64,000 bases of DNA, from the NCBI GenBank assembly GCA_002021875.1, contig CP018627.1, positions 3,906,001 through 3,970,000 of the forward strand. Reading direction: 5' to 3'. Below the pieces are notes generated by a model. The model searched no databases. It was not told the origin of the DNA and saw nothing but the letters and a program-made list of their open reading frames with translations. The position numbers and the translations under genes were made by a program. This DNA comes from Streptomyces hygroscopicus. GTDB taxonomy: Bacteria > Actinomycetota > Actinomycetes > Streptomycetales > Streptomycetaceae. This document shows, one piece after another, positions 1 through 64,000 of this stretch. The first letter of the stretch is position 1; each line of letters begins with the position of its first letter.

Positions 1-185
1 GTGAGGATGCCGCTCCACTCGTGCACGGTGACGACGAGGGCGCGCCGCCCGACGAGCTCGGCGAGCTCGGGCAGATAGAGGCAGCCCGCGCTGACCACAC
101 ACACGCCCAGCAGGAGGGCCGTGGTGCGGTGGATCCAGCGCTCGGCGAGGCTGAACCGGCGCACCCGCTCAGGCGGTGGGGTCAT
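1..185 (-). CDS. Cytochrome b561-like membrane protein, N-terminal part (runs off window)
   Basis: Only the first 61 codons lie in the window; the frame is open and runs off the left edge. The start is ATG at 185. The N-terminus carries the RFxxxERxxHR pattern typical of di-haem cytochrome b subunits, with His19 a likely haem ligand. A hydrophobic segment follows at about residues 21-39, then a second conserved His in HEWSG (residues 55-59). It overlaps the end of the upstream molybdoenzyme gene by 17 bp on the same strand, so the two are translationally coupled. By analogy with YedY/YedZ-type pairs, it would be the membrane electron-transfer partner of that enzyme. The family call is an inference from a short fragment. 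Confidence 0.65.
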   Translation of the reverse strand, partial: MTPPPERVRRFSLAERWIHRTTALLLGVCVVSAGCLYLPELAELVGRRALVVTVHEWSGIL

Positions 186-903
186 CGTCGCGTCCGTTCG
201 ATTTACCGACCCAGGCGTCGACGTCATAGCCCCGGTCCTCCCAATAGCCGGGCCGCACCTCATCGGTGACGGTGATACCGGAGAGCCATTTCGCCGACTT
301 GTAGAAGTACATGGGCGCCACATACAGCCGCACCGGCCCACCGTGGGAGTGCCCCAGCGGCTTGTCCCGCAGCTTCAGCGCGACCAGGACGTCGGCGCGC
401 CGCGCCTGCTCGAGGGTCAGGCTCTCGCTGTACGCGCCGTCGAAGCAGGTGAAGCGGACGGCCTTGGCCCGCAAACCCACCCCGGCGGCGTCGAGCAGCG
501 TCGAAAGCCGCACCCCCTCGAACGGGGTCTCGGGCACCCGCCAGCCGGTGACGCACTGGACATCGCGGACCAGGCGGGTCTGCGGGAGCGCGCGCAGATC
601 GGCGAGGCGGTACTCGGCGGGCTTGTCGACGAGTCCGTCGACGGTGAGGCGGTAGTTGCCCGCGTCCTTGTGGGGCACGGAGGAGGTGACGGAGTAGTAG
701 CGGAATCCCCCGCCGTTGGGGAGGAGTCCGGTCACCCCCGTCGGGTCCTTGTCGGCCACCGCGCCCAGGGCGGTCTCCAGGCGGCCCTGCAGCCAGGGGG
801 CCGCGGCCATCGCGCCCGCGCCGAGGCCGAGCATGCCGAGGACGAGGCGCCGGCCGACGGGGGCGCCGTGGCCGTCGGATCCGGCACCGGTGTTGGGGTC
901 CAT
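169..903 (-). CDS. Molybdopterin-dependent oxidoreductase, sulfite-oxidase family
   Basis: This is a 244-residue protein. It has a short N-terminal region with a twin-arginine pair (R18-R19, followed by LVL) and a hydrophobic stretch to about residue 36, consistent with Tat export. The single-domain sulfite-oxidase fold is indicated by the molybdenum-ligand cysteine C117 in VQCVTGW and by the later HSHGGPVRLYVAPMY and YKSAKW segments typical of the family. The length fits YedY/MsrP-like catalytic subunits. The downstream gene, overlapping by 17 bp, encodes a cytochrome b-like protein, which suggests a membrane-linked extracytoplasmic oxidoreductase. The physiological substrate (methionine sulfoxide, sulfite or other) cannot be told from sequence. 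Confidence 0.9.
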   Translation of the reverse strand: MDPNTGAGSDGHGAPVGRRLVLGMLGLGAGAMAAAPWLQGRLETALGAVADKDPTGVTGLLPNGGGFRYYSVTSSVPHKDAGNYRLTVDGLVDKPAEYRLADLRALPQTRLVRDVQCVTGWRVPETPFEGVRLSTLLDAAGVGLRAKAVRFTCFDGAYSESLTLEQARRADVLVALKLRDKPLGHSHGGPVRLYVAPMYFYKSAKWLSGITVTDEVRPGYWEDRGYDVDAWVGKSNGRDDDPTA

Positions 904-1014
904 GGGTCGATAAGAGCACCGGGCGGGGGTGGTCCGCCAGATCCGCCCGGGATTCGTCAGACTTCGGTAAGACTCCGGGTCCCGGTGGCCGTGCGGGGTC
1001 TACGGCACGTGCCA

Positions 1015-1226
1015 GGTCCACGCCACGCCCCGGCCTACGCCAGGCCCCGGGCTTACGGCACCCCCCGGGCCCACGCCACACCCCGGCCCACGCCACACCC
1101 CGGGCTTACGGCACCCCCCAGGTCCACGCCACACCCCGGCCTACGCCACACCCCGGGCTTACGGCACCCCCCAGGTCCACGCCACACCCCGGCCTACGCC
1201 AGGCCCCGGGCCTACGCCACACCCCG
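1015..1226. repeat. Four-copy 53-bp tandem repeat between genes
   Basis: Copies begin at about 1015, 1068, 1121 and 1174, an exact 53-bp period. Each is made of three similar sub-units of roughly 17-18 bp built on the theme (C/T)ACGCCACACCCCGGG. The array fills most of the 344-bp gap between the molybdoenzyme gene and the FAD dehydrogenase gene. Because 53 is not a multiple of three, the array is not a coding repeat. I see no other gene in 904-1247. Confidence 0.85.
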
Positions 1227-1247
1227 GGCCCACGCCACGCGCCGGGC

Positions 1248-2903
1248 CTACCCCACCGCCTTGGCCGCCGCCCGGCCCGCCGTACGGCCCGAGAAGAGGC
1301 AGCCGCCCAGGAAGGTGCCCTCCAGGGAACGGTAGCCGTGCACTCCCCCGCCGCCGAAGCCCGCCGCCTCCCCGGCCGCGTAGACGCCGGGCAGCGGTTC
1401 GCCGCCCTCGGTCAGGACGCGGGAGGAGAGATCCGTCTCGAGGCCGCCGAGCGTCTTGCGGGTCAGGATGTTCAGGCGCACGGCGATCAGCGGACCCGCC
1501 TTGGGGTCGAGGATGCGGTGCGGGGCGGCGGTGCGGATCAGCCGGTCGGCCACATACTTGCGGGTGCCGCGCAGGGCGGTGACCTGGAGGTCCTTGGTGT
1601 AGGGGTTGGCGATCTCGCGGTCCCGGGCGACGATCTCCCGCCGCAGCCCCTCCTCGTCGATGAGCGGCTCCTTGGTGAGCTCGTTCATCCGCCGGACCAG
1701 CCCCGTCAGCGACCGCTCCACGATGAAGTCCGCGCCGTGGTCCATGAACGCCTGGACCGGGCCCGGGACACCGGCCCGGCCGCGGCCGATCACATCGCGG
1801 ACGCTCTTGCCGGTGAGGTCCGGGTTCTGCTCGGAGCCGGAGAGCGCGAACTCCTTCTCGATGATCTTCCGGGTGAGCACGAACCAGGTGTAGTCGTAGC
1901 CGGTCCGCATGATGTGCTCGAGCGTGCCGAGGGTGTCGAAGCCGGGGAACAGCGGCACCGGCAACCGCTTGCCGCGCGCGTCGAACCACAGGGAGGACGG
2001 GCCGGGCAGGATGCGGATGCCGTGCCGGGGCCAGATGGGGTTCCAGTTCTCGATGCCCTCGGTGTAGTGCCACATCCGGTCGCGGTTGATGATGCGGCCG
2101 CCGGTCGCCTCGGCGATGCCGAGCATATGGCCGTCCACATGGGCCGGGACCCCGGAGATCATCCGCTCGGGCGGGGAGCCCAGCCGCTCGGGCCAGTTGG
2201 CGCGGACCAGGTCGTGGTTGCCGCCGATCCCACCCGAGGTGATGATCACGGCTTGGGCGCGCAGTTCGAAGGCCCCGGCGACCTCGCGGCCGCTGGGGGA
2301 GCCGCGCTCGGCGTCGCTGGGCTCCAGGATGTCGCCGGTGACGGTGTCGACCGTGCCCGCGCTGCGGGCCAGCCCCGTCACCCGGTGCCGGAAACGCAGC
2401 TCGACCAGGCCACGCGCGGCCGCCGCCCGCACCCGCCGCTCGAAGGGGGCCACGACACCGGGGCCGGTGCCCCAGGTGATGTGGAAGCGGGGCACGGAGT
2501 TGCCGTGCCCGGTCGCGTCGTAGCCGCCGCGCTCGGCCCAGCCGACGAGCGGGAACAGCCGCAGCCCCTGGGCGTGCAGCCAGGACCGCTTCTCGCCCGC
2601 CGCGAAGTCCACGTACGCCTCGGCCCAGCGGCGCGGCCAGTGGTCCTCCTCACGGTCGAACCCGGCCGTGCCCAGCCAGTCCTGCCAGGCGAGTTCATGG
2701 CTGTCGCGGATGCGCAGGCGGCGCTGCTCGGGTGAGTCGACGAGGAAGAGACCGCCGAAGGACCAGTGGGCCTGGCCGCCGAGCGACTGCTCGGGCTCCT
2801 GGTCGAGCAGGATCACCTTACGGCCGGCGTCGGCCAGTTCGGCGGTGGCGGCGAGGCCCGCGAGCCCCGCGCCGACCACGATCACGTCCGCGTCGTACGC
2901 CAT
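1248..2903 (-). CDS. FAD-binding dehydrogenase (3-ketosteroid dehydrogenase / fumarate reductase-like)
   Basis: This is a 551-residue protein starting at ATG 2903; the open frame extends further upstream but lacks sense there. Residues 3-20 form a classical FAD Rossmann motif (DVIVVGAGLAGLAA), followed by an acidic strand-end LLDQE. The C-terminus has the family's closing FAD motif (YAAGEAAGFGGGG, then RSLEGTFLGGCLFSGRTAG). The length and layout match the large actinobacterial FAD-binding dehydrogenase group related to KstD and succinate dehydrogenase flavoproteins. It stands alone, read toward the 53-bp repeat array. The substrate is unknown; no steroid-catabolism genes lie nearby, so a steroid role is not supported here. 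Confidence 0.85.
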   Translation of the reverse strand: MAYDADVIVVGAGLAGLAATAELADAGRKVILLDQEPEQSLGGQAHWSFGGLFLVDSPEQRRLRIRDSHELAWQDWLGTAGFDREEDHWPRRWAEAYVDFAAGEKRSWLHAQGLRLFPLVGWAERGGYDATGHGNSVPRFHITWGTGPGVVAPFERRVRAAAARGLVELRFRHRVTGLARSAGTVDTVTGDILEPSDAERGSPSGREVAGAFELRAQAVIITSGGIGGNHDLVRANWPERLGSPPERMISGVPAHVDGHMLGIAEATGGRIINRDRMWHYTEGIENWNPIWPRHGIRILPGPSSLWFDARGKRLPVPLFPGFDTLGTLEHIMRTGYDYTWFVLTRKIIEKEFALSGSEQNPDLTGKSVRDVIGRGRAGVPGPVQAFMDHGADFIVERSLTGLVRRMNELTKEPLIDEEGLRREIVARDREIANPYTKDLQVTALRGTRKYVADRLIRTAAPHRILDPKAGPLIAVRLNILTRKTLGGLETDLSSRVLTEGGEPLPGVYAAGEAAGFGGGGVHGYRSLEGTFLGGCLFSGRTAGRAAAKAVG

Positions 2904-3090
2904 GGTGTGGTGTCCGTTCTCGTGAGCCCGCCGACGCCCGCCGACGGCGTCATGACCGCGATCCTGCCTACCGCCCAGTACGGCGTCAACCCGAGGTGTG
3001 GGAGCGGTTTCCGGCCGCTTCCCGACCGCCAACTCCCCCCGCGAAACCTGGACGTAGAACAAAAGGTCACAATCGTTCACCGAGATTGGA

Positions 3091-3109
3091 CACGGTTAGG
3101 CCAACCGTG
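3091..3109. promoter_or_regulatory. 7-bp inverted repeat in divergent promoter region
   Basis: CACGGTT at 3091-3097 and AACCGTG at 3103-3109 form a perfect inverted repeat around a 5-bp centre. It lies 14 bp before the start of the rightward gene at 3124 and within the 220-bp divergent region upstream of the FAD dehydrogenase. It could be an operator or a short hairpin. Confidence 0.4.
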
Positions 3110-3123
3110 CATCATCATCGACC

Positions 3124-3882
3124 ATGGCTGACCGCTCCGTTGAGCATTCAGGGCCGACGCCCGAGGTGGAACGTCGCGTGGTGAACCCGACGCTCGTCAC
3201 CCCCGGCCCGCAGCCCCTCCAAGCCGGGCCACCCGCGGACGAGGCACAGGTGCTCCGCGGCGAGGTGATCGGGCCCCGGCACGCCCGCCGCCGCCCCGTG
3301 GACAACCGCCGTAAGGCCGCCGCCGGGGCGATTCTGCTGTCGGCCACCGGCGCCGCCACCGCCCTCTTCATGCTCATGGGCAAGGACGCCCGTCAGGCGA
3401 CGGCCTCCTCCGGACACGACACCTCGACGGCCGTCCCGGACGAGCCGGAGAGCCATGCCGTCCCGTACGCCGAGGCCGCGGTGGGCGACACCCCGCTGCG
3501 CGGTGCGCGCGCCGAGAAGCCCAAGCCGCAGCCGCCCGCCGCCCAGCCTGTGGCCGAGGCCCCGGCGGCCGACACCACGCCGGACAAGCCCCGGACCCCG
3601 TCGTCCGGCAAGGGCCGCTCCACGCCGTCCTGGCCGGACTGGTCGTCCCGGGGGCCGGGAGAGTACGACGACTGGCAGGACGCGGTGGAGGCGTTCGACC
3701 GCTGGGCCGAGCGGCAGCAGGAGCGGCAGCGCGGCGAGAGCGGCGGCTCCGGGCCGTACACGCCGGGGCAGGGCCAGGGGCAGGGCGGCGGTTACGGGGA
3801 CGGCTATGGCGGTGGAAACGGCTATGGCGGCGGCCATGGGGGCGACTACGGCGGCGGATACGGCGGCGGCCACCGGCGCTGA
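3124..3882 (+). CDS. Predicted membrane-anchored glycine-rich hypothetical protein
   Basis: This is a 252-residue protein with no recognised domain. A basic cytoplasmic stretch of about 64 residues precedes one hydrophobic segment (about 65-86). It is followed by a Pro/Ala-rich linker and a short WPDWSSRGPGEYDDWQ-type segment, and it ends in a Gly/Tyr/His-rich tail of repeated GGGYGDGYGGG-like units. This suggests a bitopic protein with a disordered extracytoplasmic tail. No Shine-Dalgarno sequence is visible before the ATG, so translation may be leaderless or the true start may be one of the downstream GTG codons. GC periodicity supports coding. Function unknown. Confidence 0.65.
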   Translation: MADRSVEHSGPTPEVERRVVNPTLVTPGPQPLQAGPPADEAQVLRGEVIGPRHARRRPVDNRRKAAAGAILLSATGAATALFMLMGKDARQATASSGHDTSTAVPDEPESHAVPYAEAAVGDTPLRGARAEKPKPQPPAAQPVAEAPAADTTPDKPRTPSSGKGRSTPSWPDWSSRGPGEYDDWQDAVEAFDRWAERQQERQRGESGGSGPYTPGQGQGQGGGYGDGYGGGNGYGGGHGGDYGGGYGGGHRR

Positions 3883-3911
3883 CCGCGCCCGCTATCTGCT
3901 TGTATGGCGGT

Positions 3912-4448
3912 ATGCCTGATCAGGAACCGCCTTCCGCCAACGAACTACTCGACATCGTGGACGAGCGGGACCGCGTGATGGGCCAGGCCCGACGCGGTGA
4001 CGCCATGGCCCACCGGCTCCGGCACCGCTGCGTCTTCATCCAGGCCCGGGACGCCCAGGGCCGCGTCTTCGTCCATCGCCGCACCGCCGAGAAGCTGGTC
4101 TTCCCCTCGCTCTACGACATGTTCGTCGGCGGGGTCGTCGGCGCGGGCGAGGGCTATGACGAGGCGGCGCTGCGCGAGGCGGAGGAGGAGCTGGGGGTGC
4201 GGGGGCTGCCCGCGCCCGTACCGCTGTTCTCGTTCCTCTACGAGACGCCCGAGCACACCTGGTGGAGCCGGGTCTACGAGGTGCGCTGCGAGCTTCCGGT
4301 CGATCCGCAGGCCGAGGAGGTCGCCTGGCACGCCTTTCTCACCGAGGAGGAGCTGACCCGACGGCTGCCCGAGTGGGAGTGGGTGCCGGACGGGCGGGAG
4401 GCGTACCGGCGGCTGATGGAGTGGCGCCGTGAGAGGGTCGAAGCGTGA
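3912..4448 (+). CDS. Nudix hydrolase (YfcD / IPP-isomerase-like subgroup)
   Basis: A 178-residue protein. I chose ATG 3912; a TTG at 3900 would add four residues and is less likely. A complete Nudix box is present: G-x5-E-x7-REAEEELGV, starting in the segment GVVGAGEGYDEAALREAEEE. It therefore binds a divalent metal and hydrolyses nucleoside-diphosphate-linked or similar pyrophosphate compounds. The N-terminal LLDIVDERDRVMGQA pattern is typical of the YfcD-type subgroup. The last codons overlap the next gene, so it is co-transcribed with the two DUF202 membrane proteins downstream. The substrate is not predictable. Confidence 0.9.
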   Translation: MPDQEPPSANELLDIVDERDRVMGQARRGDAMAHRLRHRCVFIQARDAQGRVFVHRRTAEKLVFPSLYDMFVGGVVGAGEGYDEAALREAEEELGVRGLPAPVPLFSFLYETPEHTWWSRVYEVRCELPVDPQAEEVAWHAFLTEEELTRRLPEWEWVPDGREAYRRLMEWRRERVEA

Positions 4449-4921
4449 CCGAATCCTCCGGGCCCGGGCCTTCGGAGCCGCCGCGGCCTTCGGAGCCCGC
4501 GCAGCCTGCCGAGCCGCGTGGCGGCGGTCTCGCCTCGGCGGCGGCGGACGTACGGCTGTGGTTCGCGCCCGAGCGGCTGCGGGAAGAGGGCGGCACCCCC
4601 GACTACCGCTTCTCACTCGCCAACGAACGGACCTTTCTCGCCTGGCTGCGCACCGCGATGGCGCTGGTGGGCGGCGGATTCGCGGTCGACCAGTTCCTCC
4701 CGGAGACAGCCCGGCCGCTGCGGCTCGCGCTGGCGCTCATCCTGCTGGCGGGCGGCGCGCTGTGCGCGCTGCGGGCCATCAGCCACTGGGTGCGCTGCGA
4801 GCGGGCCATGCGGCGGGGCGAGGACCTGCCGATGTCCCGCTTCCCGGTGGTGCTGGGGCTCGCGGTCGGGGTGGTCGCGCTGCTGATGGTGATCGTGGCC
4901 GCCTTCGGGTGGGGCGGGTGA
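4445..4921 (+). CDS. DUF202 (YidH-like) inner membrane protein
   Basis: A 158-residue protein starting at GTG 4445, overlapping the Nudix stop codon (GTGA). A Pro-rich N-terminal tail of about 45 residues precedes the DUF202 core. That core has the conserved (D)YRFSLANERTFLAWLRTAMAL-like entry (about residues 52-75), followed by three predicted transmembrane helices. DUF202 proteins are small integral membrane proteins without an assigned activity. The neighbour downstream is a second, shorter DUF202 protein, a tandem arrangement often seen in actinobacteria that suggests a hetero-oligomer. Confidence 0.85.
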   Translation: MTESSGPGPSEPPRPSEPAQPAEPRGGGLASAAADVRLWFAPERLREEGGTPDYRFSLANERTFLAWLRTAMALVGGGFAVDQFLPETARPLRLALALILLAGGALCALRAISHWVRCERAMRRGEDLPMSRFPVVLGLAVGVVALLMVIVAAFGWGG

Positions 4922-4939
4922 CCCGGGAGGTGTGAGGCG

Positions 4940-5278
4940 ATGCCGGACGGGAAGGGGACGCACGGACCACCAACGCGGGACCGGGACCCCGGGCTCCAGC
5001 CGGAGCGGACGCGGCTGGCCTGGCGGCGTACGACGCTGGCGTGCGCGGTGGCCGCCTCGCTCGCGGGGCGGCAGACCCTGCACAGCGGTATCGACCCCGC
5101 CTCGCTCGTGGTCCTGGCCCTGGTGGTGGTGGCCTGGCTGGCCTTCCTGGCACTGGCCCACCGCCGCATCCGGGCCATGCGCATGCCACGTCCGCCCGCC
5201 CTGTCCCCGCGGGCGGCCGTGGCCGCGGTGGCCTGCACCCTCGCCCTGGCCGTTCTGGGGGCGGCGATGCTGCGCTGA
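4940..5278 (+). CDS. Small DUF202 membrane protein
   Basis: A 112-residue protein whose core begins with LQPERTRLAWRRTTLACAV, the second form of the DUF202 entry motif (ERTxLAWxRT). Three hydrophobic helices follow, at about residues 37-53, 60-76 and 92-110. It is 18 bp downstream of the first DUF202 gene with an SD-like GGGAGG between them. It is probably the last gene of the Nudix-DUF202-DUF202 operon. Function unknown. Confidence 0.85.
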   Translation: MPDGKGTHGPPTRDRDPGLQPERTRLAWRRTTLACAVAASLAGRQTLHSGIDPASLVVLALVVVAWLAFLALAHRRIRAMRMPRPPALSPRAAVAAVACTLALAVLGAAMLR

Positions 5279-5318
5279 GGCCGCGCCGCCTACTGGCCCC
5301 CGCCCATGGCCGTCGCGC

Positions 5319-6536
5319 CTACTGGACGAAGCGCACGTCGGGGTGGGAGGGGGACGGCCCGTCCAGCAGGTCTCGCGGCCGGCCCCGCAGGTGCTGGTCG
5401 AAGAAGGCGGGGAGGTAGGCGCGCTGGGCGGCGGTGCTGCGCCCGGCATCCACGGTCCCGATGACCTGCTCGCGCCGCTGCGCCGGGATGTCCAGGCGTT
5501 CGTCCAGCGCGGGCACGATCGTCTGGGCGTCGGTGTAGCTGAAGTGGCCGCCCCGTTCCAGGCTCAGGTCGCGCTGCCAGCCGGTCGAGTGGTCCCAGAG
5601 CGACTGCCAGGACGGCTGGTTCAGGTGGGTCTGATTGGCCTTGCCCATGAGCATGAAGGGCCGGTTCAGCCCTTCCACCGCGGCCGGGACGAATTCGGTG
5701 CCGCTGTATTTGAGCGTGCCGTCCATGTCGATGCCCGCGTCGATGCGGGCATCGACGCGCATGGCCTCGGCCGCGGTGATTCCCCCCGCCGAGTGGCCGT
5801 ACATGCCGACCCGGGTCAGATCGAGCGCCTTGCCCAGGCCGCGGGGCAGCCGACGCCCCGCGGCATCGGGATTTCCGCCGTCCCGCAGGACGGCCAACTG
5901 GTCGAGCACGAAGCGGGTGTCGCCCACCCGGGTCTCGATGGCCTGCTTGCGCTTCCCCGGACCGGTCAAGGGGTCCTTTTGAAGCTCGACCCGGCCGCCG
6001 GGGAACTCGACCGGGGACGTCTCATGTGTGTGGTCCATGGTGACCACCACATAGCCGCGGCTGGCGAGTTCCTCGGCCGTGGACGTTCCCAGCGAGCGGG
6101 TGCTCCCAAGGCCCGGCGAGTACAGCACGACCGGCCGGGGCGCGTGGTCGTCCGCCGGGGCGGCGGTGGCGGCGTCGGTCCGCGTGGCGGCCCAGTCCAC
6201 CTCCCCGGGAGCCGCCAGGCCGAACGAGCCCGACTCGTCCACGGCACGGGCGGTGCCGGGCGGCATATGGGGCTGGCGGGGGTACCCGCTCACCGAACGC
6301 GCCGGATACCAGACGCTGACCATCAGCTCCCTCTCGCCACCGGTCACCCAGGGGTCGGTCCGGGCCCGGTCGACGAGATGGAGTTCGGTCACCCCGACCG
6401 GCTGCCGCCCCGTCGGTGCGGGCAGTTCGAAGCGCACGGGGTCGGCCGGACCGGCGGCGGAGGCGGCCGTACCCACGCCGACGATCAGCGCGAGGGCGAG
6501 GGCCACCGAGGTGGTGAGACCTGTATGGATTCGCAT
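5319..6536 (-). CDS. Secreted alpha/beta hydrolase, PAF-acetylhydrolase (isoform II) family
   Basis: A 405-residue protein starting at ATG 6536; the frame extends 22 codons upstream without a better start. Residues 1-27 are a Sec signal peptide ending near ASAA. The nucleophile elbow GHSAGG places the catalytic serine at about S249. The region TELHLVDRARTDPW followed by SVWYPA is typical of the plasma PAF-acetylhydrolase and polyester-hydrolase branch. A DxDG motif after the serine is a candidate catalytic-acid region. It probably cleaves short-chain esters or oxidised phospholipids outside the cell. It converges with the DUF202 operon and has no obvious operon partner. Confidence 0.85.
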   Translation of the reverse strand: MRIHTGLTTSVALALALIVGVGTAASAAGPADPVRFELPAPTGRQPVGVTELHLVDRARTDPWVTGGERELMVSVWYPARSVSGYPRQPHMPPGTARAVDESGSFGLAAPGEVDWAATRTDAATAAPADDHAPRPVVLYSPGLGSTRSLGTSTAEELASRGYVVVTMDHTHETSPVEFPGGRVELQKDPLTGPGKRKQAIETRVGDTRFVLDQLAVLRDGGNPDAAGRRLPRGLGKALDLTRVGMYGHSAGGITAAEAMRVDARIDAGIDMDGTLKYSGTEFVPAAVEGLNRPFMLMGKANQTHLNQPSWQSLWDHSTGWQRDLSLERGGHFSYTDAQTIVPALDERLDIPAQRREQVIGTVDAGRSTAAQRAYLPAFFDQHLRGRPRDLLDGPSPSHPDVRFVQ

Positions 6537-6658
6537 AGGGCCGACTCTGACCGGGCGTCCGCGAGCACGCCTCGGCCGGGAGGCGGAGGCGCCCCCTGGC
6601 ATTCCATGGGGTGTCCGGGCCGGTTTCTCAGGGCCACCAGGACGGTGACCCCTGTCGC

Positions 6659-7585
6659 TCAGTCCACCGCGATGGCGATCTTGCCCCTGACGTGCCCCTC
6701 CATGCTGAGACGCTGGGCGTCCGCCGTCTTCTGGAGGGGGAAGACCGCGGCGACCTCGACGCCGAGGGCGCCGCGCTCGGCGAGGTCGGTGAGGTCCTGG
6801 AGGTCGTCGGGGTCGGGGCGGACGAAGACGTAGTGGCCGCCGAGGCCGAGGACGGCGGGATCGGCGATGGAGGCCAGGCGGCCGTCGGGGGCGAGGAGTT
6901 CGGCGGAGACGGCGAGCGCGTCGCCGCCGACCGGGTCGAGCACGGCGTCCACCCCGTTCGGGGCGAGGGCGCGGACCCGCTCGGCGAGCCCCTCCCCGTA
7001 CGTGGTCGGCTCCGCGCCGAGCGCGCGCAGATACTCGTGGTTGCGCTCGCCCGCGGTGCCGATCACCCGGGCGCCCATATGCCGGGCAAGCTGGACCGCC
7101 ATCGAGCCGACCCCGCCCGCCGCCGCGTGGACCAGGACGGTGTCGCCCTCGCCGGCCCTCAGCGCCCGCACCAGCGACTGGAAGGCCGTCAGGCCCGCCA
7201 GCGGGATGCCCGCGGCCTGCGTGAAGGAGAGGTTCCGCGGTTTGCGGGCGAGGGTGCGGATGGGCGCCGCCACATACTCGGCGCAGGTGCCCCGGGAGAG
7301 GAAGTCCTCCCGTACGTATCCGATCACCTCGTCACCGGGCCGGAACTCCGTCACCGCGGGGCCGGGCCGCTCCACGACCCCGGAGACGTCCCAGCCGGGG
7401 ATCACCGGGAAGACCGCGTCCAGGAACGGTTCGAGGTTTCCGGCCTGCGCCTTCCAGTCGACGGGGTTCACGCTGGCGGCCCTGACCCTGATCAGGACGG
7501 AGTCGGGGCCGACCTTCGGCTCCGGCCGCTCCCCGTACTCCAGGATCTCGGGGCCGCCGTAGCGGCGGTAGGTGATGGCCTTCAT
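6659..7585 (-). CDS. NADP-dependent medium-chain oxidoreductase (quinone reductase type)
   Basis: A 308-residue protein with ATG at 7585 preceded by GAGGAG. The N-terminal GroES-like domain (MKAITYRRYGGPEILE, then VKxxSVNPVDWK-like) and the Rossmann segment VLVHAAAGGVGSMAVQLAR identify a zinc-independent medium-chain reductase of the quinone oxidoreductase / enoyl reductase group. No zinc-ligand cysteine set is visible. It sits just downstream of an F420-reductase-like gene on the same strand, and an HxlR regulator is divergent from that pair. This is a common arrangement for electrophile- or quinone-responsive reductases. Confidence 0.88.
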   Translation of the reverse strand: MKAITYRRYGGPEILEYGERPEPKVGPDSVLIRVRAASVNPVDWKAQAGNLEPFLDAVFPVIPGWDVSGVVERPGPAVTEFRPGDEVIGYVREDFLSRGTCAEYVAAPIRTLARKPRNLSFTQAAGIPLAGLTAFQSLVRALRAGEGDTVLVHAAAGGVGSMAVQLARHMGARVIGTAGERNHEYLRALGAEPTTYGEGLAERVRALAPNGVDAVLDPVGGDALAVSAELLAPDGRLASIADPAVLGLGGHYVFVRPDPDDLQDLTDLAERGALGVEVAAVFPLQKTADAQRLSMEGHVRGKIAIAVD

Positions 7586-7696
7586 GGTGGCGCTCCTCGC
7601 GGCTCTCACGTTCTCCTTGTCCCGCTCCTCTCCTTCGACGCTCCTGCTCCCCCACCATCGGCGCAAATCCGCACCACCCCGGCCGCTGCCCCGGCG

Positions 7697-8350
7697 CTAC
7701 GCCGGGCTCTGTGCCGCCAGCGGCGGCAGCGCGGCCCGTGGCTCCACCCCGCCGAACCAGAAGCCGAGCAGAAACGCGACGGTGGACTCCAGCAGGCGGG
7801 CCCGCTCCAGGCCCCCGGCGTCCAGCGGTACACAGCCCATGTCGCGCACCAGCGTGCGCACGGCCTCCAGGGCCTCCTCGTCGTCCCCGCACAGCGGGAC
7901 CGCCAGCGGCCCGTCGGCGAAGACCGGCGGGGTCATCCGCCACACCGCGTCCGAGCAGTGGCAGAACGCCTTCACGACCCGCGCCCCCACGGCCCGCGCG
8001 GCGATCCGCTCGGCCATGCCGGGGCCGCCGTCGGTGGCGAGGGTGAAGCGCCCGGGGACGACCGCGTTGGTGCAGTCGATCAGCGCCCGGCCGCTCAGCG
8101 TGCCCTCGGCCGCGCCCGCCGCCTCCAGGGCCGCCTCGACGCCGTCGTACGCCACCGCCAGCAGCGTCACATCCCCGAATCCGGCGGCCTCGCGCGGACT
8201 CCCGGCCCGCGCGCCGTGGCCGATCCGCGCGGCCAGCGCCGCCGCCTTCGGCCGTGAGCGGCCGCCGATGAACAGCTCATGCCCCGCCCGCGCCCACTGG
8301 GTCCCCAGCGCGTCCGCCATCGTGCCCGTGCCCAGCACTCCGATCCGCAT
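7697..8350 (-). CDS. NADPH-dependent F420 reductase-like dinucleotide-binding protein
   Basis: A 217-residue protein with a good SD (GAGGAGG) before ATG 8350. It opens with MRIGVLGTGTMADALG, the GxGxxA Rossmann entry of the F420-dependent NADP oxidoreductase / dinucleotide-binding family. An FIGGRSRPKA segment follows that would read the NADP phosphate. The length is standard for the family. Whether it truly uses F420 or is a related NADP-dependent reductase is not decided by sequence. It is divergent from the HxlR gene across a perfect 14-bp palindrome and is probably repressed by it. Confidence 0.8.
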   Translation of the reverse strand: MRIGVLGTGTMADALGTQWARAGHELFIGGRSRPKAAALAARIGHGARAGSPREAAGFGDVTLLAVAYDGVEAALEAAGAAEGTLSGRALIDCTNAVVPGRFTLATDGGPGMAERIAARAVGARVVKAFCHCSDAVWRMTPPVFADGPLAVPLCGDDEEALEAVRTLVRDMGCVPLDAGGLERARLLESTVAFLLGFWFGGVEPRAALPPLAAQSPA

Positions 8351-8400
8351 CGCGGCCTCCTCCTCGTTCTCGCCTGCCGATGGGGAAGGACACTAGGAAG

Positions 8401-8430
8401 TCCGTCGCACACCGCACGGTGTGCGACGGA
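8401..8430. promoter_or_regulatory. Perfect 14-bp palindrome, predicted HxlR operator
   Basis: TCCGTCGCACACCG at 8401-8414 is repeated as its exact reverse complement at 8417-8430 around a 2-bp centre. It lies between the divergent reductase gene (start 8350) and the HxlR gene (start 8469). It is well placed to control both promoters. Confidence 0.7.
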
Positions 8431-8468
8431 TGCGCTAGGACGGCGGTCAGCAGGTCAGGAGGCCATCA

Positions 8469-8885
8469 GTGAGTGAACCGGCGACGACATCGCGGCCCCT
8501 CGCACCGGAGGGATTCATCGCCGACTGCCGGGCGCGGCTGGGCTTCGATCTGCTGGCCCGCACCTGGACCGCCGTCGTGATCTTCGGGCTGCGGGAGGGG
8601 CCGCGCCGCCCCGGCGAGCTGCGCGAGGCGATCGGCGGCATCAGCCCGAAAGTGCTCAACGACACCCTGCGCCGCCTGGAGGACGACGGGCTGGTGGAGC
8701 GGCGCCGGTACGCGGAGGCGCCGCCCCGGGTGGAGTACGCGCTGACCCCGCTCGGGGAGACCCTGCTGGGGCCGGTCGAGGCGCTCGGTGCCTGGTCGAT
8801 GGAGTACGGGGACGCGGTGGTCGAGGCCCAGGAGCGGGCCGAGGAGCGGGCCGAGGAGCGGGCCGAGCGGGGGCGGGGGCAGTAG
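8469..8885 (+). CDS. HxlR-family winged-helix transcriptional regulator
   Basis: A 138-residue protein starting at GTG 8469, with AGGAGG 7 bp upstream. The HxlR domain occupies about residues 25-115: LGFDLLARTWTAVVIF, then RRPGELREAIGGISPKVLN as the recognition helix region, and LVERRRYAEAPPRVEYALT as the wing. The usual N-terminal Cys redox sensor is present as a lone CRARLGF cysteine near residue 20. The C-terminus is an unusual (A)EERAEERAEERAE repeat, probably an extended charged helix. It is divergent from two reductase genes and probably regulates them in response to electrophiles or oxidants. Confidence 0.88.
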   Translation: MSEPATTSRPLAPEGFIADCRARLGFDLLARTWTAVVIFGLREGPRRPGELREAIGGISPKVLNDTLRRLEDDGLVERRRYAEAPPRVEYALTPLGETLLGPVEALGAWSMEYGDAVVEAQERAEERAEERAERGRGQ

Positions 8886-8944
8886 TTCCGAGCCCTCCGG
8901 GCCGCGGCCCCGATATGCCCGGCGACGGACACCCACTGGACTAC

Positions 8945-8962
8945 ATACCGACTGGTCGGCAT
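8945..8962. promoter_or_regulatory. TetR-type operator, site 1 of a three-site family
   Basis: ATACCGAC-TG-GTCGGCAT is a 7/8 inverted repeat about 90 bp upstream of the APH-like kinase / acyl-CoA dehydrogenase operon. The same core ATACCGACTGGT recurs at 16235-16252 (reverse orientation) and 50911-50928. Confidence 0.6.
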
Positions 8963-9049
8963 CATGATGCGGAACGGTTCGCCCGCTCCCCCGGCCGAGC
9001 GGCTGTGAGCAGTACCAAGAAGGACCGAGGAAACCGAGGAAGAGGTTCG

Positions 9050-10072
9050 ATGAACGCAGGCAATCCCCCAGGGCTCGACCTCGATCGGCTCCGCGCCCAC
9101 CTCGACCGCGAACGCGCGGGACTGGTGCGCGGGCCGCTGAGCGCCGAGCTGATCGAAGGCGGCCGTTCGAATCTCACCTACACCGTCACCGACGGCACCT
9201 CCCGCTGGGTCGTCCGCCGGCCGCCGCTGGGCCATGTGCTCGCCACCGCCCATGACATGGCGCGGGAACACCGGGTGATCAGCGCCCTGCACCCGACGGC
9301 CGTGCCGGTGCCCGAGCCGGTGCTGCTGTGCGAGGACGACTCGGTGGTCGGATCGCCCTTCTACGTCATGGAGTTCGTCGAGGGCACCCCGTACCGCACC
9401 GCCGAGCAGCTCGCCGGCATCGGTCCGGAGCGCACCCGGGAGGTCGTCCTCTCCCTCGTCGACACGCTCGTGACGCTGCACTCCGTGGACCCGGCCGAGG
9501 TCGGGCTCGGCGACTTCGGGCGTCCGGAGGGGTTCCTGGAGCGGCAGCTTCGCCGCTGGGGCAAGCAGCTGGCGGCCTCGCGCAACCGTGAGCTGTCCGG
9601 GATCGACGAGCTGCACACCCGGCTCGCCAAGGCGCTGCCGGCCTCCCCCACGCCCACGGTCGTCCACGGCGACTACCGCCTGGACAACGTCCTGGTGGAC
9701 GCCGACGACCGGATCACGGCGATCCTCGACTGGGAGATGTCCACGCTCGGCGATCCGCTGACCGACCTCGGGCTGATCGTGATGTACAGCGGTCATCCGA
9801 ATCTCGCCGACTCCCCCATCTCCTCCACCCAGGGCGCCCCCGGCCACCCCGCCACGGACGAGCTGATCCAGCGCTATGCCGAGGGTTCGGGGCGCGATGT
9901 GAGCGGCGTGTCCTGGTACACCGCCTTCGCCTACTTCAAGCTCGCGGTGATCCTCGAGGGCATCCACTACCGCTACACCCTCGGCCAGACCGTCGGCGCG
10001 GGCTTCGACCGCATCGGCGACATCGTCCCCGCCTTCATCGACCACGGCCTCACCACCCTCGAGGAGAGCTGA
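9050..10072 (+). CDS. APH-like phosphotransferase family protein (ACAD10/11 N-domain type)
   Basis: A 340-residue protein starting at ATG 9050 after GAGGAAGAGG. It has the aminoglycoside-phosphotransferase-like kinase fold. The first part has LSAELIEGGRSNLTYTV (glycine-loop region), the catalytic loop is VVHGDYRLDNVLVD, and the metal-binding segment is ILDWEMSTLGDPLTDLG. In animals this kinase domain is fused to the acyl-CoA dehydrogenase of ACAD10/11 and phosphorylates 4-hydroxyacyl-CoAs. Here the dehydrogenase is a separate gene 7 bp downstream, which supports a joint role in hydroxy-fatty-acid catabolism. The promoter region carries a predicted TetR operator. Confidence 0.87.
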   Translation: MNAGNPPGLDLDRLRAHLDRERAGLVRGPLSAELIEGGRSNLTYTVTDGTSRWVVRRPPLGHVLATAHDMAREHRVISALHPTAVPVPEPVLLCEDDSVVGSPFYVMEFVEGTPYRTAEQLAGIGPERTREVVLSLVDTLVTLHSVDPAEVGLGDFGRPEGFLERQLRRWGKQLAASRNRELSGIDELHTRLAKALPASPTPTVVHGDYRLDNVLVDADDRITAILDWEMSTLGDPLTDLGLIVMYSGHPNLADSPISSTQGAPGHPATDELIQRYAEGSGRDVSGVSWYTAFAYFKLAVILEGIHYRYTLGQTVGAGFDRIGDIVPAFIDHGLTTLEES

Positions 10073-10079
10073 TCCCGTC

Positions 10080-11294
10080 ATGGACTTCGCATTCGACGCC
10101 CGGACCGAAGAGCTGCGCGCCAAGCTGCTCGCCTTCATGGACGAGCATGTCCATCCGGCGGAGGCGGTCGCGGAGGAGCAGCGCGCGGCCCTGGACTCCC
10201 CGTGGCTGACCCCGGCGGTCGTCGGCGAGCTCAAGGCCGAGGCCCGCCGGCAGGGGCTGTGGAACCTCTTCCTGCCCGATGAGGAGTACGGCGCGGGGCT
10301 GACCAATCTGCAGTACGCCCCGCTCGCGGAGATCACCGGCCACAGCCCCCAGTTGGCCCCAACCGCCCTGAACTGCGCCGCCCCCGACACCGGCAACATG
10401 GAGGTGCTCGCCCAGTTCGGCGACGAGCGGCAGCGCAAGCAGTGGCTGGAGCCGCTGCTCGCGGGAGAGATCCGGTCGGCCTTCGCGATGACCGAGCCGG
10501 AGGTCGCCTCGTCCGACGCGACCAATATCGAGACCCGGATCGAGCGCGACGGCGACGACTACGTCATCACCGGGCGCAAGTGGTACATCTCCGGGGCGAT
10601 GAACCCCGACTGCAAGATCTTCATCGTGATGGGCAAGACCGACCCCGACGGCGCCGATGTGCGCCGTCAGCAGTCGATGGTGCTGGTGCCGCGCGACACC
10701 CCGGGCGTCGAGGTGCGGCGGGCCATGCGGGTGTACGGCTACGAGGACCACTACCACGGCGGCCACGCCGAGGTGGTCTTCGACCGGGCGCGGGTGCCGG
10801 TGAGCAACCTCATCGGCGAGGAGGGCGGCGGTTTCGCCATCGCCCAGGCCCGGCTCGGCCCCGGCCGGATCCACCACTGCATGCGGCTGATCGGCATGGC
10901 CGAGCGCGGTATCGAGCTGATGTGCCGACGGGCCGTGGACCGTACGGCCTTCGGCAAGGCGCTCGCCCAGCAGGGCCAGGTCCATGAGTGGATCGCGGAC
11001 GCGCGGGTGGCGGTCGAGCAGCTTCGGCTGCTGGTGCTGAAGACGGCCTGGCTGATGGACACGGTGGGCAACCGCGAGGCGCACACCGAGATCCAGGCCA
11101 TCAAGATCGCGACGCCGCGTACGGTGGTTCGGATTCTGGACCAGGCGGTGCAGCTGCACGGCGCGGGCGGGGTGAGCCAGGACTTCCCGCTGGCCGAGCT
11201 GTGGGCGGCGGCCCGCACGCTGCGGTTGGCTGACGGGCCGGACGAGGTGCATCAACGGTCGCTGGCGCGGCGTGAGTTGAAGCGGTACGTGTAA
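10080..11294 (+). CDS. Acyl-CoA dehydrogenase
   Basis: A 404-residue FAD enzyme of the ACAD family, the usual length. Visible family segments are FAMTEPEVASSDATNIET (flavin/substrate loop), GRKWYISGA, and the C-terminal helical part with FGKALAQQGQVHEWIAD and QLHGAGGVSQDFPLAELW. It starts at ATG 10080, 7 bp after the kinase stop, so the two form an operon. It probably oxidises an acyl-CoA (possibly a phosphorylated 4-hydroxyacyl-CoA made by the partner). A strong hairpin terminator follows. Confidence 0.92.
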   Translation: MDFAFDARTEELRAKLLAFMDEHVHPAEAVAEEQRAALDSPWLTPAVVGELKAEARRQGLWNLFLPDEEYGAGLTNLQYAPLAEITGHSPQLAPTALNCAAPDTGNMEVLAQFGDERQRKQWLEPLLAGEIRSAFAMTEPEVASSDATNIETRIERDGDDYVITGRKWYISGAMNPDCKIFIVMGKTDPDGADVRRQQSMVLVPRDTPGVEVRRAMRVYGYEDHYHGGHAEVVFDRARVPVSNLIGEEGGGFAIAQARLGPGRIHHCMRLIGMAERGIELMCRRAVDRTAFGKALAQQGQVHEWIADARVAVEQLRLLVLKTAWLMDTVGNREAHTEIQAIKIATPRTVVRILDQAVQLHGAGGVSQDFPLAELWAAARTLRLADGPDEVHQRSLARRELKRYV

Positions 11295-11311
11295 CTGAAG
11301 CGGTGCGGGTG

Positions 11312-11345
11312 GGGGCGGGGCGGGGTTTGTTCCCCACCCCGCCCC
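11312..11345 (+). terminator. Hairpin terminator after acyl-CoA dehydrogenase
   Basis: A 14-bp G/C stem (11312-11325 with 11332-11345, one mismatch) encloses a TTTGTT loop, 18 bp after the stop codon of the acyl-CoA dehydrogenase. Confidence 0.7.
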
Positions 11346-11552
11346 TTACCGACGCTCCGGACCCGGTGTATCCGGCTGTCAGCGCGGACGGACGAGACCA
11401 CAGCCCGGAGCGGCATCGGGAGGCCGACGACATAGCGGCGGCGGCGCTCGGTGTCGACTTCGGTCGAGGCGGCGGGGTCCGTGAGGCTGTGGACCTGGAT
11501 GTGAGCGCGTCGAAGGCCGGTCCGTTCGACCGTCCGCAACTCGGCGGATGGC

Positions 11553-11586
11553 CAGGGCTTCGGCGTTGTCGCTTGACGTCCGGTTC
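11553..11586. repeat. 34-bp direct repeat, copy 1
   Basis: This 34-bp block matches 12815-12848 at 31 of 34 positions in the same orientation. Read on the minus strand, both copies give a C-terminal-like EPDVxRxRRSP segment. They flank the ISAs1 fragment and the small secreted protein gene and are probably remnants of the same insertion-element end. Apart from this and the terminator I see no gene in 11295-11666. Confidence 0.6.
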
Positions 11587-11666
11587 AGCGAGGTTGTGGG
11601 GACGTGACAGGCACAGACTTCCAAGGTCATGGAGCTCTCGACGCTCTGTGATCCGAGTGCAAGACC

Positions 11667-11955
11667 GTGCCTGCCGACGCATCATCGCCGACCCCGTCTG
11701 CCTTTGACCAACTCCGCCAGCATCCAGTGGCCGTGCCCGAGGAGGTCCCGGGCCTGCTGGAGCGGCTCGGCGAGGTGCCCGACCCGCGAGATCCCCGCGG
11801 TGTGCGGCACGCTCTGGTCGTCGTGCTCGCACTGACCGCGTACGCGGTTCCGGCCGGAGCAACCTCCCTGCCGGCAGTCAGCGAGTGGAGCGCTGACGCC
11901 CCGTCCTCTGTCCTGGAACACCTTGGCGTACGGCCCGCTCCGCTGTTCCCGAGCG
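11667..11955 (+). pseudogene. ISAs1-family transposase, N-terminal remnant
   Basis: The frame encodes VPGLLERLGEVPDPRDPRG, then RHALVVVLALTAYAV and ATSLPAVSEWSADAP. This is the conserved N-terminal (DDE_Tnp_1-associated) part of ISAs1-type transposases. At about 11955 the frame breaks; the next recognisable piece (CLPAET) is in the +1 frame and soon meets a stop. No DDE catalytic domain remains. The preceding GTG gives an apparent start but the fragment is not functional. Confidence 0.75.
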
Positions 11956-12143
11956 GTGTCTGCCTGCGGAAACTGGCAATGCGGGTGAATAGGCGTTGCC
12001 TCCCGGGTGGCTACCAGTGGATACAGCCGTCTCCGCAGTGTGGCGGTCGCCGCCGTCCCATCGCAGCCGACCATTGGTGGAACCCATACCCGCGATCCAG
12101 TATCTCCCTTGGTGTCAGCAGATCTTCGCAGCAGAGGATGTTC

Positions 12144-12635
12144 ATGAACCACCGTTACGCATCCGCCCTCGTCGTCCTCGCCTCCGCCGCCGCGCTCCTC
12201 GTCGCCGAGTGCGGGTCTTCCAGCGCCAGCCCGAGGTCAGCGGCAAGCAACCCGGCCGTGTCCACCAAGGCCGGTTCGGCCAGGACCACGGGGGCTACGG
12301 CCTGGAAGCCGTGCCACTTGCCCGCGGGGTACAAGCACTTCTTCAAGCTGGACTCCGCCAAGAAGGTTTCCGGCAACACCGTCGTGCGCGTCACCCCTCA
12401 GACGTGCAAGGTCAACACGGAGAACGACGAGGACGTCGTCTACACCCCGAGCGGAGCGGCCCGGTCGCTCGGCTTCGCCTCAGGCGCCTCCGTCAAGGTC
12501 CTCCGCGACACCACAACCGTGAAGGTCGCCCCGAAGTGGCTGGTGAACCACGAGCTCACCAACACCCCGTACTTCCACTACCGCGTCAACGGCCAGAACC
12601 AGATCACCGCTATGCAGGAGATCTACCACCCGTAG
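12144..12635 (+). CDS. Small secreted protein with degenerate lipobox
   Basis: A 163-residue protein. I chose ATG 12144, because AGAGG lies 6 bp upstream while it abuts the ATG at 12138. A signal sequence (about residues 1-22) ends ALLVAEC, which looks like a lipobox in which the usual Gly/Ala before the cysteine is Glu. A Ser/Ala-rich linker follows to about residue 55, then a compact domain with two cysteines (KPCHL and QTCKV) and no family I recognise. It lies between transposase remnants and the 34-bp direct repeats and may have travelled with them. Function unknown. Confidence 0.65.
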   Translation: MNHRYASALVVLASAAALLVAECGSSSASPRSAASNPAVSTKAGSARTTGATAWKPCHLPAGYKHFFKLDSAKKVSGNTVVRVTPQTCKVNTENDEDVVYTPSGAARSLGFASGASVKVLRDTTTVKVAPKWLVNHELTNTPYFHYRVNGQNQITAMQEIYHP

Positions 12636-12733
12636 AGGAGTCAGCGAGCATCACGGCGTACAACGTTCCCCTCCAGGGTGGAAGCCGCAGCTCAGCAGTG
12701 CGTGATCCAGACGGGTGGTAGCACCGGGTAAAC

Positions 12734-12763
12734 CGGTTTGTTCTGCGGTTCCAGAACAAACCG
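12734..12763. terminator. 11-bp perfect hairpin
   Basis: CGGTTTGTTCT (12734-12744) pairs perfectly with AGAACAAACCG (12753-12763) across an 8-nt loop, about 100 bp after the small secreted protein gene. It may be a terminator or part of the insertion-element end. Confidence 0.5.
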
Positions 12764-12814
12764 CGCTGCGCGGTCTCCGAGCCGCAAGGTGCGTACACCG
12801 TTCCCCTTGAGGGG

Positions 12815-12848
12815 CAGGGCTTCGGCGTAATCGCGTGACGTCCGGTTC
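12815..12848. repeat. 34-bp direct repeat, copy 2
   Basis: Second copy of the block at 11553-11586 (three mismatches). It lies next to the transposase C-terminal remnant read on the minus strand. Confidence 0.6.
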
Positions 12849-12856
12849 GTGATCAT

Positions 12857-12959
12857 CCGAGTGCGGGGGTCGGCGAGAGTCGCGGGCGTTGCGGCGGAGG
12901 CCGGCCGCGATGTTCTTCGCTCCGGCCGTGCGGAGGGCTCCGATGGCAAGGTTGCGCCA
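12857..12959 (-). pseudogene. ISAs1-family transposase, C-terminal remnant
   Basis: The minus strand encodes [20 protein letters not shown] followed by [11 protein letters not shown]. This matches the characteristic end of ISAs1-type transposases (LRNLAIxLLRxxGxTNIAAxxRxxARD). No start or catalytic core is present. Its orientation is opposite to the N-terminal remnant at 11667, so at least two element copies or a rearrangement are implied. Confidence 0.65.
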
Positions 12960-12997
12960 GGTGGGCTCCGCCCCCGGACCCCCGGTCCTCAATCGCC

Positions 12998-13024
12998 GGA
13001 CGGGCTGGATTTTCCAGCCCGTCC
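12998..13024 (-). terminator. Hairpin terminator of the SDR/ligase/TetR operon, within a Streptomyces repeat
   Basis: GGACGGGCTGGA (12998-13009) pairs perfectly with TCCAGCCCGTCC across a TTT loop, 43 bp beyond the TetR stop. The surrounding 12960-13050 (GGCTCCGCCCCCGGACCCCC, then TCAATCGCCGGACGGG) is the common Streptomyces intergenic repeat also seen near 54011. I see no gene in 12960-13066. Confidence 0.6.
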
Positions 13025-13066
13025 AGGGGGCACCTCCCAGCGGTAGCTGGGGGAGCTTGAGGGCAT

Positions 13067-13660
13067 TTACGGCCGCAGCGCGCGCAGCAGCAGGTCGGCC
13101 AGGTGGTCGGCGACCTCCTGGGGGCCCAGCGGGCCGCCGGGCCGGTACCAGGTGCCCAGGTGGTGGACGGAGCCGAAGTGGTAGTCCACCACCAGATCGG
13201 CCGGGGTCCGGGAGCTGAACACCCCGGTCCGCTGCCCCTCCTCGATCAGCGCGCGGAACCGCTCGTGGTAGCGGCGCCGCTCGGCGCGCACCTGCTTGTG
13301 CTTCTCCGGGCTGAGTTGGTGCATCGACCGGAAGAAGATGGTGGCGTCGTCGAGGTTCTCGATGGTGGTCACCACGACATCGGCCGCCGCGTCCCGCAGC
13401 CGCCGCTCCACCGGTTCGTCGGCGTCCGCGAAGGCGTCCAGGCGCTCCTGCTGGAGCCGGAGCACCCGGCCGTAGATCTCATGGAGCAGATCGTCCTTGG
13501 AGCCGAAGTAGTGGTAGAGCGCGCCCTTGGTGACGCCCGCCGCCTCGACGATCTCCTGTACGGACGTCCGGTCGTATCCGCGCTCCGCGAACAGGCGGGT
13601 GGCAGCCGCCAGCAGCCGCTGTGGCACCGGCTGTCCGTCACCGTCCGTCGTTTTGGCCAT
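13067..13660 (-). CDS. TetR/AcrR-family transcriptional regulator
   Basis: A 197-residue protein. I chose ATG 13660 over an in-frame GTG at 13669. The helix-turn-helix is at about residues 25-55 ([20 protein letters not shown], then [10 protein letters not shown]). The C-terminal ligand domain is of the KstR2/FadR-like acyl-CoA-sensing style, but the ligand is not identifiable. It is the last gene of a leftward operon with an acyl-CoA ligase and an SDR. That operon begins behind a site (16235-16252) sharing a core with two other operators, so this protein is the best candidate for their common repressor. Confidence 0.9.
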
Positions 13661-13690
13661 GCTCGCCACCCGTTCTCTTCCTCTTCTCTT

Positions 13691-15334
13691 TCATCCTCGC
13701 AGTTCCCGCCGGAGGATCTTGCCACTCGTCGTCTTGGGCAACTCGGGCAGGATCTCCACCTCGCGCGGGTACTTGTACGCGGCGAGGCGCTCCGCACAGT
13801 ACGCGGACAGCTCGTCCGGTGTGGCCTCGGCCTCCGGTCGGAGGCTCACATACGCCTTGACCGTCTCGCCGCGGTACGCGTCGGGTTTGCCGACGACGGC
13901 CGCCTCCCGTACGGCGGGGTGAGTGTAGAGCACATCCTCGACCTCGCGCGGCCAGACCTTGAACCCCGAGGCGTTGATCATGTCCTTCTTGCGGTCGACC
14001 ACGTACAGCCAGCCGCCCTCGTCCATGAAGCCGATGTCGCCGGTGCGAAGTTCCCCGTCCGGGAGGGCGGCGGCGGTGGCCTCCGGGCGCCGCCAGTAGC
14101 CGGGCACCACCATCGGGCCGCGGACGACGATCTCGCCCTGTTCGCCGAACGGCACGTCCTGTCCGGCGTCGTCCACGATGCGTACGACCGTGTCGGCGCC
14201 GGGGACGCCGACGGCGAGGGTGCCGGAGACCGGGTCGACCGGGGCGCGGACGCCGGGCGGGACGCTGGCGCAGGGCGCGGTGCACTCGGTGAGCCCGTAG
14301 CCGTTGTGCAGATACGGGCCGAGGGCCGACTGGAACCGCTCGACCAGCGCGGGCGGCAGCGGGGCGCCGCCGGAGGAGATGATCCGGAAGGACGAGAAGT
14401 GGTCGCGGGTGGCCTGGGGGTGGGCCATCAGCGCCATGAAGGCGGTGGAGGGGCCGACGGTGTAGGCGGGGCGGTGCTCGGCGAAGGCGTCGAGGACGAC
14501 ACCGGTCTCGAAGCGGTAGGCCAGGGCCAGGGTGCCCGCTCCGGACATGCACGCGCACAGCTCGCAGACCATGCCGGTGATGTGGAACAGCGGGGCCAGC
14601 GCGAAGAGCGTCGAGCCTTCGGGCAGCTCGTGGAGAAGGTGCTGCCGGTCGGCGTTGTAGGAGATGTTGCCGTGGGTGTTGATGGCCCCCTTGGGGGTGC
14701 CGCTGGTCCCGGAGGTGTAGCTGATCAGCGCGGTGTCCTCGGCGCGCGGTGCGGGGACGGACGGCGGGCGGGCCCCGGCACGGGCGGCCGTAAGGAGGTC
14801 CTCGGTGTCCTCGGGGACCGGGAGGGGCTCATCGCGCAGCACCCGCTCGTCGTCGCGGGTCTGGAGCTCACGGGCGTCGGCGGTGAACGCGATGCGCACC
14901 GGGGACGCGGCGGCCGTCCGGCGTATGTAGTCCTCCCAGGCGTGGCGGGAGCAGACCAGGGCGCTCACCTCGGCGTCGCCGAGGATGTGCGCGAGCTCGG
15001 CGCCCTTGTACATGGGGTTGACCGGGACGACCGCACCGCCCGCCTTCCACGCCCCCAGCAGCGCGATCACGAAGTGCGGGGTGTTCTGGAGCATGATCGC
15101 CATCCGGTCGCCGGGCCCGAAGCCACCCGCGGCGAGCCGGCCGGCTATCCCGTCGGAGAGCTCGTCGACCTCGCGGTAGGTCAGCCGTCCGTCGAAGTAG
15201 GCGAGCGCCGGATGGCCGGGGGCGGTGCGCACGGCGTCCCGGAACGCGTGCAGCGGACTCGGCCGCGGGTTGATCGTCCGGCGCTGTACCTCGGTGAGCT
15301 GGGCGAGCCATGGCTGGTCCTGGTACGTGGTCAT
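13691..15334 (-). CDS. Long-chain acyl-CoA ligase (AMP-binding)
   Basis: A 547-residue class I adenylate-forming enzyme of full length. The P-loop is ISYTSGTSGTPKGA. The A5 motif is GYGLTECT and A7/A8 is ELRTGDIGFMDEGGWLYVVD, followed by RKKDMINASGFKVWPREVE. The acyl-transfer lysine is in TTSGKILRREL near the C-terminus. It activates a fatty or related carboxylic acid as acyl-AMP and then acyl-CoA. It lies between the SDR and TetR genes on the same strand, with a 30-bp gap to TetR. The context suggests catabolism of a particular fatty or branched acid. Confidence 0.92.
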   Translation of the reverse strand: MTTYQDQPWLAQLTEVQRRTINPRPSPLHAFRDAVRTAPGHPALAYFDGRLTYREVDELSDGIAGRLAAGGFGPGDRMAIMLQNTPHFVIALLGAWKAGGAVVPVNPMYKGAELAHILGDAEVSALVCSRHAWEDYIRRTAAASPVRIAFTADARELQTRDDERVLRDEPLPVPEDTEDLLTAARAGARPPSVPAPRAEDTALISYTSGTSGTPKGAINTHGNISYNADRQHLLHELPEGSTLFALAPLFHITGMVCELCACMSGAGTLALAYRFETGVVLDAFAEHRPAYTVGPSTAFMALMAHPQATRDHFSSFRIISSGGAPLPPALVERFQSALGPYLHNGYGLTECTAPCASVPPGVRAPVDPVSGTLAVGVPGADTVVRIVDDAGQDVPFGEQGEIVVRGPMVVPGYWRRPEATAAALPDGELRTGDIGFMDEGGWLYVVDRKKDMINASGFKVWPREVEDVLYTHPAVREAAVVGKPDAYRGETVKAYVSLRPEAEATPDELSAYCAERLAAYKYPREVEILPELPKTTSGKILRRELRG

Positions 15335-15403
15335 GGGTGCGGCCCTGTCTGGACGGGGGTGAGGGTGGTGGTGCGGAGAGTACGGGAGCGGCGGCCCGTG
15401 GGG

Positions 15404-16186
15404 TCAGCCCGAGGTCCCGGATGCCGTCTCGAGATCCTCGAGCTTGCGCTGCAGTTTGTTGATGCCGCCCAGCCAGCGGTCGGTGTCGCCGGCGCGGGCC
15501 GCGTAGTGCCGGGCCACCTCGGGGTGCGGAAGGATCAGGAAGCGCTCCTCCTCGATGCCGGCCAGGACGGCGTCGGCGACCTGCTCGGGCTCGATCGCGG
15601 TGGGTGCCAGCACCAGGTCCCCGGCGGCCCCGGTGGCGGTCAGCATGTCGGTGCGCACCCCCTGCGGGCAGACGGCGTGGACGCCGATGCCGCGGTGGCG
15701 GTAGGTGCCCGAGAGCCATTCGGCGAAGGCGAGCGCGGCGTGCTTGGAGACGGCGTACGGCGCCGAGCCGATCATGGTGAGTATCCCGGCGGCGGAGACG
15801 GTGGCGACGAAGCGGCCGCTGCCGCGCTCCAGCCATTCGGGCAGCAGCTCCCGGGCGGCCCGCACATGGGCCATCACATTGACGTCCCAGGACTGCTGCC
15901 ACAGCTCCTCGTCGGCCTCGGGGCCGCCGTCGTGGCCGACGCCCGCGTTGGCGCAGAAGATGTCGATGGTGCCGCCGAGCGCTTCGCGGGCCGCGGGCAC
16001 GATGCCGGAGGCGTCGCCGGGGACGGCGGTCGCGCCGATCTCCTCGGCGACGGCGGCGGCCTTGGCGGCGTCGAGGTCGTTGACCACGACCTGGGCGCCC
16101 TCGGCGGCGAAGCGCCGGGCGAGGGCGGCGCCGATGCCACCCCCCGCCCCGGTGACCACAACACGCGCCCCACGCACGGTACCCAC
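15404..16186 (-). CDS. SDR-family NAD(P)-dependent oxidoreductase
   Basis: A 260-residue classical short-chain dehydrogenase. The cofactor motif is VVTGAGGGIGAALAR (residues 9-23), NAG is present in CANAGVG, and the catalytic Ser-Tyr-Lys set is in TVSAAG and YAVSKHA. A C-terminal extension (LGGINKLQRKLEDLE) is typical of actinobacterial SDRs linked to acyl-CoA metabolism. It is the first gene of the SDR-ligase-TetR operon, with the predicted operator 49 bp upstream. Confidence 0.9.
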   Translation of the reverse strand: MGTVRGARVVVTGAGGGIGAALARRFAAEGAQVVVNDLDAAKAAAVAEEIGATAVPGDASGIVPAAREALGGTIDIFCANAGVGHDGGPEADEELWQQSWDVNVMAHVRAARELLPEWLERGSGRFVATVSAAGILTMIGSAPYAVSKHAALAFAEWLSGTYRHRGIGVHAVCPQGVRTDMLTATGAAGDLVLAPTAIEPEQVADAVLAGIEEERFLILPHPEVARHYAARAGDTDRWLGGINKLQRKLEDLETASGTSG

Positions 16187-16234
16187 GATTCGCAGCTCCT
16201 CGGATCGACTCGGATCGGCTCCTGCCCGCAGCGC

Positions 16235-16252
16235 AGACTAACCAGTCGGTAT
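16235..16252. promoter_or_regulatory. TetR-type operator, site 2 of three
   Basis: The half-site GTCGGTAT (16245-16252) is perfect and the opposing half (AGACTAAC) is 5/8. On the minus strand the core reads ATACCGACTGGT, identical to sites at 8945 and 50911. It lies upstream of the SDR-ligase-TetR operon. Confidence 0.55.
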
Positions 16253-16299
16253 GTGTAAACGGAAGAGGCACACCGGCCTCCCGGCGCACGGCCGGCGGG

Positions 16300-17340
16300 T
16301 TACCGGCCGGGGCGCTTCTTGCGCATCACCCCGCGCCAGCGGGCGTTCTCCCCCGCGAGCGCGTCCCACAGCACATTGAGCGGATGGCCGGCGTCCTGCG
16401 CGGTGCGCTCCCCGGCCCGTACGAACACCCCGATCAGCACTTCCAGCTCCGGCCCCACGCCGTCGGTCAGCTCCAGGGTGCGCAGCCCGGCACCGGCGCG
16501 GATCCGCCCGTCGGCCACCGCGTCGCCGATGCCCTCGGTGACCAGCACACAGCCGCGCAGCACCCCCGAGGAGAGCAGCTCCAGCCCGTACTGCACGGTG
16601 TCGATCTCGGCCGCGATATGCAGCTCCTGGCGGTAGCGGGCGCCGAACCAGCCACGCAGAAAGCCGGGTATGAGCCCGTCGGCCGAGACCGCGAGCGGCA
16701 GCCGGGGCAGCTCGCTCACCGGGACCGAGGGCCCGGGCAGCTCCTCGGCGTCGAGGTTGGTGACCAGGGACAGCCCGCTGCGCCGCCACTCCATCACCTC
16801 GAAGCCGTCGAGCCGGCTGTCGTGGCCCGCCGTGGTGAGGACGCTGCCGCATACCAGGTCGAGCTGCTTCGCGTCGAGCCGCTCCAGCAGATCCCGGGTG
16901 CGCACATGCTCGACCTTGAGCTCGACACCCCGGCGGTCGAATTCCCCGGTGACCAACTCCACGGCATTCAGCAGAAAGCCGAGGGTGTAACGGGTGGAGC
17001 CGACACAGAGCCGGCCGCCGAGACGGCGGCGGCTGTCGTGCAGCCCCTCCAGCCAGTCCTCCAGGGTGCCGCGCGCGAGTCCGGCGAGCGACTCCCCGGT
17101 CGCGGTGAAGAGCACATTCTGACTGCGTCCCCGTTTGACCACCAGCGGCTCTCCGCACAGTGCGCCGAAGTTCCGGTTCAGGGTGTCCAGTTGTTTCTGC
17201 ACACTGGACTGCTCTCGCCCCAGCAGCCGGGCGGCGCCCAGTGCGGTGCCCGCCTCATGGACCGCGAGCAACGTTCTGAGCTGGTCCATCGTGGTGTCCA
17301 GCAGCGCCGTCGGGTACTGCCATCGATCCTTTAAGGGCAT
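16300..17340 (-). CDS. LysR-family transcriptional regulator
   Basis: A 346-residue protein. ATG 17340 has GGAAGG upstream; the frame extends 19 codons further. The helix-turn-helix at about residues 19-80 reads MDQLRTLLAVHEAGTALGAA, then RLLGREQSSVQKQLDTLNRN, a typical LysR pattern. The effector domain follows. It has an 18-residue pre-domain extension and is slightly longer than usual. It is divergent from the alpha/beta hydrolase at 17641, across 300 bp in which I see no other gene, and may control it. Confidence 0.85.
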   Translation of the reverse strand: MPLKDRWQYPTALLDTTMDQLRTLLAVHEAGTALGAARLLGREQSSVQKQLDTLNRNFGALCGEPLVVKRGRSQNVLFTATGESLAGLARGTLEDWLEGLHDSRRRLGGRLCVGSTRYTLGFLLNAVELVTGEFDRRGVELKVEHVRTRDLLERLDAKQLDLVCGSVLTTAGHDSRLDGFEVMEWRRSGLSLVTNLDAEELPGPSVPVSELPRLPLAVSADGLIPGFLRGWFGARYRQELHIAAEIDTVQYGLELLSSGVLRGCVLVTEGIGDAVADGRIRAGAGLRTLELTDGVGPELEVLIGVFVRAGERTAQDAGHPLNVLWDALAGENARWRGVMRKKRPGR

Positions 17341-17640
17341 TCCGGCCTTCCGCTCGAAGAGTATTCGGCACCCCAATGACGTTTCCGTTCGCAGCATAGT
17401 GCAGCGCCTTCCGGGGGAACTGATCCCGAGAACAGCGGGGATATTCTTCCGATGGATATTCGGGAATTCCCTATCTCCGGATGGCCGCGGAGTCCGGCAT
17501 TCCAGGTTCCGCCCGCGTCATTCCGGGTAAGTCGAACGGCTGGCCGATTGTCCGACGGCCACCGTATGCGTGTCGTATGGCCAGCGGACGGGGCAGTTGG
17601 GACGATGCACGCACATCGGGCCATCCAAGGGGGAGCAGCG

Positions 17641-18975
17641 ATGACGGGGATGAGCGTACGGCCGTACTGGGAGCTGAGATTCGACGCCTACGGGGACGTC
17701 GACCTCCGGCAGCGGGACCGGCTGCTGGAACAGGCCGCCCAGCAAGACCTCACGGATCTGGTGGTGTTCGCGCACGGCTGGAACAACACCCGGACGATGG
17801 CCACACGGCTCTATGACCGCTTCTTCGCGCCCTTTCCGGAGCTGCTCGGCGAGGCGGGCCCGGCGCGGCTCGGCTATGTGGGAGTGGTGTGGCCGTCGAT
17901 GCGGTTCGCGGACGAGTCGCTCGCGGGCTCAACCCCGGAGCCGGCGCCCGGCGCGCCACCGGGCCTCGACGCGGAGACCCCGCGCCCGGGGCTCGACGCG
18001 GAGACCCACCGGGCGCTGGACACGGTCTTCCCGGGGCGGCGGCAGATCGTGGCGCGCCTGGCCGAGCTGCTGGCCGAGCGGCCCGAACGGCCGGCGGCGC
18101 TGGACGAGTTCGGGGTGCTGGTGCGCGGGCTGGTCCGGGTCCACGGAGAGTTAGGCGCGGCCGGGGACACGGCGGACGCCGACGAAGATGAGGACGGCGT
18201 ACCGGCGATGTTCGGGGCGGACGTGACGGAGGTCTGTGAGCGGTTCGCCGCCGCGCTCACCGAGGCGTGCGGCAAGACCGACGCGGAGGACCGCGCCTTT
18301 CCCGACAGCGGGCCCGGCGGCCTCTGGGACGGGGCGCACGAGCTGCTCCGCCAGGGGACGTACTACGTGATGAAGCGGCGGGCCGGTGCGGTCGGGTGCG
18401 AGGGCCTCGGACCGGTGCTGGGCGCCCTCGCGGCCGTCCGGCCCGCCCCGCGGCTCCATCTGGTGGGCCACAGCTTCGGCGGCCGGCTGGTGTCGTACGC
18501 GCTGACCGGGCTGCCGGAGGGCGCCACGGTGGCGTCGGTGACCCTGCTCCAGGGGGCGTTCTCGCACTACGCGTTCGCCGAGCGGCTGCCGCACGCCGCC
18601 GGCCGCGGCGGCGCTCTGCGCTCCGCCGCCCACCGGGTCCGCGGGCCCGTGGTGTCCTGCCATTCGCACCATGACACCGCGCTCGGGCTGCTGTACCCGG
18701 TGGCGTCACGGGTCTCCGGGGACGATGCCTCGCCGCTGCCGGGCGACACCCGCTGGGGGGCGATCGGGTACCACGGCGTCCAGGCGGCGGAGGGGTGCCC
18801 GCGCCTGGACCTGGCCGAGGCGCTGGACGGCCCGTTCCCGGCGGAGGGCTGTGTGAGCGTCGATGTCTCGGAGGTCGTACGGCATGGTGTGCCGCCGGTC
18901 GGGGCGCACAGCGACATCTGCCATGCGGAGCTGGCCCGGGTGGTGCTGCGCGCGGGCCGCATCGGGGCGAAGTAG
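17641..18975 (+). CDS. Alpha/beta hydrolase (serine hydrolase, unassigned)
   Basis: A 444-residue protein starting at ATG 17641 after GGGGGAGCAGCG; the upstream in-frame region is not coding-like. The oxyanion-hole segment is VVFAHGWNN (residues 41-49) and the nucleophile elbow is LVGHSFGGRLVSYAL with serine S278. A 150-residue insertion between them is acidic and Ala-rich. A late DHTAL-like His region (SHHDTALG) could include the catalytic histidine. No signal peptide is seen, so it acts in the cytoplasm. The substrate is unknown. A 15-bp terminator hairpin follows at 18993. Confidence 0.75.
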   Translation: MTGMSVRPYWELRFDAYGDVDLRQRDRLLEQAAQQDLTDLVVFAHGWNNTRTMATRLYDRFFAPFPELLGEAGPARLGYVGVVWPSMRFADESLAGSTPEPAPGAPPGLDAETPRPGLDAETHRALDTVFPGRRQIVARLAELLAERPERPAALDEFGVLVRGLVRVHGELGAAGDTADADEDEDGVPAMFGADVTEVCERFAAALTEACGKTDAEDRAFPDSGPGGLWDGAHELLRQGTYYVMKRRAGAVGCEGLGPVLGALAAVRPAPRLHLVGHSFGGRLVSYALTGLPEGATVASVTLLQGAFSHYAFAERLPHAAGRGGALRSAAHRVRGPVVSCHSHHDTALGLLYPVASRVSGDDASPLPGDTRWGAIGYHGVQAAEGCPRLDLAEALDGPFPAEGCVSVDVSEVVRHGVPPVGAHSDICHAELARVVLRAGRIGAK

Positions 18976-18992
18976 CGAGTCGGAGCGGGCCG

Positions 18993-19027
18993 GGGGCGGG
19001 GCCTCGCCGGGTGCGAGGCCCCGCCCC
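18993..19027. terminator. Bidirectional terminator between convergent genes
   Basis: A perfect 15-bp stem (18993-19007 with 19013-19027) has a 5-nt loop. It sits between the stop of the hydrolase (18975) and the stop of the penicillin-acylase-family gene (19035). Confidence 0.75.
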
Positions 19028-19034
19028 GGTGGCC

Positions 19035-21878
19035 TCAGCGGTGGGCCGGGAACTCCACGACCTGCTGGAAGGTGGGCCGGTTCTGCCAGCTCATCTTGTC
19101 GTGGGTCAGCCCGCCGACCGCCCGGTGGATGATGGCGTCGGCGCACCACTGGTCGCCCGCGGAGCAGTTGTCGTCCCCCGGGTAGACCTGGGCGGCGGTC
19201 TTGCCCACGGCCGTCTTCAGGCTGGTCAGCAGGGCGTCACGGCAGGCGCTGAGCTGTCCGCCGCCGCAGTACGGGCGGGCCAGCGGCCCCTTGACGTCCT
19301 CGCCGAGGACCGTGCGCAGATCCTTGTCGACATAGGACCACCAGCCGTACTGGAACGAGGACCCGGCGTGCGAGCCGGTGGGGCCGTGTCCGGCCGAGGG
19401 CGCTTCGTCGACCGTGAGATTGGCGCGCAGGGCGTCGTAGAGGCCGTCGCCCAGTCCGGATTTGAACTCGGCCTCGACCAGCAGCGGCCACCAGGCGTCC
19501 ATGATCCGTACCGCGTCGGCGTGCCCGTAGGTGTGCGAACCGGCGCTGGTCTCATGGCGCTGTGAGCCCGCCGACTGCCAGGAGTCGAGCTGCTGTGCGG
19601 CCGTGGCGAGCTGGGGGTCGTCGATGGGCGCCGAGCGCAGCACCTTCAGCAGCTCCGGCAGCACGTCCTCGCCGCGCAGATCGGTGACGGCGGCCTCGGC
19701 CATGGCGCGGGTGAGCGCGGAGCGGGTGACACCGCCCTTGCGGACCAGGGCGCGCACCCGGTCGTCGAGGAGGTTGCCGCGGTGCACCGAGCCGTTGCCG
19801 AAACCGGCCACGCTGTAGTCCTTGGCCAGCTTGTTGTTCCAGCTGATGTAGTAGTCCTGGTCGATGGACTGGGGGTGTTCGGCGGGCGGTGTGGAGGCGG
19901 CGGTGTTGTCCTTGGGATCGAAGTCCCGCCACTCGTAGGCGGCTTCACCCTTCACCGGTAGCGAGGCGTCGACGTCCGCGGCGCGCACCGGGTTGAGCCC
20001 GCTGTTGTAGTAGCCGGTCTGCCGGGAGTCGGCGTAGAACCAGTTGAAGGTGTAGTTGATGTTCTGCGCCGCGCTCTGGAAGGACTTGGCGTCCTTCACA
20101 TAGTCCGGGTCGTTGAGCATCTGGAAGCCGATGATGGAGTCGGCCTCGTGGCGGTAGGTGGAGCGCAGCATGGTGTAGGCCACCGGTTTGCCGCCGACGG
20201 TCGCACGATGGGTCACCAGCCCGTACTTGGTGCGGTAGACCTGCATCCGGTACGAGCCCGCGGCGGTGGAGTCGGCGAGGGTGGGCTTCCAGGCGTTGCG
20301 CCGCTCCAGCTTGTCCATCGGCAGGCAGTCGCCGTGGTAGCGGTAGTACGTGGCGTCCTTGGACGGGGTGGAGCCGTCCGGGGAGCACAGCTCGACCGCG
20401 TAGGTGTCGGTGATGTCCTGGCCGGAGGTGGTGGCGCTCCAGGCGTAGTCCTGGCCCCGGCCGAGCTGGATGTACATCCCGACGCCCGCGAAGGAGGCGC
20501 CGCGGGCGCTGATCCCCGGGCCCTGGATCTCCTGGAGCATCAGGAGCTGCGGGGCGAAGTAGCCGGTCTGCGGGCCGAAGACGGCCACCGGGTGGCCGCT
20601 CGCGGTGTACTTGCCGGAGACCACGAGCGCGTTGGACATGCCCTTCTTGCGGCTGAACAGATCGCGGGGCAGCACCCCGTCGTCGTAGATGCCGCGCAGC
20701 GGCTCCAGCGATGCCTTCGGGGCCTTGACCTTGGTGCGGGCCGTGGCGCCGGACTTGGTGGCGCCGCCCTCGCGGTCGTAGACGAGCTGTTCCGGGGTGA
20801 CCGACCCGGCGTCGGGCAGCGCGCCGCCCTTGGGCGTCGCGGGCTTTCCGGCGTACGGGAAGCTGCCGTCGTGTACGGTCAGCGCCGCCTCCGGGTCGTT
20901 GCGCTCGCGGAAGGACTCCCACACCTTCGCGCCCTCGGTCAGGCCGTACTTCTGCTGGGCGGCGAGGAGCGAGAGCGCGCCCTCCACCTCGCCGCCCCCG
21001 CCGTTGCCGAAGAGGGCGCCGACGACGGAGGCGAGGGCGATCAGGTCGGTGAGCTTGAACGGCTGGATCTCACCGGCGTTGGTGATCGCGTCGATATGGC
21101 CGGTGAGCACGTACTCACCGGGGAAGTAGCGGCCGTCCTTGGCCTTCTTGGCGTAGGCGTTGATGCCGTCGATGTACGCCTGGGCGTCGGCCAGCGCCTG
21201 GCGGCCGCGCTCGCCACCGTGGGAGAGGATGTAGTCGACCTGCGCCTGGTAGTCGTCCTCGGTGTACGGCGCCTGGCGGAAGAAGTCCTGTTCCAGGCCC
21301 TGGTTGGCGGGGGCGCCGCCGGCGAAGGAGGTCAGCTCGCCGCGGCCCACGTGGCGGAAGAGGTCCATCAGCCACAGCCGGTCCTGGGCGGCGGCGTATC
21401 CGGCGCCGAACTCGGTGCCCTCGCGGGTGGTGCCCTGGATGTGCGGGACGCCGGTCTTCTTGTCGCGGGTGATCGTGACGTCGCCGCGCGGCTTGGTCAC
21501 GGAGGCGACCTGGTCGGCGGGGACTCCGAAGGAGGAGTCGTTGAAGAAGTTCGTCAGCTTGTCGTCGGTGAGGGTGGGGTAGCCGCTCGCCAGGTCGCCG
21601 TACGGGCCGAGCTGGTCGGCGCTGTGCTCGGGGTGGGTGCCCAGCACCCGGTTGGCGAGGATGTCGGCGAGGGTGGCGTTGCCGGTCGCGCCCGGCGGGA
21701 GGATGTCGGAGCACTGGCCCCGGCAGTAGTCGGTGGCCGCCGCCGCGGCCGGCTCGGCCCTGGCCGGCTGGGGCGCCGGGGCCGCGAGGGCGACGCCGAG
21801 GCCCAGCGCGGCGGCCACGGCGAGCACGGTATTGGTGAGCTTGCGGGTCCTGGTGGGCCTGGGGGTTCGTCGTCGCAT
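19035..21878 (-). CDS. Secreted penicillin acylase family protein (peptidase S45, Ntn hydrolase)
   Basis: A 947-residue protein with an N-terminal basic stretch and a hydrophobic signal to about residue 41 (ARAEPAAAA). The S45 domain begins near residue 108. Its signature DVTITRDKKTGVPHIQG is followed by FGAGYAAAQDRLWLMDL. The autocatalytic processing site and N-terminal nucleophile are in GMSNALVVSGKYTASGHP, giving Ser415. Mature enzyme would be alpha and beta chains split there. Family members hydrolyse acyl amides such as beta-lactam side chains, acyl-homoserine lactones or lipopeptide acyl groups. The substrate here is not predictable. It stands alone. Confidence 0.9.
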   Translation of the reverse strand: MRRRTPRPTRTRKLTNTVLAVAAALGLGVALAAPAPQPARAEPAAAAATDYCRGQCSDILPPGATGNATLADILANRVLGTHPEHSADQLGPYGDLASGYPTLTDDKLTNFFNDSSFGVPADQVASVTKPRGDVTITRDKKTGVPHIQGTTREGTEFGAGYAAAQDRLWLMDLFRHVGRGELTSFAGGAPANQGLEQDFFRQAPYTEDDYQAQVDYILSHGGERGRQALADAQAYIDGINAYAKKAKDGRYFPGEYVLTGHIDAITNAGEIQPFKLTDLIALASVVGALFGNGGGGEVEGALSLLAAQQKYGLTEGAKVWESFRERNDPEAALTVHDGSFPYAGKPATPKGGALPDAGSVTPEQLVYDREGGATKSGATARTKVKAPKASLEPLRGIYDDGVLPRDLFSRKKGMSNALVVSGKYTASGHPVAVFGPQTGYFAPQLLMLQEIQGPGISARGASFAGVGMYIQLGRGQDYAWSATTSGQDITDTYAVELCSPDGSTPSKDATYYRYHGDCLPMDKLERRNAWKPTLADSTAAGSYRMQVYRTKYGLVTHRATVGGKPVAYTMLRSTYRHEADSIIGFQMLNDPDYVKDAKSFQSAAQNINYTFNWFYADSRQTGYYNSGLNPVRAADVDASLPVKGEAAYEWRDFDPKDNTAASTPPAEHPQSIDQDYYISWNNKLAKDYSVAGFGNGSVHRGNLLDDRVRALVRKGGVTRSALTRAMAEAAVTDLRGEDVLPELLKVLRSAPIDDPQLATAAQQLDSWQSAGSQRHETSAGSHTYGHADAVRIMDAWWPLLVEAEFKSGLGDGLYDALRANLTVDEAPSAGHGPTGSHAGSSFQYGWWSYVDKDLRTVLGEDVKGPLARPYCGGGQLSACRDALLTSLKTAVGKTAAQVYPGDDNCSAGDQWCADAIIHRAVGGLTHDKMSWQNRPTFQQVVEFPAHR

Positions 21879-22007
21879 GTGCGCTCCTCCCGATTGCCGT
21901 CGCGACGGAGGTTACCGGCGGTATTACCAGCCCGGAAGATGAGCGGACGTCAACTTCGTGACGCGAGAGGCCCAATGAGGACTGCCGGAGAAAGTCCGGG
22001 GAATTCG

Positions 22008-22691
22008 ATGGATCCGGATCGCACTGCGTTACGTCCATTCGACAACGAGTCGGGTCCGCACTCGCGGAGGTGGTATGAAGTGGCCGGTTTCAGAGCACTG
22101 GCACGAGAAGTTCGCAATCCACGCAGACACATCACTGCTCGGCGCACATCGCTGCGCAAATGCCTTGAACGGTTCGCGCCGTACGGGCACCGGGCGACCT
22201 GGCACCATCTGTGCACCAGCTCCGGGATCCCCCCGGAGGACCGCAGGCCGGACCCCCTACGACTGCTCACCGCTTTGGAAGAGCTCGAGGAGGCCCGCAC
22301 GCTGTGGCTCGCGTACGAGGCGGACTTCGCCGCCCGGCGCAGGCAGGAGAAACTTCTCGGCATCCGGCAGCCGAGCACCGTCGACGACTGGCATCTGAAC
22401 ACCTGGGGCGGATGCGACATCATTCCCTGCGAGAGCCCCTCGACCCATCCCGGCGACCGCCTCGCGGACGTACTGCGACGGCTGATCGCGGCGATGGAGT
22501 CGGGCCCGGGGTCGGCCTGCCCCGTATGTGCGCAACGGGGCCTGGTCTGGCGCGAGGACCTGGACCGCTATCCATCGGCCGGGCCGGTCTGCGCGGACTG
22601 CGGCATCGTGGTGCCGCTGCCGCTGCTGACCACCGAGGCCCTGGCAGCGTCCCGGGGCACGGTCCGGCTGGGCCGTTACGCGACCGTATGA
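22008..22691 (+). CDS. Hypothetical protein with C-terminal zinc ribbon
   Basis: A 227-residue protein. ATG 22008 (GGGG 6 bp upstream) is chosen; ATG 21975 with AGAGG is also possible. The N-terminal half is Arg-rich and helical (RRTSLRKCLERFAPYGHRAT), followed by a LTALEELEEARTLWLAYEAD helix. The C-terminal part has CPVCAQRGLVWREDLDRYPS, then a second CADCG pair, forming a CxxC-CxxC zinc ribbon. I recognise no family. The start of the gene is noticeably less G+C-rich than its surroundings. Confidence 0.55.
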   Translation: MDPDRTALRPFDNESGPHSRRWYEVAGFRALAREVRNPRRHITARRTSLRKCLERFAPYGHRATWHHLCTSSGIPPEDRRPDPLRLLTALEELEEARTLWLAYEADFAARRRQEKLLGIRQPSTVDDWHLNTWGGCDIIPCESPSTHPGDRLADVLRRLIAAMESGPGSACPVCAQRGLVWREDLDRYPSAGPVCADCGIVVPLPLLTTEALAASRGTVRLGRYATV

Positions 22692-22860
22692 CGCGCCACC
22701 GTATGGCGCCCGGCCGCCTGTGGCCGGGAGCGCGCTCGCCGCAGTCCCCGCACCGGGTGGCCGGCGAGCGCGCGGGAACCCCTTGACGAGGACCGGCGAA
22801 CGCTGACGTCCGCCGGTGGCCGCGTCGGCGCGGAGCCCGCGTGCGGGGGCGCGGCGCGCG

Positions 22861-22904
22861 TTGACAGGATCCGGGTCGGCCAACCATGCTGAGCAGTCGC
22901 TTAG
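22861..22904 (+). promoter_or_regulatory. Promoter and TetR-type operator of the MaoC gene
   Basis: A consensus -35 TTGACA (22861-22866) is followed about 18 bp later by a weak -10. The inverted repeat CTGAGC-AGTC-GCTTAG (22889-22904) overlaps the expected start of transcription. The same pattern lies before the TetR gene at 24130-24145, so one repressor probably controls both. Confidence 0.6.
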
Positions 22905-22928
22905 TGAGTGGTTGCCCGGGAGGCACGC

Positions 22929-23390
22929 ATGGCAGAGCCCAGGATCTTCACCTCGCCCGATGACCTGCGGTCCGCGGTCGGCGAGGAACTCGGCCCCAGT
23001 GACTGGCTGGAGATCGACCAGAAGCGCATCGATCTGTTCGCCGACGCGACCGGCGACCACCAGTGGATCCATGTGGACCCGGACAAGGCCGCCGCCGGTC
23101 CGTTCGGCACCACGATCGCGCACGGCTATCTGACGCTGTCCCTGCTGCCGTCGTTCACCCCGCAGCTGCTGCGGGTCGAGGGCGTGCGGATGGGCATCAA
23201 CTACGGCGTGAACAAGGTCCGTTTCCCCTCCCCCGTCCCGGTCGGCTCCCGGCTGCGCGCCACCGGCCGGATCGTGGAGGTGACCGAGGTCAAGGACGGG
23301 CTGCAGATGACGCTGGCGGTCACCCTCGAGCGGGAGGGCGGGACCAAGCCGGTGTGCGTGGCGGAGTGCGTCGTCCGCTACTACGCCTGA
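22929..23390 (+). CDS. MaoC-family (R)-hydratase
   Basis: A 153-residue single hot-dog-fold protein. ATG 22929 follows GGGAGG by 5 bp, and an in-frame upstream ATG is rejected. The hydratase 2 motif is present: FADATGDHQWIHVDPDKA, then GTTIAHGYLTLSLLP, with the Asp-His catalytic pair in the first segment. It hydrates enoyl-CoA to (R)-3-hydroxyacyl-CoA or acts as a related thioester hydratase. It converges with a TetR gene, and both have the same operator-like palindrome upstream, so it is probably the target of that repressor. Confidence 0.92.
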   Translation: MAEPRIFTSPDDLRSAVGEELGPSDWLEIDQKRIDLFADATGDHQWIHVDPDKAAAGPFGTTIAHGYLTLSLLPSFTPQLLRVEGVRMGINYGVNKVRFPSPVPVGSRLRATGRIVEVTEVKDGLQMTLAVTLEREGGTKPVCVAECVVRYYA

Positions 23391-23427
23391 CGACGGCCGT
23401 CGCCCCAACGGCAGGTCCTGACCGGCC

Positions 23428-23473
23428 GTCGTCCTTACGATGACGACCGAGTCGTCCTTACGATGACGACCGA
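23428..23473. repeat. Perfect 23-bp tandem duplication
   Basis: The 23 bp at 23428-23450 are repeated exactly at 23451-23473. Each copy contains GTCGTC and GACGAC arms that can pair. The second copy carries the TAA stop of the TetR gene, so the last residues of that protein come from the repeat. It may serve as terminator for the convergent pair. Confidence 0.75.
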
Positions 23474-24108
23474 CGGTCCTGACCGCCGTCGGCGCCCACC
23501 ATGCGCAGCACCAGACCCGCGTAGAGGTCGCCGACCTCGTCGGGGGTGCTGCGCCCGCGGGCGTTGAACCAGCGGGCGACGTCGATGCACAGGGACAGCA
23601 CCGCGACCGTGGCGCCGCGGACGTCCGGGACGTCGAAGGCGCCCGCCTTCACCCCGTCCTCGATGATCGAGCGCACCGCCCCGTCGGTGGCCTTGCGGAC
23701 GGCGATGACCTCGGCGTGGTGCTCCTCGGCAAGCGCGCCGAGCTCGTACTGCACCACCCGCGCGGTCATATGGTGCTCGGCGTGCCAGCGGACGAAGGCG
23801 CGGACGGCGCCGGCCAGCCGCTCGGCGGGCGTGCCCGCGCTGTCCCGCGCCCGCTCCACGATCTCCAGGGCCCGCTCATGGCCGACCTTGCTGATCTGGT
23901 AGAGCAGCTCTTCCTTGGTCTTGTAGTGGATGTAGAGGGCGGCCGGGCTCATTCCGGCGCGGCTCGCGATGTCCCGGGTGGTGGTGGCGTGGTAGCCGCG
24001 CTCCGCGAAGGCGTGCACGGCGGCGCTCACCAGCCGCCGGGCGGCGTCGGGGGTGATGTCGCCCCAGGGCTCGACCTTGCCCCCGCTGTTCTTCGGCTCC
24101 GCGTCCAT
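23458..24108 (-). CDS. TetR-family regulator, probable repressor of the MaoC gene
   Basis: A 216-residue protein. I chose ATG 24108, with AGGGTG upstream; an in-frame GTG lies at 24117. The helix-turn-helix spans about residues 22-62 (AFAERGYHATTTRDIASRAG, then MSPAALYIHYKTKEELL). The C-terminal domain resembles TetR regulators of acyl-CoA metabolism. The palindrome at 24130-24145 lies 22 bp upstream, indicating autoregulation, and is matched before the convergent MaoC gene. Confidence 0.9.
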   Translation of the reverse strand: MDAEPKNSGGKVEPWGDITPDAARRLVSAAVHAFAERGYHATTTRDIASRAGMSPAALYIHYKTKEELLYQISKVGHERALEIVERARDSAGTPAERLAGAVRAFVRWHAEHHMTARVVQYELGALAEEHHAEVIAVRKATDGAVRSIIEDGVKAGAFDVPDVRGATVAVLSLCIDVARWFNARGRSTPDEVGDLYAGLVLRMVGADGGQDRRSSS

Positions 24109-24129
24109 GGCGGACACCCTACACGGAGA

Positions 24130-24145
24130 GTGAGCAAGCGCTTAG
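24130..24145. promoter_or_regulatory. TetR autoregulatory operator
   Basis: GTGAGC-AAGC-GCTTAG matches the 22889-22904 site in spacing and half-sites, with a central AAGCGCTT palindrome. It sits just upstream of the TetR start codon. Confidence 0.6.
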
Positions 24146-24186
24146 AGGTCCCCGGGGTCCCCGCAGGGCCACAACGGACGGCCGTG

Positions 24187-24220
24187 CCCGCTCGACGTCA
24201 GTACCCGCTCGACGTCAGTG
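24187..24220. repeat. 17-bp tandem repeat, two and a half copies
   Basis: CCCGCTCGACGTCAGT plus A or G repeats at 24187 and 24204, with a partial third copy at 24221 that runs into the pabAB stop codon. It has no evident function. Confidence 0.6.
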
Positions 24221-24225
24221 CCCGC

Positions 24226-26352
24226 TCAGCGCGCGGCCGCCGTCTCCGTGCCCACCCGGCCGGGGAACTCCGCGCCCAGCAGCCGCAGCAGCGGGGTCGC
24301 CTTCACGGCCGTCTCCTCGAACTCCTCGGCCGGGTCGGACAGCGCCACGATCGCCCCGCCCACCCCGTACCGGATCCGGTCCGGGGTCATCACCAGCGTG
24401 CGGATCACGATGCTCAGATCGCAGGCCCCGGACAACGAGAAGTAGCCGATGGCGCCCGAGTACACGCCGCGCGGGCCCTCCTCCAGATCGTCGATGATCT
24501 GCATGGTGCGGATCTTGGGCGCGCCGGTCATCGATCCGCCGGGGAAGGCGGCGCGCACGCTCTCGACCGCTGAGCTGGACGGCCGCAGGGTGGCGCGCAC
24601 CGTGCTGACCAGCTGATGCACCGTCGCATACGTCTCCACGTCGAAGATCCCCGGCACCCGCACCGATCCGACCTCCGCGGTGCGGCCGAGGTCGTTGCGC
24701 ACCAGGTCGACGATCATCAGGTTCTCGGAGCGGTCCTTCTCGCTGGTCGCCAGGTCGACGCGGAGCAGCTCGTCCTCGGCCGGGGAGCTTCCGCGCGGCC
24801 GGGTGCCCTTGATCGGCTGGGACTCGACGGTGCCGTCCCCGAAGACCCGCAGAAAGCGCTCGGGCGACGTGCTCAGCACGGACAGCGGGCCGAAGCGGAG
24901 CAGGGCGCCGAAGGGCGCGGGGCTGAGCCGGCGCAAGTACTGGTAGGCGGCCCATGGGTCCACCGGCCCGTCGGCCTCGGCCATGTTCGTCAGGCACACC
25001 TCATAGGTCTCCCCCGCGGTGATCAGCTCCTGGCAGGCGGCGATCATCTCCAGGTACCGCTCGCGGCCGTGGCGCAGCCGCACCTCTCCCGGGCCGCCGT
25101 TGAGCGGGGTGCGACGGGGCTTGTGACCGGTCAGCTCCGCCAGTCGGGCGGCGGTCTCCCGCAGCCATGCCCGGGCCGGTTCCTCGCCGCCCCGCTCGGC
25201 GCCCTCCTCCGCGAGGGCGAGGAGATAGGTGGCCGAGGTCTCGTGGTCGAACACCACGGCGCGGTCCGCGAAGATCATCGCGGCGTCGGGCTCCGGGGAG
25301 CGGTGGGTCCGCTCACCGCCGCACTCGGCCTTGAGCTCATACCCGAGGTATCCGGTCCAGCCGAGGGCGTAGTCGAAGGGCAGCGCGGGGAGTTCGACCC
25401 GGGCGGCGCGCAGATCGCGCTCCAGCCAGGACAGGAACTCCTCGTGCAGGACCTCGCGGGAGCCGTCCGCGGTGACGGTGACCGTGCCCGCCCAGGTGTC
25501 GGCGGTGGCGACCCGGGCCAGCGGCCCCGAGGCGTCCCCCATTATCGAGAACCGCCCGCGCTCGCCCCCGACGGCGCTGCTGTCCAGCCAGAAGGCGTGC
25601 CGGTCGGCGCGGAAGAGCCGGTCGAAGACGACCTCGTCCGACCAGCGGGTGGGCAGGGTCTCCACCAGCACCCGCAGGGATCGCGGCGTGGCGCGCGGCG
25701 CGGCGGTGGGTTCGGCGCCGCCGCGCGGGGTGCGCGGGCCGCGCCGTCGCGCCGGTTCCACGCCGTGCCCGGTCTGCCAGGAGCGGGTGAGGTCGGCGAA
25801 GTTGCTCAGCAGCAGCCGGCCGTGCTCGGTGCAGATGGACTCGGGGTGGAACTGGACGCCCCACAGGGGCCGTTCCCGGTGGGCGATCCCCATCAGCACA
25901 CCGTCCTCGGTCCATGCGGTGGCCCGCAGCTCCTCGGGCAGGTCGGTGACGGTGAGCGAGTGGTAGCGGACGACGTCGAAGGGGCTGGGCAGCCCGGTGA
26001 AGAGGCCGGAGCCGTCGTGCGCCACCCGGGACAGCCGGCCGTGCCGGGGCTCCGGGGCCCGGACCACCCGGGCGCCGCTGAGCAGGCCCACCCCCTGGTG
26101 GCCCAGGCAGACACCGAGCAGCGGCAGGGCGCCGTCGAGGATGATGTCGCGGCAGACGCCGAAGTCGGCCGGGCGCTCGGGGCTGCCGGGTCCGGGAGAG
26201 ATGACGACGTTGTCGAAGTCCCGCAGCATCTCGGGCTTCCAGCCGGGGTCGTCGTGCCGGATCACCTCGGGCTCCTGGCCGTTGACCTCGGCCAGGTAGT
26301 GGAACAGGTTGTAGGTGAACGAGTCGTAGTTGTCTACCAGCAGCGTGCGCAT
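24226..26352 (-). CDS. pabAB: Fused aminodeoxychorismate synthase (PabA-PabB)
   Basis: A 708-residue bifunctional enzyme. Residues 1-195 are the glutaminase (DNYDSFTYNL, then GVCLGHQ with catalytic C82 and GVQFHPES). After a linker, residues 230-700 are the chorismate-binding PabB part. The decisive motif is PIKGTRPRG: the lysine (K515) marks aminodeoxychorismate synthases, where anthranilate synthases have alanine. It converts chorismate and glutamine to 4-amino-4-deoxychorismate, the precursor of 4-aminobenzoate. Fused PabAB is typical of secondary-metabolite clusters. It is divergent from the ispH-led operon and most likely supplies the aromatic starter. A PabC lyase is not next to it; see 43441-44223. 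Confidence 0.93.
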   Translation of the reverse strand: MRTLLVDNYDSFTYNLFHYLAEVNGQEPEVIRHDDPGWKPEMLRDFDNVVISPGPGSPERPADFGVCRDIILDGALPLLGVCLGHQGVGLLSGARVVRAPEPRHGRLSRVAHDGSGLFTGLPSPFDVVRYHSLTVTDLPEELRATAWTEDGVLMGIAHRERPLWGVQFHPESICTEHGRLLLSNFADLTRSWQTGHGVEPARRRGPRTPRGGAEPTAAPRATPRSLRVLVETLPTRWSDEVVFDRLFRADRHAFWLDSSAVGGERGRFSIMGDASGPLARVATADTWAGTVTVTADGSREVLHEEFLSWLERDLRAARVELPALPFDYALGWTGYLGYELKAECGGERTHRSPEPDAAMIFADRAVVFDHETSATYLLALAEEGAERGGEEPARAWLRETAARLAELTGHKPRRTPLNGGPGEVRLRHGRERYLEMIAACQELITAGETYEVCLTNMAEADGPVDPWAAYQYLRRLSPAPFGALLRFGPLSVLSTSPERFLRVFGDGTVESQPIKGTRPRGSSPAEDELLRVDLATSEKDRSENLMIVDLVRNDLGRTAEVGSVRVPGIFDVETYATVHQLVSTVRATLRPSSSAVESVRAAFPGGSMTGAPKIRTMQIIDDLEEGPRGVYSGAIGYFSLSGACDLSIVIRTLVMTPDRIRYGVGGAIVALSDPAEEFEETAVKATPLLRLLGAEFPGRVGTETAAAR

Positions 26353-26899
26353 CGAAACCTCGAACCTATCGGAACTCTGGATGACGGGCCCGGTTCACGC
26401 CGCGCGGAGCAAGGCGGTGAACGCGTGGACCGCTTCGGCGGCCTGCTCGGGGTTCAGCCGGGGGTCACAGCCCACGGCGGCCGCTGAGCGGTCACCTTCT
26501 CCGCGGTCGGGCCGGGAGCGGTCATACAAGGAAGCCTCCACTGGTCGAGCCGGACACATCCCGCCGAGGCGTCGCGACTTCCGCTGACGCGTCGCGACGG
26601 CGCGGGACACCTGTGGGGACCCCCGAACCGGCAGGCCGGACGGGTCGACGGAACCGAGGAAACAGACGAACCCGCTCCCGGCCGCAAAACCGCGACCAGC
26701 GAAGATAGAAAAGCTGGATATACGTCCGTCACTCCTTCGAGTGGATTTCTCCATCCACCCGGAAGGGTTTACCAGCGGTTACTACCGGAATTTCCGGCTC
26801 AGAGCCCCCGTTGCGCAAGCCGACGACACGTCGAATCAGCGCGGCAGGGAGCCTAGCAATCGCCCGCAACCGTAAGCGACAGTTCCGCCCACATTTCGA

Positions 26900-26919
26900 C
26901 ATGTGACGAGGGTCACATG
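26900..26919. promoter_or_regulatory. Predicted Crp-binding site
   Basis: CATGTGAC-GAGG-GTCACATG is a perfect 8-bp inverted repeat. It contains TGTGA-N6-TCACA and also fits the published Streptomyces Crp pattern GTG-N6-GNCAC. It is about 30 bp upstream of a -10-like TATAGT and 400 bp before ispH, so it may couple cluster expression to cAMP-Crp. Confidence 0.6.
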
Positions 26920-27014
26920 CGTAGGACTTGCACTCAGTCTCGCCTTCTATAGTGTTTTCGACCTGCGCATATCCGACGGGGAAACCGCTTCGGACGGCGT
27001 AGCTGTCAAATGAG

Positions 27015-27086
27015 ACTTACGGGGGTAAGTGAATGTCTCTTCGACCGAATCGTCTCCGCGCACCGGCTTCCGGAGAACGTCCATAA
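27015..27086 (+). promoter_or_regulatory. Leader with hairpin and 17-codon ORF before ispH
   Basis: ACTTAC-GGGG-GTAAGT (27015-27030) is a perfect hairpin whose loop holds the SD-like GGGGG for an ATG at 27033. That ORF encodes MSLRPNRLRAPASGERP and stops at 27086. It could be a leader peptide controlling the operon; this is speculative. Confidence 0.3.
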
Positions 27087-27298
27087 CGCCTCGCCTCCCG
27101 GCAGTGGCTCTTTCGGCATATACCCAGGTCAGATGGGTCGTCAGACCCTTGTGAGCGATTACTGACCCGTAGGCCGCCGATCCATCGACAGCCATCCGCG
27201 AACGCCAGGACAAAGCCATGTCCGCCCGCTGCGGCATGCCCGCACAGCGACGCGCCCATTCACATCCGAGCCGCATGCCGGCGTTGGAGCAATACGTC

Positions 27299-28360
27299 AT
27301 GCACTTGAGCACGAAGTCCGCGCGCTCCGATACCGGAGCGCCCCGCAAACGCGTCATCCTCGCCGAACCCCGCGGTTTCTGCGCGGGTGTCCGCCGCGCC
27401 ATTTCCATGGTGGAGCGGGCGCTCGAGGTATACGGCCCGCCTATTTATGTTCGAAAACAGATCGTCCACAACCACTACGTCGTCAGCCTCCTGGAGCGCA
27501 AGGGCGCACGCTTTGTGGAATCGGAATTCGAAGTTCCCGAAGGGGCGGTGTGCCTCTTTTCCGCACACGGCGTCTCGCCCGCGGTCCGCACCGCTGCCGC
27601 CGATAGAAACCTGCAGGTCATCGACGCCACCTGCCCACTGGTGGCCAAGGTCCACCAGCAGGCGCGCCGGGTGGTCCGGGACGGCCGGGTCCTGCTGCTG
27701 GTGGGGCATGAGGAACACGAGGAAACGGAAGGCACCCGGGGCGAGGCACCGCGCGAGACCCTGGTCGTCGAAACCGTCGAGGACGTCGAACGGCTGGACC
27801 TCCCCCGGGACACCCCGGTGGCCTATCTGACCCAGACCACCTTGTCGGTGGACGAGACGGCCGACATCGTCCGCGCCCTCACCGAGCGGTTCGACGACAT
27901 CGTCGGCCCCGGGACCGACACCATCTGCTACGCCAGCCAGAACCGGCAGAACGGCGTCAAGTCCCTCGCCCAGCAGGCCGATCTGGTGCTGGTCGTCGGC
28001 TCGGAGAACTCCAGCAACTCCCAGCGGATGGTCGATGTCGCCCGGGAGGCCGGAACCCCCGCCCAGCTGGTCCCGGACGTATCCCGGCTGAAAGCCGGCT
28101 GGCTGGAGGGCGTGACCACCGTCGGCGTCAGCTCCGGCGCCAGCGTCCCGGACGCCCTCGTCCACCAACTCCTCGACCGGCTGGCCGAGTTCGGCCATGA
28201 CGAGGTCGAGATCGAGTCCACGGTCGTCGAGGACGTGGTCTTCTCCATGCCCCTGCAGCTCACCGACGGCATCCGGTCCGACGACCGGGAACGGCTCGAC
28301 GACGCCTGGTCGAAGGTCCCACCGGACGCACCGGCCGGAACCCCTAGGAGGACGATGTGA
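27299..28360 (+). CDS. ispH: 4-hydroxy-3-methylbut-2-enyl diphosphate reductase
   Basis: A 353-residue protein from ATG 27299; upstream in-frame ATGs at 27275 and earlier are possible. IspH catalyses the last MEP-pathway step, converting HMBPP to IPP and DMAPP with a [4Fe-4S] cluster. The three cluster cysteines are C28 (RGFCAGV), C112 (DATCPL) and C210 (TICYAS). The conserved histidines are in VHNHYV and SAHGV. It is the first gene of a coupled operon whose next gene starts inside its stop codon. Being clustered with dxs and ispG, it is probably a dedicated extra copy boosting isoprenoid supply. Its first 300 bp use more A/T-ending codons than its neighbours. Confidence 0.95.
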   Translation: MHLSTKSARSDTGAPRKRVILAEPRGFCAGVRRAISMVERALEVYGPPIYVRKQIVHNHYVVSLLERKGARFVESEFEVPEGAVCLFSAHGVSPAVRTAAADRNLQVIDATCPLVAKVHQQARRVVRDGRVLLLVGHEEHEETEGTRGEAPRETLVVETVEDVERLDLPRDTPVAYLTQTTLSVDETADIVRALTERFDDIVGPGTDTICYASQNRQNGVKSLAQQADLVLVVGSENSSNSQRMVDVAREAGTPAQLVPDVSRLKAGWLEGVTTVGVSSGASVPDALVHQLLDRLAEFGHDEVEIESTVVEDVVFSMPLQLTDGIRSDDRERLDDAWSKVPPDAPAGTPRRTM

Positions 28361-29430
28361 CTGCCCATGTGATGGCGACCGCCCGCCCCGCCTCGGCCCC
28401 GGCCACCACCGCCCGCCGGGCGCTGATGAGCCTGCTGCCCCGGGTCGAGGAGCGGCTGCACGCCTTCCTGTCCGCCGAGTACGACCGGTGGCATGCGCTG
28501 GACCCACGCTCCAGCGTCCCCATCGACGGGATCGCCGACCTGGTCAACGCGGGCGGCAAGCGCATGCGCCCCGCGTTCTGCCTGAGCGGCTATCTGGCCG
28601 TCGGCGGCGATCCGGAGGACCACCGCGTCATCCCCGTCGCCGCCGCGCTGGAACTGCTCCACGCCTGCGCGCTGATCCATGACGATGTGATGGACGAGTC
28701 CCCGGTACGCCGTGGCGCGCCGACCGTGCACACCAGCCAGGCCGCGCTGCACCGCGAGCGCGGCTGGCGGGGCGCGGCGGGCCGCTACGGGGAGAACGTC
28801 GCGATCCTCGCGGGCGATCTGGCCCTGGTCTACTCCGACGAGATCATGGCCGAAGTGGAGCCCGCGGTCGCCGCCGAGTGGCATCTGCTGCGCTCGGAGC
28901 TGATCATCGGCCAGTACATGGACGTCGCGGCGTCCGTGGAGTTCGAGCCCGACCCGGAGACCTCGCGGTGGATCGCCATCGCCAAGTCCGGCCGCTACAC
29001 CATCCACCGCCCGCTGGTCCTGGGCGCCGCGGTGGCCGGCCGCCCCGACGCGGCACCGGCCTTCGAGGAGTACGGGGCCGCGCTCGGCGAGGCGTTTCAG
29101 CTGCGCGACGACCTCCTGGACGCCTTCGGGGACTCCGAGGTCACCGGCAAGCCGAGCGGTCTGGACTTCGAGCAGCACAAGATGACGCTGCTGATGGCCC
29201 TGGCCATCCAGCGCAACGCGCACATCCGGGAGCTGGTGCCCGCTCAGCTTCGGGGCGCCGACCACCTGCGGGAGCTGCTGATCGAGACGGGTGTGCGCGA
29301 CGACGTCGAGAAGCACATCGACGGGCTCGTGGAGCGGGCCTGCCGTGCCATCGCCGCCGCCCCGCTGGAGCCGGAGTGGCGGGAGGAACTGGCCGCCATG
29401 GCCCACGAGGTCGCCTACCGGAACGCGTGA
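28357..29430 (+). CDS. Polyprenyl diphosphate synthase (probably GGPP synthase)
   Basis: A 357-residue protein starting at GTG 28357, overlapping the ispH stop, with AGGAGG upstream. Trans-prenyltransferase motifs are complete: GGKRMRP, first Asp-rich motif DDVMD (D109-D113), and second [11 protein letters not shown] (D251-D255). The residues before the first motif are small (A-C-A-L-I-H), with no bulky aromatic at -4 or -5. This argues against strict FPP formation and favours C20 or longer products. It would supply the prenyl chain for the UbiA enzyme downstream. The chain length remains an inference. Confidence 0.92.
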
Positions 29431-29495
29431 GGACGGCCGATGGGCACCGACAGCGACCGCACCCGGCGGCACCGACGCGGAGGGAAAGAGCCCGG

Positions 29496-31394
29496 ATGAC
29501 ACTGCTGGAGACCATCCACGGTCCCGCCGACATCAAGCACCTGAACGCGAGCCAACTGACCGGTCTCGCGAGTGAGATCAGGCACTTCCTCATCGACAAG
29601 GTGCTGCGGACCGGCGGGCACCTGGGGCCCAACCTGGGCACCGTCGAACTCACCATCGCGCTGCACCGCGTGTTCGACTCCCCGCGGGACCGCGTCCTGT
29701 GGGACACCGGGCACCAGGCGTACGTCCACAAGATCCTCACCGGCCGCCGGGAGGGTTTCGACCGGCTCCGGCAGAAGGGCGGCCTGTCCGGCTACCCCTG
29801 CCGGGCGGAGTCCGAGCACGACACCATCGAGAACAGCCACGCCTCCACCGTCCTGTCCTACGCGGACGGCCTCGCCAAGGGGTTCCGGCTGCGCGGCGAG
29901 TCGGACCGCGCGGTGGTGGCCGTCATCGGGGACGGGGCGCTGACCGGCGGCATGGCCTGGGAGGCGCTGAACAACATCTCGGGCGCCCCGGACCGTCCCG
30001 TCGTCATCGTGGTGAACGACAACGGCCGTTCCTACGCGCCGACCACGGGCGGCCTCGCCACCCATCTGGCGGGCCTGCGCACCTCCCCCGACTACGAGCG
30101 GTTCCTGGAGTGGTCCAAGCACCGGCTACGGCAGACCCCGAAGCTCTACGAGGCGCTGCACGCGGTCAAGACGGGACTGAAGGACATGCTCGCCCCGCAG
30201 GGGCTCTTCGCCGACCTGGGCCTGAAATACCTCGGGCCCGTGGACGGACACGACATCGCGGCGGTGGAGGCCGCCCTGCGGCAGGCCGCGGGGTTCGGCG
30301 GGCCGGTCGTGGTGCACTGCCTGACCCGCAAGGGCCACGGCTACCCGCGCGCGGAGGCCGACGAGCGCGACCACCACCACGCGGTCGCCGCCGGCGACCC
30401 GGCGACCGGCGAACCGCTTAGCTCCCCGGGCCCGTCCTGGACCTCGGTCTTCGGCGCGGAGCTGGTCGAGATCGCCCGTGAGCGCCCCGAGGTGGTGGCG
30501 GTGACGGCGGCGATGCTGCGGCCCACCGGGCTCGCGGCGTACGCCGAGGAGTTCCCCGACCGGGTCTTCGACGTCGGCATCGCCGAGCAGCACGCGGTCA
30601 CCTCGGCCGCGGGGCTGGCCATGGCCGGGATGGTGCCGGTGGTGGCCGTGTACTCCACCTTCCTCAACCGCGGCTTCGACCAGCTTCTGATGGACGTGGC
30701 GATGCACTCCTGCCCCGTGGTGTTCGTCCTCGACCGGGCCGGGGTCACCGGTGACGACGGGGCCTCCCACAACGGCATGTGGGATCTGTCGGTGCTCGGG
30801 ATCGTGCCCGGCCTGCGGGTCGCGGCACCCCGCGACGGGGCCTCGTTGCGCGCCGCGCTGCGCGAGGCGGTGGCGGTCACCGACGGCCCCAGCGCCATCC
30901 GGTTCCCCAAGGGGCCGGTGGGGCCCGACATCCCCGCCGTCGACCAGCACGACGGCATCGACGTACTCCACCGCTCCCCGGGCGACGACGTCCTGCTGGT
31001 GTCCGTGGGCGCCATGGCCGCGACCGCCTGTGACGCGGCGCGCCGGCTCACCGGGGAGGGCCTGGGCGTCACCGTGGTGGACCCCGGCTGGATCAAACCG
31101 GTCGGCCCGTCCCTGATCAAGCTGGCGGAGCAGTACCGGCTCGTCGTCACCGTCGAGGACAACCTGCGCGTCGGGGGCTACGGCTCGCTGCTCGCCCAGG
31201 AGTTGCGCGACGCCGGTGTCCCGGCCCCGGTGTCCGGTTTCGGGATTCCGCAGCGCTTCCTCGACCACGGCAAACGCGCCGAGCTGCTCGCCGAATGCGG
31301 CCTGAGTCCCGAAGACCTGGCCCGTTCCATCCGGTCGCGGATCGCGGCCGACCGTGCGCCGGGTGTCCGGGCGCTTGAGGAGGATTCCCGATGA
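29496..31394 (+). CDS. dxs: 1-deoxy-D-xylulose-5-phosphate synthase
   Basis: A 632-residue thiamine-diphosphate enzyme of normal length, starting at ATG 29496 after AGGGAAAGAG. The ThDP motif runs from GDGALTGG (D146) to NDN. The catalytic glutamate is E364 in VGIAEQHAV, and the C-terminal domain has VTVEDN. It makes DXP from pyruvate and glyceraldehyde 3-phosphate, the entry and flux-limiting step of the MEP pathway. It overlaps ispG by 4 bp. Together with ispH and ispG it covers the steps most often duplicated in terpenoid clusters. Confidence 0.96.
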
Positions 31395-32542
31395 CCGTCG
31401 ATCTCGGCCTGCCTGCCGCGCCGCCACCGGTGCTCGGAAAGCGCCGCGTCACCCGTCAGCTCGGGGTGGGCGCGGTGGGGGTCGGCAGCGACTTCCCCGT
31501 CTCCGTGCAGTCCATGACGACCACCGTCACCGCCGATGTCAACGCCACCCTGCAGCAGATCGCCGAGCTGACCGCGACGGGCTGCGACATCGTCCGGGTG
31601 GCCTGCCCCAGCCAGGACGACGCCGACGCCCTGCCGCAGATCGCCCGCAAGTCCAAGATCCCGGTGATCGCCGACATCCACTTCCAGCCCAAGTACGTGT
31701 TCGCCGCGATCGAGGCGGGCTGTGCGGCGGTGCGGGTGAATCCGGGAAACATCAAGAGGTTCGACGACAAGGTCAAGGAGATCGCCCGCGCGGCGAAGGA
31801 CCATGGCACCCCGATCCGCATCGGGGTGAACGCCGGCTCGCTGGACGCGCGGCTGATGGCCAAGCACGGCAAGGCCACCCCCGAGGCATTGGTGGAATCG
31901 GCGCTGTGGGAGGCGGAGCTCTTCGCCGAGCACGGCTTCCACGACCTGAAGATCTCGGTGAAGCACAACGATCCGGTGGTCATGGTGCGCGCCTATGAGC
32001 TGCTCGCCGAGTCCTGCGACTATCCGCTGCACCTGGGGGTGACCGAGGCGGGCCCCGCGTTCCAGGGCACCATCAAGTCCGCGGTGGCCTTCGGTGCGCT
32101 GCTGCGGCAGGGCATCGGCGACACCATCCGGGTGTCGCTGTCGGCGCCTCCGGTGGAGGAGGTGAAGGTCGGCACGCAGATCCTGCAGTCGCTCAATCTG
32201 CGGCCGCGCAAGCTGGAAATCGTCTCCTGCCCCTCCTGCGGCCGGGCCCAGGTGGATGTGTACAAGCTGGCCGACCAGGTCACCGCGGGTCTCGAGGGCA
32301 TGGAAGTGCCGCTGCGGGTCGCGGTGATGGGGTGTGTGGTCAACGGCCCCGGTGAGGCCCGGGAGGCCGATCTCGGTGTCGCCTCGGGCAATGGCAAGGG
32401 CCAGATCTTCGTCAAGGGGAAGGTCATCAAGACCGTCCCCGAGAGCAAGATCGTGGAGACCCTGATCGAGGAGGCCATGCGCCTGGCCGAGGAGGCGGGC
32501 CCGCAGGACGCCGCCGAGTCCCCCACCGTCAGCGTGCGGTGA
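31391..32542 (+). CDS. ispG: 4-hydroxy-3-methylbut-2-enyl diphosphate synthase
   Basis: A 383-residue protein overlapping dxs (ATGA). The [4Fe-4S] ligands are C280 and C283 (CPSCG) and C315 in CVVNGPGE, whose glutamate E322 is also conserved. The N-terminal TIM-barrel part contains VQSMTTT and VNPGN. It reduces MEcPP to HMBPP, the step before IspH. The next gene begins 11 bp downstream, so it is part of the same operon. Confidence 0.96.
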
Positions 32543-32553
32543 GGGGGACAGCG

Positions 32554-33762
32554 GTGAAACGCCTGAACACGCGGGTCGTGATCGTCGGGGCGGGACCCGG
32601 CGGCCTGCTGCTCTCCCATCTGCTCCAGCGGTGCGGGGTGGACTCGATCGTGCTGGAGCGGCGGAGCCGGGAGTACGTGGAGAAGCGGGTGCGGGCCGGG
32701 TTGCTGGAAGGCGGCACCGTGGACTTCCTGCGCGAGGCCGGTCTGGCGGACCGGCTGGAGCGCGAGGGGCTGGTCCACGAGGGCTTCGTCTTCCGGTTCG
32801 GCTCGCGCGCCCACCGGATGCCCTTCACCGAGCTGACCGGCCGGACCGTCCATATGTACGGCCAGCAGGAGCTGGTGAAGGACCTGATCCGGGCCAGGAC
32901 GGCGGCCGGGGCGCGGCTGTGGTTCGACGTCCCCGATGTCGAACCACAGGGGCTGGACACGGACACGCCGACCGTGCGGTGCACGGTGGCGGGCGAACCG
33001 GTGGAGATCGCCTGCGACTTCGTCGCGGGCTGCGACGGATTCCACGGGGTCTCCCGCCGGTCCGTGCCGCCCGGAACGTTCACGACCTACGAGCGCACCT
33101 ATCCGTACGCCTGGCTCGGCGTGCTGGCCGAGGCCCCGCCCGCCGCCGAGGAGCTGATCTACGCGGTGCACAGCCGGGGCTTCGCGCTGCACAGCATGCG
33201 CTCGCCCGCGGTGAGCCGGCTCTATCTGCAGGTGGAGGCCGGCGAGCGGGTGGAGAACTGGCCCGATGAGCGGATCTGGAAGGAGCTGCACACCCGGCTG
33301 GACATCGACGGTGCCCCAGAACTGGCCGAGGGGCCGGTCCTGGAGAAGAGCTGTGTGGCGCTCCGTGGCTTCGTGACCGAGCCGATGAGTTACGGCCGGC
33401 TGTTCCTGGCCGGTGACGCCGCGCATATCGTGCCGCCGACCGCGGCCAAGGGGCTCAACCTCGCCGTGGCGGACGTCAGGGTGCTCGCCGCGGCCTTCGG
33501 GGAGTTCTACGGAAGCGGCGACCGCACCGCGCTGGACGGCTATTCGGCCGCCTGTCTGCCCGGGGTCTGGCAGGCGCAGGAGTTCTCCGACTGGATGTCG
33601 GGGCTGCTGCACCGGCCCCCGGAGGGCGAGGTGTTCGACGGGCGGCTGCGGGACGCCCGGCTCGCGTCCGTGGTGAACTCCCCCGCCGCCGCGCGGACCT
33701 TCGCCGAGCACTATGTGGGCCTGGCGCGGGAGCGGACCCCGGCCCGGGGAGGCCGGCCATGA
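32554..33762 (+). CDS. PobA-type FAD aromatic hydroxylase
   Basis: A 402-residue protein from GTG 32554 (GAGGGGG upstream; a GTG at 32539 overlapping ispG is also in frame). FAD motifs are GAGPGG (residues 12-17) and GDAAHIVPPTAAKGLNLA (D288). Compared from memory with 4-hydroxybenzoate 3-hydroxylase, the substrate residues appear kept: Y203, S214 and R216 (carboxylate binding), Y224, the PP pair, and the late HYVGL tyrosine. It should hydroxylate a para-substituted benzoic acid next to the para group. With PabAB in the cluster, 4-aminobenzoate is the likely substrate, giving 4-amino-3-hydroxybenzoate. 4-Hydroxybenzoate is the alternative. Confidence 0.88.
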   Translation: MKRLNTRVVIVGAGPGGLLLSHLLQRCGVDSIVLERRSREYVEKRVRAGLLEGGTVDFLREAGLADRLEREGLVHEGFVFRFGSRAHRMPFTELTGRTVHMYGQQELVKDLIRARTAAGARLWFDVPDVEPQGLDTDTPTVRCTVAGEPVEIACDFVAGCDGFHGVSRRSVPPGTFTTYERTYPYAWLGVLAEAPPAAEELIYAVHSRGFALHSMRSPAVSRLYLQVEAGERVENWPDERIWKELHTRLDIDGAPELAEGPVLEKSCVALRGFVTEPMSYGRLFLAGDAAHIVPPTAAKGLNLAVADVRVLAAAFGEFYGSGDRTALDGYSAACLPGVWQAQEFSDWMSGLLHRPPEGEVFDGRLRDARLASVVNSPAAARTFAEHYVGLARERTPARGGRP

Positions 33763-34727
33763 CCTCACTGACCGGCGAGAGCCGCAGGACGGCGCGCGCC
33801 CGCGGTGGCGGGGAGGTGGCGCGCGGTCTGTTCCGGCTGTCGAAGATCTTCGTGTACCAGAACTACTTCGGGTGGGGCATGGCGTGGCTGACCCTGAGCC
33901 CGCAGGTGCGCGACCGCCCGGGGACCACCGCCGCCATGCTGCTGTTCCTGCTCGGCTCCATGGGCATCGTCACCTGCACCTGCGCCACCGACGACCTGGT
34001 CGGCTTCCGCAACGGCAGCGACGCCCGCAACTACAAGGCCGGTGACACCAAGCGCGACATCCGCGGCAAACCGCTGCTCAGCGGGGCGGTGACCGAGCGC
34101 GAGGCGGTACGGTTCATCGCCTGCGCGGCCTCGGTCGCGGTGCTCGCGGGGATCGGCGCGTTCTGGGCGCTGGACTGGCGGGCTCCGGCCGTGGCGTACG
34201 TCCTCTACGGGGTCGGGTTCTTCTTCAGCGTGCAGTACTCGGCCGGGCTGCGGCTGAGCTACCACCGGGGCGGTGCGGAGACGCTGCTGTGCCTGGCCAC
34301 CACCGCCGGGCTGCTGGCTCCCTATCTGGCGGTCGAGCGGCACTGGTCCTCCCCCGCGGTGCTGGTGGGCCTGTTGCTGGGGCTCTGGCTGGTCATGGTG
34401 AGCAGCTACTCCAACGTCAACGACGCCGACGGGGACCGCTCGGTGGGCCGCCGGACGCTGGCCGCGTCGACCGGGCCGCGGGTCTACAAGACCGCCATGG
34501 TCGCCTTCGTCCTGGTGTCGGCCACGCTGATCTGCGTCCTGGGCCTGGCCACGCCGTGGCCATGGTGGACCCTGCTGACCCTGCTGCCCGCCACCGTCCT
34601 CCATGCGGCCCAGCTGCGCGAGGGCCCGGTGCGGGGGCGCTGGCTGACCGCCCGCAAGCTCGGGCTGTACGCCTACGACCTGGGCTTTCTGGGGCTGCTG
34701 ACGCCCGCGCTGTTCCTTTTGACCTAG
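33759..34727 (+). CDS. UbiA-family aromatic prenyltransferase
   Basis: A 322-residue integral membrane protein overlapping the hydroxylase by 4 bp. Seven to nine hydrophobic helices are visible. The first Asp motif is atypical: TDDLVGFRNGSD (D78/D79/D88) in place of NDxxDxxxD, followed by KRDIRGKPLLSG. The second is NVNDADGDRSVGRRTL (D222, D226). UbiA enzymes join a prenyl diphosphate to an aromatic acid. Here the partners would be the amino(hydroxy)benzoate and the product of the prenyl synthase at 28357. The next gene is 54 bp away. Confidence 0.9.
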   Translation: MTSLTGESRRTARARGGGEVARGLFRLSKIFVYQNYFGWGMAWLTLSPQVRDRPGTTAAMLLFLLGSMGIVTCTCATDDLVGFRNGSDARNYKAGDTKRDIRGKPLLSGAVTEREAVRFIACAASVAVLAGIGAFWALDWRAPAVAYVLYGVGFFFSVQYSAGLRLSYHRGGAETLLCLATTAGLLAPYLAVERHWSSPAVLVGLLLGLWLVMVSSYSNVNDADGDRSVGRRTLAASTGPRVYKTAMVAFVLVSATLICVLGLATPWPWWTLLTLLPATVLHAAQLREGPVRGRWLTARKLGLYAYDLGFLGLLTPALFLLT

Positions 34728-34781
34728 CCGTTCGTTCTGTCCCAGCCGTTTCGCACCCCCCCATAGACGAGGAGATGAGGC

Positions 34782-36401
34782 ATGGCGGCGCGTTCCCAAC
34801 GGCCCGTCAACGTCGGCCGGTTGTTCCACCGGGCCGCCGAGCAGGGCAAGCCGACGGTCATGCATCTGGACCGGCCCTTCGACATCGCCCCGGATGCCGG
34901 CACCCGCTTCGATGTGTCCGCCCTGGCGGCGACGGTGGAGGACGCCGCGGGCTGGCTCCACGGGGCGGGGCTGCGCCACGGCGACCGGCTCGCCATCGTC
35001 AAGGAGAACCACTACGACTTCATCCTGCTCGCCGCGGCCGCCGCCCGGCTCGGGGCGCTGCCCGCGATGATCGCGCCCATCAGGTCGACCGCGCATATCC
35101 GCACCCTGCTCACCAGGATCTCCCCGAAGGTGCTGGTGATGGGCACGACGGTGCTGGAGCGGATGACCGCCGCCGGTATCGCGCCGGCCGATCCGGGGAT
35201 GACCCTGGTGGCCGTCGGCGCCGACCGCCCGGGGCTGCCCGGCGGAACTCTGCGGATCGACGATGTGCGCGACGGCTCCCGGCCGCCGGTGCGTTTCCGC
35301 GGCCTCCACGAACCCATGCTGGTCACCCACACCTCGGGCACCACGGGTGTCCCGAAGCTGGTGGTGCACTCGCCCGCCACCACCCTGGCGGCCGTGCCGT
35401 TCCGCATCGAGTCCTACCGGCTGCCGCTCATGACCTCCCGTCCCAGGGACGTGGTGGCCAGCGGGATCTCCTTCGCCCACAACCGCAATCTGTCCTGGAC
35501 CAACGGGACGCTGTTCCGCGGGCCGCGGAAGATGGTGATCCTCTCCGATCCGGCGCTGGACAGTGTGGCCCGCACGCTGGCCGCGCACCCTCCCACCTCG
35601 CTGGAGGCATGTCCGAACGTCTTCCAGTACTGGGAGGAGCTGGCCGACACCCGGCCCGAACTGTTCGCGGGGGTGCGGCGCTTCATCAGCACCTTCGACG
35701 CGGTCCACCCCAGGACGGTCCGCAAGTTCCTCGGCGCCTCCCGGGTCCGGCTGCCGCTGTGGGCCTGGGGCGTGGGGCAGTCCGAGATCGCGGGCATCGC
35801 CGCCGGGGTGGCCACCCGCTCCATGGTCCGCCCGGACAAGCCCCGGGCGCATGACGCCACCAACGTCGGGTTCCCGCCCCTGGTCCGGGTCAAGGTCGTG
35901 GACCCGGAGACCGGCCGCGAACGGCCCCGGGGAAAGCCGGGGCTGCTGATGGTCAGGACCAAGTCGCGGTGTCTGACCTACCTGGGCGAGGACGACCGGC
36001 ACCGCGCCAAGGACCGGGGCCGCTGGTGGAACACCGGCGACCTGGGCGAGTACGCGGGCTACGGCCGCATCCGGCTGATCGACCGCGAGGTCGACATGAT
36101 CCCCGGAATGAGCTGCATCGAGCTGGAGTCGACCCTGCTCGACCGGCTGGACCGGGCCTCCGAGGTGATCGTGCTGGGGGTCCCGGGGCAGTTGCCGATC
36201 CCGGTGCTGTGCATGCGCGACGACGCCCTCGACCCCCAGGAGTGGGACCGGGCCTGCCGGGGCCTGCCCGAGCTGGACAAGCCACGGCTCGTCCCCTGGG
36301 AGGAGATGCCGCGCACCGCCACCTGGAAGGTGCGCCGGGGGGAGCTGCGCGAACGGCTGCTGGGCTCCAGCGACACCTATGGCACCGGGCAGTGGACCTG
36401 A
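34782..36401 (+). CDS. Adenylate-forming enzyme; candidate diazotase or aryl-CoA ligase
   Basis: A 539-residue ANL-superfamily protein. The P-loop is THTSGTTGVPK (from T184). A5 is unusual: WGVGQSEIAG in place of YGxTE. A7/A8 is NTGDLGEYAGYGRIRLIDRE, and the catalytic lysine is K516 (TWKVRRGEL). In cremeomycin biosynthesis the related enzyme CreM uses ATP and nitrite to diazotise an aryl amine. With CreE/CreD-like genes in the same operon, that role is the leading hypothesis. Activation of the aromatic carboxylate as acyl-AMP or CoA is the alternative. The odd A5 motif argues against an ordinary fatty acyl-CoA ligase. Confidence 0.85.
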   Translation: MAARSQRPVNVGRLFHRAAEQGKPTVMHLDRPFDIAPDAGTRFDVSALAATVEDAAGWLHGAGLRHGDRLAIVKENHYDFILLAAAAARLGALPAMIAPIRSTAHIRTLLTRISPKVLVMGTTVLERMTAAGIAPADPGMTLVAVGADRPGLPGGTLRIDDVRDGSRPPVRFRGLHEPMLVTHTSGTTGVPKLVVHSPATTLAAVPFRIESYRLPLMTSRPRDVVASGISFAHNRNLSWTNGTLFRGPRKMVILSDPALDSVARTLAAHPPTSLEACPNVFQYWEELADTRPELFAGVRRFISTFDAVHPRTVRKFLGASRVRLPLWAWGVGQSEIAGIAAGVATRSMVRPDKPRAHDATNVGFPPLVRVKVVDPETGRERPRGKPGLLMVRTKSRCLTYLGEDDRHRAKDRGRWWNTGDLGEYAGYGRIRLIDREVDMIPGMSCIELESTLLDRLDRASEVIVLGVPGQLPIPVLCMRDDALDPQEWDRACRGLPELDKPRLVPWEEMPRTATWKVRRGELRERLLGSSDTYGTGQWT

Positions 36402-36414
36402 CCCGCGCCACGCG

Positions 36415-36458
36415 AAGCAACGCCGTACAAAGCAACGCCGTACAAAGCAACGCCACGC
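36415..36458. repeat. 15-bp tandem repeat before the cyclase gene
   Basis: AAGCAACGCCGTACA occurs at 36415 and 36430, with a truncated, altered third copy from 36445. It fills the 104-bp gap between the ligase and the cyclase genes, the only sizeable gap in this part of the operon. Confidence 0.65.
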
Positions 36459-36505
36459 AACGCGTCGAGACGACCGTATCCACCGTGAACGAGGGGTAAT
36501 TAGCC

Positions 36506-37315
36506 GTGTGGTTCCCGCCCGCTCTCTTCGATCTCCCGGACATCGCTCCGGTGACCCTGCCGGAGGCGGACCGGCCGAGTTGGCTGTTCTGGATCCTGAT
36601 GGGCCCGTGCGCATCGGGCTGGCTGGTGGCCTACGGGCTCGCCATCTACCGCGCCAAACTGGACAAGCGGGTGGGGATTCCCGTCTTCGTGGTCGAGGTC
36701 AACCTCGCCTGGGAGTTCACCCTCTCCCTGATCCTGGACCAGGCCGATGTGCAGCGCCCGATCAATCTCAGCTGGTTCCTGGTCGACTGCTTCATCCTCC
36801 GGCAGACGCTGCGCTACGGGTGGAAGGACTATCCGTCGATGAGCCGGCGGGCCTTCCGGTGGATGGTCTTCGGCGTCATCGCGTGGTCCGCGGTCTTCCA
36901 CATCATGACGACCTATGAGCTCAAGGACGCCACCGGCATCTACACCGGCACCGGGCTGAACGTGTTCCTGAGCCTGTCGTTCATCTTCATGCTCAGCCGC
37001 CGCGGATCCTCGCTCGGGCAGTCGATGTACGTGGCGCTCGCCAAGGGCATCGGATCGTTCTTCGCGGGGTGGACGGTGCTGGTGATGTACCCGGGCCACC
37101 ACCTGTTCATCTTCCTCTTCCTGACCGTCTGGACCATCGACGCGACCTACTGCGTACTGCTCTACCGGAAGGTCCGCGAGGAGGGCCGCTCGCCGTGGGC
37201 GTGGAACCGGCCCCCGGCCGAGGTCCCCGACGCTCCGGACGGCCTCGCCACCACCGGGAGCGCACCGCGCCAGGAGGAGCGGGAACCGGCCGTCCGCAGC
37301 GGGGCGTCGGGCTGA
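36506..37315 (+). CDS. Pyr4/PaxB-like integral membrane terpene cyclase
   Basis: A 269-residue protein from GTG 36506, with GAGGGG upstream. About seven hydrophobic helices are seen and there is no soluble domain apart from a Pro-rich tail. It resembles the fungal Pyr4/PaxB and bacterial DmtA1 class of membrane meroterpenoid cyclases. The helix-2 segment VNLAWEFTLSL holds E70 and the last helix holds D212 (TVWTIDATYCVLLY), placed like the two essential acids of Pyr4. It would protonate the prenyl chain (no epoxidase is evident) and cyclise the UbiA product. The family is divergent, so the call needs a profile search. Confidence 0.75.
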   Translation: MWFPPALFDLPDIAPVTLPEADRPSWLFWILMGPCASGWLVAYGLAIYRAKLDKRVGIPVFVVEVNLAWEFTLSLILDQADVQRPINLSWFLVDCFILRQTLRYGWKDYPSMSRRAFRWMVFGVIAWSAVFHIMTTYELKDATGIYTGTGLNVFLSLSFIFMLSRRGSSLGQSMYVALAKGIGSFFAGWTVLVMYPGHHLFIFLFLTVWTIDATYCVLLYRKVREEGRSPWAWNRPPAEVPDAPDGLATTGSAPRQEEREPAVRSGASG

Positions 37316-37346
37316 GCCGCGCCCGGGCCTGTTACGTCCACGGAGA

Positions 37347-39350
37347 ATGACCATGACCACGCAACGTCTGGACGTCTGCCTCATCGGTGCCGGGCCCCGG
37401 GGGCTCTCGGTCCTGGAGCGGCTGTGCGCGAACGCCGCCGAGGCGGCGCCCACCACCCCGGTCACCGTCCATGTGGTGGACCCGTATCCGCCGGGGGCGG
37501 GGCGGGTCTGGCGCTCCGGCCAGTCCCGCCATCTGCTCATGAACACCGTCGCCGGCCAGGTCACCATGTTCACGGACGAGACCGTGGAGATGGCCGGGCC
37601 GGTCCTGCCCGGGCCCAGCCTGTACGAATGGGCCCGCTTCGTGAGCCTCACCGGCGCCCTCGACGAGGGCGGGTACGACGAGGCCGTCCTGGCCGAGGCG
37701 CGACGCCTGGGCCCCGACTCGTATCCGACTCGCGCCTTCCACGGGCACTATCTGGAGTGGGTCCACCGGCGGGTGACGGGCACCGCGCCGGCGTCGGTGC
37801 GCACAGTGGCCCACCGCTCGCGGGCGGTCGGGCTCGAGGAGCGCACGGCGCACGGCGGGCAGACCGTCGTGCTGGAGGACGGCACCCGTATCGAGGGGCT
37901 GCACGCCGTGGTGCTGGCCCAGGGCCATCTGCCGCAGCGGCGGTCGCCGCGGGAAGCGGCCTACGCGGCCTTCGCCGAGGCGCGGGGGCTGCGCTACCTC
38001 CCGCCCGCCGGCCCGGCGGAGGTGGACCTGTCCGGTATCCGGCCCGGGGAGGCCGTGGGCCTGCTGGGGCTGGGGCTGAACTTCTTCGACTACCTGGCGC
38101 TGCTCACCGAGGGCCGGGGCGGACGGTTCGAGCGGCGGGCGGGGCGTCTGGTCTACCGGCCGTCGGGCCGGGAGCCGCGGCTGCTGGCCGGCTCGCGCCG
38201 GGGTGTGCCGTTCCACTCCCGGGGCGAGAACCAGAAGGGCCCGCACGGCCGTCACCTCCCGCTGGTGCTGACCCCGAAGGTGATCCGCGGTCTGCGGCGG
38301 CGCGTCCATGAGCGGGGCGGCCTGGACTTCCGCTCCGAGCTGTGGCCGCTGATCTCCAAGGAGGTGGAGACGGTCTACTACACCGCGCTCCTCACCTCCC
38401 GGGGGCAGGAGGCGGCCGCGCACCGGCTGCGCGCCGCCTATCCGTCGGCTCCCCGGGGCGGCGCCGAAGAGGACCGGCTGCTGACCGAGAGCGGCATTCC
38501 GCCTCACCGGCGCTGGAATTGGGACCGGATCGCCCGGCCCTGCCCCGCCCACGGCCTCCGGTCGCCCGAGGCGTTCCGGTCCTGGCTGCTGGAGTATCTG
38601 CGGGCGGATCTGGACGCGGCGCGGGCGGGCAATGTGCACGGCCCGCTGAAGGCGGCCCTGGACGTGCTGCGCGATCTGCGCAACGAGATCCGGCTGGTGG
38701 TGGACCACGGCGGGCTGACGGACCGTTCGCACCGCGACGACCTGGACGCCTGGTACACCCCGCTGAACGCCTTCGTGTCGATCGGTCCGCCGGCCCGGCG
38801 CGTCGAGGAGGCGGTCGCGCTCATCGAGGCGGGCGTGCTGACCGTGCTGGGGCCGCGCACCGTGGCACGCGCCGACGCCGAGGAGGGGGCCTTCGTCCTC
38901 GAATCCCGTGCCGTTCCCGGCTCGTGGGGGCGGGTGACCACGCTGATCGAGGCCCGGCTGCCGGGCACCGATGTGCGCTCCAGCGCCGATCCGCTGCTGT
39001 CGGCGCTGCTGGCGAGCGGTCAGTGCGGCCCCTATGTGGTCGGCGGCACCGGGGTCGGCGGTACCGGCGACGGGCAGGGCGGTCATGAGACGGGCGGGCT
39101 CGCGGTGGGGCCGAGCCCCTACCACCTGCTGGACGCCTCCGGTCGGCCGCATCCACGGCGGTTCGCCTTCGGTGTGCCCACCGAATCCGTCCACTGGGCC
39201 ACGGCGGCGGGCATCCGCCCGGGTGTCGGCTCGGTGATCCTGGCCGATGCCGACGCCATAGCGCGTACCGTGCTGGCGCTGAGTGATGACTCGCTCACCG
39301 GTCCCACCGATCCCACCGGCCCCGAGACGATCGAGGTTTCCGTTCCATGA
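37347..39350 (+). CDS. CreE-like flavoprotein, predicted aspartate N-oxygenase (nitrosuccinate-forming)
   Basis: A 667-residue protein with an FAD/NAD(P)-binding domain. CLIGAGPRGLSVLERL (residues 11-26) is the first dinucleotide motif, and a second GLLGLGLNFFDYLALL lies near residue 235. The size and the PRG variant fit the CreE family, which oxidises L-aspartate to nitrosuccinate. It ends by overlapping, by 4 bp, a CreD-like lyase gene; this CreE-CreD adjacency is the hallmark of the aspartate-nitrosuccinate route to nitrous acid. A Gly-rich insertion (VGGTGVGGTGDGQGG) near residue 570 is probably a loop. Assignment rests on family resemblance and the partner gene. Confidence 0.8.
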   Translation: MTMTTQRLDVCLIGAGPRGLSVLERLCANAAEAAPTTPVTVHVVDPYPPGAGRVWRSGQSRHLLMNTVAGQVTMFTDETVEMAGPVLPGPSLYEWARFVSLTGALDEGGYDEAVLAEARRLGPDSYPTRAFHGHYLEWVHRRVTGTAPASVRTVAHRSRAVGLEERTAHGGQTVVLEDGTRIEGLHAVVLAQGHLPQRRSPREAAYAAFAEARGLRYLPPAGPAEVDLSGIRPGEAVGLLGLGLNFFDYLALLTEGRGGRFERRAGRLVYRPSGREPRLLAGSRRGVPFHSRGENQKGPHGRHLPLVLTPKVIRGLRRRVHERGGLDFRSELWPLISKEVETVYYTALLTSRGQEAAAHRLRAAYPSAPRGGAEEDRLLTESGIPPHRRWNWDRIARPCPAHGLRSPEAFRSWLLEYLRADLDAARAGNVHGPLKAALDVLRDLRNEIRLVVDHGGLTDRSHRDDLDAWYTPLNAFVSIGPPARRVEEAVALIEAGVLTVLGPRTVARADAEEGAFVLESRAVPGSWGRVTTLIEARLPGTDVRSSADPLLSALLASGQCGPYVVGGTGVGGTGDGQGGHETGGLAVGPSPYHLLDASGRPHPRRFAFGVPTESVHWATAAGIRPGVGSVILADADAIARTVLALSDDSLTGPTDPTGPETIEVSVP

Positions 39351-40792
39351 CCGACGCCCAGAACGATGCCACCGATGACGCCCCGCGCCATGCCGACGCG
39401 GGTCTGCTGAGCCCCGCCCGGGCCGGCACCCCGGCCGAGGCGACCACGTCGGACGACGCCTGGCTGCAGGCGATGCTGGACGCGGAGGCGGGCCTGGTGC
39501 GGGCGCAGGCGCGGCTGGGCCTGGTGCCCGAGGCGGCGGCCCGCACCATCACCGCGCTCGCCCGGGCCGAGCGCCTGGACGTGGTGGAGATCGCCCGGCT
39601 GGCCCGGGGCGCGGCCAATCCGGTGGTGGCGCTGGTCCGGGCGTTCACCGCGCTGGTGGCCGCCGAGGACCCGGCCGCCGCGGAGTATGTGCACCGGGGC
39701 TCGACCAGCCAGGACATCATGGACACCGCCGCCATGCTGGTGGCCCGCAGAACCCTGGGGCCCCTGGTGGCCGACCTGGAGCGGATCGCGGGGGCGCTGC
39801 GTGAACTGGCCGTGGCACACCGGGAGACGCTCATGCCCGGCCGTACGCTCGCCCTGCACGCCGTGCCCACCACCTTCGGTCTGAAGGCGGCGGGCTGGCT
39901 GAGCGGTGTGGAGGACGCGGCGGCCCGGCTGGCCCGCATCCGCGACCATGAACTGCCGGTTCAGCTCGGCGGCGCGGCGGGCACGCTGGCGGGGTACACC
40001 GAGTACGCCCTGATGGATCAGCGGATACGGCCCGGGGCGCCGGGGCCCAGGGAGTTCGCGGAGCGGCTGATGGCGGAGTTCGCCGCGCAGGTCGGGCTGA
40101 ACGAGCCCGTCCTGCCCTGGCACACCGCCCGTACGCCGGTCGCGGGGCTGACCGCTCAACTGGCCCTGACCACCGGGGCGCTCGGCAAGATCGCGGTGGA
40201 CGTACAGCTGCTGTCGCGCACCGAGACGGGCGAGGTCGCCGAGCCCGCCGCCGAGGGCCGGGGGGTGTCCTCCGCGATGCCGCACAAGCGCAACCCCGCC
40301 CTGGCCACCCTGGTGCGCTCGGCCGCACTGCAGGTTCCGGCGCTGGCGAGCGCGGTCATGGGGTGCATGCTCGCGGAGGACGAGCGGTCGGCCGGGGCGT
40401 GGCACGCCGAGTGGCTTCCGCTGCGCGAGTGTCTGCGGCTGACGGGCGGGGCGGCGCACACGGCCGTCGAACTGGTCGAGGGGCTGGCCGTCTTCCCGGA
40501 CCGGATGCGCGCCAATCTGGGGCTGACCGGCGGACTGATCGTCTCGGAGCGGCTGGCCGCGGTGCTGACCCCGGTGCTGGGCAAGGGGCCCGCGAAGGAG
40601 CTGATGAGCCGGGCCTCGGCGGAGGCGGCGCGCGGCGGGCGGACGCTGGGCGAGGTGCTGGCCGCCGCCCCCGAACTCGGGGGCCGTTACCGGGCGGAGG
40701 AGCTGGCCGCCCTGCTGGACCCGGCGAACTATCCGGGGGTGGCCGAGCTGCTGGTGGACCGGGCGGTTCGAGGGCCCGGGGACCGGTCCTGA
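39347..40792 (+). CDS. CreD-like lyase, predicted nitrosuccinate lyase (fumarase/PcaB superfamily)
   Basis: A 481-residue member of the aspartase/fumarase superfamily, close to the PcaB branch. The catalytic Ser loop is GVSSAMPHKRNP (S308/S309), the GSTSQD motif lies at 118-123, and ERSAGAWHAEW is also typical. In cremeomycin-type pathways the homologue CreD splits nitrosuccinate into fumarate and nitrous acid. Its start overlaps the CreE-like gene. Taken alone it could be a carboxymuconate cycloisomerase or adenylosuccinate-lyase relative, but no other beta-ketoadipate or purine genes are nearby. The context therefore decides the call. Confidence 0.82.
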   Translation: MTDAQNDATDDAPRHADAGLLSPARAGTPAEATTSDDAWLQAMLDAEAGLVRAQARLGLVPEAAARTITALARAERLDVVEIARLARGAANPVVALVRAFTALVAAEDPAAAEYVHRGSTSQDIMDTAAMLVARRTLGPLVADLERIAGALRELAVAHRETLMPGRTLALHAVPTTFGLKAAGWLSGVEDAAARLARIRDHELPVQLGGAAGTLAGYTEYALMDQRIRPGAPGPREFAERLMAEFAAQVGLNEPVLPWHTARTPVAGLTAQLALTTGALGKIAVDVQLLSRTETGEVAEPAAEGRGVSSAMPHKRNPALATLVRSAALQVPALASAVMGCMLAEDERSAGAWHAEWLPLRECLRLTGGAAHTAVELVEGLAVFPDRMRANLGLTGGLIVSERLAAVLTPVLGKGPAKELMSRASAEAARGGRTLGEVLAAAPELGGRYRAEELAALLDPANYPGVAELLVDRAVRGPGDRS

Positions 40793-40869
40793 CGGCCACT
40801 CGGGGAGCGGCCGCGGCCGGGGATGTCACATCCGGGCGGGGCTCGGCGTCTGGGATGCCGAGACGGATA

Positions 40870-40907
40870 TCCAGACGCCGTGCTGGACGGGATTCCAGAC
40901 GCCGTGC
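40870..40907. repeat. Direct repeat in MMPL promoter region
   Basis: TCCAGACGCCGTGC occurs at 40870 and 40894, a 24-bp spacing, 20 bp upstream of the MMPL gene start. It could be paired regulator sites. Confidence 0.4.
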
Positions 40908-40927
40908 GCTTGAGGAAGGAAGAGGGA

Positions 40928-43180
40928 ATGCTGGACAGACTGGCCGGTTTCGTCGTGCGGAAACGCCTGGCGGTGTTGGTCGTCGGCCTGCTGCTCGCCG
41001 TGATCGGCGGGGTGGCGAGTACGACATTGTTCGACAAGCTGACGGCGGGCGGTTTCGACGATCCGACGTCGGAGTCCTCGCGGGCGATCACCGCGCTGGA
41101 CGAGAGGTTCGGGCAGGGGCTGCCCAATCTCACGCTGCTGGTGACCTCGAAGGGGCGGGTCGACGATCCGTCGGTGACGGCGGCGGGCACCGAGCTCACC
41201 CGGAAGCTGAGCCGGGAACCCGGAGTGGCGAACGTCAGCTCCTACTGGACCACCGGGAAGGCCCCGCAGCTACGCGGCAAGAGCGGCCACAAGGCCCTCA
41301 TCATGGGGACGGTCACCGGGGACGACACCGCGTCGCAAAAGCGCGTCGCCGAGCTGGCGGACCGCTACCAGGGCTCGCGGGACGGGCTGGAGGTGACGTT
41401 CGGCGGCTATACGAAGTTCCAGCGGGAGCTGCTGGAGCAGGGGCAGAAGGACGCCACCACCGGCGAGACGGTCGCCATCCCGATCACGCTGGTCGCGCTG
41501 GTGTTCATCTTCGGCAGCGTGGTGGCCGCGGCGCTGCCGCTGGCCGTCGCCCTGGTGGCGATGATGCTGACGATGGGGCTGACGTGGATCCTGGCGAGCG
41601 TCACGACGGTCGGCTCGCTCGCGGCGAGCGTGGTGACCCTGCTGGGCCTGGGCCTGGCCATCGACTACAGCCTGCTGATGGTCAGCCGCTACCGCGAGGA
41701 ACTGCGGTCGGGGCTCGCCCCGCCGGACGCCATCCGGGCGACGCTGACCTCCGCCGGGCGCACGGTGACCTTCTCGGCGCTGACCGTCGCCGTGTCGTCC
41801 CTGGCCATGGCCTGGTTCCCGCTGCAGGCCGTCCGGTCCATGGGCTATGCGGGGGCGCTCACGGCGCTGCTGTCCGGCGCGGCCTCGCTCATCGTGCTGC
41901 CGGCCCTGCTCGCCCTGCTCGGCGACCGGATCGAGAAGGGGCGGGTGTTCCGCCGGCGGCGGACCGCGGCGACCGGCGGGACGGGCACCGACGCCGCCGG
42001 CCGGAGCGTGGAGAGCGGCTTCTGGCACCGGCTGGCCACCACCGTGATGCGGCGCCCGGTGCCGATCGTGACCATCGTGACCGCGTTCCTGCTGCTGCTC
42101 GGCGCGCCGTTCCTCGGCATCAACCTCGGCATGCCGGACGAGCGGGTGATGCCCTCGTCCTCGTCGGCCCGTCAGGTCGCCGACACCGTGCGGGCCGAGT
42201 TCGACAGCAGTGAGCAGAACGCGCTGCAGGTCGTGGCGCCCGAGGGGGGCACCGACCGGGCGGCCGTCGGCGCGTATGCGAAGCGGCTGTCCGAGCTGCC
42301 GCACGTCGCCGCGGTCCGCACCGCCACCGGCGCCTACGCCGAGGGCCGGCAGGCCGCCCCGCCCGATCAGCGGTACGCCCGCTTCGCCTCGGGCGACGCC
42401 GTCTACTTCGCCGTGGTGCCGGAGACGGCCAGCGCGGACGACGCGGACCGGCTGGTCGGCGAGATCCGGTCGCAGAAGGCACCGTTCGAGGCGTTGGTGG
42501 GCGGGGCCGCGGCCACCAACCACGACGCCGCCTCGGCGCTGGAGAAGTGGCTTCCGTACGCGCTGGGCACGGTGCTGCTGACCATGCTGGTGCTGCTGTT
42601 CCTGGTGACCGGCAGCGTCATGTTGCCGTTCCTGGCGCTGGTGCTCAGCGCGCTGAGCCTGACGGCCACCTTCGGCGCGCTGGTGTGGGTCTTCCAGGAC
42701 GGCCATCTCGCGGGGCTGTTCGGCGACTTCACGCCGACCGGCAACATCGCGGCGACGATCCCGGTGATGCTCTTCGGCCTCGCCTTCGGGCTCGCGATGG
42801 ACTATCAGGTATTCCTGCTGTCCCGGATGCGGGAGGAGTACGAGCTGACCGGTTCGCCGACGGCCGCCGTGGCCCGGGGTCTTGAGCGCACCGGGCGCAT
42901 CGTCACGGCGGCGGCGGTGGCGATCTCGGTGGTCTTCCTGGCCTTCACCGTCTCCGGCATCTCGCTGGTGAAGGCGTACGGGATCGGGCTGCCGCTGGCC
43001 GTCCTGATGGACGCGACGCTCATCCGCGGGGCCGTGCTGCCCGCCGCGATGCGGCTGGGCGGGCGCGCCACCTGGTGGGCCCCGGCCCCGCTGCGCCGGC
43101 TGCACAGCCGGTACGGCCTGCGGGAGGAGCCCGCGGCGGCGGCGCCACGGCGCGACGGCGACCGGGCGCTGACCGGCTGA
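40928..43180 (+). CDS. MMPL-family (RND-type) exporter
   Basis: A 750-residue protein from ATG 40928, after GGAAGGAAGAGGG; the upstream in-frame region is rejected. Two six-helix halves are visible, each with an extracytoplasmic loop domain. The family segments GLGLAIDYSLLMVSRYREEL and GLAFGLAMDYQVFLLSRMRE are present, with the proton-relay Asp-Tyr pairs. MMPL proteins export lipids, siderophores or antibiotics. As the last gene on this strand of the cluster, it most likely exports the product or gives self-resistance. Confidence 0.9.
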   Translation: MLDRLAGFVVRKRLAVLVVGLLLAVIGGVASTTLFDKLTAGGFDDPTSESSRAITALDERFGQGLPNLTLLVTSKGRVDDPSVTAAGTELTRKLSREPGVANVSSYWTTGKAPQLRGKSGHKALIMGTVTGDDTASQKRVAELADRYQGSRDGLEVTFGGYTKFQRELLEQGQKDATTGETVAIPITLVALVFIFGSVVAAALPLAVALVAMMLTMGLTWILASVTTVGSLAASVVTLLGLGLAIDYSLLMVSRYREELRSGLAPPDAIRATLTSAGRTVTFSALTVAVSSLAMAWFPLQAVRSMGYAGALTALLSGAASLIVLPALLALLGDRIEKGRVFRRRRTAATGGTGTDAAGRSVESGFWHRLATTVMRRPVPIVTIVTAFLLLLGAPFLGINLGMPDERVMPSSSSARQVADTVRAEFDSSEQNALQVVAPEGGTDRAAVGAYAKRLSELPHVAAVRTATGAYAEGRQAAPPDQRYARFASGDAVYFAVVPETASADDADRLVGEIRSQKAPFEALVGGAAATNHDAASALEKWLPYALGTVLLTMLVLLFLVTGSVMLPFLALVLSALSLTATFGALVWVFQDGHLAGLFGDFTPTGNIAATIPVMLFGLAFGLAMDYQVFLLSRMREEYELTGSPTAAVARGLERTGRIVTAAAVAISVVFLAFTVSGISLVKAYGIGLPLAVLMDATLIRGAVLPAAMRLGGRATWWAPAPLRRLHSRYGLREEPAAAAPRRDGDRALTG

Positions 43181-43280
43181 CCGGCCCACCACGTCTGGCG
43201 GCTCACGGGTCCGCCGCCCGGCATCCCGGGCGGCGGATCCGCCGCAGGCGGGCGGCCTGCGGCGGGCTGTTCCCCCAGTT

Positions 43281-43382
43281 TCGGGGTCTGGGGCGGAGCC
43301 CCGGTCCGGGGTCTGGGGCGGAGCCCCGGTCCGGGGTCTGGGGCGGAGCCCCGGTTTCGGGGTCTGGGGCGGAGCCCCGGTT
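43281..43382. repeat. Four-copy 25/26-bp hairpin repeat array
   Basis: Units begin at 43281, 43306, 43331 and 43357. Each contains GGGGTCTGGGGCGGAGCCCC, which folds on itself. The first two end in GTC and the last two in GTTT. It lies between the convergent MMPL and aminotransferase genes and can act as a terminator. The ggggcggagcccc core is a widespread Streptomyces intergenic element. The rest of 43181-43440 is G+C-rich spacer without a gene. Confidence 0.8.
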
Positions 43383-43440
43383 TCGGGAAGGGGCGGGGAG
43401 GGGAGGGGAACGGCCCGCCGCAGGCGGCACGATCCCCGTC

Positions 43441-44223
43441 CTACAGCGGTTCCGCTTCCGTCGCGGCGTACTCCTTGCGCAGGGTGTCCAGGACGGGATG
43501 CTCCGGGTCGAACTCCACGCCGTCGATCGACCGGATCGGCCGTACGCCCACCCCCGCGTTCAGGGCGAACGCCGCGCGCAGTTCGCCGAAGCGGTCACGG
43601 TCGATCCGCTCGGTGTGCTGCGGGCCGCTGTGGCCGCGGCGGAGCAGTTCCTGGGTGACGCCGGGCAGGCACCCGGCCTCCGGCCACAGCAGGCGATGGC
43701 CGTCGAAGAATCCCACGTTCCAGGTCGCGCCCTCGGACACCGCGCCCCGCTCGTCCGTCAGCAGCACATCGTCGTAGCCGTCGAGCTGGGCGAGGCGGCG
43801 CAGCCGCAACAGCCCGAACAGCCCGACGTGTTTGACCTCCGGCAGGTCGCGGCGGTGCGCCGCGGTGCGCACGCTCAGCGGCGGCAGCGAGGAAGCGGCG
43901 GCCGGGCGGGTGGTGGTCAGGATCCGCGGCTCGGCCTCGGCCCCGGGCCGCTCCAGCCCGAGGTCGGGGTCGTACACCGTCACCCGGACCGTGAGCGGCC
44001 CCGTGGTGTCCGCGACGGCCCGCCGCGCCAGTTCGCGGATCCGGTCCCGGTCCGGTGCGGTGCCGAAGAGCACCCCGCTGTCCCGTACCAGCCGGTCCAG
44101 ATGGAGGGACAGCCCCCGTACCCGCCCATCCTCCACCCGCATGGTGGTGAAGTGGCCGTAGTTGGTCATGGCCAGCGCCGTCAGCTCGCGAATGCCCGCC
44201 GGTTCCCCGTTCAGCTCTGTCAT
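43441..44223 (-). CDS. Class IV aminotransferase family protein (possible aminodeoxychorismate lyase)
   Basis: A 260-residue PLP protein of the branched-chain aminotransferase / PabC fold. The likely PLP lysine is in EVKHVGLFGLLRLRR, the conserved Glu/Asn region is LLTDERGAVSEGATWNVGFF, and the phosphate-binding LPGVTQELL follows. The length fits PabC-type lyases. The family covers D-amino-acid and branched-chain aminotransferases and ADC lyase, which are hard to tell apart by eye. It is 12 bp downstream of an ECF41 sigma gene on the same strand. It could supply the ADC lyase step missing from the neighbouring cluster, but it may also be an unrelated chromosomal gene. Confidence 0.8.
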   Translation of the reverse strand: MTELNGEPAGIRELTALAMTNYGHFTTMRVEDGRVRGLSLHLDRLVRDSGVLFGTAPDRDRIRELARRAVADTTGPLTVRVTVYDPDLGLERPGAEAEPRILTTTRPAAASSLPPLSVRTAAHRRDLPEVKHVGLFGLLRLRRLAQLDGYDDVLLTDERGAVSEGATWNVGFFDGHRLLWPEAGCLPGVTQELLRRGHSGPQHTERIDRDRFGELRAAFALNAGVGVRPIRSIDGVEFDPEHPVLDTLRKEYAATEAEPL

Positions 44224-44235
44224 GGGGCCAGTCTT

Positions 44236-45171
44236 TCAGCCGGGCCGGACGGCCTCGGCGAGTCCGGCCAGCTTGTCCGGGTTGACCAGACCGTAGATAC
44301 CGCGCACCCGGTCGCCGCCCGGCGCGGGGTCGAGCGCGGCGGCCGCGTACAGCGTCCCGCCGACGAACAGGACCACCCCCGGGCCCCCGTTGAGCTGCAC
44401 CGGCCGCATGGCGAAGGTGGACAGCCGCGCGCTGACGGCGGCCACCAGGCGGGCCACCTTCTCCCGGCCCTCGACCACGCGGAGGGCGGCGCGGCGCTTG
44501 CCCCCGCCGTCGCTCCACATGACCACCTCCGGGGCCAGGACGTCCATCAGGGCGTCGAGGTCGCCGCCGAGGGCCGCGTCGAGGAACCGCTCGGTGACGA
44601 TCCGCTGGGTGCCGCGGTCGAGGTCGTAGCGCGGCCGGCGGGCCTCGACGCGCTCCTTGGCGCGGTGGGCGAGCTGGCGGACGGCGGCGGAGCTGCGGCC
44701 CAGGATCGCGGCGATCTCCGCGTGGTCGTAGGCGAACGCCTCGCGCAGCACGAACACCGCGCGTTGCAAGGGGGTCAGGGTCTCCAGGACCACCAGCATC
44801 GCCAGGGACACCGATTCGGTGCGGATCGCGGTGTCGGGGGTGTCCGGTTCGGTCAGCACGGGCTCGGGCAGCCAGGGGCCGATATAGCTCTCCCGGCTCC
44901 GGCGGGCGCGGCGCATCTGGGTGAGCGCGTGGTTGACGGCGATCCGCACCAGATAGGCGCGGGGGTGGGCGATCTCCTTGTCCTGGACCGCGGCCCAGGA
45001 CAGCCAGGTCTCCTGGACCACGTCCTCGGTGTCGGTGACCGTGCCGAGCATGTTGTAGACGATGGAGAAGAGCAGTTCACGATGGTGGAGGAAGTCCTCG
45101 CTCCCCGCATCCGGCACCGGCCTGTCCTGCGGTCCCGCGCGGTCCTTCCACGGTGATACGGGGGTCTCCAT
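44236..45171 (-). CDS. ECF41-type RNA polymerase sigma factor (SigJ-like)
   Basis: A 311-residue protein. Sigma region 2 covers about residues 28-95 (LFSIVYNMLGTVTDTEDVVQ). Region 4 covers about 120-180 (LTPLQRAVFVLREAF, then DHAEIAAILGRSSAAVRQL). It is followed by the SnoaL-like C-terminal extension. The extension shows the ECF41 marks DGGGK and NPDKL, which in studied members tune activity without an anti-sigma factor. ECF41 genes usually sit beside carboxymuconolactone decarboxylase or oxidoreductase genes; here the partner is a class IV aminotransferase. Confidence 0.92.
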   Translation of the reverse strand: METPVSPWKDRAGPQDRPVPDAGSEDFLHHRELLFSIVYNMLGTVTDTEDVVQETWLSWAAVQDKEIAHPRAYLVRIAVNHALTQMRRARRSRESYIGPWLPEPVLTEPDTPDTAIRTESVSLAMLVVLETLTPLQRAVFVLREAFAYDHAEIAAILGRSSAAVRQLAHRAKERVEARRPRYDLDRGTQRIVTERFLDAALGGDLDALMDVLAPEVVMWSDGGGKRRAALRVVEGREKVARLVAAVSARLSTFAMRPVQLNGGPGVVLFVGGTLYAAAALDPAPGGDRVRGIYGLVNPDKLAGLAEAVRPG

Positions 45172-45221
45172 GCACCGATGGTAGGCGTCACGCCCCTCCC
45201 GCCACCGCTTAGGATCGGCTC

Positions 45222-45737
45222 ATGGCCGATCTCGTATCCGTGAACTACACCAAGTACGACGGCACTTTGCACTGGAACCTGCGGATGCGCAGGCTGGGCG
45301 AGGACGACCACGGCGTCTGGCTGGGGCTGCCCGGCGGGACGGTCATGCGCAAGGGGTTCGGCCCGATGGTGTCGATCGCCTGCGCGCATGTGATCCTCCT
45401 GCCGCGCGAGGCGTGGTGGACCGCGGCGTTCAACGCCCCGCCCCGGGATACCGAGATCTACTGCGACATCGCCACGCCACCGCGGTGGGTCTCCTCCCAC
45501 GAGGTCACGATGGTGGACCTGGACCTCGATGTCATCCGCAAGCGGGACGGCAGGACCCTGCTGGACGACGAGGACGAGTTCGCCGAGCACCAGGTGCGGT
45601 ACGGCTATCCGGCGGATGTCATCGCGGAGGCCGAGGCGGCGGGGCGGTGGCTGATGGACGCGGTCGGCGGGCGCGCCGAGCCGTTCGCGGGCGCCTGCGA
45701 GCGGTGGCTGGGCATGGTCGACGGCGAGCGGCCCTGA
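45222..45737 (+). CDS. DUF402 domain protein (FomD-like)
   Basis: A 171-residue protein. The DUF402 core is shown by VTMVDLDLDVIRKRDGRTLL, then DDEDEFAEHQVRYGYP, the conserved Asp/Glu metal-binding pattern of FomD-type hydrolases. Characterised relatives hydrolyse nucleotidyl or phosphonate anhydrides or act on nucleoside diphosphates. The native substrate is unknown. It is divergent from the sigma factor gene, with only 50 bp between starts, so the promoters overlap. Confidence 0.88.
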   Translation: MADLVSVNYTKYDGTLHWNLRMRRLGEDDHGVWLGLPGGTVMRKGFGPMVSIACAHVILLPREAWWTAAFNAPPRDTEIYCDIATPPRWVSSHEVTMVDLDLDVIRKRDGRTLLDDEDEFAEHQVRYGYPADVIAEAEAAGRWLMDAVGGRAEPFAGACERWLGMVDGERP

Positions 45738-45765
45738 GGCGGCTCACCGTCATCGCACCGCCGTC

Positions 45766-47049
45766 TCACCGGGGTGGGTGTCCCGCGCCCCGCGAGGCCG
45801 AAGTCCCTTCCGTACGCCGCTCCCTGGGCGCGGGCCGGGCCTCGCCGGGATCCGCGGCCGGGCGCCCGCGCAGCGGCCGGACGGCTATGCCCGCCGATAC
45901 CAGGAGCAGTCCGCCCAGCATGACGAAGGGGGCGGCCGTGCCCGCGAGCCCCGCGAGCACACCCGCGGAGGCGGGCGCGGCGACCTGGCCGAGCCGGTTG
46001 CCGGTCAGCCGCAGCGCGAGGGCCGTGCTGCGCGCCTCCTCCGGGGCGGCCTGGACGACGGTCGTCATCGACAGCGGCTGTCCGACGCCGAGGCAGAAGC
46101 CGAGCCCGGCCAGCAGCACCCCGAGCGCCCAGGCGGGCACCGGCAGGGCGATGCCCGCGCACAGCAGCGCGGCGCCCAGACAGCTGACGGCCATCAGCAC
46201 GGTGCGGCCCATCAGCCGGATCATCGGGGTCATGGCGAGCCGGCAGGCCACGGTGGCGGCGGCGCGCAGGCTGAGCAGCACCCCGACGACCGCGGGCGAG
46301 ATACCGCGCTGTTCGCCGACGACCGGCAGATAGGCGGTGAGGATGTCGGTGGCGGAGAGCACGGCGAGGCTGATGAACATGCCGGAGGCGACCCCGCGGG
46401 TGGTCAGGATGGACCGTACGGAGACCTTCCGGGCGGGGGCCTCCTTGGCGGGCGTGGCCGCCGTACCGGCCGGGCGGCGCTCGATGCGCCACAGCGAGGT
46501 GCAGGAGAACGCCGCGAGGGCGGCGGAGACGAACAGCGCGACGGCGCTGGTGCGGGCCATCGCCCCGTCGTGTTCGGAGACCACCAGACCGGCCGCGATG
46601 GGCCCGATGAGCTGGCCGAGCGAGGCGCCGATGGTGAAGTGGCCGAAGTTGCGGTCCTGTTCGTCGGGGGCGCTCTGGCGGGCCACGATGGACTGGGCGC
46701 CGATGACGAACGACAGATGGCCGAGCCCCATCACCCCGCTCCACGCGGCCATCGCGGGCAGCGATCCGGCCGTGCCGCTGAACGCGCAGCCGGTGGCGAT
46801 GAGGGCGACCCCGATGGGCAGCAGCGGGGCGCACCGCCCGTGGTCGGTGCGGCGCCCCAGCGGTACGGCGGCGAACAGCGGCAGCAGGGCGTAGATACCG
46901 GCGATCACACCGACCGCGCGGGCGTCGGCACCGAGCGCGAGGGCCCGGTAGGAGACGGCGGGCCGCGCCATGCTCACCGCCCCCTGGGTGAACGAGAAGG
47001 CGATGACCAGGCGCAGCAACCAGCCCCTACCGGGCTCTGAACTCTTCAC
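45766..47049 (-). CDS. MFS transporter
   Basis: A 427-residue protein with about twelve hydrophobic helices. The motif-A-like loop PLGRRTDHGRCAPLLP follows helix 2, and QPLSMTTVVQAAPEEARSTA lies in the second half. It starts at GTG 47049, only 3 bp after the stop of the CitMHS gene and without a clear SD, so it is probably translated by coupling. The substrate is unknown. Confidence 0.9.
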   Translation of the reverse strand: MKSSEPGRGWLLRLVIAFSFTQGAVSMARPAVSYRALALGADARAVGVIAGIYALLPLFAAVPLGRRTDHGRCAPLLPIGVALIATGCAFSGTAGSLPAMAAWSGVMGLGHLSFVIGAQSIVARQSAPDEQDRNFGHFTIGASLGQLIGPIAAGLVVSEHDGAMARTSAVALFVSAALAAFSCTSLWRIERRPAGTAATPAKEAPARKVSVRSILTTRGVASGMFISLAVLSATDILTAYLPVVGEQRGISPAVVGVLLSLRAAATVACRLAMTPMIRLMGRTVLMAVSCLGAALLCAGIALPVPAWALGVLLAGLGFCLGVGQPLSMTTVVQAAPEEARSTALALRLTGNRLGQVAAPASAGVLAGLAGTAAPFVMLGGLLLVSAGIAVRPLRGRPAADPGEARPAPRERRTEGTSASRGAGHPPR

Positions 47050-47052
47050 GGG

Positions 47053-48504
47053 TCAGATGATGCCGAAGAGGAGACCGGCGGCGAGCACCACCAGGGAGGT
47101 GAGCACCGCCCATTTCACGGTGAACCGGGTATGGTCGCCGAATTCGACCTTGGCCATGCCGACGAGCACGTAGACCGCGGGGACCAGCGGGCTCGACATG
47201 TGCAGGGCCTGTCCGACGAGCGAGGCGCGGGCGATCTCCAGCGTGGAGACCCCGTGCGCGGCTCCGGCCTCGGCGAGGATCGGCACGATGCCGAAGTAGA
47301 AGCCGTCGTTGGACATGAAGTAGGTGAGCGGGATGGACAGCACACCGGTGACGATGCCCATCTGCGGGCCCATGCCCTCGGGGACGCCGTCGACCAGCCA
47401 GCGGGCCATGTGCTCGACCATGCCGGTGCCGGTGAGGACGCCGGTGAAGACGGCGGCGGCGAAGACCATTCCGGAGACGTTGACGACGTTCTCTGCGTGT
47501 GCGGCGATGCGGGCCTTCTGGTCGTTCATCTGCGGGAAGTTGACGGTGAGCGCGACGGCCGCGGCGAGCAGGAAGAGGACCGGGATCGGCATGGTCTCGG
47601 TCACCATCAGGGCGAGCAGCGCGATGGTGAGGGCCGCGTTGAACCAGTAGAGCTTGGGGCGCAGGGTGGCGCGGTTCGGGTCGAGGCCCTTGAACTCGTC
47701 GTCGTCCGCGTCGGAGGCGTCCGAGGTGCCGGAGCCGTTCGGGGACTGGGCCTCCGCGTCGGTGCCGGAGCCCGCGCCGCCGGTCAGCGTGGCCTTGCCG
47801 CCCTTACCGCCCTTGGCCCCCTTGCCACCGGAGCCCGCGCCGACCAGCACCTGCTCGGGGTCGCCCGCGGTGACCTCGTCCAGTGTCAGCACGCCGAGCC
47901 GCTTGCGCTCCCGCAGACCGAGGGCGTAGGAGAGGGCGATCACGAAGAGCAGACCGGCCGCGAGGGCCGGGATCATCGGCACGAAGATGTCGCTGGCGTC
48001 GACCTTGAGCGCGGCGGCGGCGCGGGCGGTCGGGCCGCCCCAGGGCAGCGTGTTCATCACGCCGTTGGCCATGGCCGCGACACCGGTCATCACCACCAGG
48101 CTCATCTTCAGCCGCCGGTAGAGCGGCACCATCGCCGACACGGTGATCATGAAGGTGGTGGAGCCGTCACCGTCGAGCGAGACGATCGCCGCGAGGATCG
48201 CGGTGCCGACCACCACCCGCATCGGGTCCGCCTTGCAGAACCGCAGGATCATCCGGACGATCGGATCGAAGAGGCCGACGTCGATCATCACCCCGAAGTA
48301 GATGATGGCGAACATCAGCATGGCGGCCGTGGGTGCCAGCTCGCCGACGCCCTTGAGGACGTAGTCCCCGAGGTGCGCCCCCTTCCCGACAAGCACACAG
48401 AACAGCGCGGGGATGAGCACCAGGGCGCCCATCGGGGACATCTTCTTCATCATGATCAGGACAAGGAATGTCGCGATCATGACGAAGCCGAGGATGGTCA
48501 GCAT
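47053..48504 (-). CDS. CitMHS-family citrate:cation symporter
   Basis: A 483-residue membrane protein beginning MLTILGFVMIATFLVLIMMK, with about twelve helices. Conserved CitMHS segments are SLDGDGSTTFMITVSAMVPL, NTLPWGGPTARAAAAL and SNDGFYFGIVPILAEAG. A hydrophilic central loop (about residues 215-275) is rich in Gly/Lys/Asp. Family members import metal-citrate complexes with protons. It forms a two-gene operon with the MFS gene downstream. No two-component regulator is nearby. Confidence 0.93.
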   Translation of the reverse strand: MLTILGFVMIATFLVLIMMKKMSPMGALVLIPALFCVLVGKGAHLGDYVLKGVGELAPTAAMLMFAIIYFGVMIDVGLFDPIVRMILRFCKADPMRVVVGTAILAAIVSLDGDGSTTFMITVSAMVPLYRRLKMSLVVMTGVAAMANGVMNTLPWGGPTARAAAALKVDASDIFVPMIPALAAGLLFVIALSYALGLRERKRLGVLTLDEVTAGDPEQVLVGAGSGGKGAKGGKGGKATLTGGAGSGTDAEAQSPNGSGTSDASDADDDEFKGLDPNRATLRPKLYWFNAALTIALLALMVTETMPIPVLFLLAAAVALTVNFPQMNDQKARIAAHAENVVNVSGMVFAAAVFTGVLTGTGMVEHMARWLVDGVPEGMGPQMGIVTGVLSIPLTYFMSNDGFYFGIVPILAEAGAAHGVSTLEIARASLVGQALHMSSPLVPAVYVLVGMAKVEFGDHTRFTVKWAVLTSLVVLAAGLLFGII

Positions 48505-48626
48505 ATTTTGGGTACCTCACGTTCGCCTTTGAACTCCCCCAGATTTGGCGGTCGAGGTGACGTTAGGTGCGGCAACTTTCCGTTAACAAGGTCTTGACGC
48601 GTGAGCAATAAGCGCAAAACCCCAGG

Positions 48627-50855
48627 TCAGTGCTGTAGCGAGGGCGAAACGTGCACGGGGTGGCCATTGAGCACCGCCGTACCCGAGAGCGGATCCAGCC
48701 GTGAGCCGTCGAAGAGCTGGTTGACATTGACCCCGGGGCTGGCCCCGGCCACGGACAGCCGGACGCCGGTACGGGCGTGGCCCCAGCCGTGCGGCAGGCT
48801 CACCACTCCGGCCCGTACCGCGTCCGTCACCTCGACCGGCACCTCCAGCTCCCCGCCGTCGCCCTTGACCCGGGCCAGGCCGCCGTCGGCCAGGCCCAGC
48901 CGGACGGCGTCCTCGGGGTGCATCTGGAGCGTGCAGCGGTTGGTGCCGCCCATCAGGGCCGGGACGTTGTGCATCCAGCTGTTGTTGGAGCGCAGATGGC
49001 GGCGGCCGACCAGCAGCAGCCCCGAGGGCCGGTCGGCCAGCGACCGGCGCAGCCGCTCCACATCGGCGGCCAGCGGCTCCGGGCACAGCTCCACCGTGCC
49101 GCTGCGGGTCTTCAGCAGCCCGGGGACGCGTGGGCGCAACGGCCCCAGGTCGATGCCGTGCGGATGGGCGAGCAGCTTCTCCAGGCTCAGCCCGTCGGGG
49201 TCGGCGCCGAACCCGTCGCCGTACGGGCCCAGCCGCAGCATCATGTCCAGCCGACGCTCGGGGCCGTCCACCCCGGTCAGCCGCGCGGCCAGCTCGGCGG
49301 GCTCGCGTCCGTACACCGGGGACGCCGGGTCGGCGACCTCCTTGCCGAGGGTCCCCTCGATCGCCATCGCGTCCACCGCCGCCGGATCGGCGCCGCCGTG
49401 CCCGCTCACGCACAGCACCAGCCGCGCCAGGATGGCGCTCTCGCTCAGCCGGTCCGCCTCCAGCGGGATCACCGGGCGGGTGTAGCGGACCTGGTTGCGC
49501 ACGGACAGGCTGTTGAAGGCGTAGTCGAAGTGGGGGCTGCGGCTGGGCGGGGGCGGGGGCAGCACCACATGGGCGTGGCGCGAGGTCTCGTTGAGGTACG
49601 GATCGACGCTGACCATGAAGTCGAGCCCGGCCAGCGCCCCATCGAGGCGGTCGCCGTCCGGTGCGGAGAGCACGGGGTTGGCCGCGAGCGCCAGCACCGC
49701 CCGTATCCGCCCCTCGCCCGGGGTCTCGATCTCCTCGGCGAGCGCGACGGTCGGCAGCTCGCCCTTGGCCTCGGGGTATCCGCTGACCCGGCTGTGCCAG
49801 CGGCCGAGCGCGAACCCCTTCCCGGGCCGCGCCGGGCGCTCCCGGCGGCCGGTCGCGGCGAGCGGGAACATCATGCCGCCGGGCCGGTCGAGCTGTCCGA
49901 TGAGCACGTTGACCACATCGACCAGCCAGCTCGTGAGCGTGCCGAACTCGACGGTGGTGGAGCCGATCCGCCCGTACACCACGCCCCTGGGCGCGGCGGC
50001 CAGCTCACGGGCGAGGGTGCGGATCTCCTCGGCGGGCACATCGCACGCCTCGGCCACCGCCTCCGGCGGGAAGTCCGCGGCCAGCCGCCGCACCTCCGCC
50101 ACCCCGGTGACGTGCTCGGCGAGCGGGCCCGGTGCCACCAGGTCCTCGGCGAACAGCACCTGCACCATGGCGAAGAGCAGCAGGGCGTCGGTGCCGGGCC
50201 GGATCGCCACATGGCGGTCGGCCATCTTGGCGGTCCGGGTGCGCCGGGGGTCGACCACCACCAGCCGGCCGCCGCGCCGCCGCAGCGCCCGCAGCCGCCC
50301 GGGGAAGTCGGGGGCGGTGCACAGACTGCCGTTCGAGTCCAGCGGGTTGGCGCCGAGCATCAGCAGATGGTCCGTACGGTCCAGATCGGGTACCGGAATG
50401 GCGTTGGCGTCGCCGTACAGCAGCCCGCTGGAGACATGCTTGGGCATCTGGTCGAGGGTGCTGGCGCTGAAGACGTTACGGGTGCGCAGCGCGCCGAGCA
50501 GGAGCTGCGGATAGAGCCCTCCGGCCACGGTGTGCACATTGGGGTTGCCGAGCACGACCCCCACGGCCTGCGGTCCGTGCTCGCCCAGCAGCGGGGCCAG
50601 CCCCTCCCGCACGGCGGCGAACGCCTCGTCCCAACTGGTCTCCTCGAGGCGCCCGGCGCGGCGTACGAGGGGGCGCCGCAGCCGGTCGGGGTCGGCGTCG
50701 AGCTCGCCGATCGCGGCGCCCTTGGGGCAGATGAAGCCTCGGCTGAAGACGTCCTCGCGATCGCCGCGCGCCCCGGTCACCCTCCCCTCGTCGATGGTGA
50801 GGGTCAGCCCGCAGGTGGCCTCGCAGAGCGGGCAGATACGCAGGGCAGTGCTCAT
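48627..50855 (-). CDS. Molybdopterin oxidoreductase with N-terminal Fe-S cluster (FdhF/Nas-like)
   Basis: A 742-residue protein from ATG 50855. The N-terminal [4Fe-4S] ligands are C8, C11, C15 and C43 (CPLCEATC, then GFICPKG). The Moco-binding regions are visible as LGANPLDSNG, VVVDPRRTRTAK, and the C-terminal LVGRRHLRSNNSWMHN with LPHGWGHA. It belongs to the DMSO-reductase superfamily of soluble single-subunit enzymes common in Streptomyces. The substrate is unknown. No partner subunit is adjacent. A TetR-type site sharing its core with two acyl-CoA operons lies 56 bp upstream. Confidence 0.9.
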   Translation of the reverse strand: MSTALRICPLCEATCGLTLTIDEGRVTGARGDREDVFSRGFICPKGAAIGELDADPDRLRRPLVRRAGRLEETSWDEAFAAVREGLAPLLGEHGPQAVGVVLGNPNVHTVAGGLYPQLLLGALRTRNVFSASTLDQMPKHVSSGLLYGDANAIPVPDLDRTDHLLMLGANPLDSNGSLCTAPDFPGRLRALRRRGGRLVVVDPRRTRTAKMADRHVAIRPGTDALLLFAMVQVLFAEDLVAPGPLAEHVTGVAEVRRLAADFPPEAVAEACDVPAEEIRTLARELAAAPRGVVYGRIGSTTVEFGTLTSWLVDVVNVLIGQLDRPGGMMFPLAATGRRERPARPGKGFALGRWHSRVSGYPEAKGELPTVALAEEIETPGEGRIRAVLALAANPVLSAPDGDRLDGALAGLDFMVSVDPYLNETSRHAHVVLPPPPPSRSPHFDYAFNSLSVRNQVRYTRPVIPLEADRLSESAILARLVLCVSGHGGADPAAVDAMAIEGTLGKEVADPASPVYGREPAELAARLTGVDGPERRLDMMLRLGPYGDGFGADPDGLSLEKLLAHPHGIDLGPLRPRVPGLLKTRSGTVELCPEPLAADVERLRRSLADRPSGLLLVGRRHLRSNNSWMHNVPALMGGTNRCTLQMHPEDAVRLGLADGGLARVKGDGGELEVPVEVTDAVRAGVVSLPHGWGHARTGVRLSVAGASPGVNVNQLFDGSRLDPLSGTAVLNGHPVHVSPSLQH

Positions 50856-50910
50856 CGGTCTCTCCCAGGGACGGCGGCGAGGCCGCGATGACGCGCCGGA
50901 CCCGGTCACC

Positions 50911-50928
50911 ATACCGACTGGTAGGCAT
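50911..50928. promoter_or_regulatory. TetR-type operator, site 3 of three
   Basis: ATACCGAC-TG-GTAGGCAT (6/8 inverted repeat) lies between the molybdoenzyme start (50855) and the TetR stop (50998). The core is identical to sites at 8945 and 16235. Confidence 0.55.
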
Positions 50929-50997
50929 GTCGGGGAGGTGTCGAGGGGAAGTCCCTTTGAGTCCCGGATCAGTCCAGGACCCTGGCCACGTACCGGA

Positions 50998-51699
50998 TCA
51001 GTCCAGGACCCGGGCCAGATAGGCGCGCAGCAGCTCCTTCGTCTCCGCCACGATCGCCGGATCGCCCTCCGGATCCACCCGGAACGCCAGCCGCAGCAAC
51101 GCGTCCGCCGTCTCGACCGCGAGCAGGAAGGCCACCCGCAGCCGCTCCTCGGCCGCCTCGTCCCCGGCGGTGTCACCGGTCCCGCCACTGTCACCGGCCC
51201 CGCCGGGACCGCCGCTCGCGAGCCGGTCGGCGAGCAGCATCCGCAGCCGGTCGGCGACCAGATGGTTGGGCTGCTGCGGCTGTGCGGTGGCCGGGACCGG
51301 ATTCCCGAACTCGATGAGCGCGAACCCGGGCGCCCCGCGCTTCATCGCCAGATACTCGTCGACGACGACGTCCATCGCCTCCCGCCAGCCGCCGCCCCCG
51401 TCCGGCCCAAAGTCCGGCCCGGAGTCCGACCCGGGCTCTGACGCGGCCAGCCGCCGGGTGATCCGCGCCGCGTACTCGTCCAGATTGCGATGGGCCAGCG
51501 CCTCGGCCATCGCCCGCTTGTTGGAGAAGAAGCGGTAGACCGAGCCGATGGGGACATTGGCGCGCTCGGCGACGGCCCGGGTGCTCAGCTCTTCGTAGCT
51601 GATCTCGTCGAGCAGCTCGGCACAGGCGTCGAGGATCCGGCCGAGGCGCTCGGCGCTGCGGCGCTGGACCGGCTGGCGGCGGAGGGGCGGTATGGGCAC
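50998..51699 (-). CDS. TetR-family regulator divergent from hmgA
   Basis: A 233-residue protein. GTG 51699 with AGGA upstream is chosen; ATG 51720 would add seven residues. The helix-turn-helix spans about residues 17-58 (AERLGRILDACAELLDEI, then AVAERANVPIGSVYRFFSNK). A glycine-rich low-complexity insert lies within the ligand domain (GGPGGAGDSGGTGD). It is divergent from homogentisate dioxygenase with a perfect 9-bp inverted repeat between them. It probably represses hmgA and itself. A 26-bp near-duplicate (CAGGACCC and neighbouring bases) follows its stop. Confidence 0.88.
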   Translation of the reverse strand: MPIPPLRRQPVQRRSAERLGRILDACAELLDEISYEELSTRAVAERANVPIGSVYRFFSNKRAMAEALAHRNLDEYAARITRRLAASEPGSDSGPDFGPDGGGGWREAMDVVVDEYLAMKRGAPGFALIEFGNPVPATAQPQQPNHLVADRLRMLLADRLASGGPGGAGDSGGTGDTAGDEAAEERLRVAFLLAVETADALLRLAFRVDPEGDPAIVAETKELLRAYLARVLD

Positions 51700-51737
51700 G
51701 CCCCCATCCTGCCCGATCATTGACGCACCCGGGCTTC

Positions 51738-51763
51738 GATTCCTATCGTCTGACATAGGAATC
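51738..51763. promoter_or_regulatory. Operator between TetR gene and hmgA
   Basis: GATTCCTAT (51738-51746) and ATAGGAATC (51755-51763) form a perfect 9-bp inverted repeat with an 8-bp spacer, extending to 11/12 when flanks are counted. It lies 32 bp before hmgA and 39 bp before the TetR start. Confidence 0.7.
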
Positions 51764-51794
51764 AAGCGGTGCGGCGGAGCGGCGGGAGCGCGCG

Positions 51795-53144
51795 ATGGGC
51801 GATGGCACGGGCATCGAGCAAGGGATCGAGCAGGCGCGGAAGACGGCCGAAGGGCTGGCGTACGCCTCCGGCTTCGGCAATGAGCACAGCAGCGAGGCCG
51901 TGCCCGGCGCACTGCCCATCGGCCGCAACTCCCCCCAGCGCGCACCACTCGGGCTCTACGCGGAGCAGCTCAGCGGCACCGCCTTCACCGAGCCGCGCGC
52001 CACCAACCGGCGCTCCTGGCTGTACCGCATCCGGCCGTCCGCCGCGCATCCGCCGTTCACCCGGCTCGCGGGCGGCGCGCTGCGCGGCGCGCCCTTCACC
52101 GAGGCCGTGCCCGACCCGAACCGGCTGCGCTGGGATCCGCTGCCGGAGCCGCCGGAGGGCACCGACTTCCTCAGCGGGCTGTGGACGCTGGGCGGCAACG
52201 GCGACGCCACCCAGCGCGCGGGAATGGCCATCCACCTCTACGCCGCCAACGCGCCCATGACCGACCGGGTGTTCAGCGACGCGGACGGCGAGCTGCTGAT
52301 CGTCCCCGAGCGGGGCGGGCTGCTGCTGCGCACCGAGTTCGGCCTGCTGCGCGCCGAGCCGGGGCATGTCGCGCTGATCCCGCGCGGGGTGCGGTTCCGG
52401 GTGGAGCCGCTGGAGCCGTCCGTGCGCGGCTATGTGTGCGAGAACTACGGCCGCCCCTTCACCCTGCCCGACCTCGGCCCGATCGGCGCCAACGGGCTGG
52501 CGAACCCCCGCGACTTCCTCACCCCGGTCGCCGCGTACGAGGACGTGGAGCGCCCGATGGAGGTGGTCAGCAAGTTCTGCGGCAACCTGTGGGCCGCCAC
52601 ATACGACCACTCGCCGCTGGACGTGGTCGCCTGGCACGGCAACCATGTGCCGTACGTATACGACCTGCGCCGGTTCAATGTGCTCGGCACCATCAGCTAC
52701 GACCACCCGGACCCGTCCATCTTCACGGTGCTCACCTCGCCCTCCGACACCCCCGGGCTCGCGGGCGTGGACTTCGTGGTCTTCGCCCCGCGCTGGCTGG
52801 TCGGCGAGGACACCTTCCGGCCGCCGTACTTCCACCGCAATGTGATGAGCGAGTACATGGGGCTGATCGAGGGCGCGTACGACGCGAAGACCGGCGGCGC
52901 GGGGGGCTTCGTACCGGGCGGTGGCTCGCTGCACAACATGATGTCCGCACACGGCCCGGACCATGAGACCTTCGAACGGGCGAGCGCGGCCGAGCTGGCG
53001 CCGCACCGGCTGGACGACGGGCTGGCCTTCATGTTCGAGACCCGCTGGCCGGTCACGCCCACCCGGCAGGCGCTGGAGGCGGACCATCTCCAGGGGCACT
53101 ATGACGACGTATGGCAGGGTCTGGAACGCCATTTCCGCCCCTGA
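51795..53144 (+). CDS. hmgA: Homogentisate 1,2-dioxygenase
   Basis: A 449-residue protein of normal length. It opens the homogentisate ring to maleylacetoacetate in tyrosine/phenylalanine breakdown. The non-haem iron ligands are H347 and E353 ([12 protein letters not shown]) and H386 (AHGPD). The N-terminal [13 protein letters not shown] is the family's opening signature. It starts at ATG 51795 after GGGAG. It is controlled by the divergent TetR gene across a perfect palindrome. No other tyrosine-catabolism genes are adjacent. Confidence 0.96.
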
Positions 53145-53232
53145 CCGCCGCCGTTGACGCCGTTGGACGGCGCCGCTGACGCGGTTGACCGCCACCGTGC
53201 GGCCGCTGCCGTGACTCGTGACCGGAGACCGC

Positions 53233-53982
53233 GTGACCACCTTCGCCCCCGACTCCCTCGCCCTCAACCGCAAGTTGCCGCTGTGGTACCAGGTCTCGCA
53301 GTCGCTGCGGGCCTCGATACTCGGGCGGGCCCCGCACGATCCGCTCCGGCTGCCGACCGAGGACCGGCTCGCCGAGCACTACGGGGTCAGCGTGCTCACC
53401 ATGCGGCAGGCGCTCAAGGAGCTGGAGACGGAGGGGCTCATCAGCCGCCACCGCCGCCGCGGCACCTTCATCGAGCCGAGCGCGCGGCGCGCCGCGCCGG
53501 TGCGGCTGCTGGGGTCGGTGGACGCGATCGTGGCCCAGCAGTCGGGTGAGCGGACGACGGTGCTGGAGCACGGCCCGGCGCCGGTGCCGGCGGAACTCGC
53601 CGAGTACTTCCCCGGCCTGGACGAGACGACCGCCTACCGCCGGCTGCGCCGCGACGGCCACAGCGGTGAGCCCACCAACTGGGCGGAGAACCTGGTCCAC
53701 CCCGAGCTGGCCGACCGCATCGACCTCGCGGACCTCGCCCGGTGGCCGATGACGAAGGTGCTGCGGGACGCGGTGGGGGTGCGGATCAGCCGGATCACGG
53801 ACACGGTGGAGGCCCGCCTCGCCGACCCCGAGACCTCCCGCCTGCTGCAGGTCCCGCTGCTCAGCCCGATCCTGCACTACACGGGGGTGACCTACGACGA
53901 GAGCGGCCGCGTGGTGGACGTGGCCCGCATCCACTACCGGGGCGACCGCTTCTCCTTCTCGGTCACGGTCGAGGCCGACTAG
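53233..53982 (+). CDS. GntR-family regulator with UTRA domain (HutC type)
   Basis: A 249-residue protein. GTG 53233 (GGAG 7 bp upstream) is preferred to GTG 53218. The winged helix spans about residues 12-78 (LPLWYQVSQSLRASIL, then LPTEDRLAEHYGVSVLTMRQ). The UTRA ligand domain (about 95-245) ends VARIHYRGDRFSFSVTVE. It is 88 bp downstream of hmgA on the same strand and may regulate aromatic amino acid catabolism, as HutC-type proteins often do. The target is not shown by the sequence. Confidence 0.9.
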   Translation: MTTFAPDSLALNRKLPLWYQVSQSLRASILGRAPHDPLRLPTEDRLAEHYGVSVLTMRQALKELETEGLISRHRRRGTFIEPSARRAAPVRLLGSVDAIVAQQSGERTTVLEHGPAPVPAELAEYFPGLDETTAYRRLRRDGHSGEPTNWAENLVHPELADRIDLADLARWPMTKVLRDAVGVRISRITDTVEARLADPETSRLLQVPLLSPILHYTGVTYDESGRVVDVARIHYRGDRFSFSVTVEAD

Positions 53983-54010
53983 GTATCGGTATACGGCTCC
54001 GACTCCAGTC

Positions 54011-54056
54011 CCTCCGGCGCTTGAGGAGCGGGGTCCGGGGGCGGAGCCCCGGCGGG
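54011..54056. repeat. Streptomyces intergenic hairpin repeat
   Basis: CCTCCGGCGCTTGAGGAGCG followed by GGGTCCGGGGGCGGAGCCCC is the reverse-oriented counterpart of the element at 12960-13050. It contains the same GGGGGCGGAGCCCC hairpin. Confidence 0.6.
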
Positions 54057-54077
54057 GGCCTGGGCGGCATCGATACC

Positions 54078-55286
54078 ATGCCGGGCGTGGGAGAACGTGA
54101 GGCGACGCCGCTGGGGGACCTGATGCCGTGGGCCGTGGGGCCGCTGCGGCTCGGGCGGGCGTGGGTCACGGCACCGGACACGGCCTCGCTCCAGGCGCGC
54201 TGGGAGCGGCTGACCCGGGCCGAGGACGAGGCGGCGCGGGCCGCGCTGTTCCGGCCGACCCGCGCCCGTACGCTGCACAGCTCCGTACCGCAACTGCCCG
54301 GCCAGGCCACCTCCACCGCCCGGCTGGCGCGCGAGGACGGGCCGTGTCCCGAGCCGCTGCGGATCGCGCACGGGCCCTTCGACCAGCTCTGGCTGATACC
54401 GGATCACCGGCTGATCGACGCCGCCCGCCCCGAGCTGTGGCGGGTGGCGGACGACCGGCAGATCCATGTCATCGAGGCCGCCGGACCGGACCCGGACCCG
54501 GTGCTCACGTTCTCCGCGCTGCTGCCGGACGGCCACTCCCCCGCGGGCCGCCCCGGCCGTATCCGTCCGCTCTACCGCCGCCCCGGCGGCCAGGAGCCCA
54601 ATCTCGCTCCGGGGCTGCTGGACCACCTGGCCACGCGGCTCGGCCGCCCGGTGGCCGCCGAGGACTTCGTGGCATGGACCGCCGCCACGGCGCGCGGCGC
54701 CCCGTGCGCCGTACCCCTGACCGCCGACCCCGAGATGTGGGAGTCGGGCGTGGAGCTGGGCCGCCGTGCGCTGTGGCTCCATACGCGCGGGGCGCACAGT
54801 GGTGAACGCCCGCGCATGCCGGGTGGCCAGCGCCCCTACGTTCGTGCCGCGCTTCCGTCGAGCGGGCTGCCGGACTCCCTGGGCTACGACCCGGACGAGG
54901 AGGCCCTGCTGCTGGGCGAGGGCCGTATCTCGCCGGTGCCACGGGCGGCATGGGAGTTCCAGGCGGGCGGGGTGCGGGTGCTGGAGACGTGGTTCGAGCA
55001 GCGCACCGCCCCACGGGAGCCGGGCACGCTGGAGGCGATCGGCCCGGCGGGCTGGCCGCCCGCGTGGACCTCGGAGCTGCTGGAGCTGATCACCGTGCTG
55101 GCGCTGCTCGCCGCGCTGCGCCCGGAGCTGCGGGCGCTCGCCGACCGGCTGGCGGACGGCACGCTCATCGACGCGGCGGAGCTGCGGGATGCGGGGGTAC
55201 TGCCGGTGCCCGGAGCGGCCCGGCGCCCGGCGTCCGTACTGGACCACCATGAGGAAGGCCCGGAGGGGCAGTTCGCCCTCCTCTGA
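54078..55286 (+). CDS. Orphan Type ISP restriction-modification C-terminal domain protein
   Basis: A 402-residue protein from ATG 54078 (weak SD). LRIAHGPFDQLWLIPDHRLI, then DAARPELWRVADDRQIHVIE resembles the C-terminal target-recognition-like domain (Type_ISP_C) of single-chain LlaBIII/Type ISP enzymes. The nuclease, helicase and methyltransferase domains are absent and no such genes are near. Such stand-alone proteins are common in Streptomyces, so it is probably a domesticated protein of unknown role and not a truncated restriction enzyme. The family call is from memory of the pattern. Confidence 0.65.
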   Translation: MPGVGEREATPLGDLMPWAVGPLRLGRAWVTAPDTASLQARWERLTRAEDEAARAALFRPTRARTLHSSVPQLPGQATSTARLAREDGPCPEPLRIAHGPFDQLWLIPDHRLIDAARPELWRVADDRQIHVIEAAGPDPDPVLTFSALLPDGHSPAGRPGRIRPLYRRPGGQEPNLAPGLLDHLATRLGRPVAAEDFVAWTAATARGAPCAVPLTADPEMWESGVELGRRALWLHTRGAHSGERPRMPGGQRPYVRAALPSSGLPDSLGYDPDEEALLLGEGRISPVPRAAWEFQAGGVRVLETWFEQRTAPREPGTLEAIGPAGWPPAWTSELLELITVLALLAALRPELRALADRLADGTLIDAAELRDAGVLPVPGAARRPASVLDHHEEGPEGQFALL

Positions 55287-55345
55287 GCCCGCCTGCCCGA
55301 CCTGGGTCCGACTGCTCTCGGGCCGCCTCTCCCGCTACATACGGC

Positions 55346-55371
55346 AGGCGCGCCCGTCTCCGGGCGCGCCT
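55346..55371 (+). terminator. Hairpin terminator after the ISP-domain gene
   Basis: AGGCGCGCCCG (55346-55356) pairs perfectly with CGGGCGCGCCT (55361-55371) across a TCTC loop, 60 bp after the stop codon. Confidence 0.6.
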
Positions 55372-55531
55372 CCCACTGACAACGGCCGTGCGGCCGGCCT
55401 GGCCTCTCGTCGGCATCCCACAGCGGCAGCGGCGTGGGGTGGACCACAGCACGGACTCACCGGCTGGAGCGAACCGGTTGACCCCGTGCCTGCCCGGGAT
55501 GACGAACGAAGACGCCTACGGGCCGGCCGGG

Positions 55532-55795
55532 TCAGCCGTGGTTGCCGAACAACGTGCGGCGCAACCGGCGCAGCGGCGCGAACAGCGACACCCGCGCACT
55601 CCGGCTGTTCTTCGCGCGCGTGTGATCGCGTGCGATCAGCTCCTGCATCAGCACCGTCGCGCCCTCCGCCTCCCGCTGGGGGACGGCAGGGCCGCCCATC
55701 ACCGCGAGATGGCGCTCGAGCCGCGCGCTGGACGCACCGCTTCCGCAATTGATCGCAGGCACTCGTGGCCTGCTCCGTACCGTTATCTGCTCCAT
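55532..55795 (-). CDS. Small hypothetical protein
   Basis: An 87-residue protein from ATG 55795 with GGGGAG 6 bp upstream. It is basic and lacks a signal peptide or membrane helix. RLERHLAVMGGPAVPQREAE, then GATVLMQELIARDHTRA is probably two helices, ending in an Arg/Leu-rich APLRRLRRTLFG tail. I recognise no family. It is divergent from the DUF4331 operon. Confidence 0.55.
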   Translation of the reverse strand: MEQITVRSRPRVPAINCGSGASSARLERHLAVMGGPAVPQREAEGATVLMQELIARDHTRAKNSRSARVSLFAPLRRLRRTLFGNHG

Positions 55796-56017
55796 GACAC
55801 TCCCCACCCGTACGAGGGCACCCGCCCCGGGCAGAGTAACCCTACCTCCCCGAGCCGTCACCCACGCATCCCAGGTTCCGGATTCACCACCGCGTCAAGG
55901 GTGTTGACGATACCTATCACTCGCAAACAAATTCCCGAGCCGACCAATCCATCCGTTCGCCAGGCCCGAATAGCCGCTTGAAGGACTGCTCCGACAAGCG
56001 TGCGAAGGACCTACAGG

Positions 56018-57532
56018 ATGACCGCAATCACCAAGAGCTTGGCCGCGCTGGTCAGCTGCGCACTGGCCGCCGGCGGGCTCACTGCCGCCGGTGTGGCCGT
56101 ACTGCAGCCCGGGACGGCGCAGGCTTCGAGCCACCGCGAGGCGCCGCTGATCTCCGGTCAGCCGCAGTACGACGCCACGGACGTCTACGCGTTCGTCAGC
56201 CCCGACAAGCCGGACACGACCACCATGGTCGTCAACGTGCTCCCGTTCCAGGACCCGGCGGGCGGCCCCAACTTCTACAAGTTCGCCCATGACGCCCGCT
56301 ACGACCTGCACGTCGACAACAACGGCGACGGCCAGGGCGATCTGCTGTTCCGGTGGACCTTCAAGGACCACCTCAAGAACGGCGACACGTTCCTCTACAA
56401 CACCGGCCCGGTCAACTCGCTCGAGGACGCGACCCTCAACTTCACCCAGACATACGACCTCGAAGTCATCAAGCTGAAGCATCAGAAGGCCGTCGCCCGC
56501 GCCAAGCTCGGCAGCGATCTGCCGGTCGCCCCGTCGAACGTCGGCAAGGCGTCCATGCCCGACTACCAGAAGCTCCGCGACCAGGCGGTGCGGAAGATCG
56601 GTTACAGCGGGGGCTCGACGGCCTTCGCCGGCCAGTCCGACGACCCGTTCTTCCTCGATCTGCGCGTCTTCGACCTGCTGTACGGCGGCGACATGTCCGA
56701 GGTCGGCAATGACACCCTCAAGGGCTACAACGTCCAGTCGATGTCCCTCCAGGTGCCGACGTCGGCGCTGACCGAGTCCAAGGACCAGCCGGTGATCGGC
56801 GTATGGGCCACCACCCACCGCCAGACCGCCGACGGCGACTGGACGCAGGTCTCCCGGCTCGGCAGCCCGCTGGTCAACGAGGTGGTCATCCCGCGCAAGG
56901 ACAAGGACAAGTTCAACGCCTCCGCGCCGTGGGACGACGGGCAGTTCCTGAAGTTCGTCCAGGAGCCCGAACTCCCCAAGCTGGTCGAGCAGATCTACAA
57001 GATCAAGGCGCCGGACACCCCGCGCGACGACCTGGTGCAGGCGTTCCTCACCGGTGTGCCCAAGCTCAACCAGCCGCCGAACGTCCGCCCCGCCGAGGAG
57101 CTCCGGCTCAACACCTCCATCCCGCCCACGGGCAGCCCCAAGCGGCTGGGCGTCCTGGACGGTGACAACGCGGGCTTCCCCAACGGCCGCAGGCTCTCCG
57201 ACGACGTCCTGGACATCGCGCTGCAGGCCATGGAGGGCGAGCTGCTCGGCAAGAAGAACGACCTGGGTGACGCGGTGGACGAGAACGACCAGAAGTTCGG
57301 CGGCTCCTTCCCGTATCTGGCGCTGCCCAGCTCCGGTTCGGACGCCAAGGCCGTCTCGAAGAGCGCCGGGCAGTCGCTGCTGAACGGCGGTTCGGGCATC
57401 GGCTCCTCCTCCGACGACAACATGGTGCTGGCCGGGTCCGCGGCGGCCGGTGGCGGGGCCGTGCTGCTGCTGGGCCTCGGATTCCTCTGGATGCGGTCGC
57501 GCCGGCGGGCTCCCCGCATGCGCCGGCACTGA
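56018..57532 (+). CDS. DUF4331 extracytoplasmic protein with C-terminal membrane anchor
   Basis: A 504-residue protein. ATG 56018 is chosen over GTG 56000. A signal peptide (residues 1-36, ending AQA) leads into the family hallmark SSHREAPLISGQPQYDATDV. A HVDNNGDGQGDLLFRW segment looks calcium-binding. The C-terminus has one transmembrane helix and a basic tail (FLWMRSRRRAPRMRRH). DUF4331 proteins have no firm function. It heads an operon with a TPR protein and a NicO-type metal transporter, which suggests a role in extracytoplasmic metal handling. Confidence 0.88.
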   Translation: MTAITKSLAALVSCALAAGGLTAAGVAVLQPGTAQASSHREAPLISGQPQYDATDVYAFVSPDKPDTTTMVVNVLPFQDPAGGPNFYKFAHDARYDLHVDNNGDGQGDLLFRWTFKDHLKNGDTFLYNTGPVNSLEDATLNFTQTYDLEVIKLKHQKAVARAKLGSDLPVAPSNVGKASMPDYQKLRDQAVRKIGYSGGSTAFAGQSDDPFFLDLRVFDLLYGGDMSEVGNDTLKGYNVQSMSLQVPTSALTESKDQPVIGVWATTHRQTADGDWTQVSRLGSPLVNEVVIPRKDKDKFNASAPWDDGQFLKFVQEPELPKLVEQIYKIKAPDTPRDDLVQAFLTGVPKLNQPPNVRPAEELRLNTSIPPTGSPKRLGVLDGDNAGFPNGRRLSDDVLDIALQAMEGELLGKKNDLGDAVDENDQKFGGSFPYLALPSSGSDAKAVSKSAGQSLLNGGSGIGSSSDDNMVLAGSAAAGGGAVLLLGLGFLWMRSRRRAPRMRRH

Positions 57533-57720
57533 ACCACGGGCGCCCTCGGGCCCGTATCACCGGGCGCGGCCCCGCCGACACCCGCGCGGCGGCCGCGTCC
57601 ACACCCCGCCCCTTCCGTTCGCCCTTCCCCCTCCGCTCGCCCCTCACCTTCCGTTCGCCCGCCGCTTCCATCCGCCCGTCCCACCGCGCGTTCGTGCTCA
57701 TGCGAAAGGCAGCTGTCACC

Positions 57721-59082
57721 ATGGCTCTTCGGCCATTCCTCCCCCATACGGCCCGGACCGCGGCCGTGGTGTTCGCGCTCGCCGCCGGGCTGACCGCCAC
57801 CTCGGTCGTGATCGGCGCCTCGGACGGGTCGGGCGGGTCCGGCGGCGGCCAGGGCGCCGCCCGCGGGGTGCGCCCGGCCGCCGCGCGCTACGAGCAGCTC
57901 AGCGGCGACGGCCTGGCCCGGCAGATCGGCGCCATGCAGACCCATCTGCGCGGCGAGCCGAAGGACGCGGAGAGCTGGGCCGGTCTCGGCTCGGCCTATG
58001 TCGAGCAGGCCAGGACCAGCGGCGACCCCACCCGCTATCCGCAGGCGGAGAAGGCGTTCGCCCGGTCCCTGTCCCTCCAGCCGCGCGACAACGACGTGGC
58101 GCTCGCCGGGCGCGCCTCGCTCGCCGCCGCCCGCCATGACTTCCGGGGCGCGCTGCGCGACGCCGACCAGGCCCTGAAGGTGAACTCCTACAGCCAGGGG
58201 GCACTGGCCGTCCGGGTGGACGCCCTCGTCGAGCTGGGCCGCTACCAGGACGCGTACAAGGCCGCCGAGAAGGCCGACTCGCTGCGCCCCGGCATCCCCG
58301 TCTTCACCCGCCTGGGCTACGTCCTCGAACTGCGCGGCGACCCGGCCGGGGCGCGCCGGGTGCTGCTGCGCGCACAGGACTCCGCCACCTCGCCAAGCGA
58401 TATCGCCTACGTCTCGACGGCGCTCGGCCAACTCGCCTGGAACCAGGGCGAGTACGACACCGCGCGGCGCGCCTACTCCACCGCGCTGCGCGCCGTTCCC
58501 GGCTATCTCCCGGCGCTGGAGGGGCGCGGCCGCACCTCGGTCGCGGACGGCCGTCAGAAGGCGGGGATCCGCGATCTGGAGGCGGTCGTACGGCGCTATC
58601 CGCTGCCCGCGGAGCTCGCGGCGCTGGGCGAGGCGTACGAGGCGCGGGGCGACCGCTCCCTGGCGCGCCGGCAGTACTCGGTGGTCGGCACCTGGATCAC
58701 GCTCGCGCGGGCCAACGGTGTGGCGACCGACCTGGACAGCGCGCTGGTGGCGGCCGACCACGGCGAGGTGAGGGAGGCGCTGAAGGCGGCCCGAGCCGAA
58801 TGGGACCGGCGGCGGACGGTGCACACGGCCGACGCGCTGGCGTGGGCACTGCACCGCAACGGCGAGGACGAGAAGGCCCTGGAGTACGCCGAGCGCGCCG
58901 CCGGGCCCGGCTACCGCAACGCGGCGTTCCGCTACCACCGGGGCGTCATCGAGAAGTCCCTCGGCGACGACAAGTCGGCGCGCCGCCACCTGAAGGCCGC
59001 GCTCGACCTCAACCCGGGCTTCTCCCCGACCGGCGCGCGGGCGGCGAAGGCGGCGCTGAAGGCGCTGGGGGGTGCCCGATGA
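57721..59082 (+). CDS. Secreted or anchored TPR protein
   Basis: A 453-residue protein. ATG 57721 is preferred; ATG 57700 and GTG 57694 are in frame. An N-terminal hydrophobic segment (about residues 10-35) acts as signal or anchor. The remainder is at least eight TPR-like helical repeats, for example SWAGLGSAYVEQARTSGDPT and LGQLAWNQGEYDTARRAYST. It is a scaffold, probably outside the membrane. It overlaps the NicO transporter gene by 4 bp. The 188-bp gap before it holds a pyrimidine-rich tract of imperfect 18-bp repeats (about 57600-57690). Confidence 0.85.
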   Translation: MALRPFLPHTARTAAVVFALAAGLTATSVVIGASDGSGGSGGGQGAARGVRPAAARYEQLSGDGLARQIGAMQTHLRGEPKDAESWAGLGSAYVEQARTSGDPTRYPQAEKAFARSLSLQPRDNDVALAGRASLAAARHDFRGALRDADQALKVNSYSQGALAVRVDALVELGRYQDAYKAAEKADSLRPGIPVFTRLGYVLELRGDPAGARRVLLRAQDSATSPSDIAYVSTALGQLAWNQGEYDTARRAYSTALRAVPGYLPALEGRGRTSVADGRQKAGIRDLEAVVRRYPLPAELAALGEAYEARGDRSLARRQYSVVGTWITLARANGVATDLDSALVAADHGEVREALKAARAEWDRRRTVHTADALAWALHRNGEDEKALEYAERAAGPGYRNAAFRYHRGVIEKSLGDDKSARRHLKAALDLNPGFSPTGARAAKAALKALGGAR

Positions 59083-60734
59083 CCTTTCCGCACCCCGCCC
59101 CGTCCCGAACGGCCTCCCGCCCCCGCACCCCCACCGGCGACACCCGGGGCACGCCCCCGAAGCGGCGCACCCGTTGGCGGCTGACGGCCGCCGGTGTGCT
59201 GATGGCGGCCGTCGCGCTGGTGGTGCTCCCCACCGGGAGCGCCGAGGCGCACCCGCTCGGCAACTTCACCGTCAACCGTTACGACGGGCTGGTGGTCACC
59301 CCCGGGACGCTACGGGTCGACCATGTCGAGGACCTCGCCGAGATCCCCTCCGCGCAGGCGAAGCCGGAGATCGACCGCGACGGCGACGACACGCTGTCCG
59401 GGCGGGAGTTGGGCGCGTGGGCGGCGCGGCGGTGCGCGAGCGCGGCGAAGAGGGCACGGCTGACCGTCGACGGGCGCCAGGTGCCCGTACGCGACGGGCG
59501 CGCCCGGGCGCGTCAGCGCCCCGGCCAGGCCGGGCTGCCGACGCTGCGGGTGGAGTGCGGGCTGACGGCCGCACTGGGGCACGGCGAACGGGCGACGGTC
59601 GCGTATCGCCCACAGGACATCGGTACGGGCCCCGGCTGGCGGGAGGTGACCGCGCAGGGCGACCGTATGACGCTCACCGACGCCGACGTCCCCAAGACCT
59701 CGGCCTCCCACCGGCTGACCCGCTATCCGGCGGGGCAGCTCTCCTCGCCGCCCGATCAGCGGTCGGCCGCGCTGAGCGTCACAGCGGGCGGCCCCGCGCT
59801 CGCCGCCACGGCACAGTCCGGCCGGGACGACGCGATCGGCTCGTCGGTGCTGCCGCGCGGTGTGGACCGCTGGACACAGGCGCTCACCTCCATGGTGGCG
59901 CGCCATGACATCACCCTCGGCTTCGCCCTTACCGCCTTCGCCACCGCCGTACTGCTGGGCGCGATGCACGCCCTGGCCCCCGGCCACGGCAAGACGATGA
60001 TGGCGGCGGCCGCCGCGGCGGGCGGGCGCAGCGCGCTGCGCGATGTGCTGGCGCTGGGCGCGTCGGTGACGGTCACGCACACCTTGGGGGTGTTCGCGCT
60101 GGGGCTGCTGGTCACGGCGGGTTCGGCGGCGGCCCCGTCGGTGATCTCATGGCTGGGCATCGCGAGCGGCGTGCTGGTGGCGGTGGCCGGGGCGGGGCTG
60201 CTCCGCAAGGCGCTGCGCCGCCATCGGCAGGCGCGCGCCCAGCACCACGGCCACGATCACGACCACGGTCATGACCACACGCACGGCCATGCACACGACC
60301 ACGAGCATGACCACGCACACGGCCACGCGCATACGCACACGCACGACCACGGCGACGGTCACACCCACACCCATGAGGTGCGGCCCACTCTGCGCGGCAC
60401 GCTGCTGCTCGGCTTCGCCGGGGGCATGGTGCCCAGCCCCTCCGCCGTCATCGTGCTCGTCGGCGCGGCCGCGCTGGGCCAGGCGTGGTTCGGCTTCGTC
60501 CTGGTGGTGGCGTACGGGCTCGGGCTGGCGCTGACGCTCACGCTGGCCGGGTTCGCCGCGGTGCGCCTGGGCGTGCGGGCCACGGAGCGGCTGGCGGCCC
60601 GTAAGGCGTCGGGGGGCCGGATCGACCGGCTGCTGGGGGCGGTGCGCCGCGCCTCGCCCGTCGGAACCGCCGCCGTGGTGCTCGCGCTGGGGTGTGGACT
60701 GGTGCTGAGGGGGGCGGCGACCACGCTCGGCTGA
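59079..60734 (+). CDS. NicO-family nickel/cobalt transporter with histidine-rich loop
   Basis: A 551-residue protein overlapping the TPR gene. A signal sequence ends near residue 57 (SAEAHPLGNFTVNRYDGLVV), followed by an extracytoplasmic domain of about 220 residues. Six transmembrane helices follow with the family motif HALAPGHGKTMMAA. Between helices 3 and 4 is a His/Asp loop of about 45 residues (388-432), made of HDHDHGHDH-like runs, a metal buffer typical of nickel/cobalt exporters such as RcnA. The second half has GGMVPSPSAVIVLVGA. It probably exports or balances Ni/Co. The long N-terminal domain and the DUF4331/TPR partners are characteristic of the actinobacterial version. Confidence 0.9.
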   Translation: MTFPHPAPSRTASRPRTPTGDTRGTPPKRRTRWRLTAAGVLMAAVALVVLPTGSAEAHPLGNFTVNRYDGLVVTPGTLRVDHVEDLAEIPSAQAKPEIDRDGDDTLSGRELGAWAARRCASAAKRARLTVDGRQVPVRDGRARARQRPGQAGLPTLRVECGLTAALGHGERATVAYRPQDIGTGPGWREVTAQGDRMTLTDADVPKTSASHRLTRYPAGQLSSPPDQRSAALSVTAGGPALAATAQSGRDDAIGSSVLPRGVDRWTQALTSMVARHDITLGFALTAFATAVLLGAMHALAPGHGKTMMAAAAAAGGRSALRDVLALGASVTVTHTLGVFALGLLVTAGSAAAPSVISWLGIASGVLVAVAGAGLLRKALRRHRQARAQHHGHDHDHGHDHTHGHAHDHEHDHAHGHAHTHTHDHGDGHTHTHEVRPTLRGTLLLGFAGGMVPSPSAVIVLVGAAALGQAWFGFVLVVAYGLGLALTLTLAGFAAVRLGVRATERLAARKASGGRIDRLLGAVRRASPVGTAAVVLALGCGLVLRGAATTLG

Positions 60735-60773
60735 GGTGGACCCGGGCCGAGTCGCCCGGTGACCACGGCCTGC

Positions 60774-60802
60774 GAGGAGGCCCCGACAGTCGGGGCCTCC
60801 TC
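60774..60802. terminator. Bidirectional terminator
   Basis: A perfect 13-bp stem (GAGGAGGCCCCGA with TCGGGGCCTCCTC) around a CAG loop is followed by TTCTGT. It lies between the convergent NicO and SGNH genes. Confidence 0.85.
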
Positions 60803-60827
60803 TTCTGTGTGTGGTGGCGGGTGACGG

Positions 60828-61634
60828 TCAGGCGGCCGAGCTGAAGACCGGGAGGTAGCCACCGGACTGGCCGGCGGGGGTGGGGTGGTAGGACTCCTCG
60901 ACGGGGAGGGTGACGCTGTTCAGCCAGGCGTCGCCGGAGCAGATCTCATGTCCGGTGAAGGTCGTGGTGACGTCGCCGAAGCTGAAGCCGTGGTCGGCGG
61001 CGCGCTTGGCGGTGACGGAGTTGAGCAGATCGGCGCCGCCGTTGATCGCGGCGCGCTCGGCCTCGCTGAGGCCCACGATGCAGGAGCCGCTGAGCTTGTA
61101 GAACCGCGGGTAGCCGAGGACGACGACATGCGCGGAGGGGGCCTTGGCGCTGATGGCGTTGTAGACCTGGTCCAGCTTGCCGGGCAGGGTGTTCTGGACG
61201 AACGTCTTGGCGCTGTTGACCGCGTTGATGCAGGTGGACTCGGACTGCAGCACGCAGGTCATCATGATGTCGGCGAAGCCGGCGTCATTGCCGCCGATGG
61301 AGATGGAGACGAGACCGGTGCCGGAGCCCAGCGGACCGAGCTGGTTGTTCAGCACATCGCCGGTCTTGGCGCCGGAGCAGGCGGTGAAGTTGAAGCTCGA
61401 GGGGGCGTGCGCGGCGGCCCAGAGCGCGGGGTACGCCTTGCTGCTGCGCTTACAGCTACCGCTGGAGCTGTCGTAGCTGCCCGAGCCGAGGCCGGATGAG
61501 TAGGAGTCGCCCAGCGCCACATAGGCGGGGCCCGCGCTGTTCTCGGTGGCATGGGCTGCGCCGGCCCCGGTGAGGGCGAGGACGGCACCGACGACGAACG
61601 CACCCATCGTCGCCGTGAGTCTGGACAGTTTCAT
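60828..61634 (-). CDS. Secreted SGNH/GDSL lipase-esterase
   Basis: A 268-residue protein with a signal peptide (residues 1-29, ending AHA). SGNH blocks are visible: ALGDSYSSG with catalytic S44, a Gly in SGAKTGDVL, and Asn in SIGGNDAGF. Block V is near SYHPTPAGQ, with Asp-x-x-His-like spacing (His in YHPTP). Six cysteines would form three disulfides, as in known Streptomyces GDSL lipases of the same size. It is extracellular and hydrolyses lipid or aryl esters. It converges with the NicO operon at a strong terminator. Confidence 0.93.
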   Translation of the reverse strand: MKLSRLTATMGAFVVGAVLALTGAGAAHATENSAGPAYVALGDSYSSGLGSGSYDSSSGSCKRSSKAYPALWAAAHAPSSFNFTACSGAKTGDVLNNQLGPLGSGTGLVSISIGGNDAGFADIMMTCVLQSESTCINAVNSAKTFVQNTLPGKLDQVYNAISAKAPSAHVVVLGYPRFYKLSGSCIVGLSEAERAAINGGADLLNSVTAKRAADHGFSFGDVTTTFTGHEICSGDAWLNSVTLPVEESYHPTPAGQSGGYLPVFSSAA

Positions 61635-62038
61635 TCGATCTCCCTAGCAGGATCACTGCTGTGCCGATATGAGGCGCGATTGCGCGAAAAATAGGCAATC
61701 GCGTTCGAAACCGTCAGCCACGCCGCCAGGGATCGATTTCAGCGGTGTGACATGGATATGTCATCCCGCGTAAACGGCCGATCTATGCGGGTAGTTGGCA
61801 AAAATCTTTCGATCCATGGCCGATACGTCCATAGGTCGGACGGAATACGGATGAGTCACCACGCCCCGCCCGAACTCCCCCGGCGCACGACCCGCGCACA
61901 GGGCGCGACCAGCCCTGATGGGCACTCAACCCCTGCGCCCGCCATGGACCGTTCGCACACTTTCTCCGTCTTGACGGCATCCGTCGACTGCGCGACATTG
62001 AAGCCCGGCATCCGGCGCTTCGGGGGGCAAAGACGCCA
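61635..62038. other. Intergenic region between SGNH lipase and small membrane protein
   Basis: About 400 bp, relatively A/T-rich at 61650-61860, holding the divergent promoters. TGACAT-GGAT-ATGTCA (61748-61763) is a perfect 6-bp inverted repeat and a candidate operator. No gene is evident on either strand. Confidence 0.5.
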
Positions 62039-62434
62039 ATGCATACCATCACTGACAAGAGACCGGCGGGTGGGGATTCGCTGCCGGTGATCGCGGGCGC
62101 CGCGGTCGGCATCGCGGCCATCGGCGCGGCACTCGCACTGGCCGACGTCCACTCGCCGCTGCGGGCGCCGTTCACGCTGTTCTTCCTGCTCGCCGCGCCC
62201 GCGCTGGCCATCGGCAGCGCTCTGCGCGGGCTGGACGCGCTGATCCGCCCGGTGCTGGCGGTGGCAGGCGCGCTCGCGCTGGATCTGCTGGTGGCGCAGG
62301 CGATGCTCGCGCTGCGGCTGTGGTCGGCGCGCGGCGGAGTGACGGCGGTCGGGGCCGTGAGTCTGCTGATCCTGGTGCCGGCGCTGCTCACCCGCCTCAC
62401 CCGGCGACGACGTATGACCCAGAGTCAGGAATAG
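62039..62434 (+). CDS. Small membrane protein, hypothetical
   Basis: A 131-residue protein from ATG 62039 with GGGGGG upstream. Four predicted helices (about residues 17-37, 45-62, 68-90 and 98-116) are followed by a basic RLTRRRRM tail. There is no known domain. It ends 4 bp before the start of the GNAT/FemAB-like gene, so it is probably part of a cell-envelope operon. Confidence 0.75.
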   Translation: MHTITDKRPAGGDSLPVIAGAAVGIAAIGAALALADVHSPLRAPFTLFFLLAAPALAIGSALRGLDALIRPVLAVAGALALDLLVAQAMLALRLWSARGGVTAVGAVSLLILVPALLTRLTRRRRMTQSQE

Positions 62435-62438
62435 ATAC

Positions 62439-63542
62439 GTGAAGATCGGTGTGTACCGCCCGGGGGAGCTGACGGCGGCCGACCGGGCGGTGTGGACGGC
62501 CATGCAGTCACAGGCGCATCTGCTGGGCGCGCCGGAGCTGGCGAACCCCTTTCTGTCACCGGAGTTCACGCTGGCCGTCGGCCACTGCAGACGCGGGGTG
62601 CGGATCGCGGTGGTCCGCGAGGAGGGGGAGCCGGTGGCCTTCTTCCCTTTTCAGCGGACCCGGCTCGGGGTGGGGCGGGCGATCGGTCTCGGCCTCTCGG
62701 ACGCCCAGGGTCTGGTGCACCGGCCGGGGTTTCAGTGGGACGCCCGGGAGCTGCTGCGCGCATGCTCCCTGGCCGTCTGGGAGTTCGACCATCTGGTGGA
62801 GGGGCAGAAGCCGTTCGCGGTGGGGGCCCGTGGCTCCTTCCCCTCCCCCGTGATCGATGTGGAGCGGGGCTATGAGGCGTATCTGGCCCGGCTGCGCGAC
62901 CGGTCGCCGAGGTTCACCCGCACCACGCTGGCCAAGGAGCGCAAGCTGGGCCGGGACGTGGGCGAGGTGCGCTATGTGCACGACGAGCGCGATCCGGCCG
63001 TGCTGCGCACCCTGATCGGCTGGAAGTCCGCGCAGTACCGCAGGACCGGGCGCAGCGACCGGTTCGCCCGGCCGTGGATCATCCGGCTGGTGGAGCAGCT
63101 CTTCCACACCCGCGGGGCCTCCTGCCAGGGGCTGCTGTCGGTGCTGTACGCGGGCGAGCGGCCGGTCGCCGCGCACTTCGGGCTGTGCTCGGAGCGGGTG
63201 CTCGCCTGCTGGTTTCCGGCCTACGACCCGGCATATGCCAGATACTCGCCCGGACTTGTGCTGCATCTGCGCATGGCGGAAGGGGCCGCCGCGCAGGGTG
63301 TGGACTATCTCGATCTCGGGCGCGGTGAGAAGGAATACAAGGACTCCCTGAAAACACGCGATCTCAGCGTGTCGGAGGGGTGGGTGACGCGCCACCATCC
63401 GGTGGCGCTCGGTCACCGGGCACGGCGCGCCCCGGTGCGCGCACTGCGCAATACCGTGGTTTCCCGGCCGGAGCTCTTCGGGCCGGCCGACCGGGTGCTC
63501 AAAAGCATGGGCAGCCTTCGGAAAAGGAACCCACAAGACTGA
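62439..63542 (+). CDS. FemAB/CelD-like GNAT acyltransferase
   Basis: A 367-residue protein from GTG 62439. It contains the GNAT_6 (CelD/BcsL) fold. The N-terminal half includes VAFFPFQRTRLGVGRAIG and the C-terminal acceptor domain includes SVLYAGERPVAAHFGLCSER, then YSPGLVLHLRMAEGAAAQGV and YLDLGRGEKEYKDSL. Family members modify cell-surface polysaccharides or build peptide bridges. It is coupled to the upstream membrane protein and followed by another envelope-type locus. The donor and acceptor are not predictable. Confidence 0.85.
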   Translation: MKIGVYRPGELTAADRAVWTAMQSQAHLLGAPELANPFLSPEFTLAVGHCRRGVRIAVVREEGEPVAFFPFQRTRLGVGRAIGLGLSDAQGLVHRPGFQWDARELLRACSLAVWEFDHLVEGQKPFAVGARGSFPSPVIDVERGYEAYLARLRDRSPRFTRTTLAKERKLGRDVGEVRYVHDERDPAVLRTLIGWKSAQYRRTGRSDRFARPWIIRLVEQLFHTRGASCQGLLSVLYAGERPVAAHFGLCSERVLACWFPAYDPAYARYSPGLVLHLRMAEGAAAQGVDYLDLGRGEKEYKDSLKTRDLSVSEGWVTRHHPVALGHRARRAPVRALRNTVVSRPELFGPADRVLKSMGSLRKRNPQD

Positions 63543-63908
63543 CGAACAAAATTACCAAGGGGGGTGTAGCCGCAACCGGCTTGCCATACAGTTTGCGACG
63601 TCAATACCGTCGCACTTCCACCCGTGTCGGGACCATCATTTCAGGCGGCTCCAGGGGAGGGGCTTCATAGCGTCGCGATGGCTCTCGGGGCGGGAAACGC
63701 GGTAGGGGGGTGCCGCGTCCGGCTGTCCTGATCCTTTTGGGATGCGCCGTGCACGCGGGCCGCGAGGCCAGTAACACCAGCCAGCTCGCCTTGCCTTGGC
63801 CGGCAGTCCATGCCGTCATGCGCGGGTGAGAACCCCCCTTTCGAACCGGATACACCAAAGGACTGTCCGTGGGGCGGACGGTCCACCGGACGAGAGGGAA
63901 ACAGACTC
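63543..63908. other. Long leader/promoter region before the last gene
   Basis: These 366 bp have no convincing ORF. TGCGACG and CGTCGCA (63594-63600, 63608-63614) form an inverted repeat near a TTGCCA element. The segment 63650-63840 is rich in short complementary G/C blocks, and a 10-bp stem at 63860-63884 lies just before the start codon. It may be a structured 5' leader. I could not match it to a known riboswitch. Confidence 0.4.
63860..63884 (+). promoter_or_regulatory. Hairpin just upstream of the start codon
   Basis: GGACTGTCCG (63860-63869) pairs with CGGACGGTCC (63875-63884), allowing one G-U pair, around a TGGGG loop, 24 bp before ATG 63909. Confidence 0.4.
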
Positions 63909-64000
63909 ATGAGCTCCTTTGTGCGCCCGGCCGCACCGGAAATCGATCCGGCGGCCCGTACACATCCGTACCGCCCGGTGTCCTCTCATCTCGCGATTGC
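63909..64000 (+). CDS. N-terminal fragment of an unidentified protein (runs off window)
   Basis: ATG 63909, preceded by GAGAGGGAAA, opens a frame that runs to the window end. It encodes about 30 residues: MSSFVRPAAPEIDPAARTHP, then YRPVSSHLAI. It is too short to classify. It lies downstream of the GNAT-type gene and may belong to the same envelope-polysaccharide locus. Confidence 0.5.
   Translation, partial: MSSFVRPAAPEIDPAARTHPYRPVSSHLAI

Follow-up and report, generated by a model that had tools for sequence, protein, structure and literature searches.

A Streptomyces gene cluster that may join in-cluster nitrite formation to an aminobenzoate-derived cyclic meroterpenoid

Results

The stretch of DNA analyzed here (the window) comprises 64,000 nucleotides of the single-contig, 12.01 Mb genome of a Streptomyces, S. 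hygroscopicus (GCA_002021875.1, CP018627.1, positions 3,906,001 to 3,970,000). Within it, a fused PabA-PabB gene on the reverse strand (24226-26352) is followed by a run of rightward genes extending from ispH to an MMPL exporter (27218-43180), and then by a reverse-strand gene of aminotransferase fold (43441-44223). Profile searches recovered every gene family claimed for this region in a first-pass annotation (PabAB, IspH, a prenyl synthase, Dxs, IspG, a PobA-like enzyme, UbiA, an adenylate-forming enzyme, a Pyr4-like cyclase and CreE/CreD), at or near the places assigned to them. Of the 4-base stop/start overlaps, those at dxs/ispG, pobA/ubiA and creE/creD are independent of start choice, and those at ispH/pps, pps/dxs and ispG/pobA depend on the start chosen; PabAB, on the opposite strand, lies outside the rightward operon. 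The cluster genes compared show dN/dS values of 0.05-0.44. The grouping is not a product of chance: four relatives (S. samsunensis, S. sabulosicollis, G383, G096) retain, in unchanged order, each cluster gene that falls within the stretches fetched for them.

The sequence PIKGT is a mark of PabB, as PIAGT is of TrpE. The window PabAB protein, a predicted aminodeoxychorismate synthase, carries PIKGT, combines GATase and Chorismate_bind domains, and scores 386 bits with the TIGR00553 pabB model (cut-off 328); one further fused PabAB gene is present elsewhere in the genome. The earlier annotation had missed two neighboring features. The aminotransferase-fold gene at 43441-44223 (reverse strand) is a candidate ADC lyase (PabC) of class IV aminotransferase fold, with 121 bits to Aminotran_4 and 309 bits to PRK09266 (cut-off 202). 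The fold is right, but the pabC_Proteo equivalog is missed (35 bits, cut-off 177); the position of this gene is conserved in loci L006, L007, L039 and L040. The other feature, at 26401-26525 on the reverse strand, is what is left of a gene for a class II DAHP synthase, identified by tblastn with the S. iranensis protein (PF01474): 18 N-terminal and 23 C-terminal codons persist in different frames, and the middle is gone. Among the three relatives with this stretch covered, the DAHP synthase adjoining pabAB is intact in S. iranensis (L007:532-1731, class II, PF01474) and in G383 (393 codons open), and is a remnant in G096. No chorismate-lyase family was found among the cluster genes scanned by profile search. 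Together, the ADC-lyase-like gene and the DAHP synthase, a remnant here and intact in two relatives, lead us to favor a dedicated supply of 4-aminobenzoate (PABA), the starting unit claimed in the annotation.

The gene at 32539-33762 (forward strand; start perhaps 32554) encodes an FAD-dependent 3-hydroxylase of the PHBH/PobA family (PRK08243, 560 bits, cut-off 351), which reaches 495 bits with the TIGR02360 p-hydroxybenzoate hydroxylase equivalog, under its cut-off of 538.7. All nine PHBH residues tested are kept (H72, Y201, S212, R214, Y222, P293, T294, N300, Y385), a set in which we take H72, Y201, Y385, S212, R214 and Y222 to be among those serving PHBH chemistry; N203V, C211H, G295A and N384H are changes relative to PHBH. 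These residues fit PHBH chemistry, and suit 4-hydroxybenzoate and PABA equally well. PHBH has reportedly been crystallized with 4-aminobenzoate. We propose that the window enzyme would convert 4-aminobenzoate to 4-amino-3-hydroxybenzoate.

Genes for terpenoid supply and transfer surround the hydroxylase gene on the same strand. They encode IspH (27218-28360, LYTB 300 bits; gene-caller start perhaps 27275), a polyprenyl diphosphate synthase that reaches no equivalog (28357-29430, polyprenyl_synt 168 bits; start perhaps 28369), Dxs (29496-31394, DXP_synthase_N 358 bits; alternative GTG start at 29427, position 29415 being no start codon), IspG (31391-32542, GcpE 476 bits) and a UbiA-family aromatic prenyltransferase (33759-34727, PF01040 73 bits, cut-off 34.2), whose Asp-rich motifs at 78-88 and 222-226 are conserved across an alignment of 14 rows that takes in close relatives. 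The product of 36506-37315 (forward strand; start perhaps 36551) is a Pyr4-type transmembrane terpene cyclase, as had been suggested; its match to PF25129 (Pyr4-TMTC), at 87 bits against a cut-off of 27, rules out an unrelated membrane family. W69, E70 and D212 are conserved in 18 aligned rows, again including close relatives, E70 and D212 being presumably the catalytic acidic residues. Cyclases of at least 93% identity occur in four of 392 sampled Streptomyces genomes, the window's own included, and among named records S. samsunensis, S. iranensis (also one of the four) and S. sabulosicollis have cyclases at 90-94% identity. Nine more distant Pyr4 loci (L042-L050) include three with a window-like adenylate-forming enzyme (L043, L046, L047), and CreED is intact in L046 and fragmentary in L043. 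The rightward run ends in an MMPL/RND exporter (40823-43180, MMPL 258 bits; gene-caller start perhaps 40880).

The claim that 37347-40792 encodes CreE and CreD is borne out both by family and by residue. CreE, a predicted L-aspartate N-hydroxylase (37347-39350, forward strand), scores 672 bits with 8cp2; CreD, a predicted nitrosuccinate lyase (39347-40792, forward strand), scores 725 bits with NF052556 (cut-off 650) and 555 bits with 5xny. The CreD residues named for the S. cremeus enzyme in the cited part of PMC13411527 were mapped through the 5xny alignment, in which the chain numbering is 13 higher, and 15 of 15 are kept (E49, V96, H118, T122, S123, L170, H253, S302, S303, P306, K308, N310, R341, W346, H347), the SS-loop serine and R341 among them. 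For CreE, the cited part of PMC10404684 names ten core residues that contact cofactors or substrate (R13, W51, N62, R266, R276, R409, R412, N413, R416, R577) and two at the tunnel entrance (R593, R597). All ten core residues are kept, with W51, N62 and the arginine cluster among them; at the entrance R593 is present and Ala replaces R597, for a total of 11 of 12. Against three relatives, creE and creD show dN/dS values of 0.20-0.32. CreD exceeds the cut-off in 101 of 392 sampled Streptomyces genomes, and the window protein is the sole one to do so in its own genome. Judged from these families and residues, nitrite formation by CreE and CreD is very likely.

Between UbiA and the cyclase, at 34782-36401 (forward strand), lies the ANL adenylate-forming enzyme (AMP-binding, 132 bits), which shares 95% identity with a protein from S. 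malaysiensis. At E ≤ 1e-150 only one of 394 genomes across the class has it, the window's own; protein matches at 54-65% identity bear the names Amycolatopsis, Nocardia and others. In an 83-row tree it falls within a 58-row clade (SH-aLRT 100) with ANLs encoded near creE/creD, and a slower 61-row tree returns this clade with 56 rows (support 100/100) and, within it, a nine-row subclade holding the window ANL (99/98). Many clade members come from loci that match the penzonemycin gene table when compared by eye; the ANL of that cluster, Pzm18, is listed as 48% identical to CreM (table of PMC9323291). CreM itself is represented in the trees by the ANLs of Pzm-like clusters as stand-ins. This clade, with its CreM/Pzm18-type enzymes, excludes AvaA6-type and generic ANLs, in support of the earlier interpretation; it also holds ANLs of CreED-free clusters. 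In the 83-row tree the AvaA6 group (16 rows, with one gene entered twice) lies outside it, as do nine further ANLs from the genome, 21 of 30 generic ANL rows (>700 residues) having been left out and those 30 being the best 30 of 96 matches. Alignment A1 does not include the L187 ANL. An AvaA6-type identity for the window ANL was rejected on its separate clade and on its 46 bits with the AvaA6 model NF058622 (cut-off 975); a Pzm18-type ANL likewise scores just 81 bits. A second locus of the genome also carries a CreM-clade ANL, together with PabAB, a class IV aminotransferase and an FAD hydroxylase.

Inside the clade of the 83-row tree, the window ANL groups not with the Pzm18-type subclade (24 rows) but with UbiA-linked ANLs (34 rows), most of them without CreED; the 61-row tree leaves the deep order inside the clade without resolution. 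Six of the nine loci of the window's subclade have both creE and creD, G058 has creE alone, G101 has fragments of the two genes and S. iranensis has neither. On the labeled rows of the 61-row tree, counting G058 as linked, creED linkage switches at least seven times, which indicates that it comes and goes. Among 20 ANL loci of 20 kb each (L109-L128), UbiA is present in 18 and creE or creD in four; neither nitrite gene occurs within about 10 kb in any of the 11 loci L118-L128, which represent the group L066-L080 and its kin. In G343 a creE/creD pair lies some 22-25 kb from the ANL locus, and in G353 creD lies about 26 kb away by coordinates. Four alignment positions separate the ANL groups, in a comparison that took 11 of 18 CreED-linked C_ rows; a count of R311 and A513 took every row, and found both residues in 9/9 members of the window subclade, in 14/18 other CreED-linked C_ rows and in none of the 15 rows L066-L080, which are mostly CreED-free. 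The exceptions are the CreED-linked trio L063-L065, with P311/S513, and the CreED-free C_L197, with R311/A513.

Two related clusters differ from that in the window. The S. iranensis cluster lacks creE and creD, and its dxs is reduced to about the last 33 codons, in what appears to be a deletion; no stops interrupt its anl, ubiA and pobA. No CreD over the cut-off was found in that genome, its best CreD-family match scoring 527 bits against 650, with counterparts in G000, G383 and G096. A paired loss of CreED and AvaA6 in S. iranensis was ruled out, AvaA6 being kept there. According to the cited part of PMC10777205, 72 of 134 ava-related clusters, or about half, also lack the CreE/CreD pair, and its absence hence does not exclude nitrite use. 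The sister cluster in G101 brings together an ANL (58% identity), a Pyr4-type cyclase (43%), a UbiA (61%), MMPL, pps and dxs, with creE and creD present as fragments only. Where the window has PabAB/PobA, G101 has a DeoC-type aldolase and a DHQS-type enzyme that match families including those of 3,4-AHBA synthesis (BagB/FevI and BagC/FevH); the scores fall below every equivalog cut-off, and 3,4-AHBA is thus a presumed product there. The pair also has counterparts, at 46% and 43%, in two genes close to AvaA6 in the genome that contains the window. The two supply routes, PabAB/PobA and aldolase/DHQS, both point to an ortho-aminophenol benzoate, on which they may converge, and G101 thereby suggests the ortho-aminophenol scaffold that had been claimed.

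Discussion

We suggest that the cluster is dedicated to making a cyclised meroterpenoid with an ortho-aminophenol benzoate as its base, whose amine would be diazotised with nitrite made in the cluster, a reading to which we give an even chance. The earlier interpretation of a PABA-derived, diazotised meroterpenoid is thus partly supported. In the pathway that we infer, from its substrates and diazotisation to the order of its steps, chorismate would be converted to PABA by PabAB and the ADC lyase, and the PobA-like enzyme would add a hydroxyl ortho to the amine. UbiA would attach to carbon a prenyl chain supplied by the cluster's own MEP genes and polyprenyl synthase, and protonation by the Pyr4-type enzyme would then close the terpene rings. 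Nitrite would be made from aspartate by CreE and CreD, and the ANL would use it to diazotise the amine at the expense of ATP. The diazo group might then be kept as an o-diazoquinone, coupled or lost, and the product would be exported by MMPL. The cited part of PMC10777205 states that nitrite-using N-N enzymes are, for the most part, ANLs which activate nitrous acid by AMPylation; we propose that the window ANL is a nitrite-dependent diazotase, diazotisation being the best single reading.

The cluster shares parts with several known systems. Like the window, the cremeomycin (cre), penzonemycin (pzm) and crexazone (crx) clusters pair CreE/CreD nitrite with CreM or a CreM-homologue ANL and ortho-aminophenol benzoate chemistry; in contrast to it, their arene comes from 3,4-AHBA or 3-hydroxyanthranilate rather than PABA, and the cited passages name no terpenoid supply, UbiA or Pyr4 (PMC11705231, PMC9323291, PMC11429834). 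The crx cluster, with CreED and a CreM homologue, makes 3,4-AHBA-derived crexazones for which the cited passages name no diazo group (PMC11429834), and this counts against the diazotisation reading of the window ANL. The diazo-napyradiomycins and azamerone (nap) are meroterpenoids with a CreM homologue (NapB4) and a nitrite-linked diazo group, but are described as having a tetrahydroxynaphthalene polyketide core, vanadium-haloperoxidase cyclisation and CreED at a separate locus (PMC10897937, PMC11705231). Zigralone (zig) shares a bacterial Pyr4-type cyclase, UbiA and a polyprenyl synthase with the window, yet has a quinolone core from tryptophan and five P450s, and its printed gene list shows no CreE/CreD or ANL (PMC13307353). 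Avenalumic acid (ava) and p-coumaric acid (cma) clusters combine the aspartate-nitrosuccinate pathway with an ANL that acts as an ATP-dependent diazotase on an aminophenol; unlike the window, they have a type II PKS, an AvaA6-type ANL from a separate clade and AvaA7, which removes the diazo group (PMC10777205). Our search of the open-licence literature found no cluster combining CreE/CreD with UbiA and a Pyr4-type cyclase, and the main text of PMC13061610, on diazo metabolites, does not contain 'terpen', 'prenyl' or 'UbiA'. To describe the cluster as a new type was an overstatement, since diazo meroterpenoids are known and the cluster is one of a broader group of UbiA-ANL-MMPL clusters, of which some carry CreED. 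A charting of bacterial Pyr4-type cyclases comprises 264 proteins (cited part of PMC13307353).

Other readings must be weighed against the diazotase. In xiamenmycin biosynthesis (xim), a five-gene cluster with the UbiA-type XimB, the ANL XimA acts on a prenylated benzoate, as an amide synthetase coupling it to L-threonine; the system differs from the window in its 4-hydroxybenzoate start, its epoxidase/SnoaL ring closure and, in the passages cited, the absence of CreED (PMC4053376). The window ANL could likewise be an amide synthetase or carboxylate ligase on a prenylated benzoate, nitrite being used by another enzyme or non-enzymatically. The company of window-like ANLs, with UbiA at 18 but creE or creD at just four of the 20 loci above, speaks for this, as does G012, which has two ANLs, one adjoining UbiA and one adjoining Pyr4. 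Within the window's own subclade, however, eight of nine loci are CreED-linked or show its loss, the ninth, S. iranensis, being the apparent deletion, and R311/A513 is common to the window ANL and most Pzm18-type ANLs; on balance, we regard amide synthesis as somewhat unlikely. More doubtful is an ordinary meroterpenoid from 4-hydroxybenzoate or protocatechuate, with PobA on its usual substrate, PabAB/PabC serving folate and CreED an accessory. The nine kept PHBH residues and the PRK08243 match would suit it, but it must contend with the lack of a chorismate-lyase family among the scanned genes, a second fused PabAB in the genome, the DAHP synthase adjoining pabAB in two relatives, and the G101 aldolase/DHQS pair.

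Two further readings we hold to be improbable. Deamination through diazotisation, as for avenalumic acid, where hydride takes the place of the diazotised amine and that nitrogen is lost, follows a known logic (cited part of PMC10777205), and sister clusters G154 and G031 encode an NmrA-like protein (PF05368) with a weak resemblance, at 30-31 bits across 39 residues, to the NmrA-like neighbor of AvaA6 in the window's genome, a neighbor that we assume from its place to be AvaA7. That neighbor finds no match better than E 2.4 among the called window genes, leaving the reductively deaminated product of the annotation without gene support, and we assign this outcome a low probability. CreE and CreD might instead be a genome-wide nitrite source that has only a loose tie to the meroterpenoid and acts in trans for the AvaA6-type cluster located at 11.0 Mb. 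Such a role would agree with the window CreD being the only one over the cut-off in its genome and with the absence of creE/creD from the 20-kb stretch around AvaA6, but creE/creD sit inside the operon, G012 has CreED in a related cluster although it has no AvaA6-type gene, and S. iranensis retains AvaA6 with no CreD over the cut-off; we give it little credence.

Returning to the dedicated diazotising cluster, we tentatively advance a more specific form, which we consider possible rather than probable: PABA-derived 4-amino-3-hydroxybenzoate, terpene cyclisation through UbiA/Pyr4, nitrite made in the cluster and diazotases from a UbiA-linked branch of the CreM clade would together yield a cyclic meroterpenoid, either an o-diazoquinone or N-N coupled, of a kind still to be isolated, the sister cluster making the amino/hydroxy-swapped isomer via 3,4-AHBA. 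If this is right, it would define a cluster family that brings a Pyr4-type cyclase, a nitrite pathway and a CreM-clade ligase to bear on one aminophenol meroterpenoid, with the S. iranensis cluster, lacking creE/creD, and G101, with its different arene supply, as natural test cases. It would open to test which of the UbiA-linked ANLs act as diazotases and which as amide synthetases, and the cluster would give searches for reactive diazo metabolites a concrete target.

Other loci in the genome of S. hygroscopicus

The only CreD in this genome that scores over the cut-off (650 bits, NF052556) is located in the window. An AvaA6-type diazotase gene, assigned as such by sequence (1120 bits), is found at 11.0 Mb (L244:12414-14111), close to a DeoC/DHQS-like pair and, as judged by eye, to ACP and KS genes; the 20-kb stretch around it is without CreED. 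A second PabAB locus, which also encodes an adenylate-forming enzyme (ANL), an ANL of the CreM clade, an FAD hydroxylase and a class IV aminotransferase, occupies G000:C1:1718487-1726298 (L243:6488-14299), with neither a UbiA nor a CreED match in the surrounding 20 kb, and a similar locus occurs in genome G371 (L248). Further right in the window, beyond the cluster, a gene for homogentisate 1,2-dioxygenase (51795-53144) probably has no connection with it.

Related clusters in other genomes

In S. iranensis (L007), most of dxs and the whole of creE and creD are gone from the cluster, the remainder being conserved; the stretches concerned are L007:4597-4695 and L007:10734-10812, and the second junction also changes the C-terminus of the cyclase. 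In G058, a creE-type gene adjoins ispH, pps and an ANL gene (L166); the 60 kb fetched around it hold no creD match, and the CreD of G058 that scores over the cut-off lies about 2 Mb away.

The related cluster of G012 (L104:15735-18294; L105:5557-13663) combines CreED with two ANLs from different subclades, one adjoining UbiA and the other MMPL/Pyr4, and a division of labour between them is possible. The sister UbiA/ANL clusters L159-L164 (G154, G031) and several of L118-L128 have gene sets in common, as judged by eye: either DegT-type aminotransferases in pairs or a block whose genes resemble Gfo/Idh, isomerase, M20 and LDH2 families. These sets perhaps supply a different amino ring. Profiling at these loci took in one amine-oxidase-type and one NmrA-like protein only.
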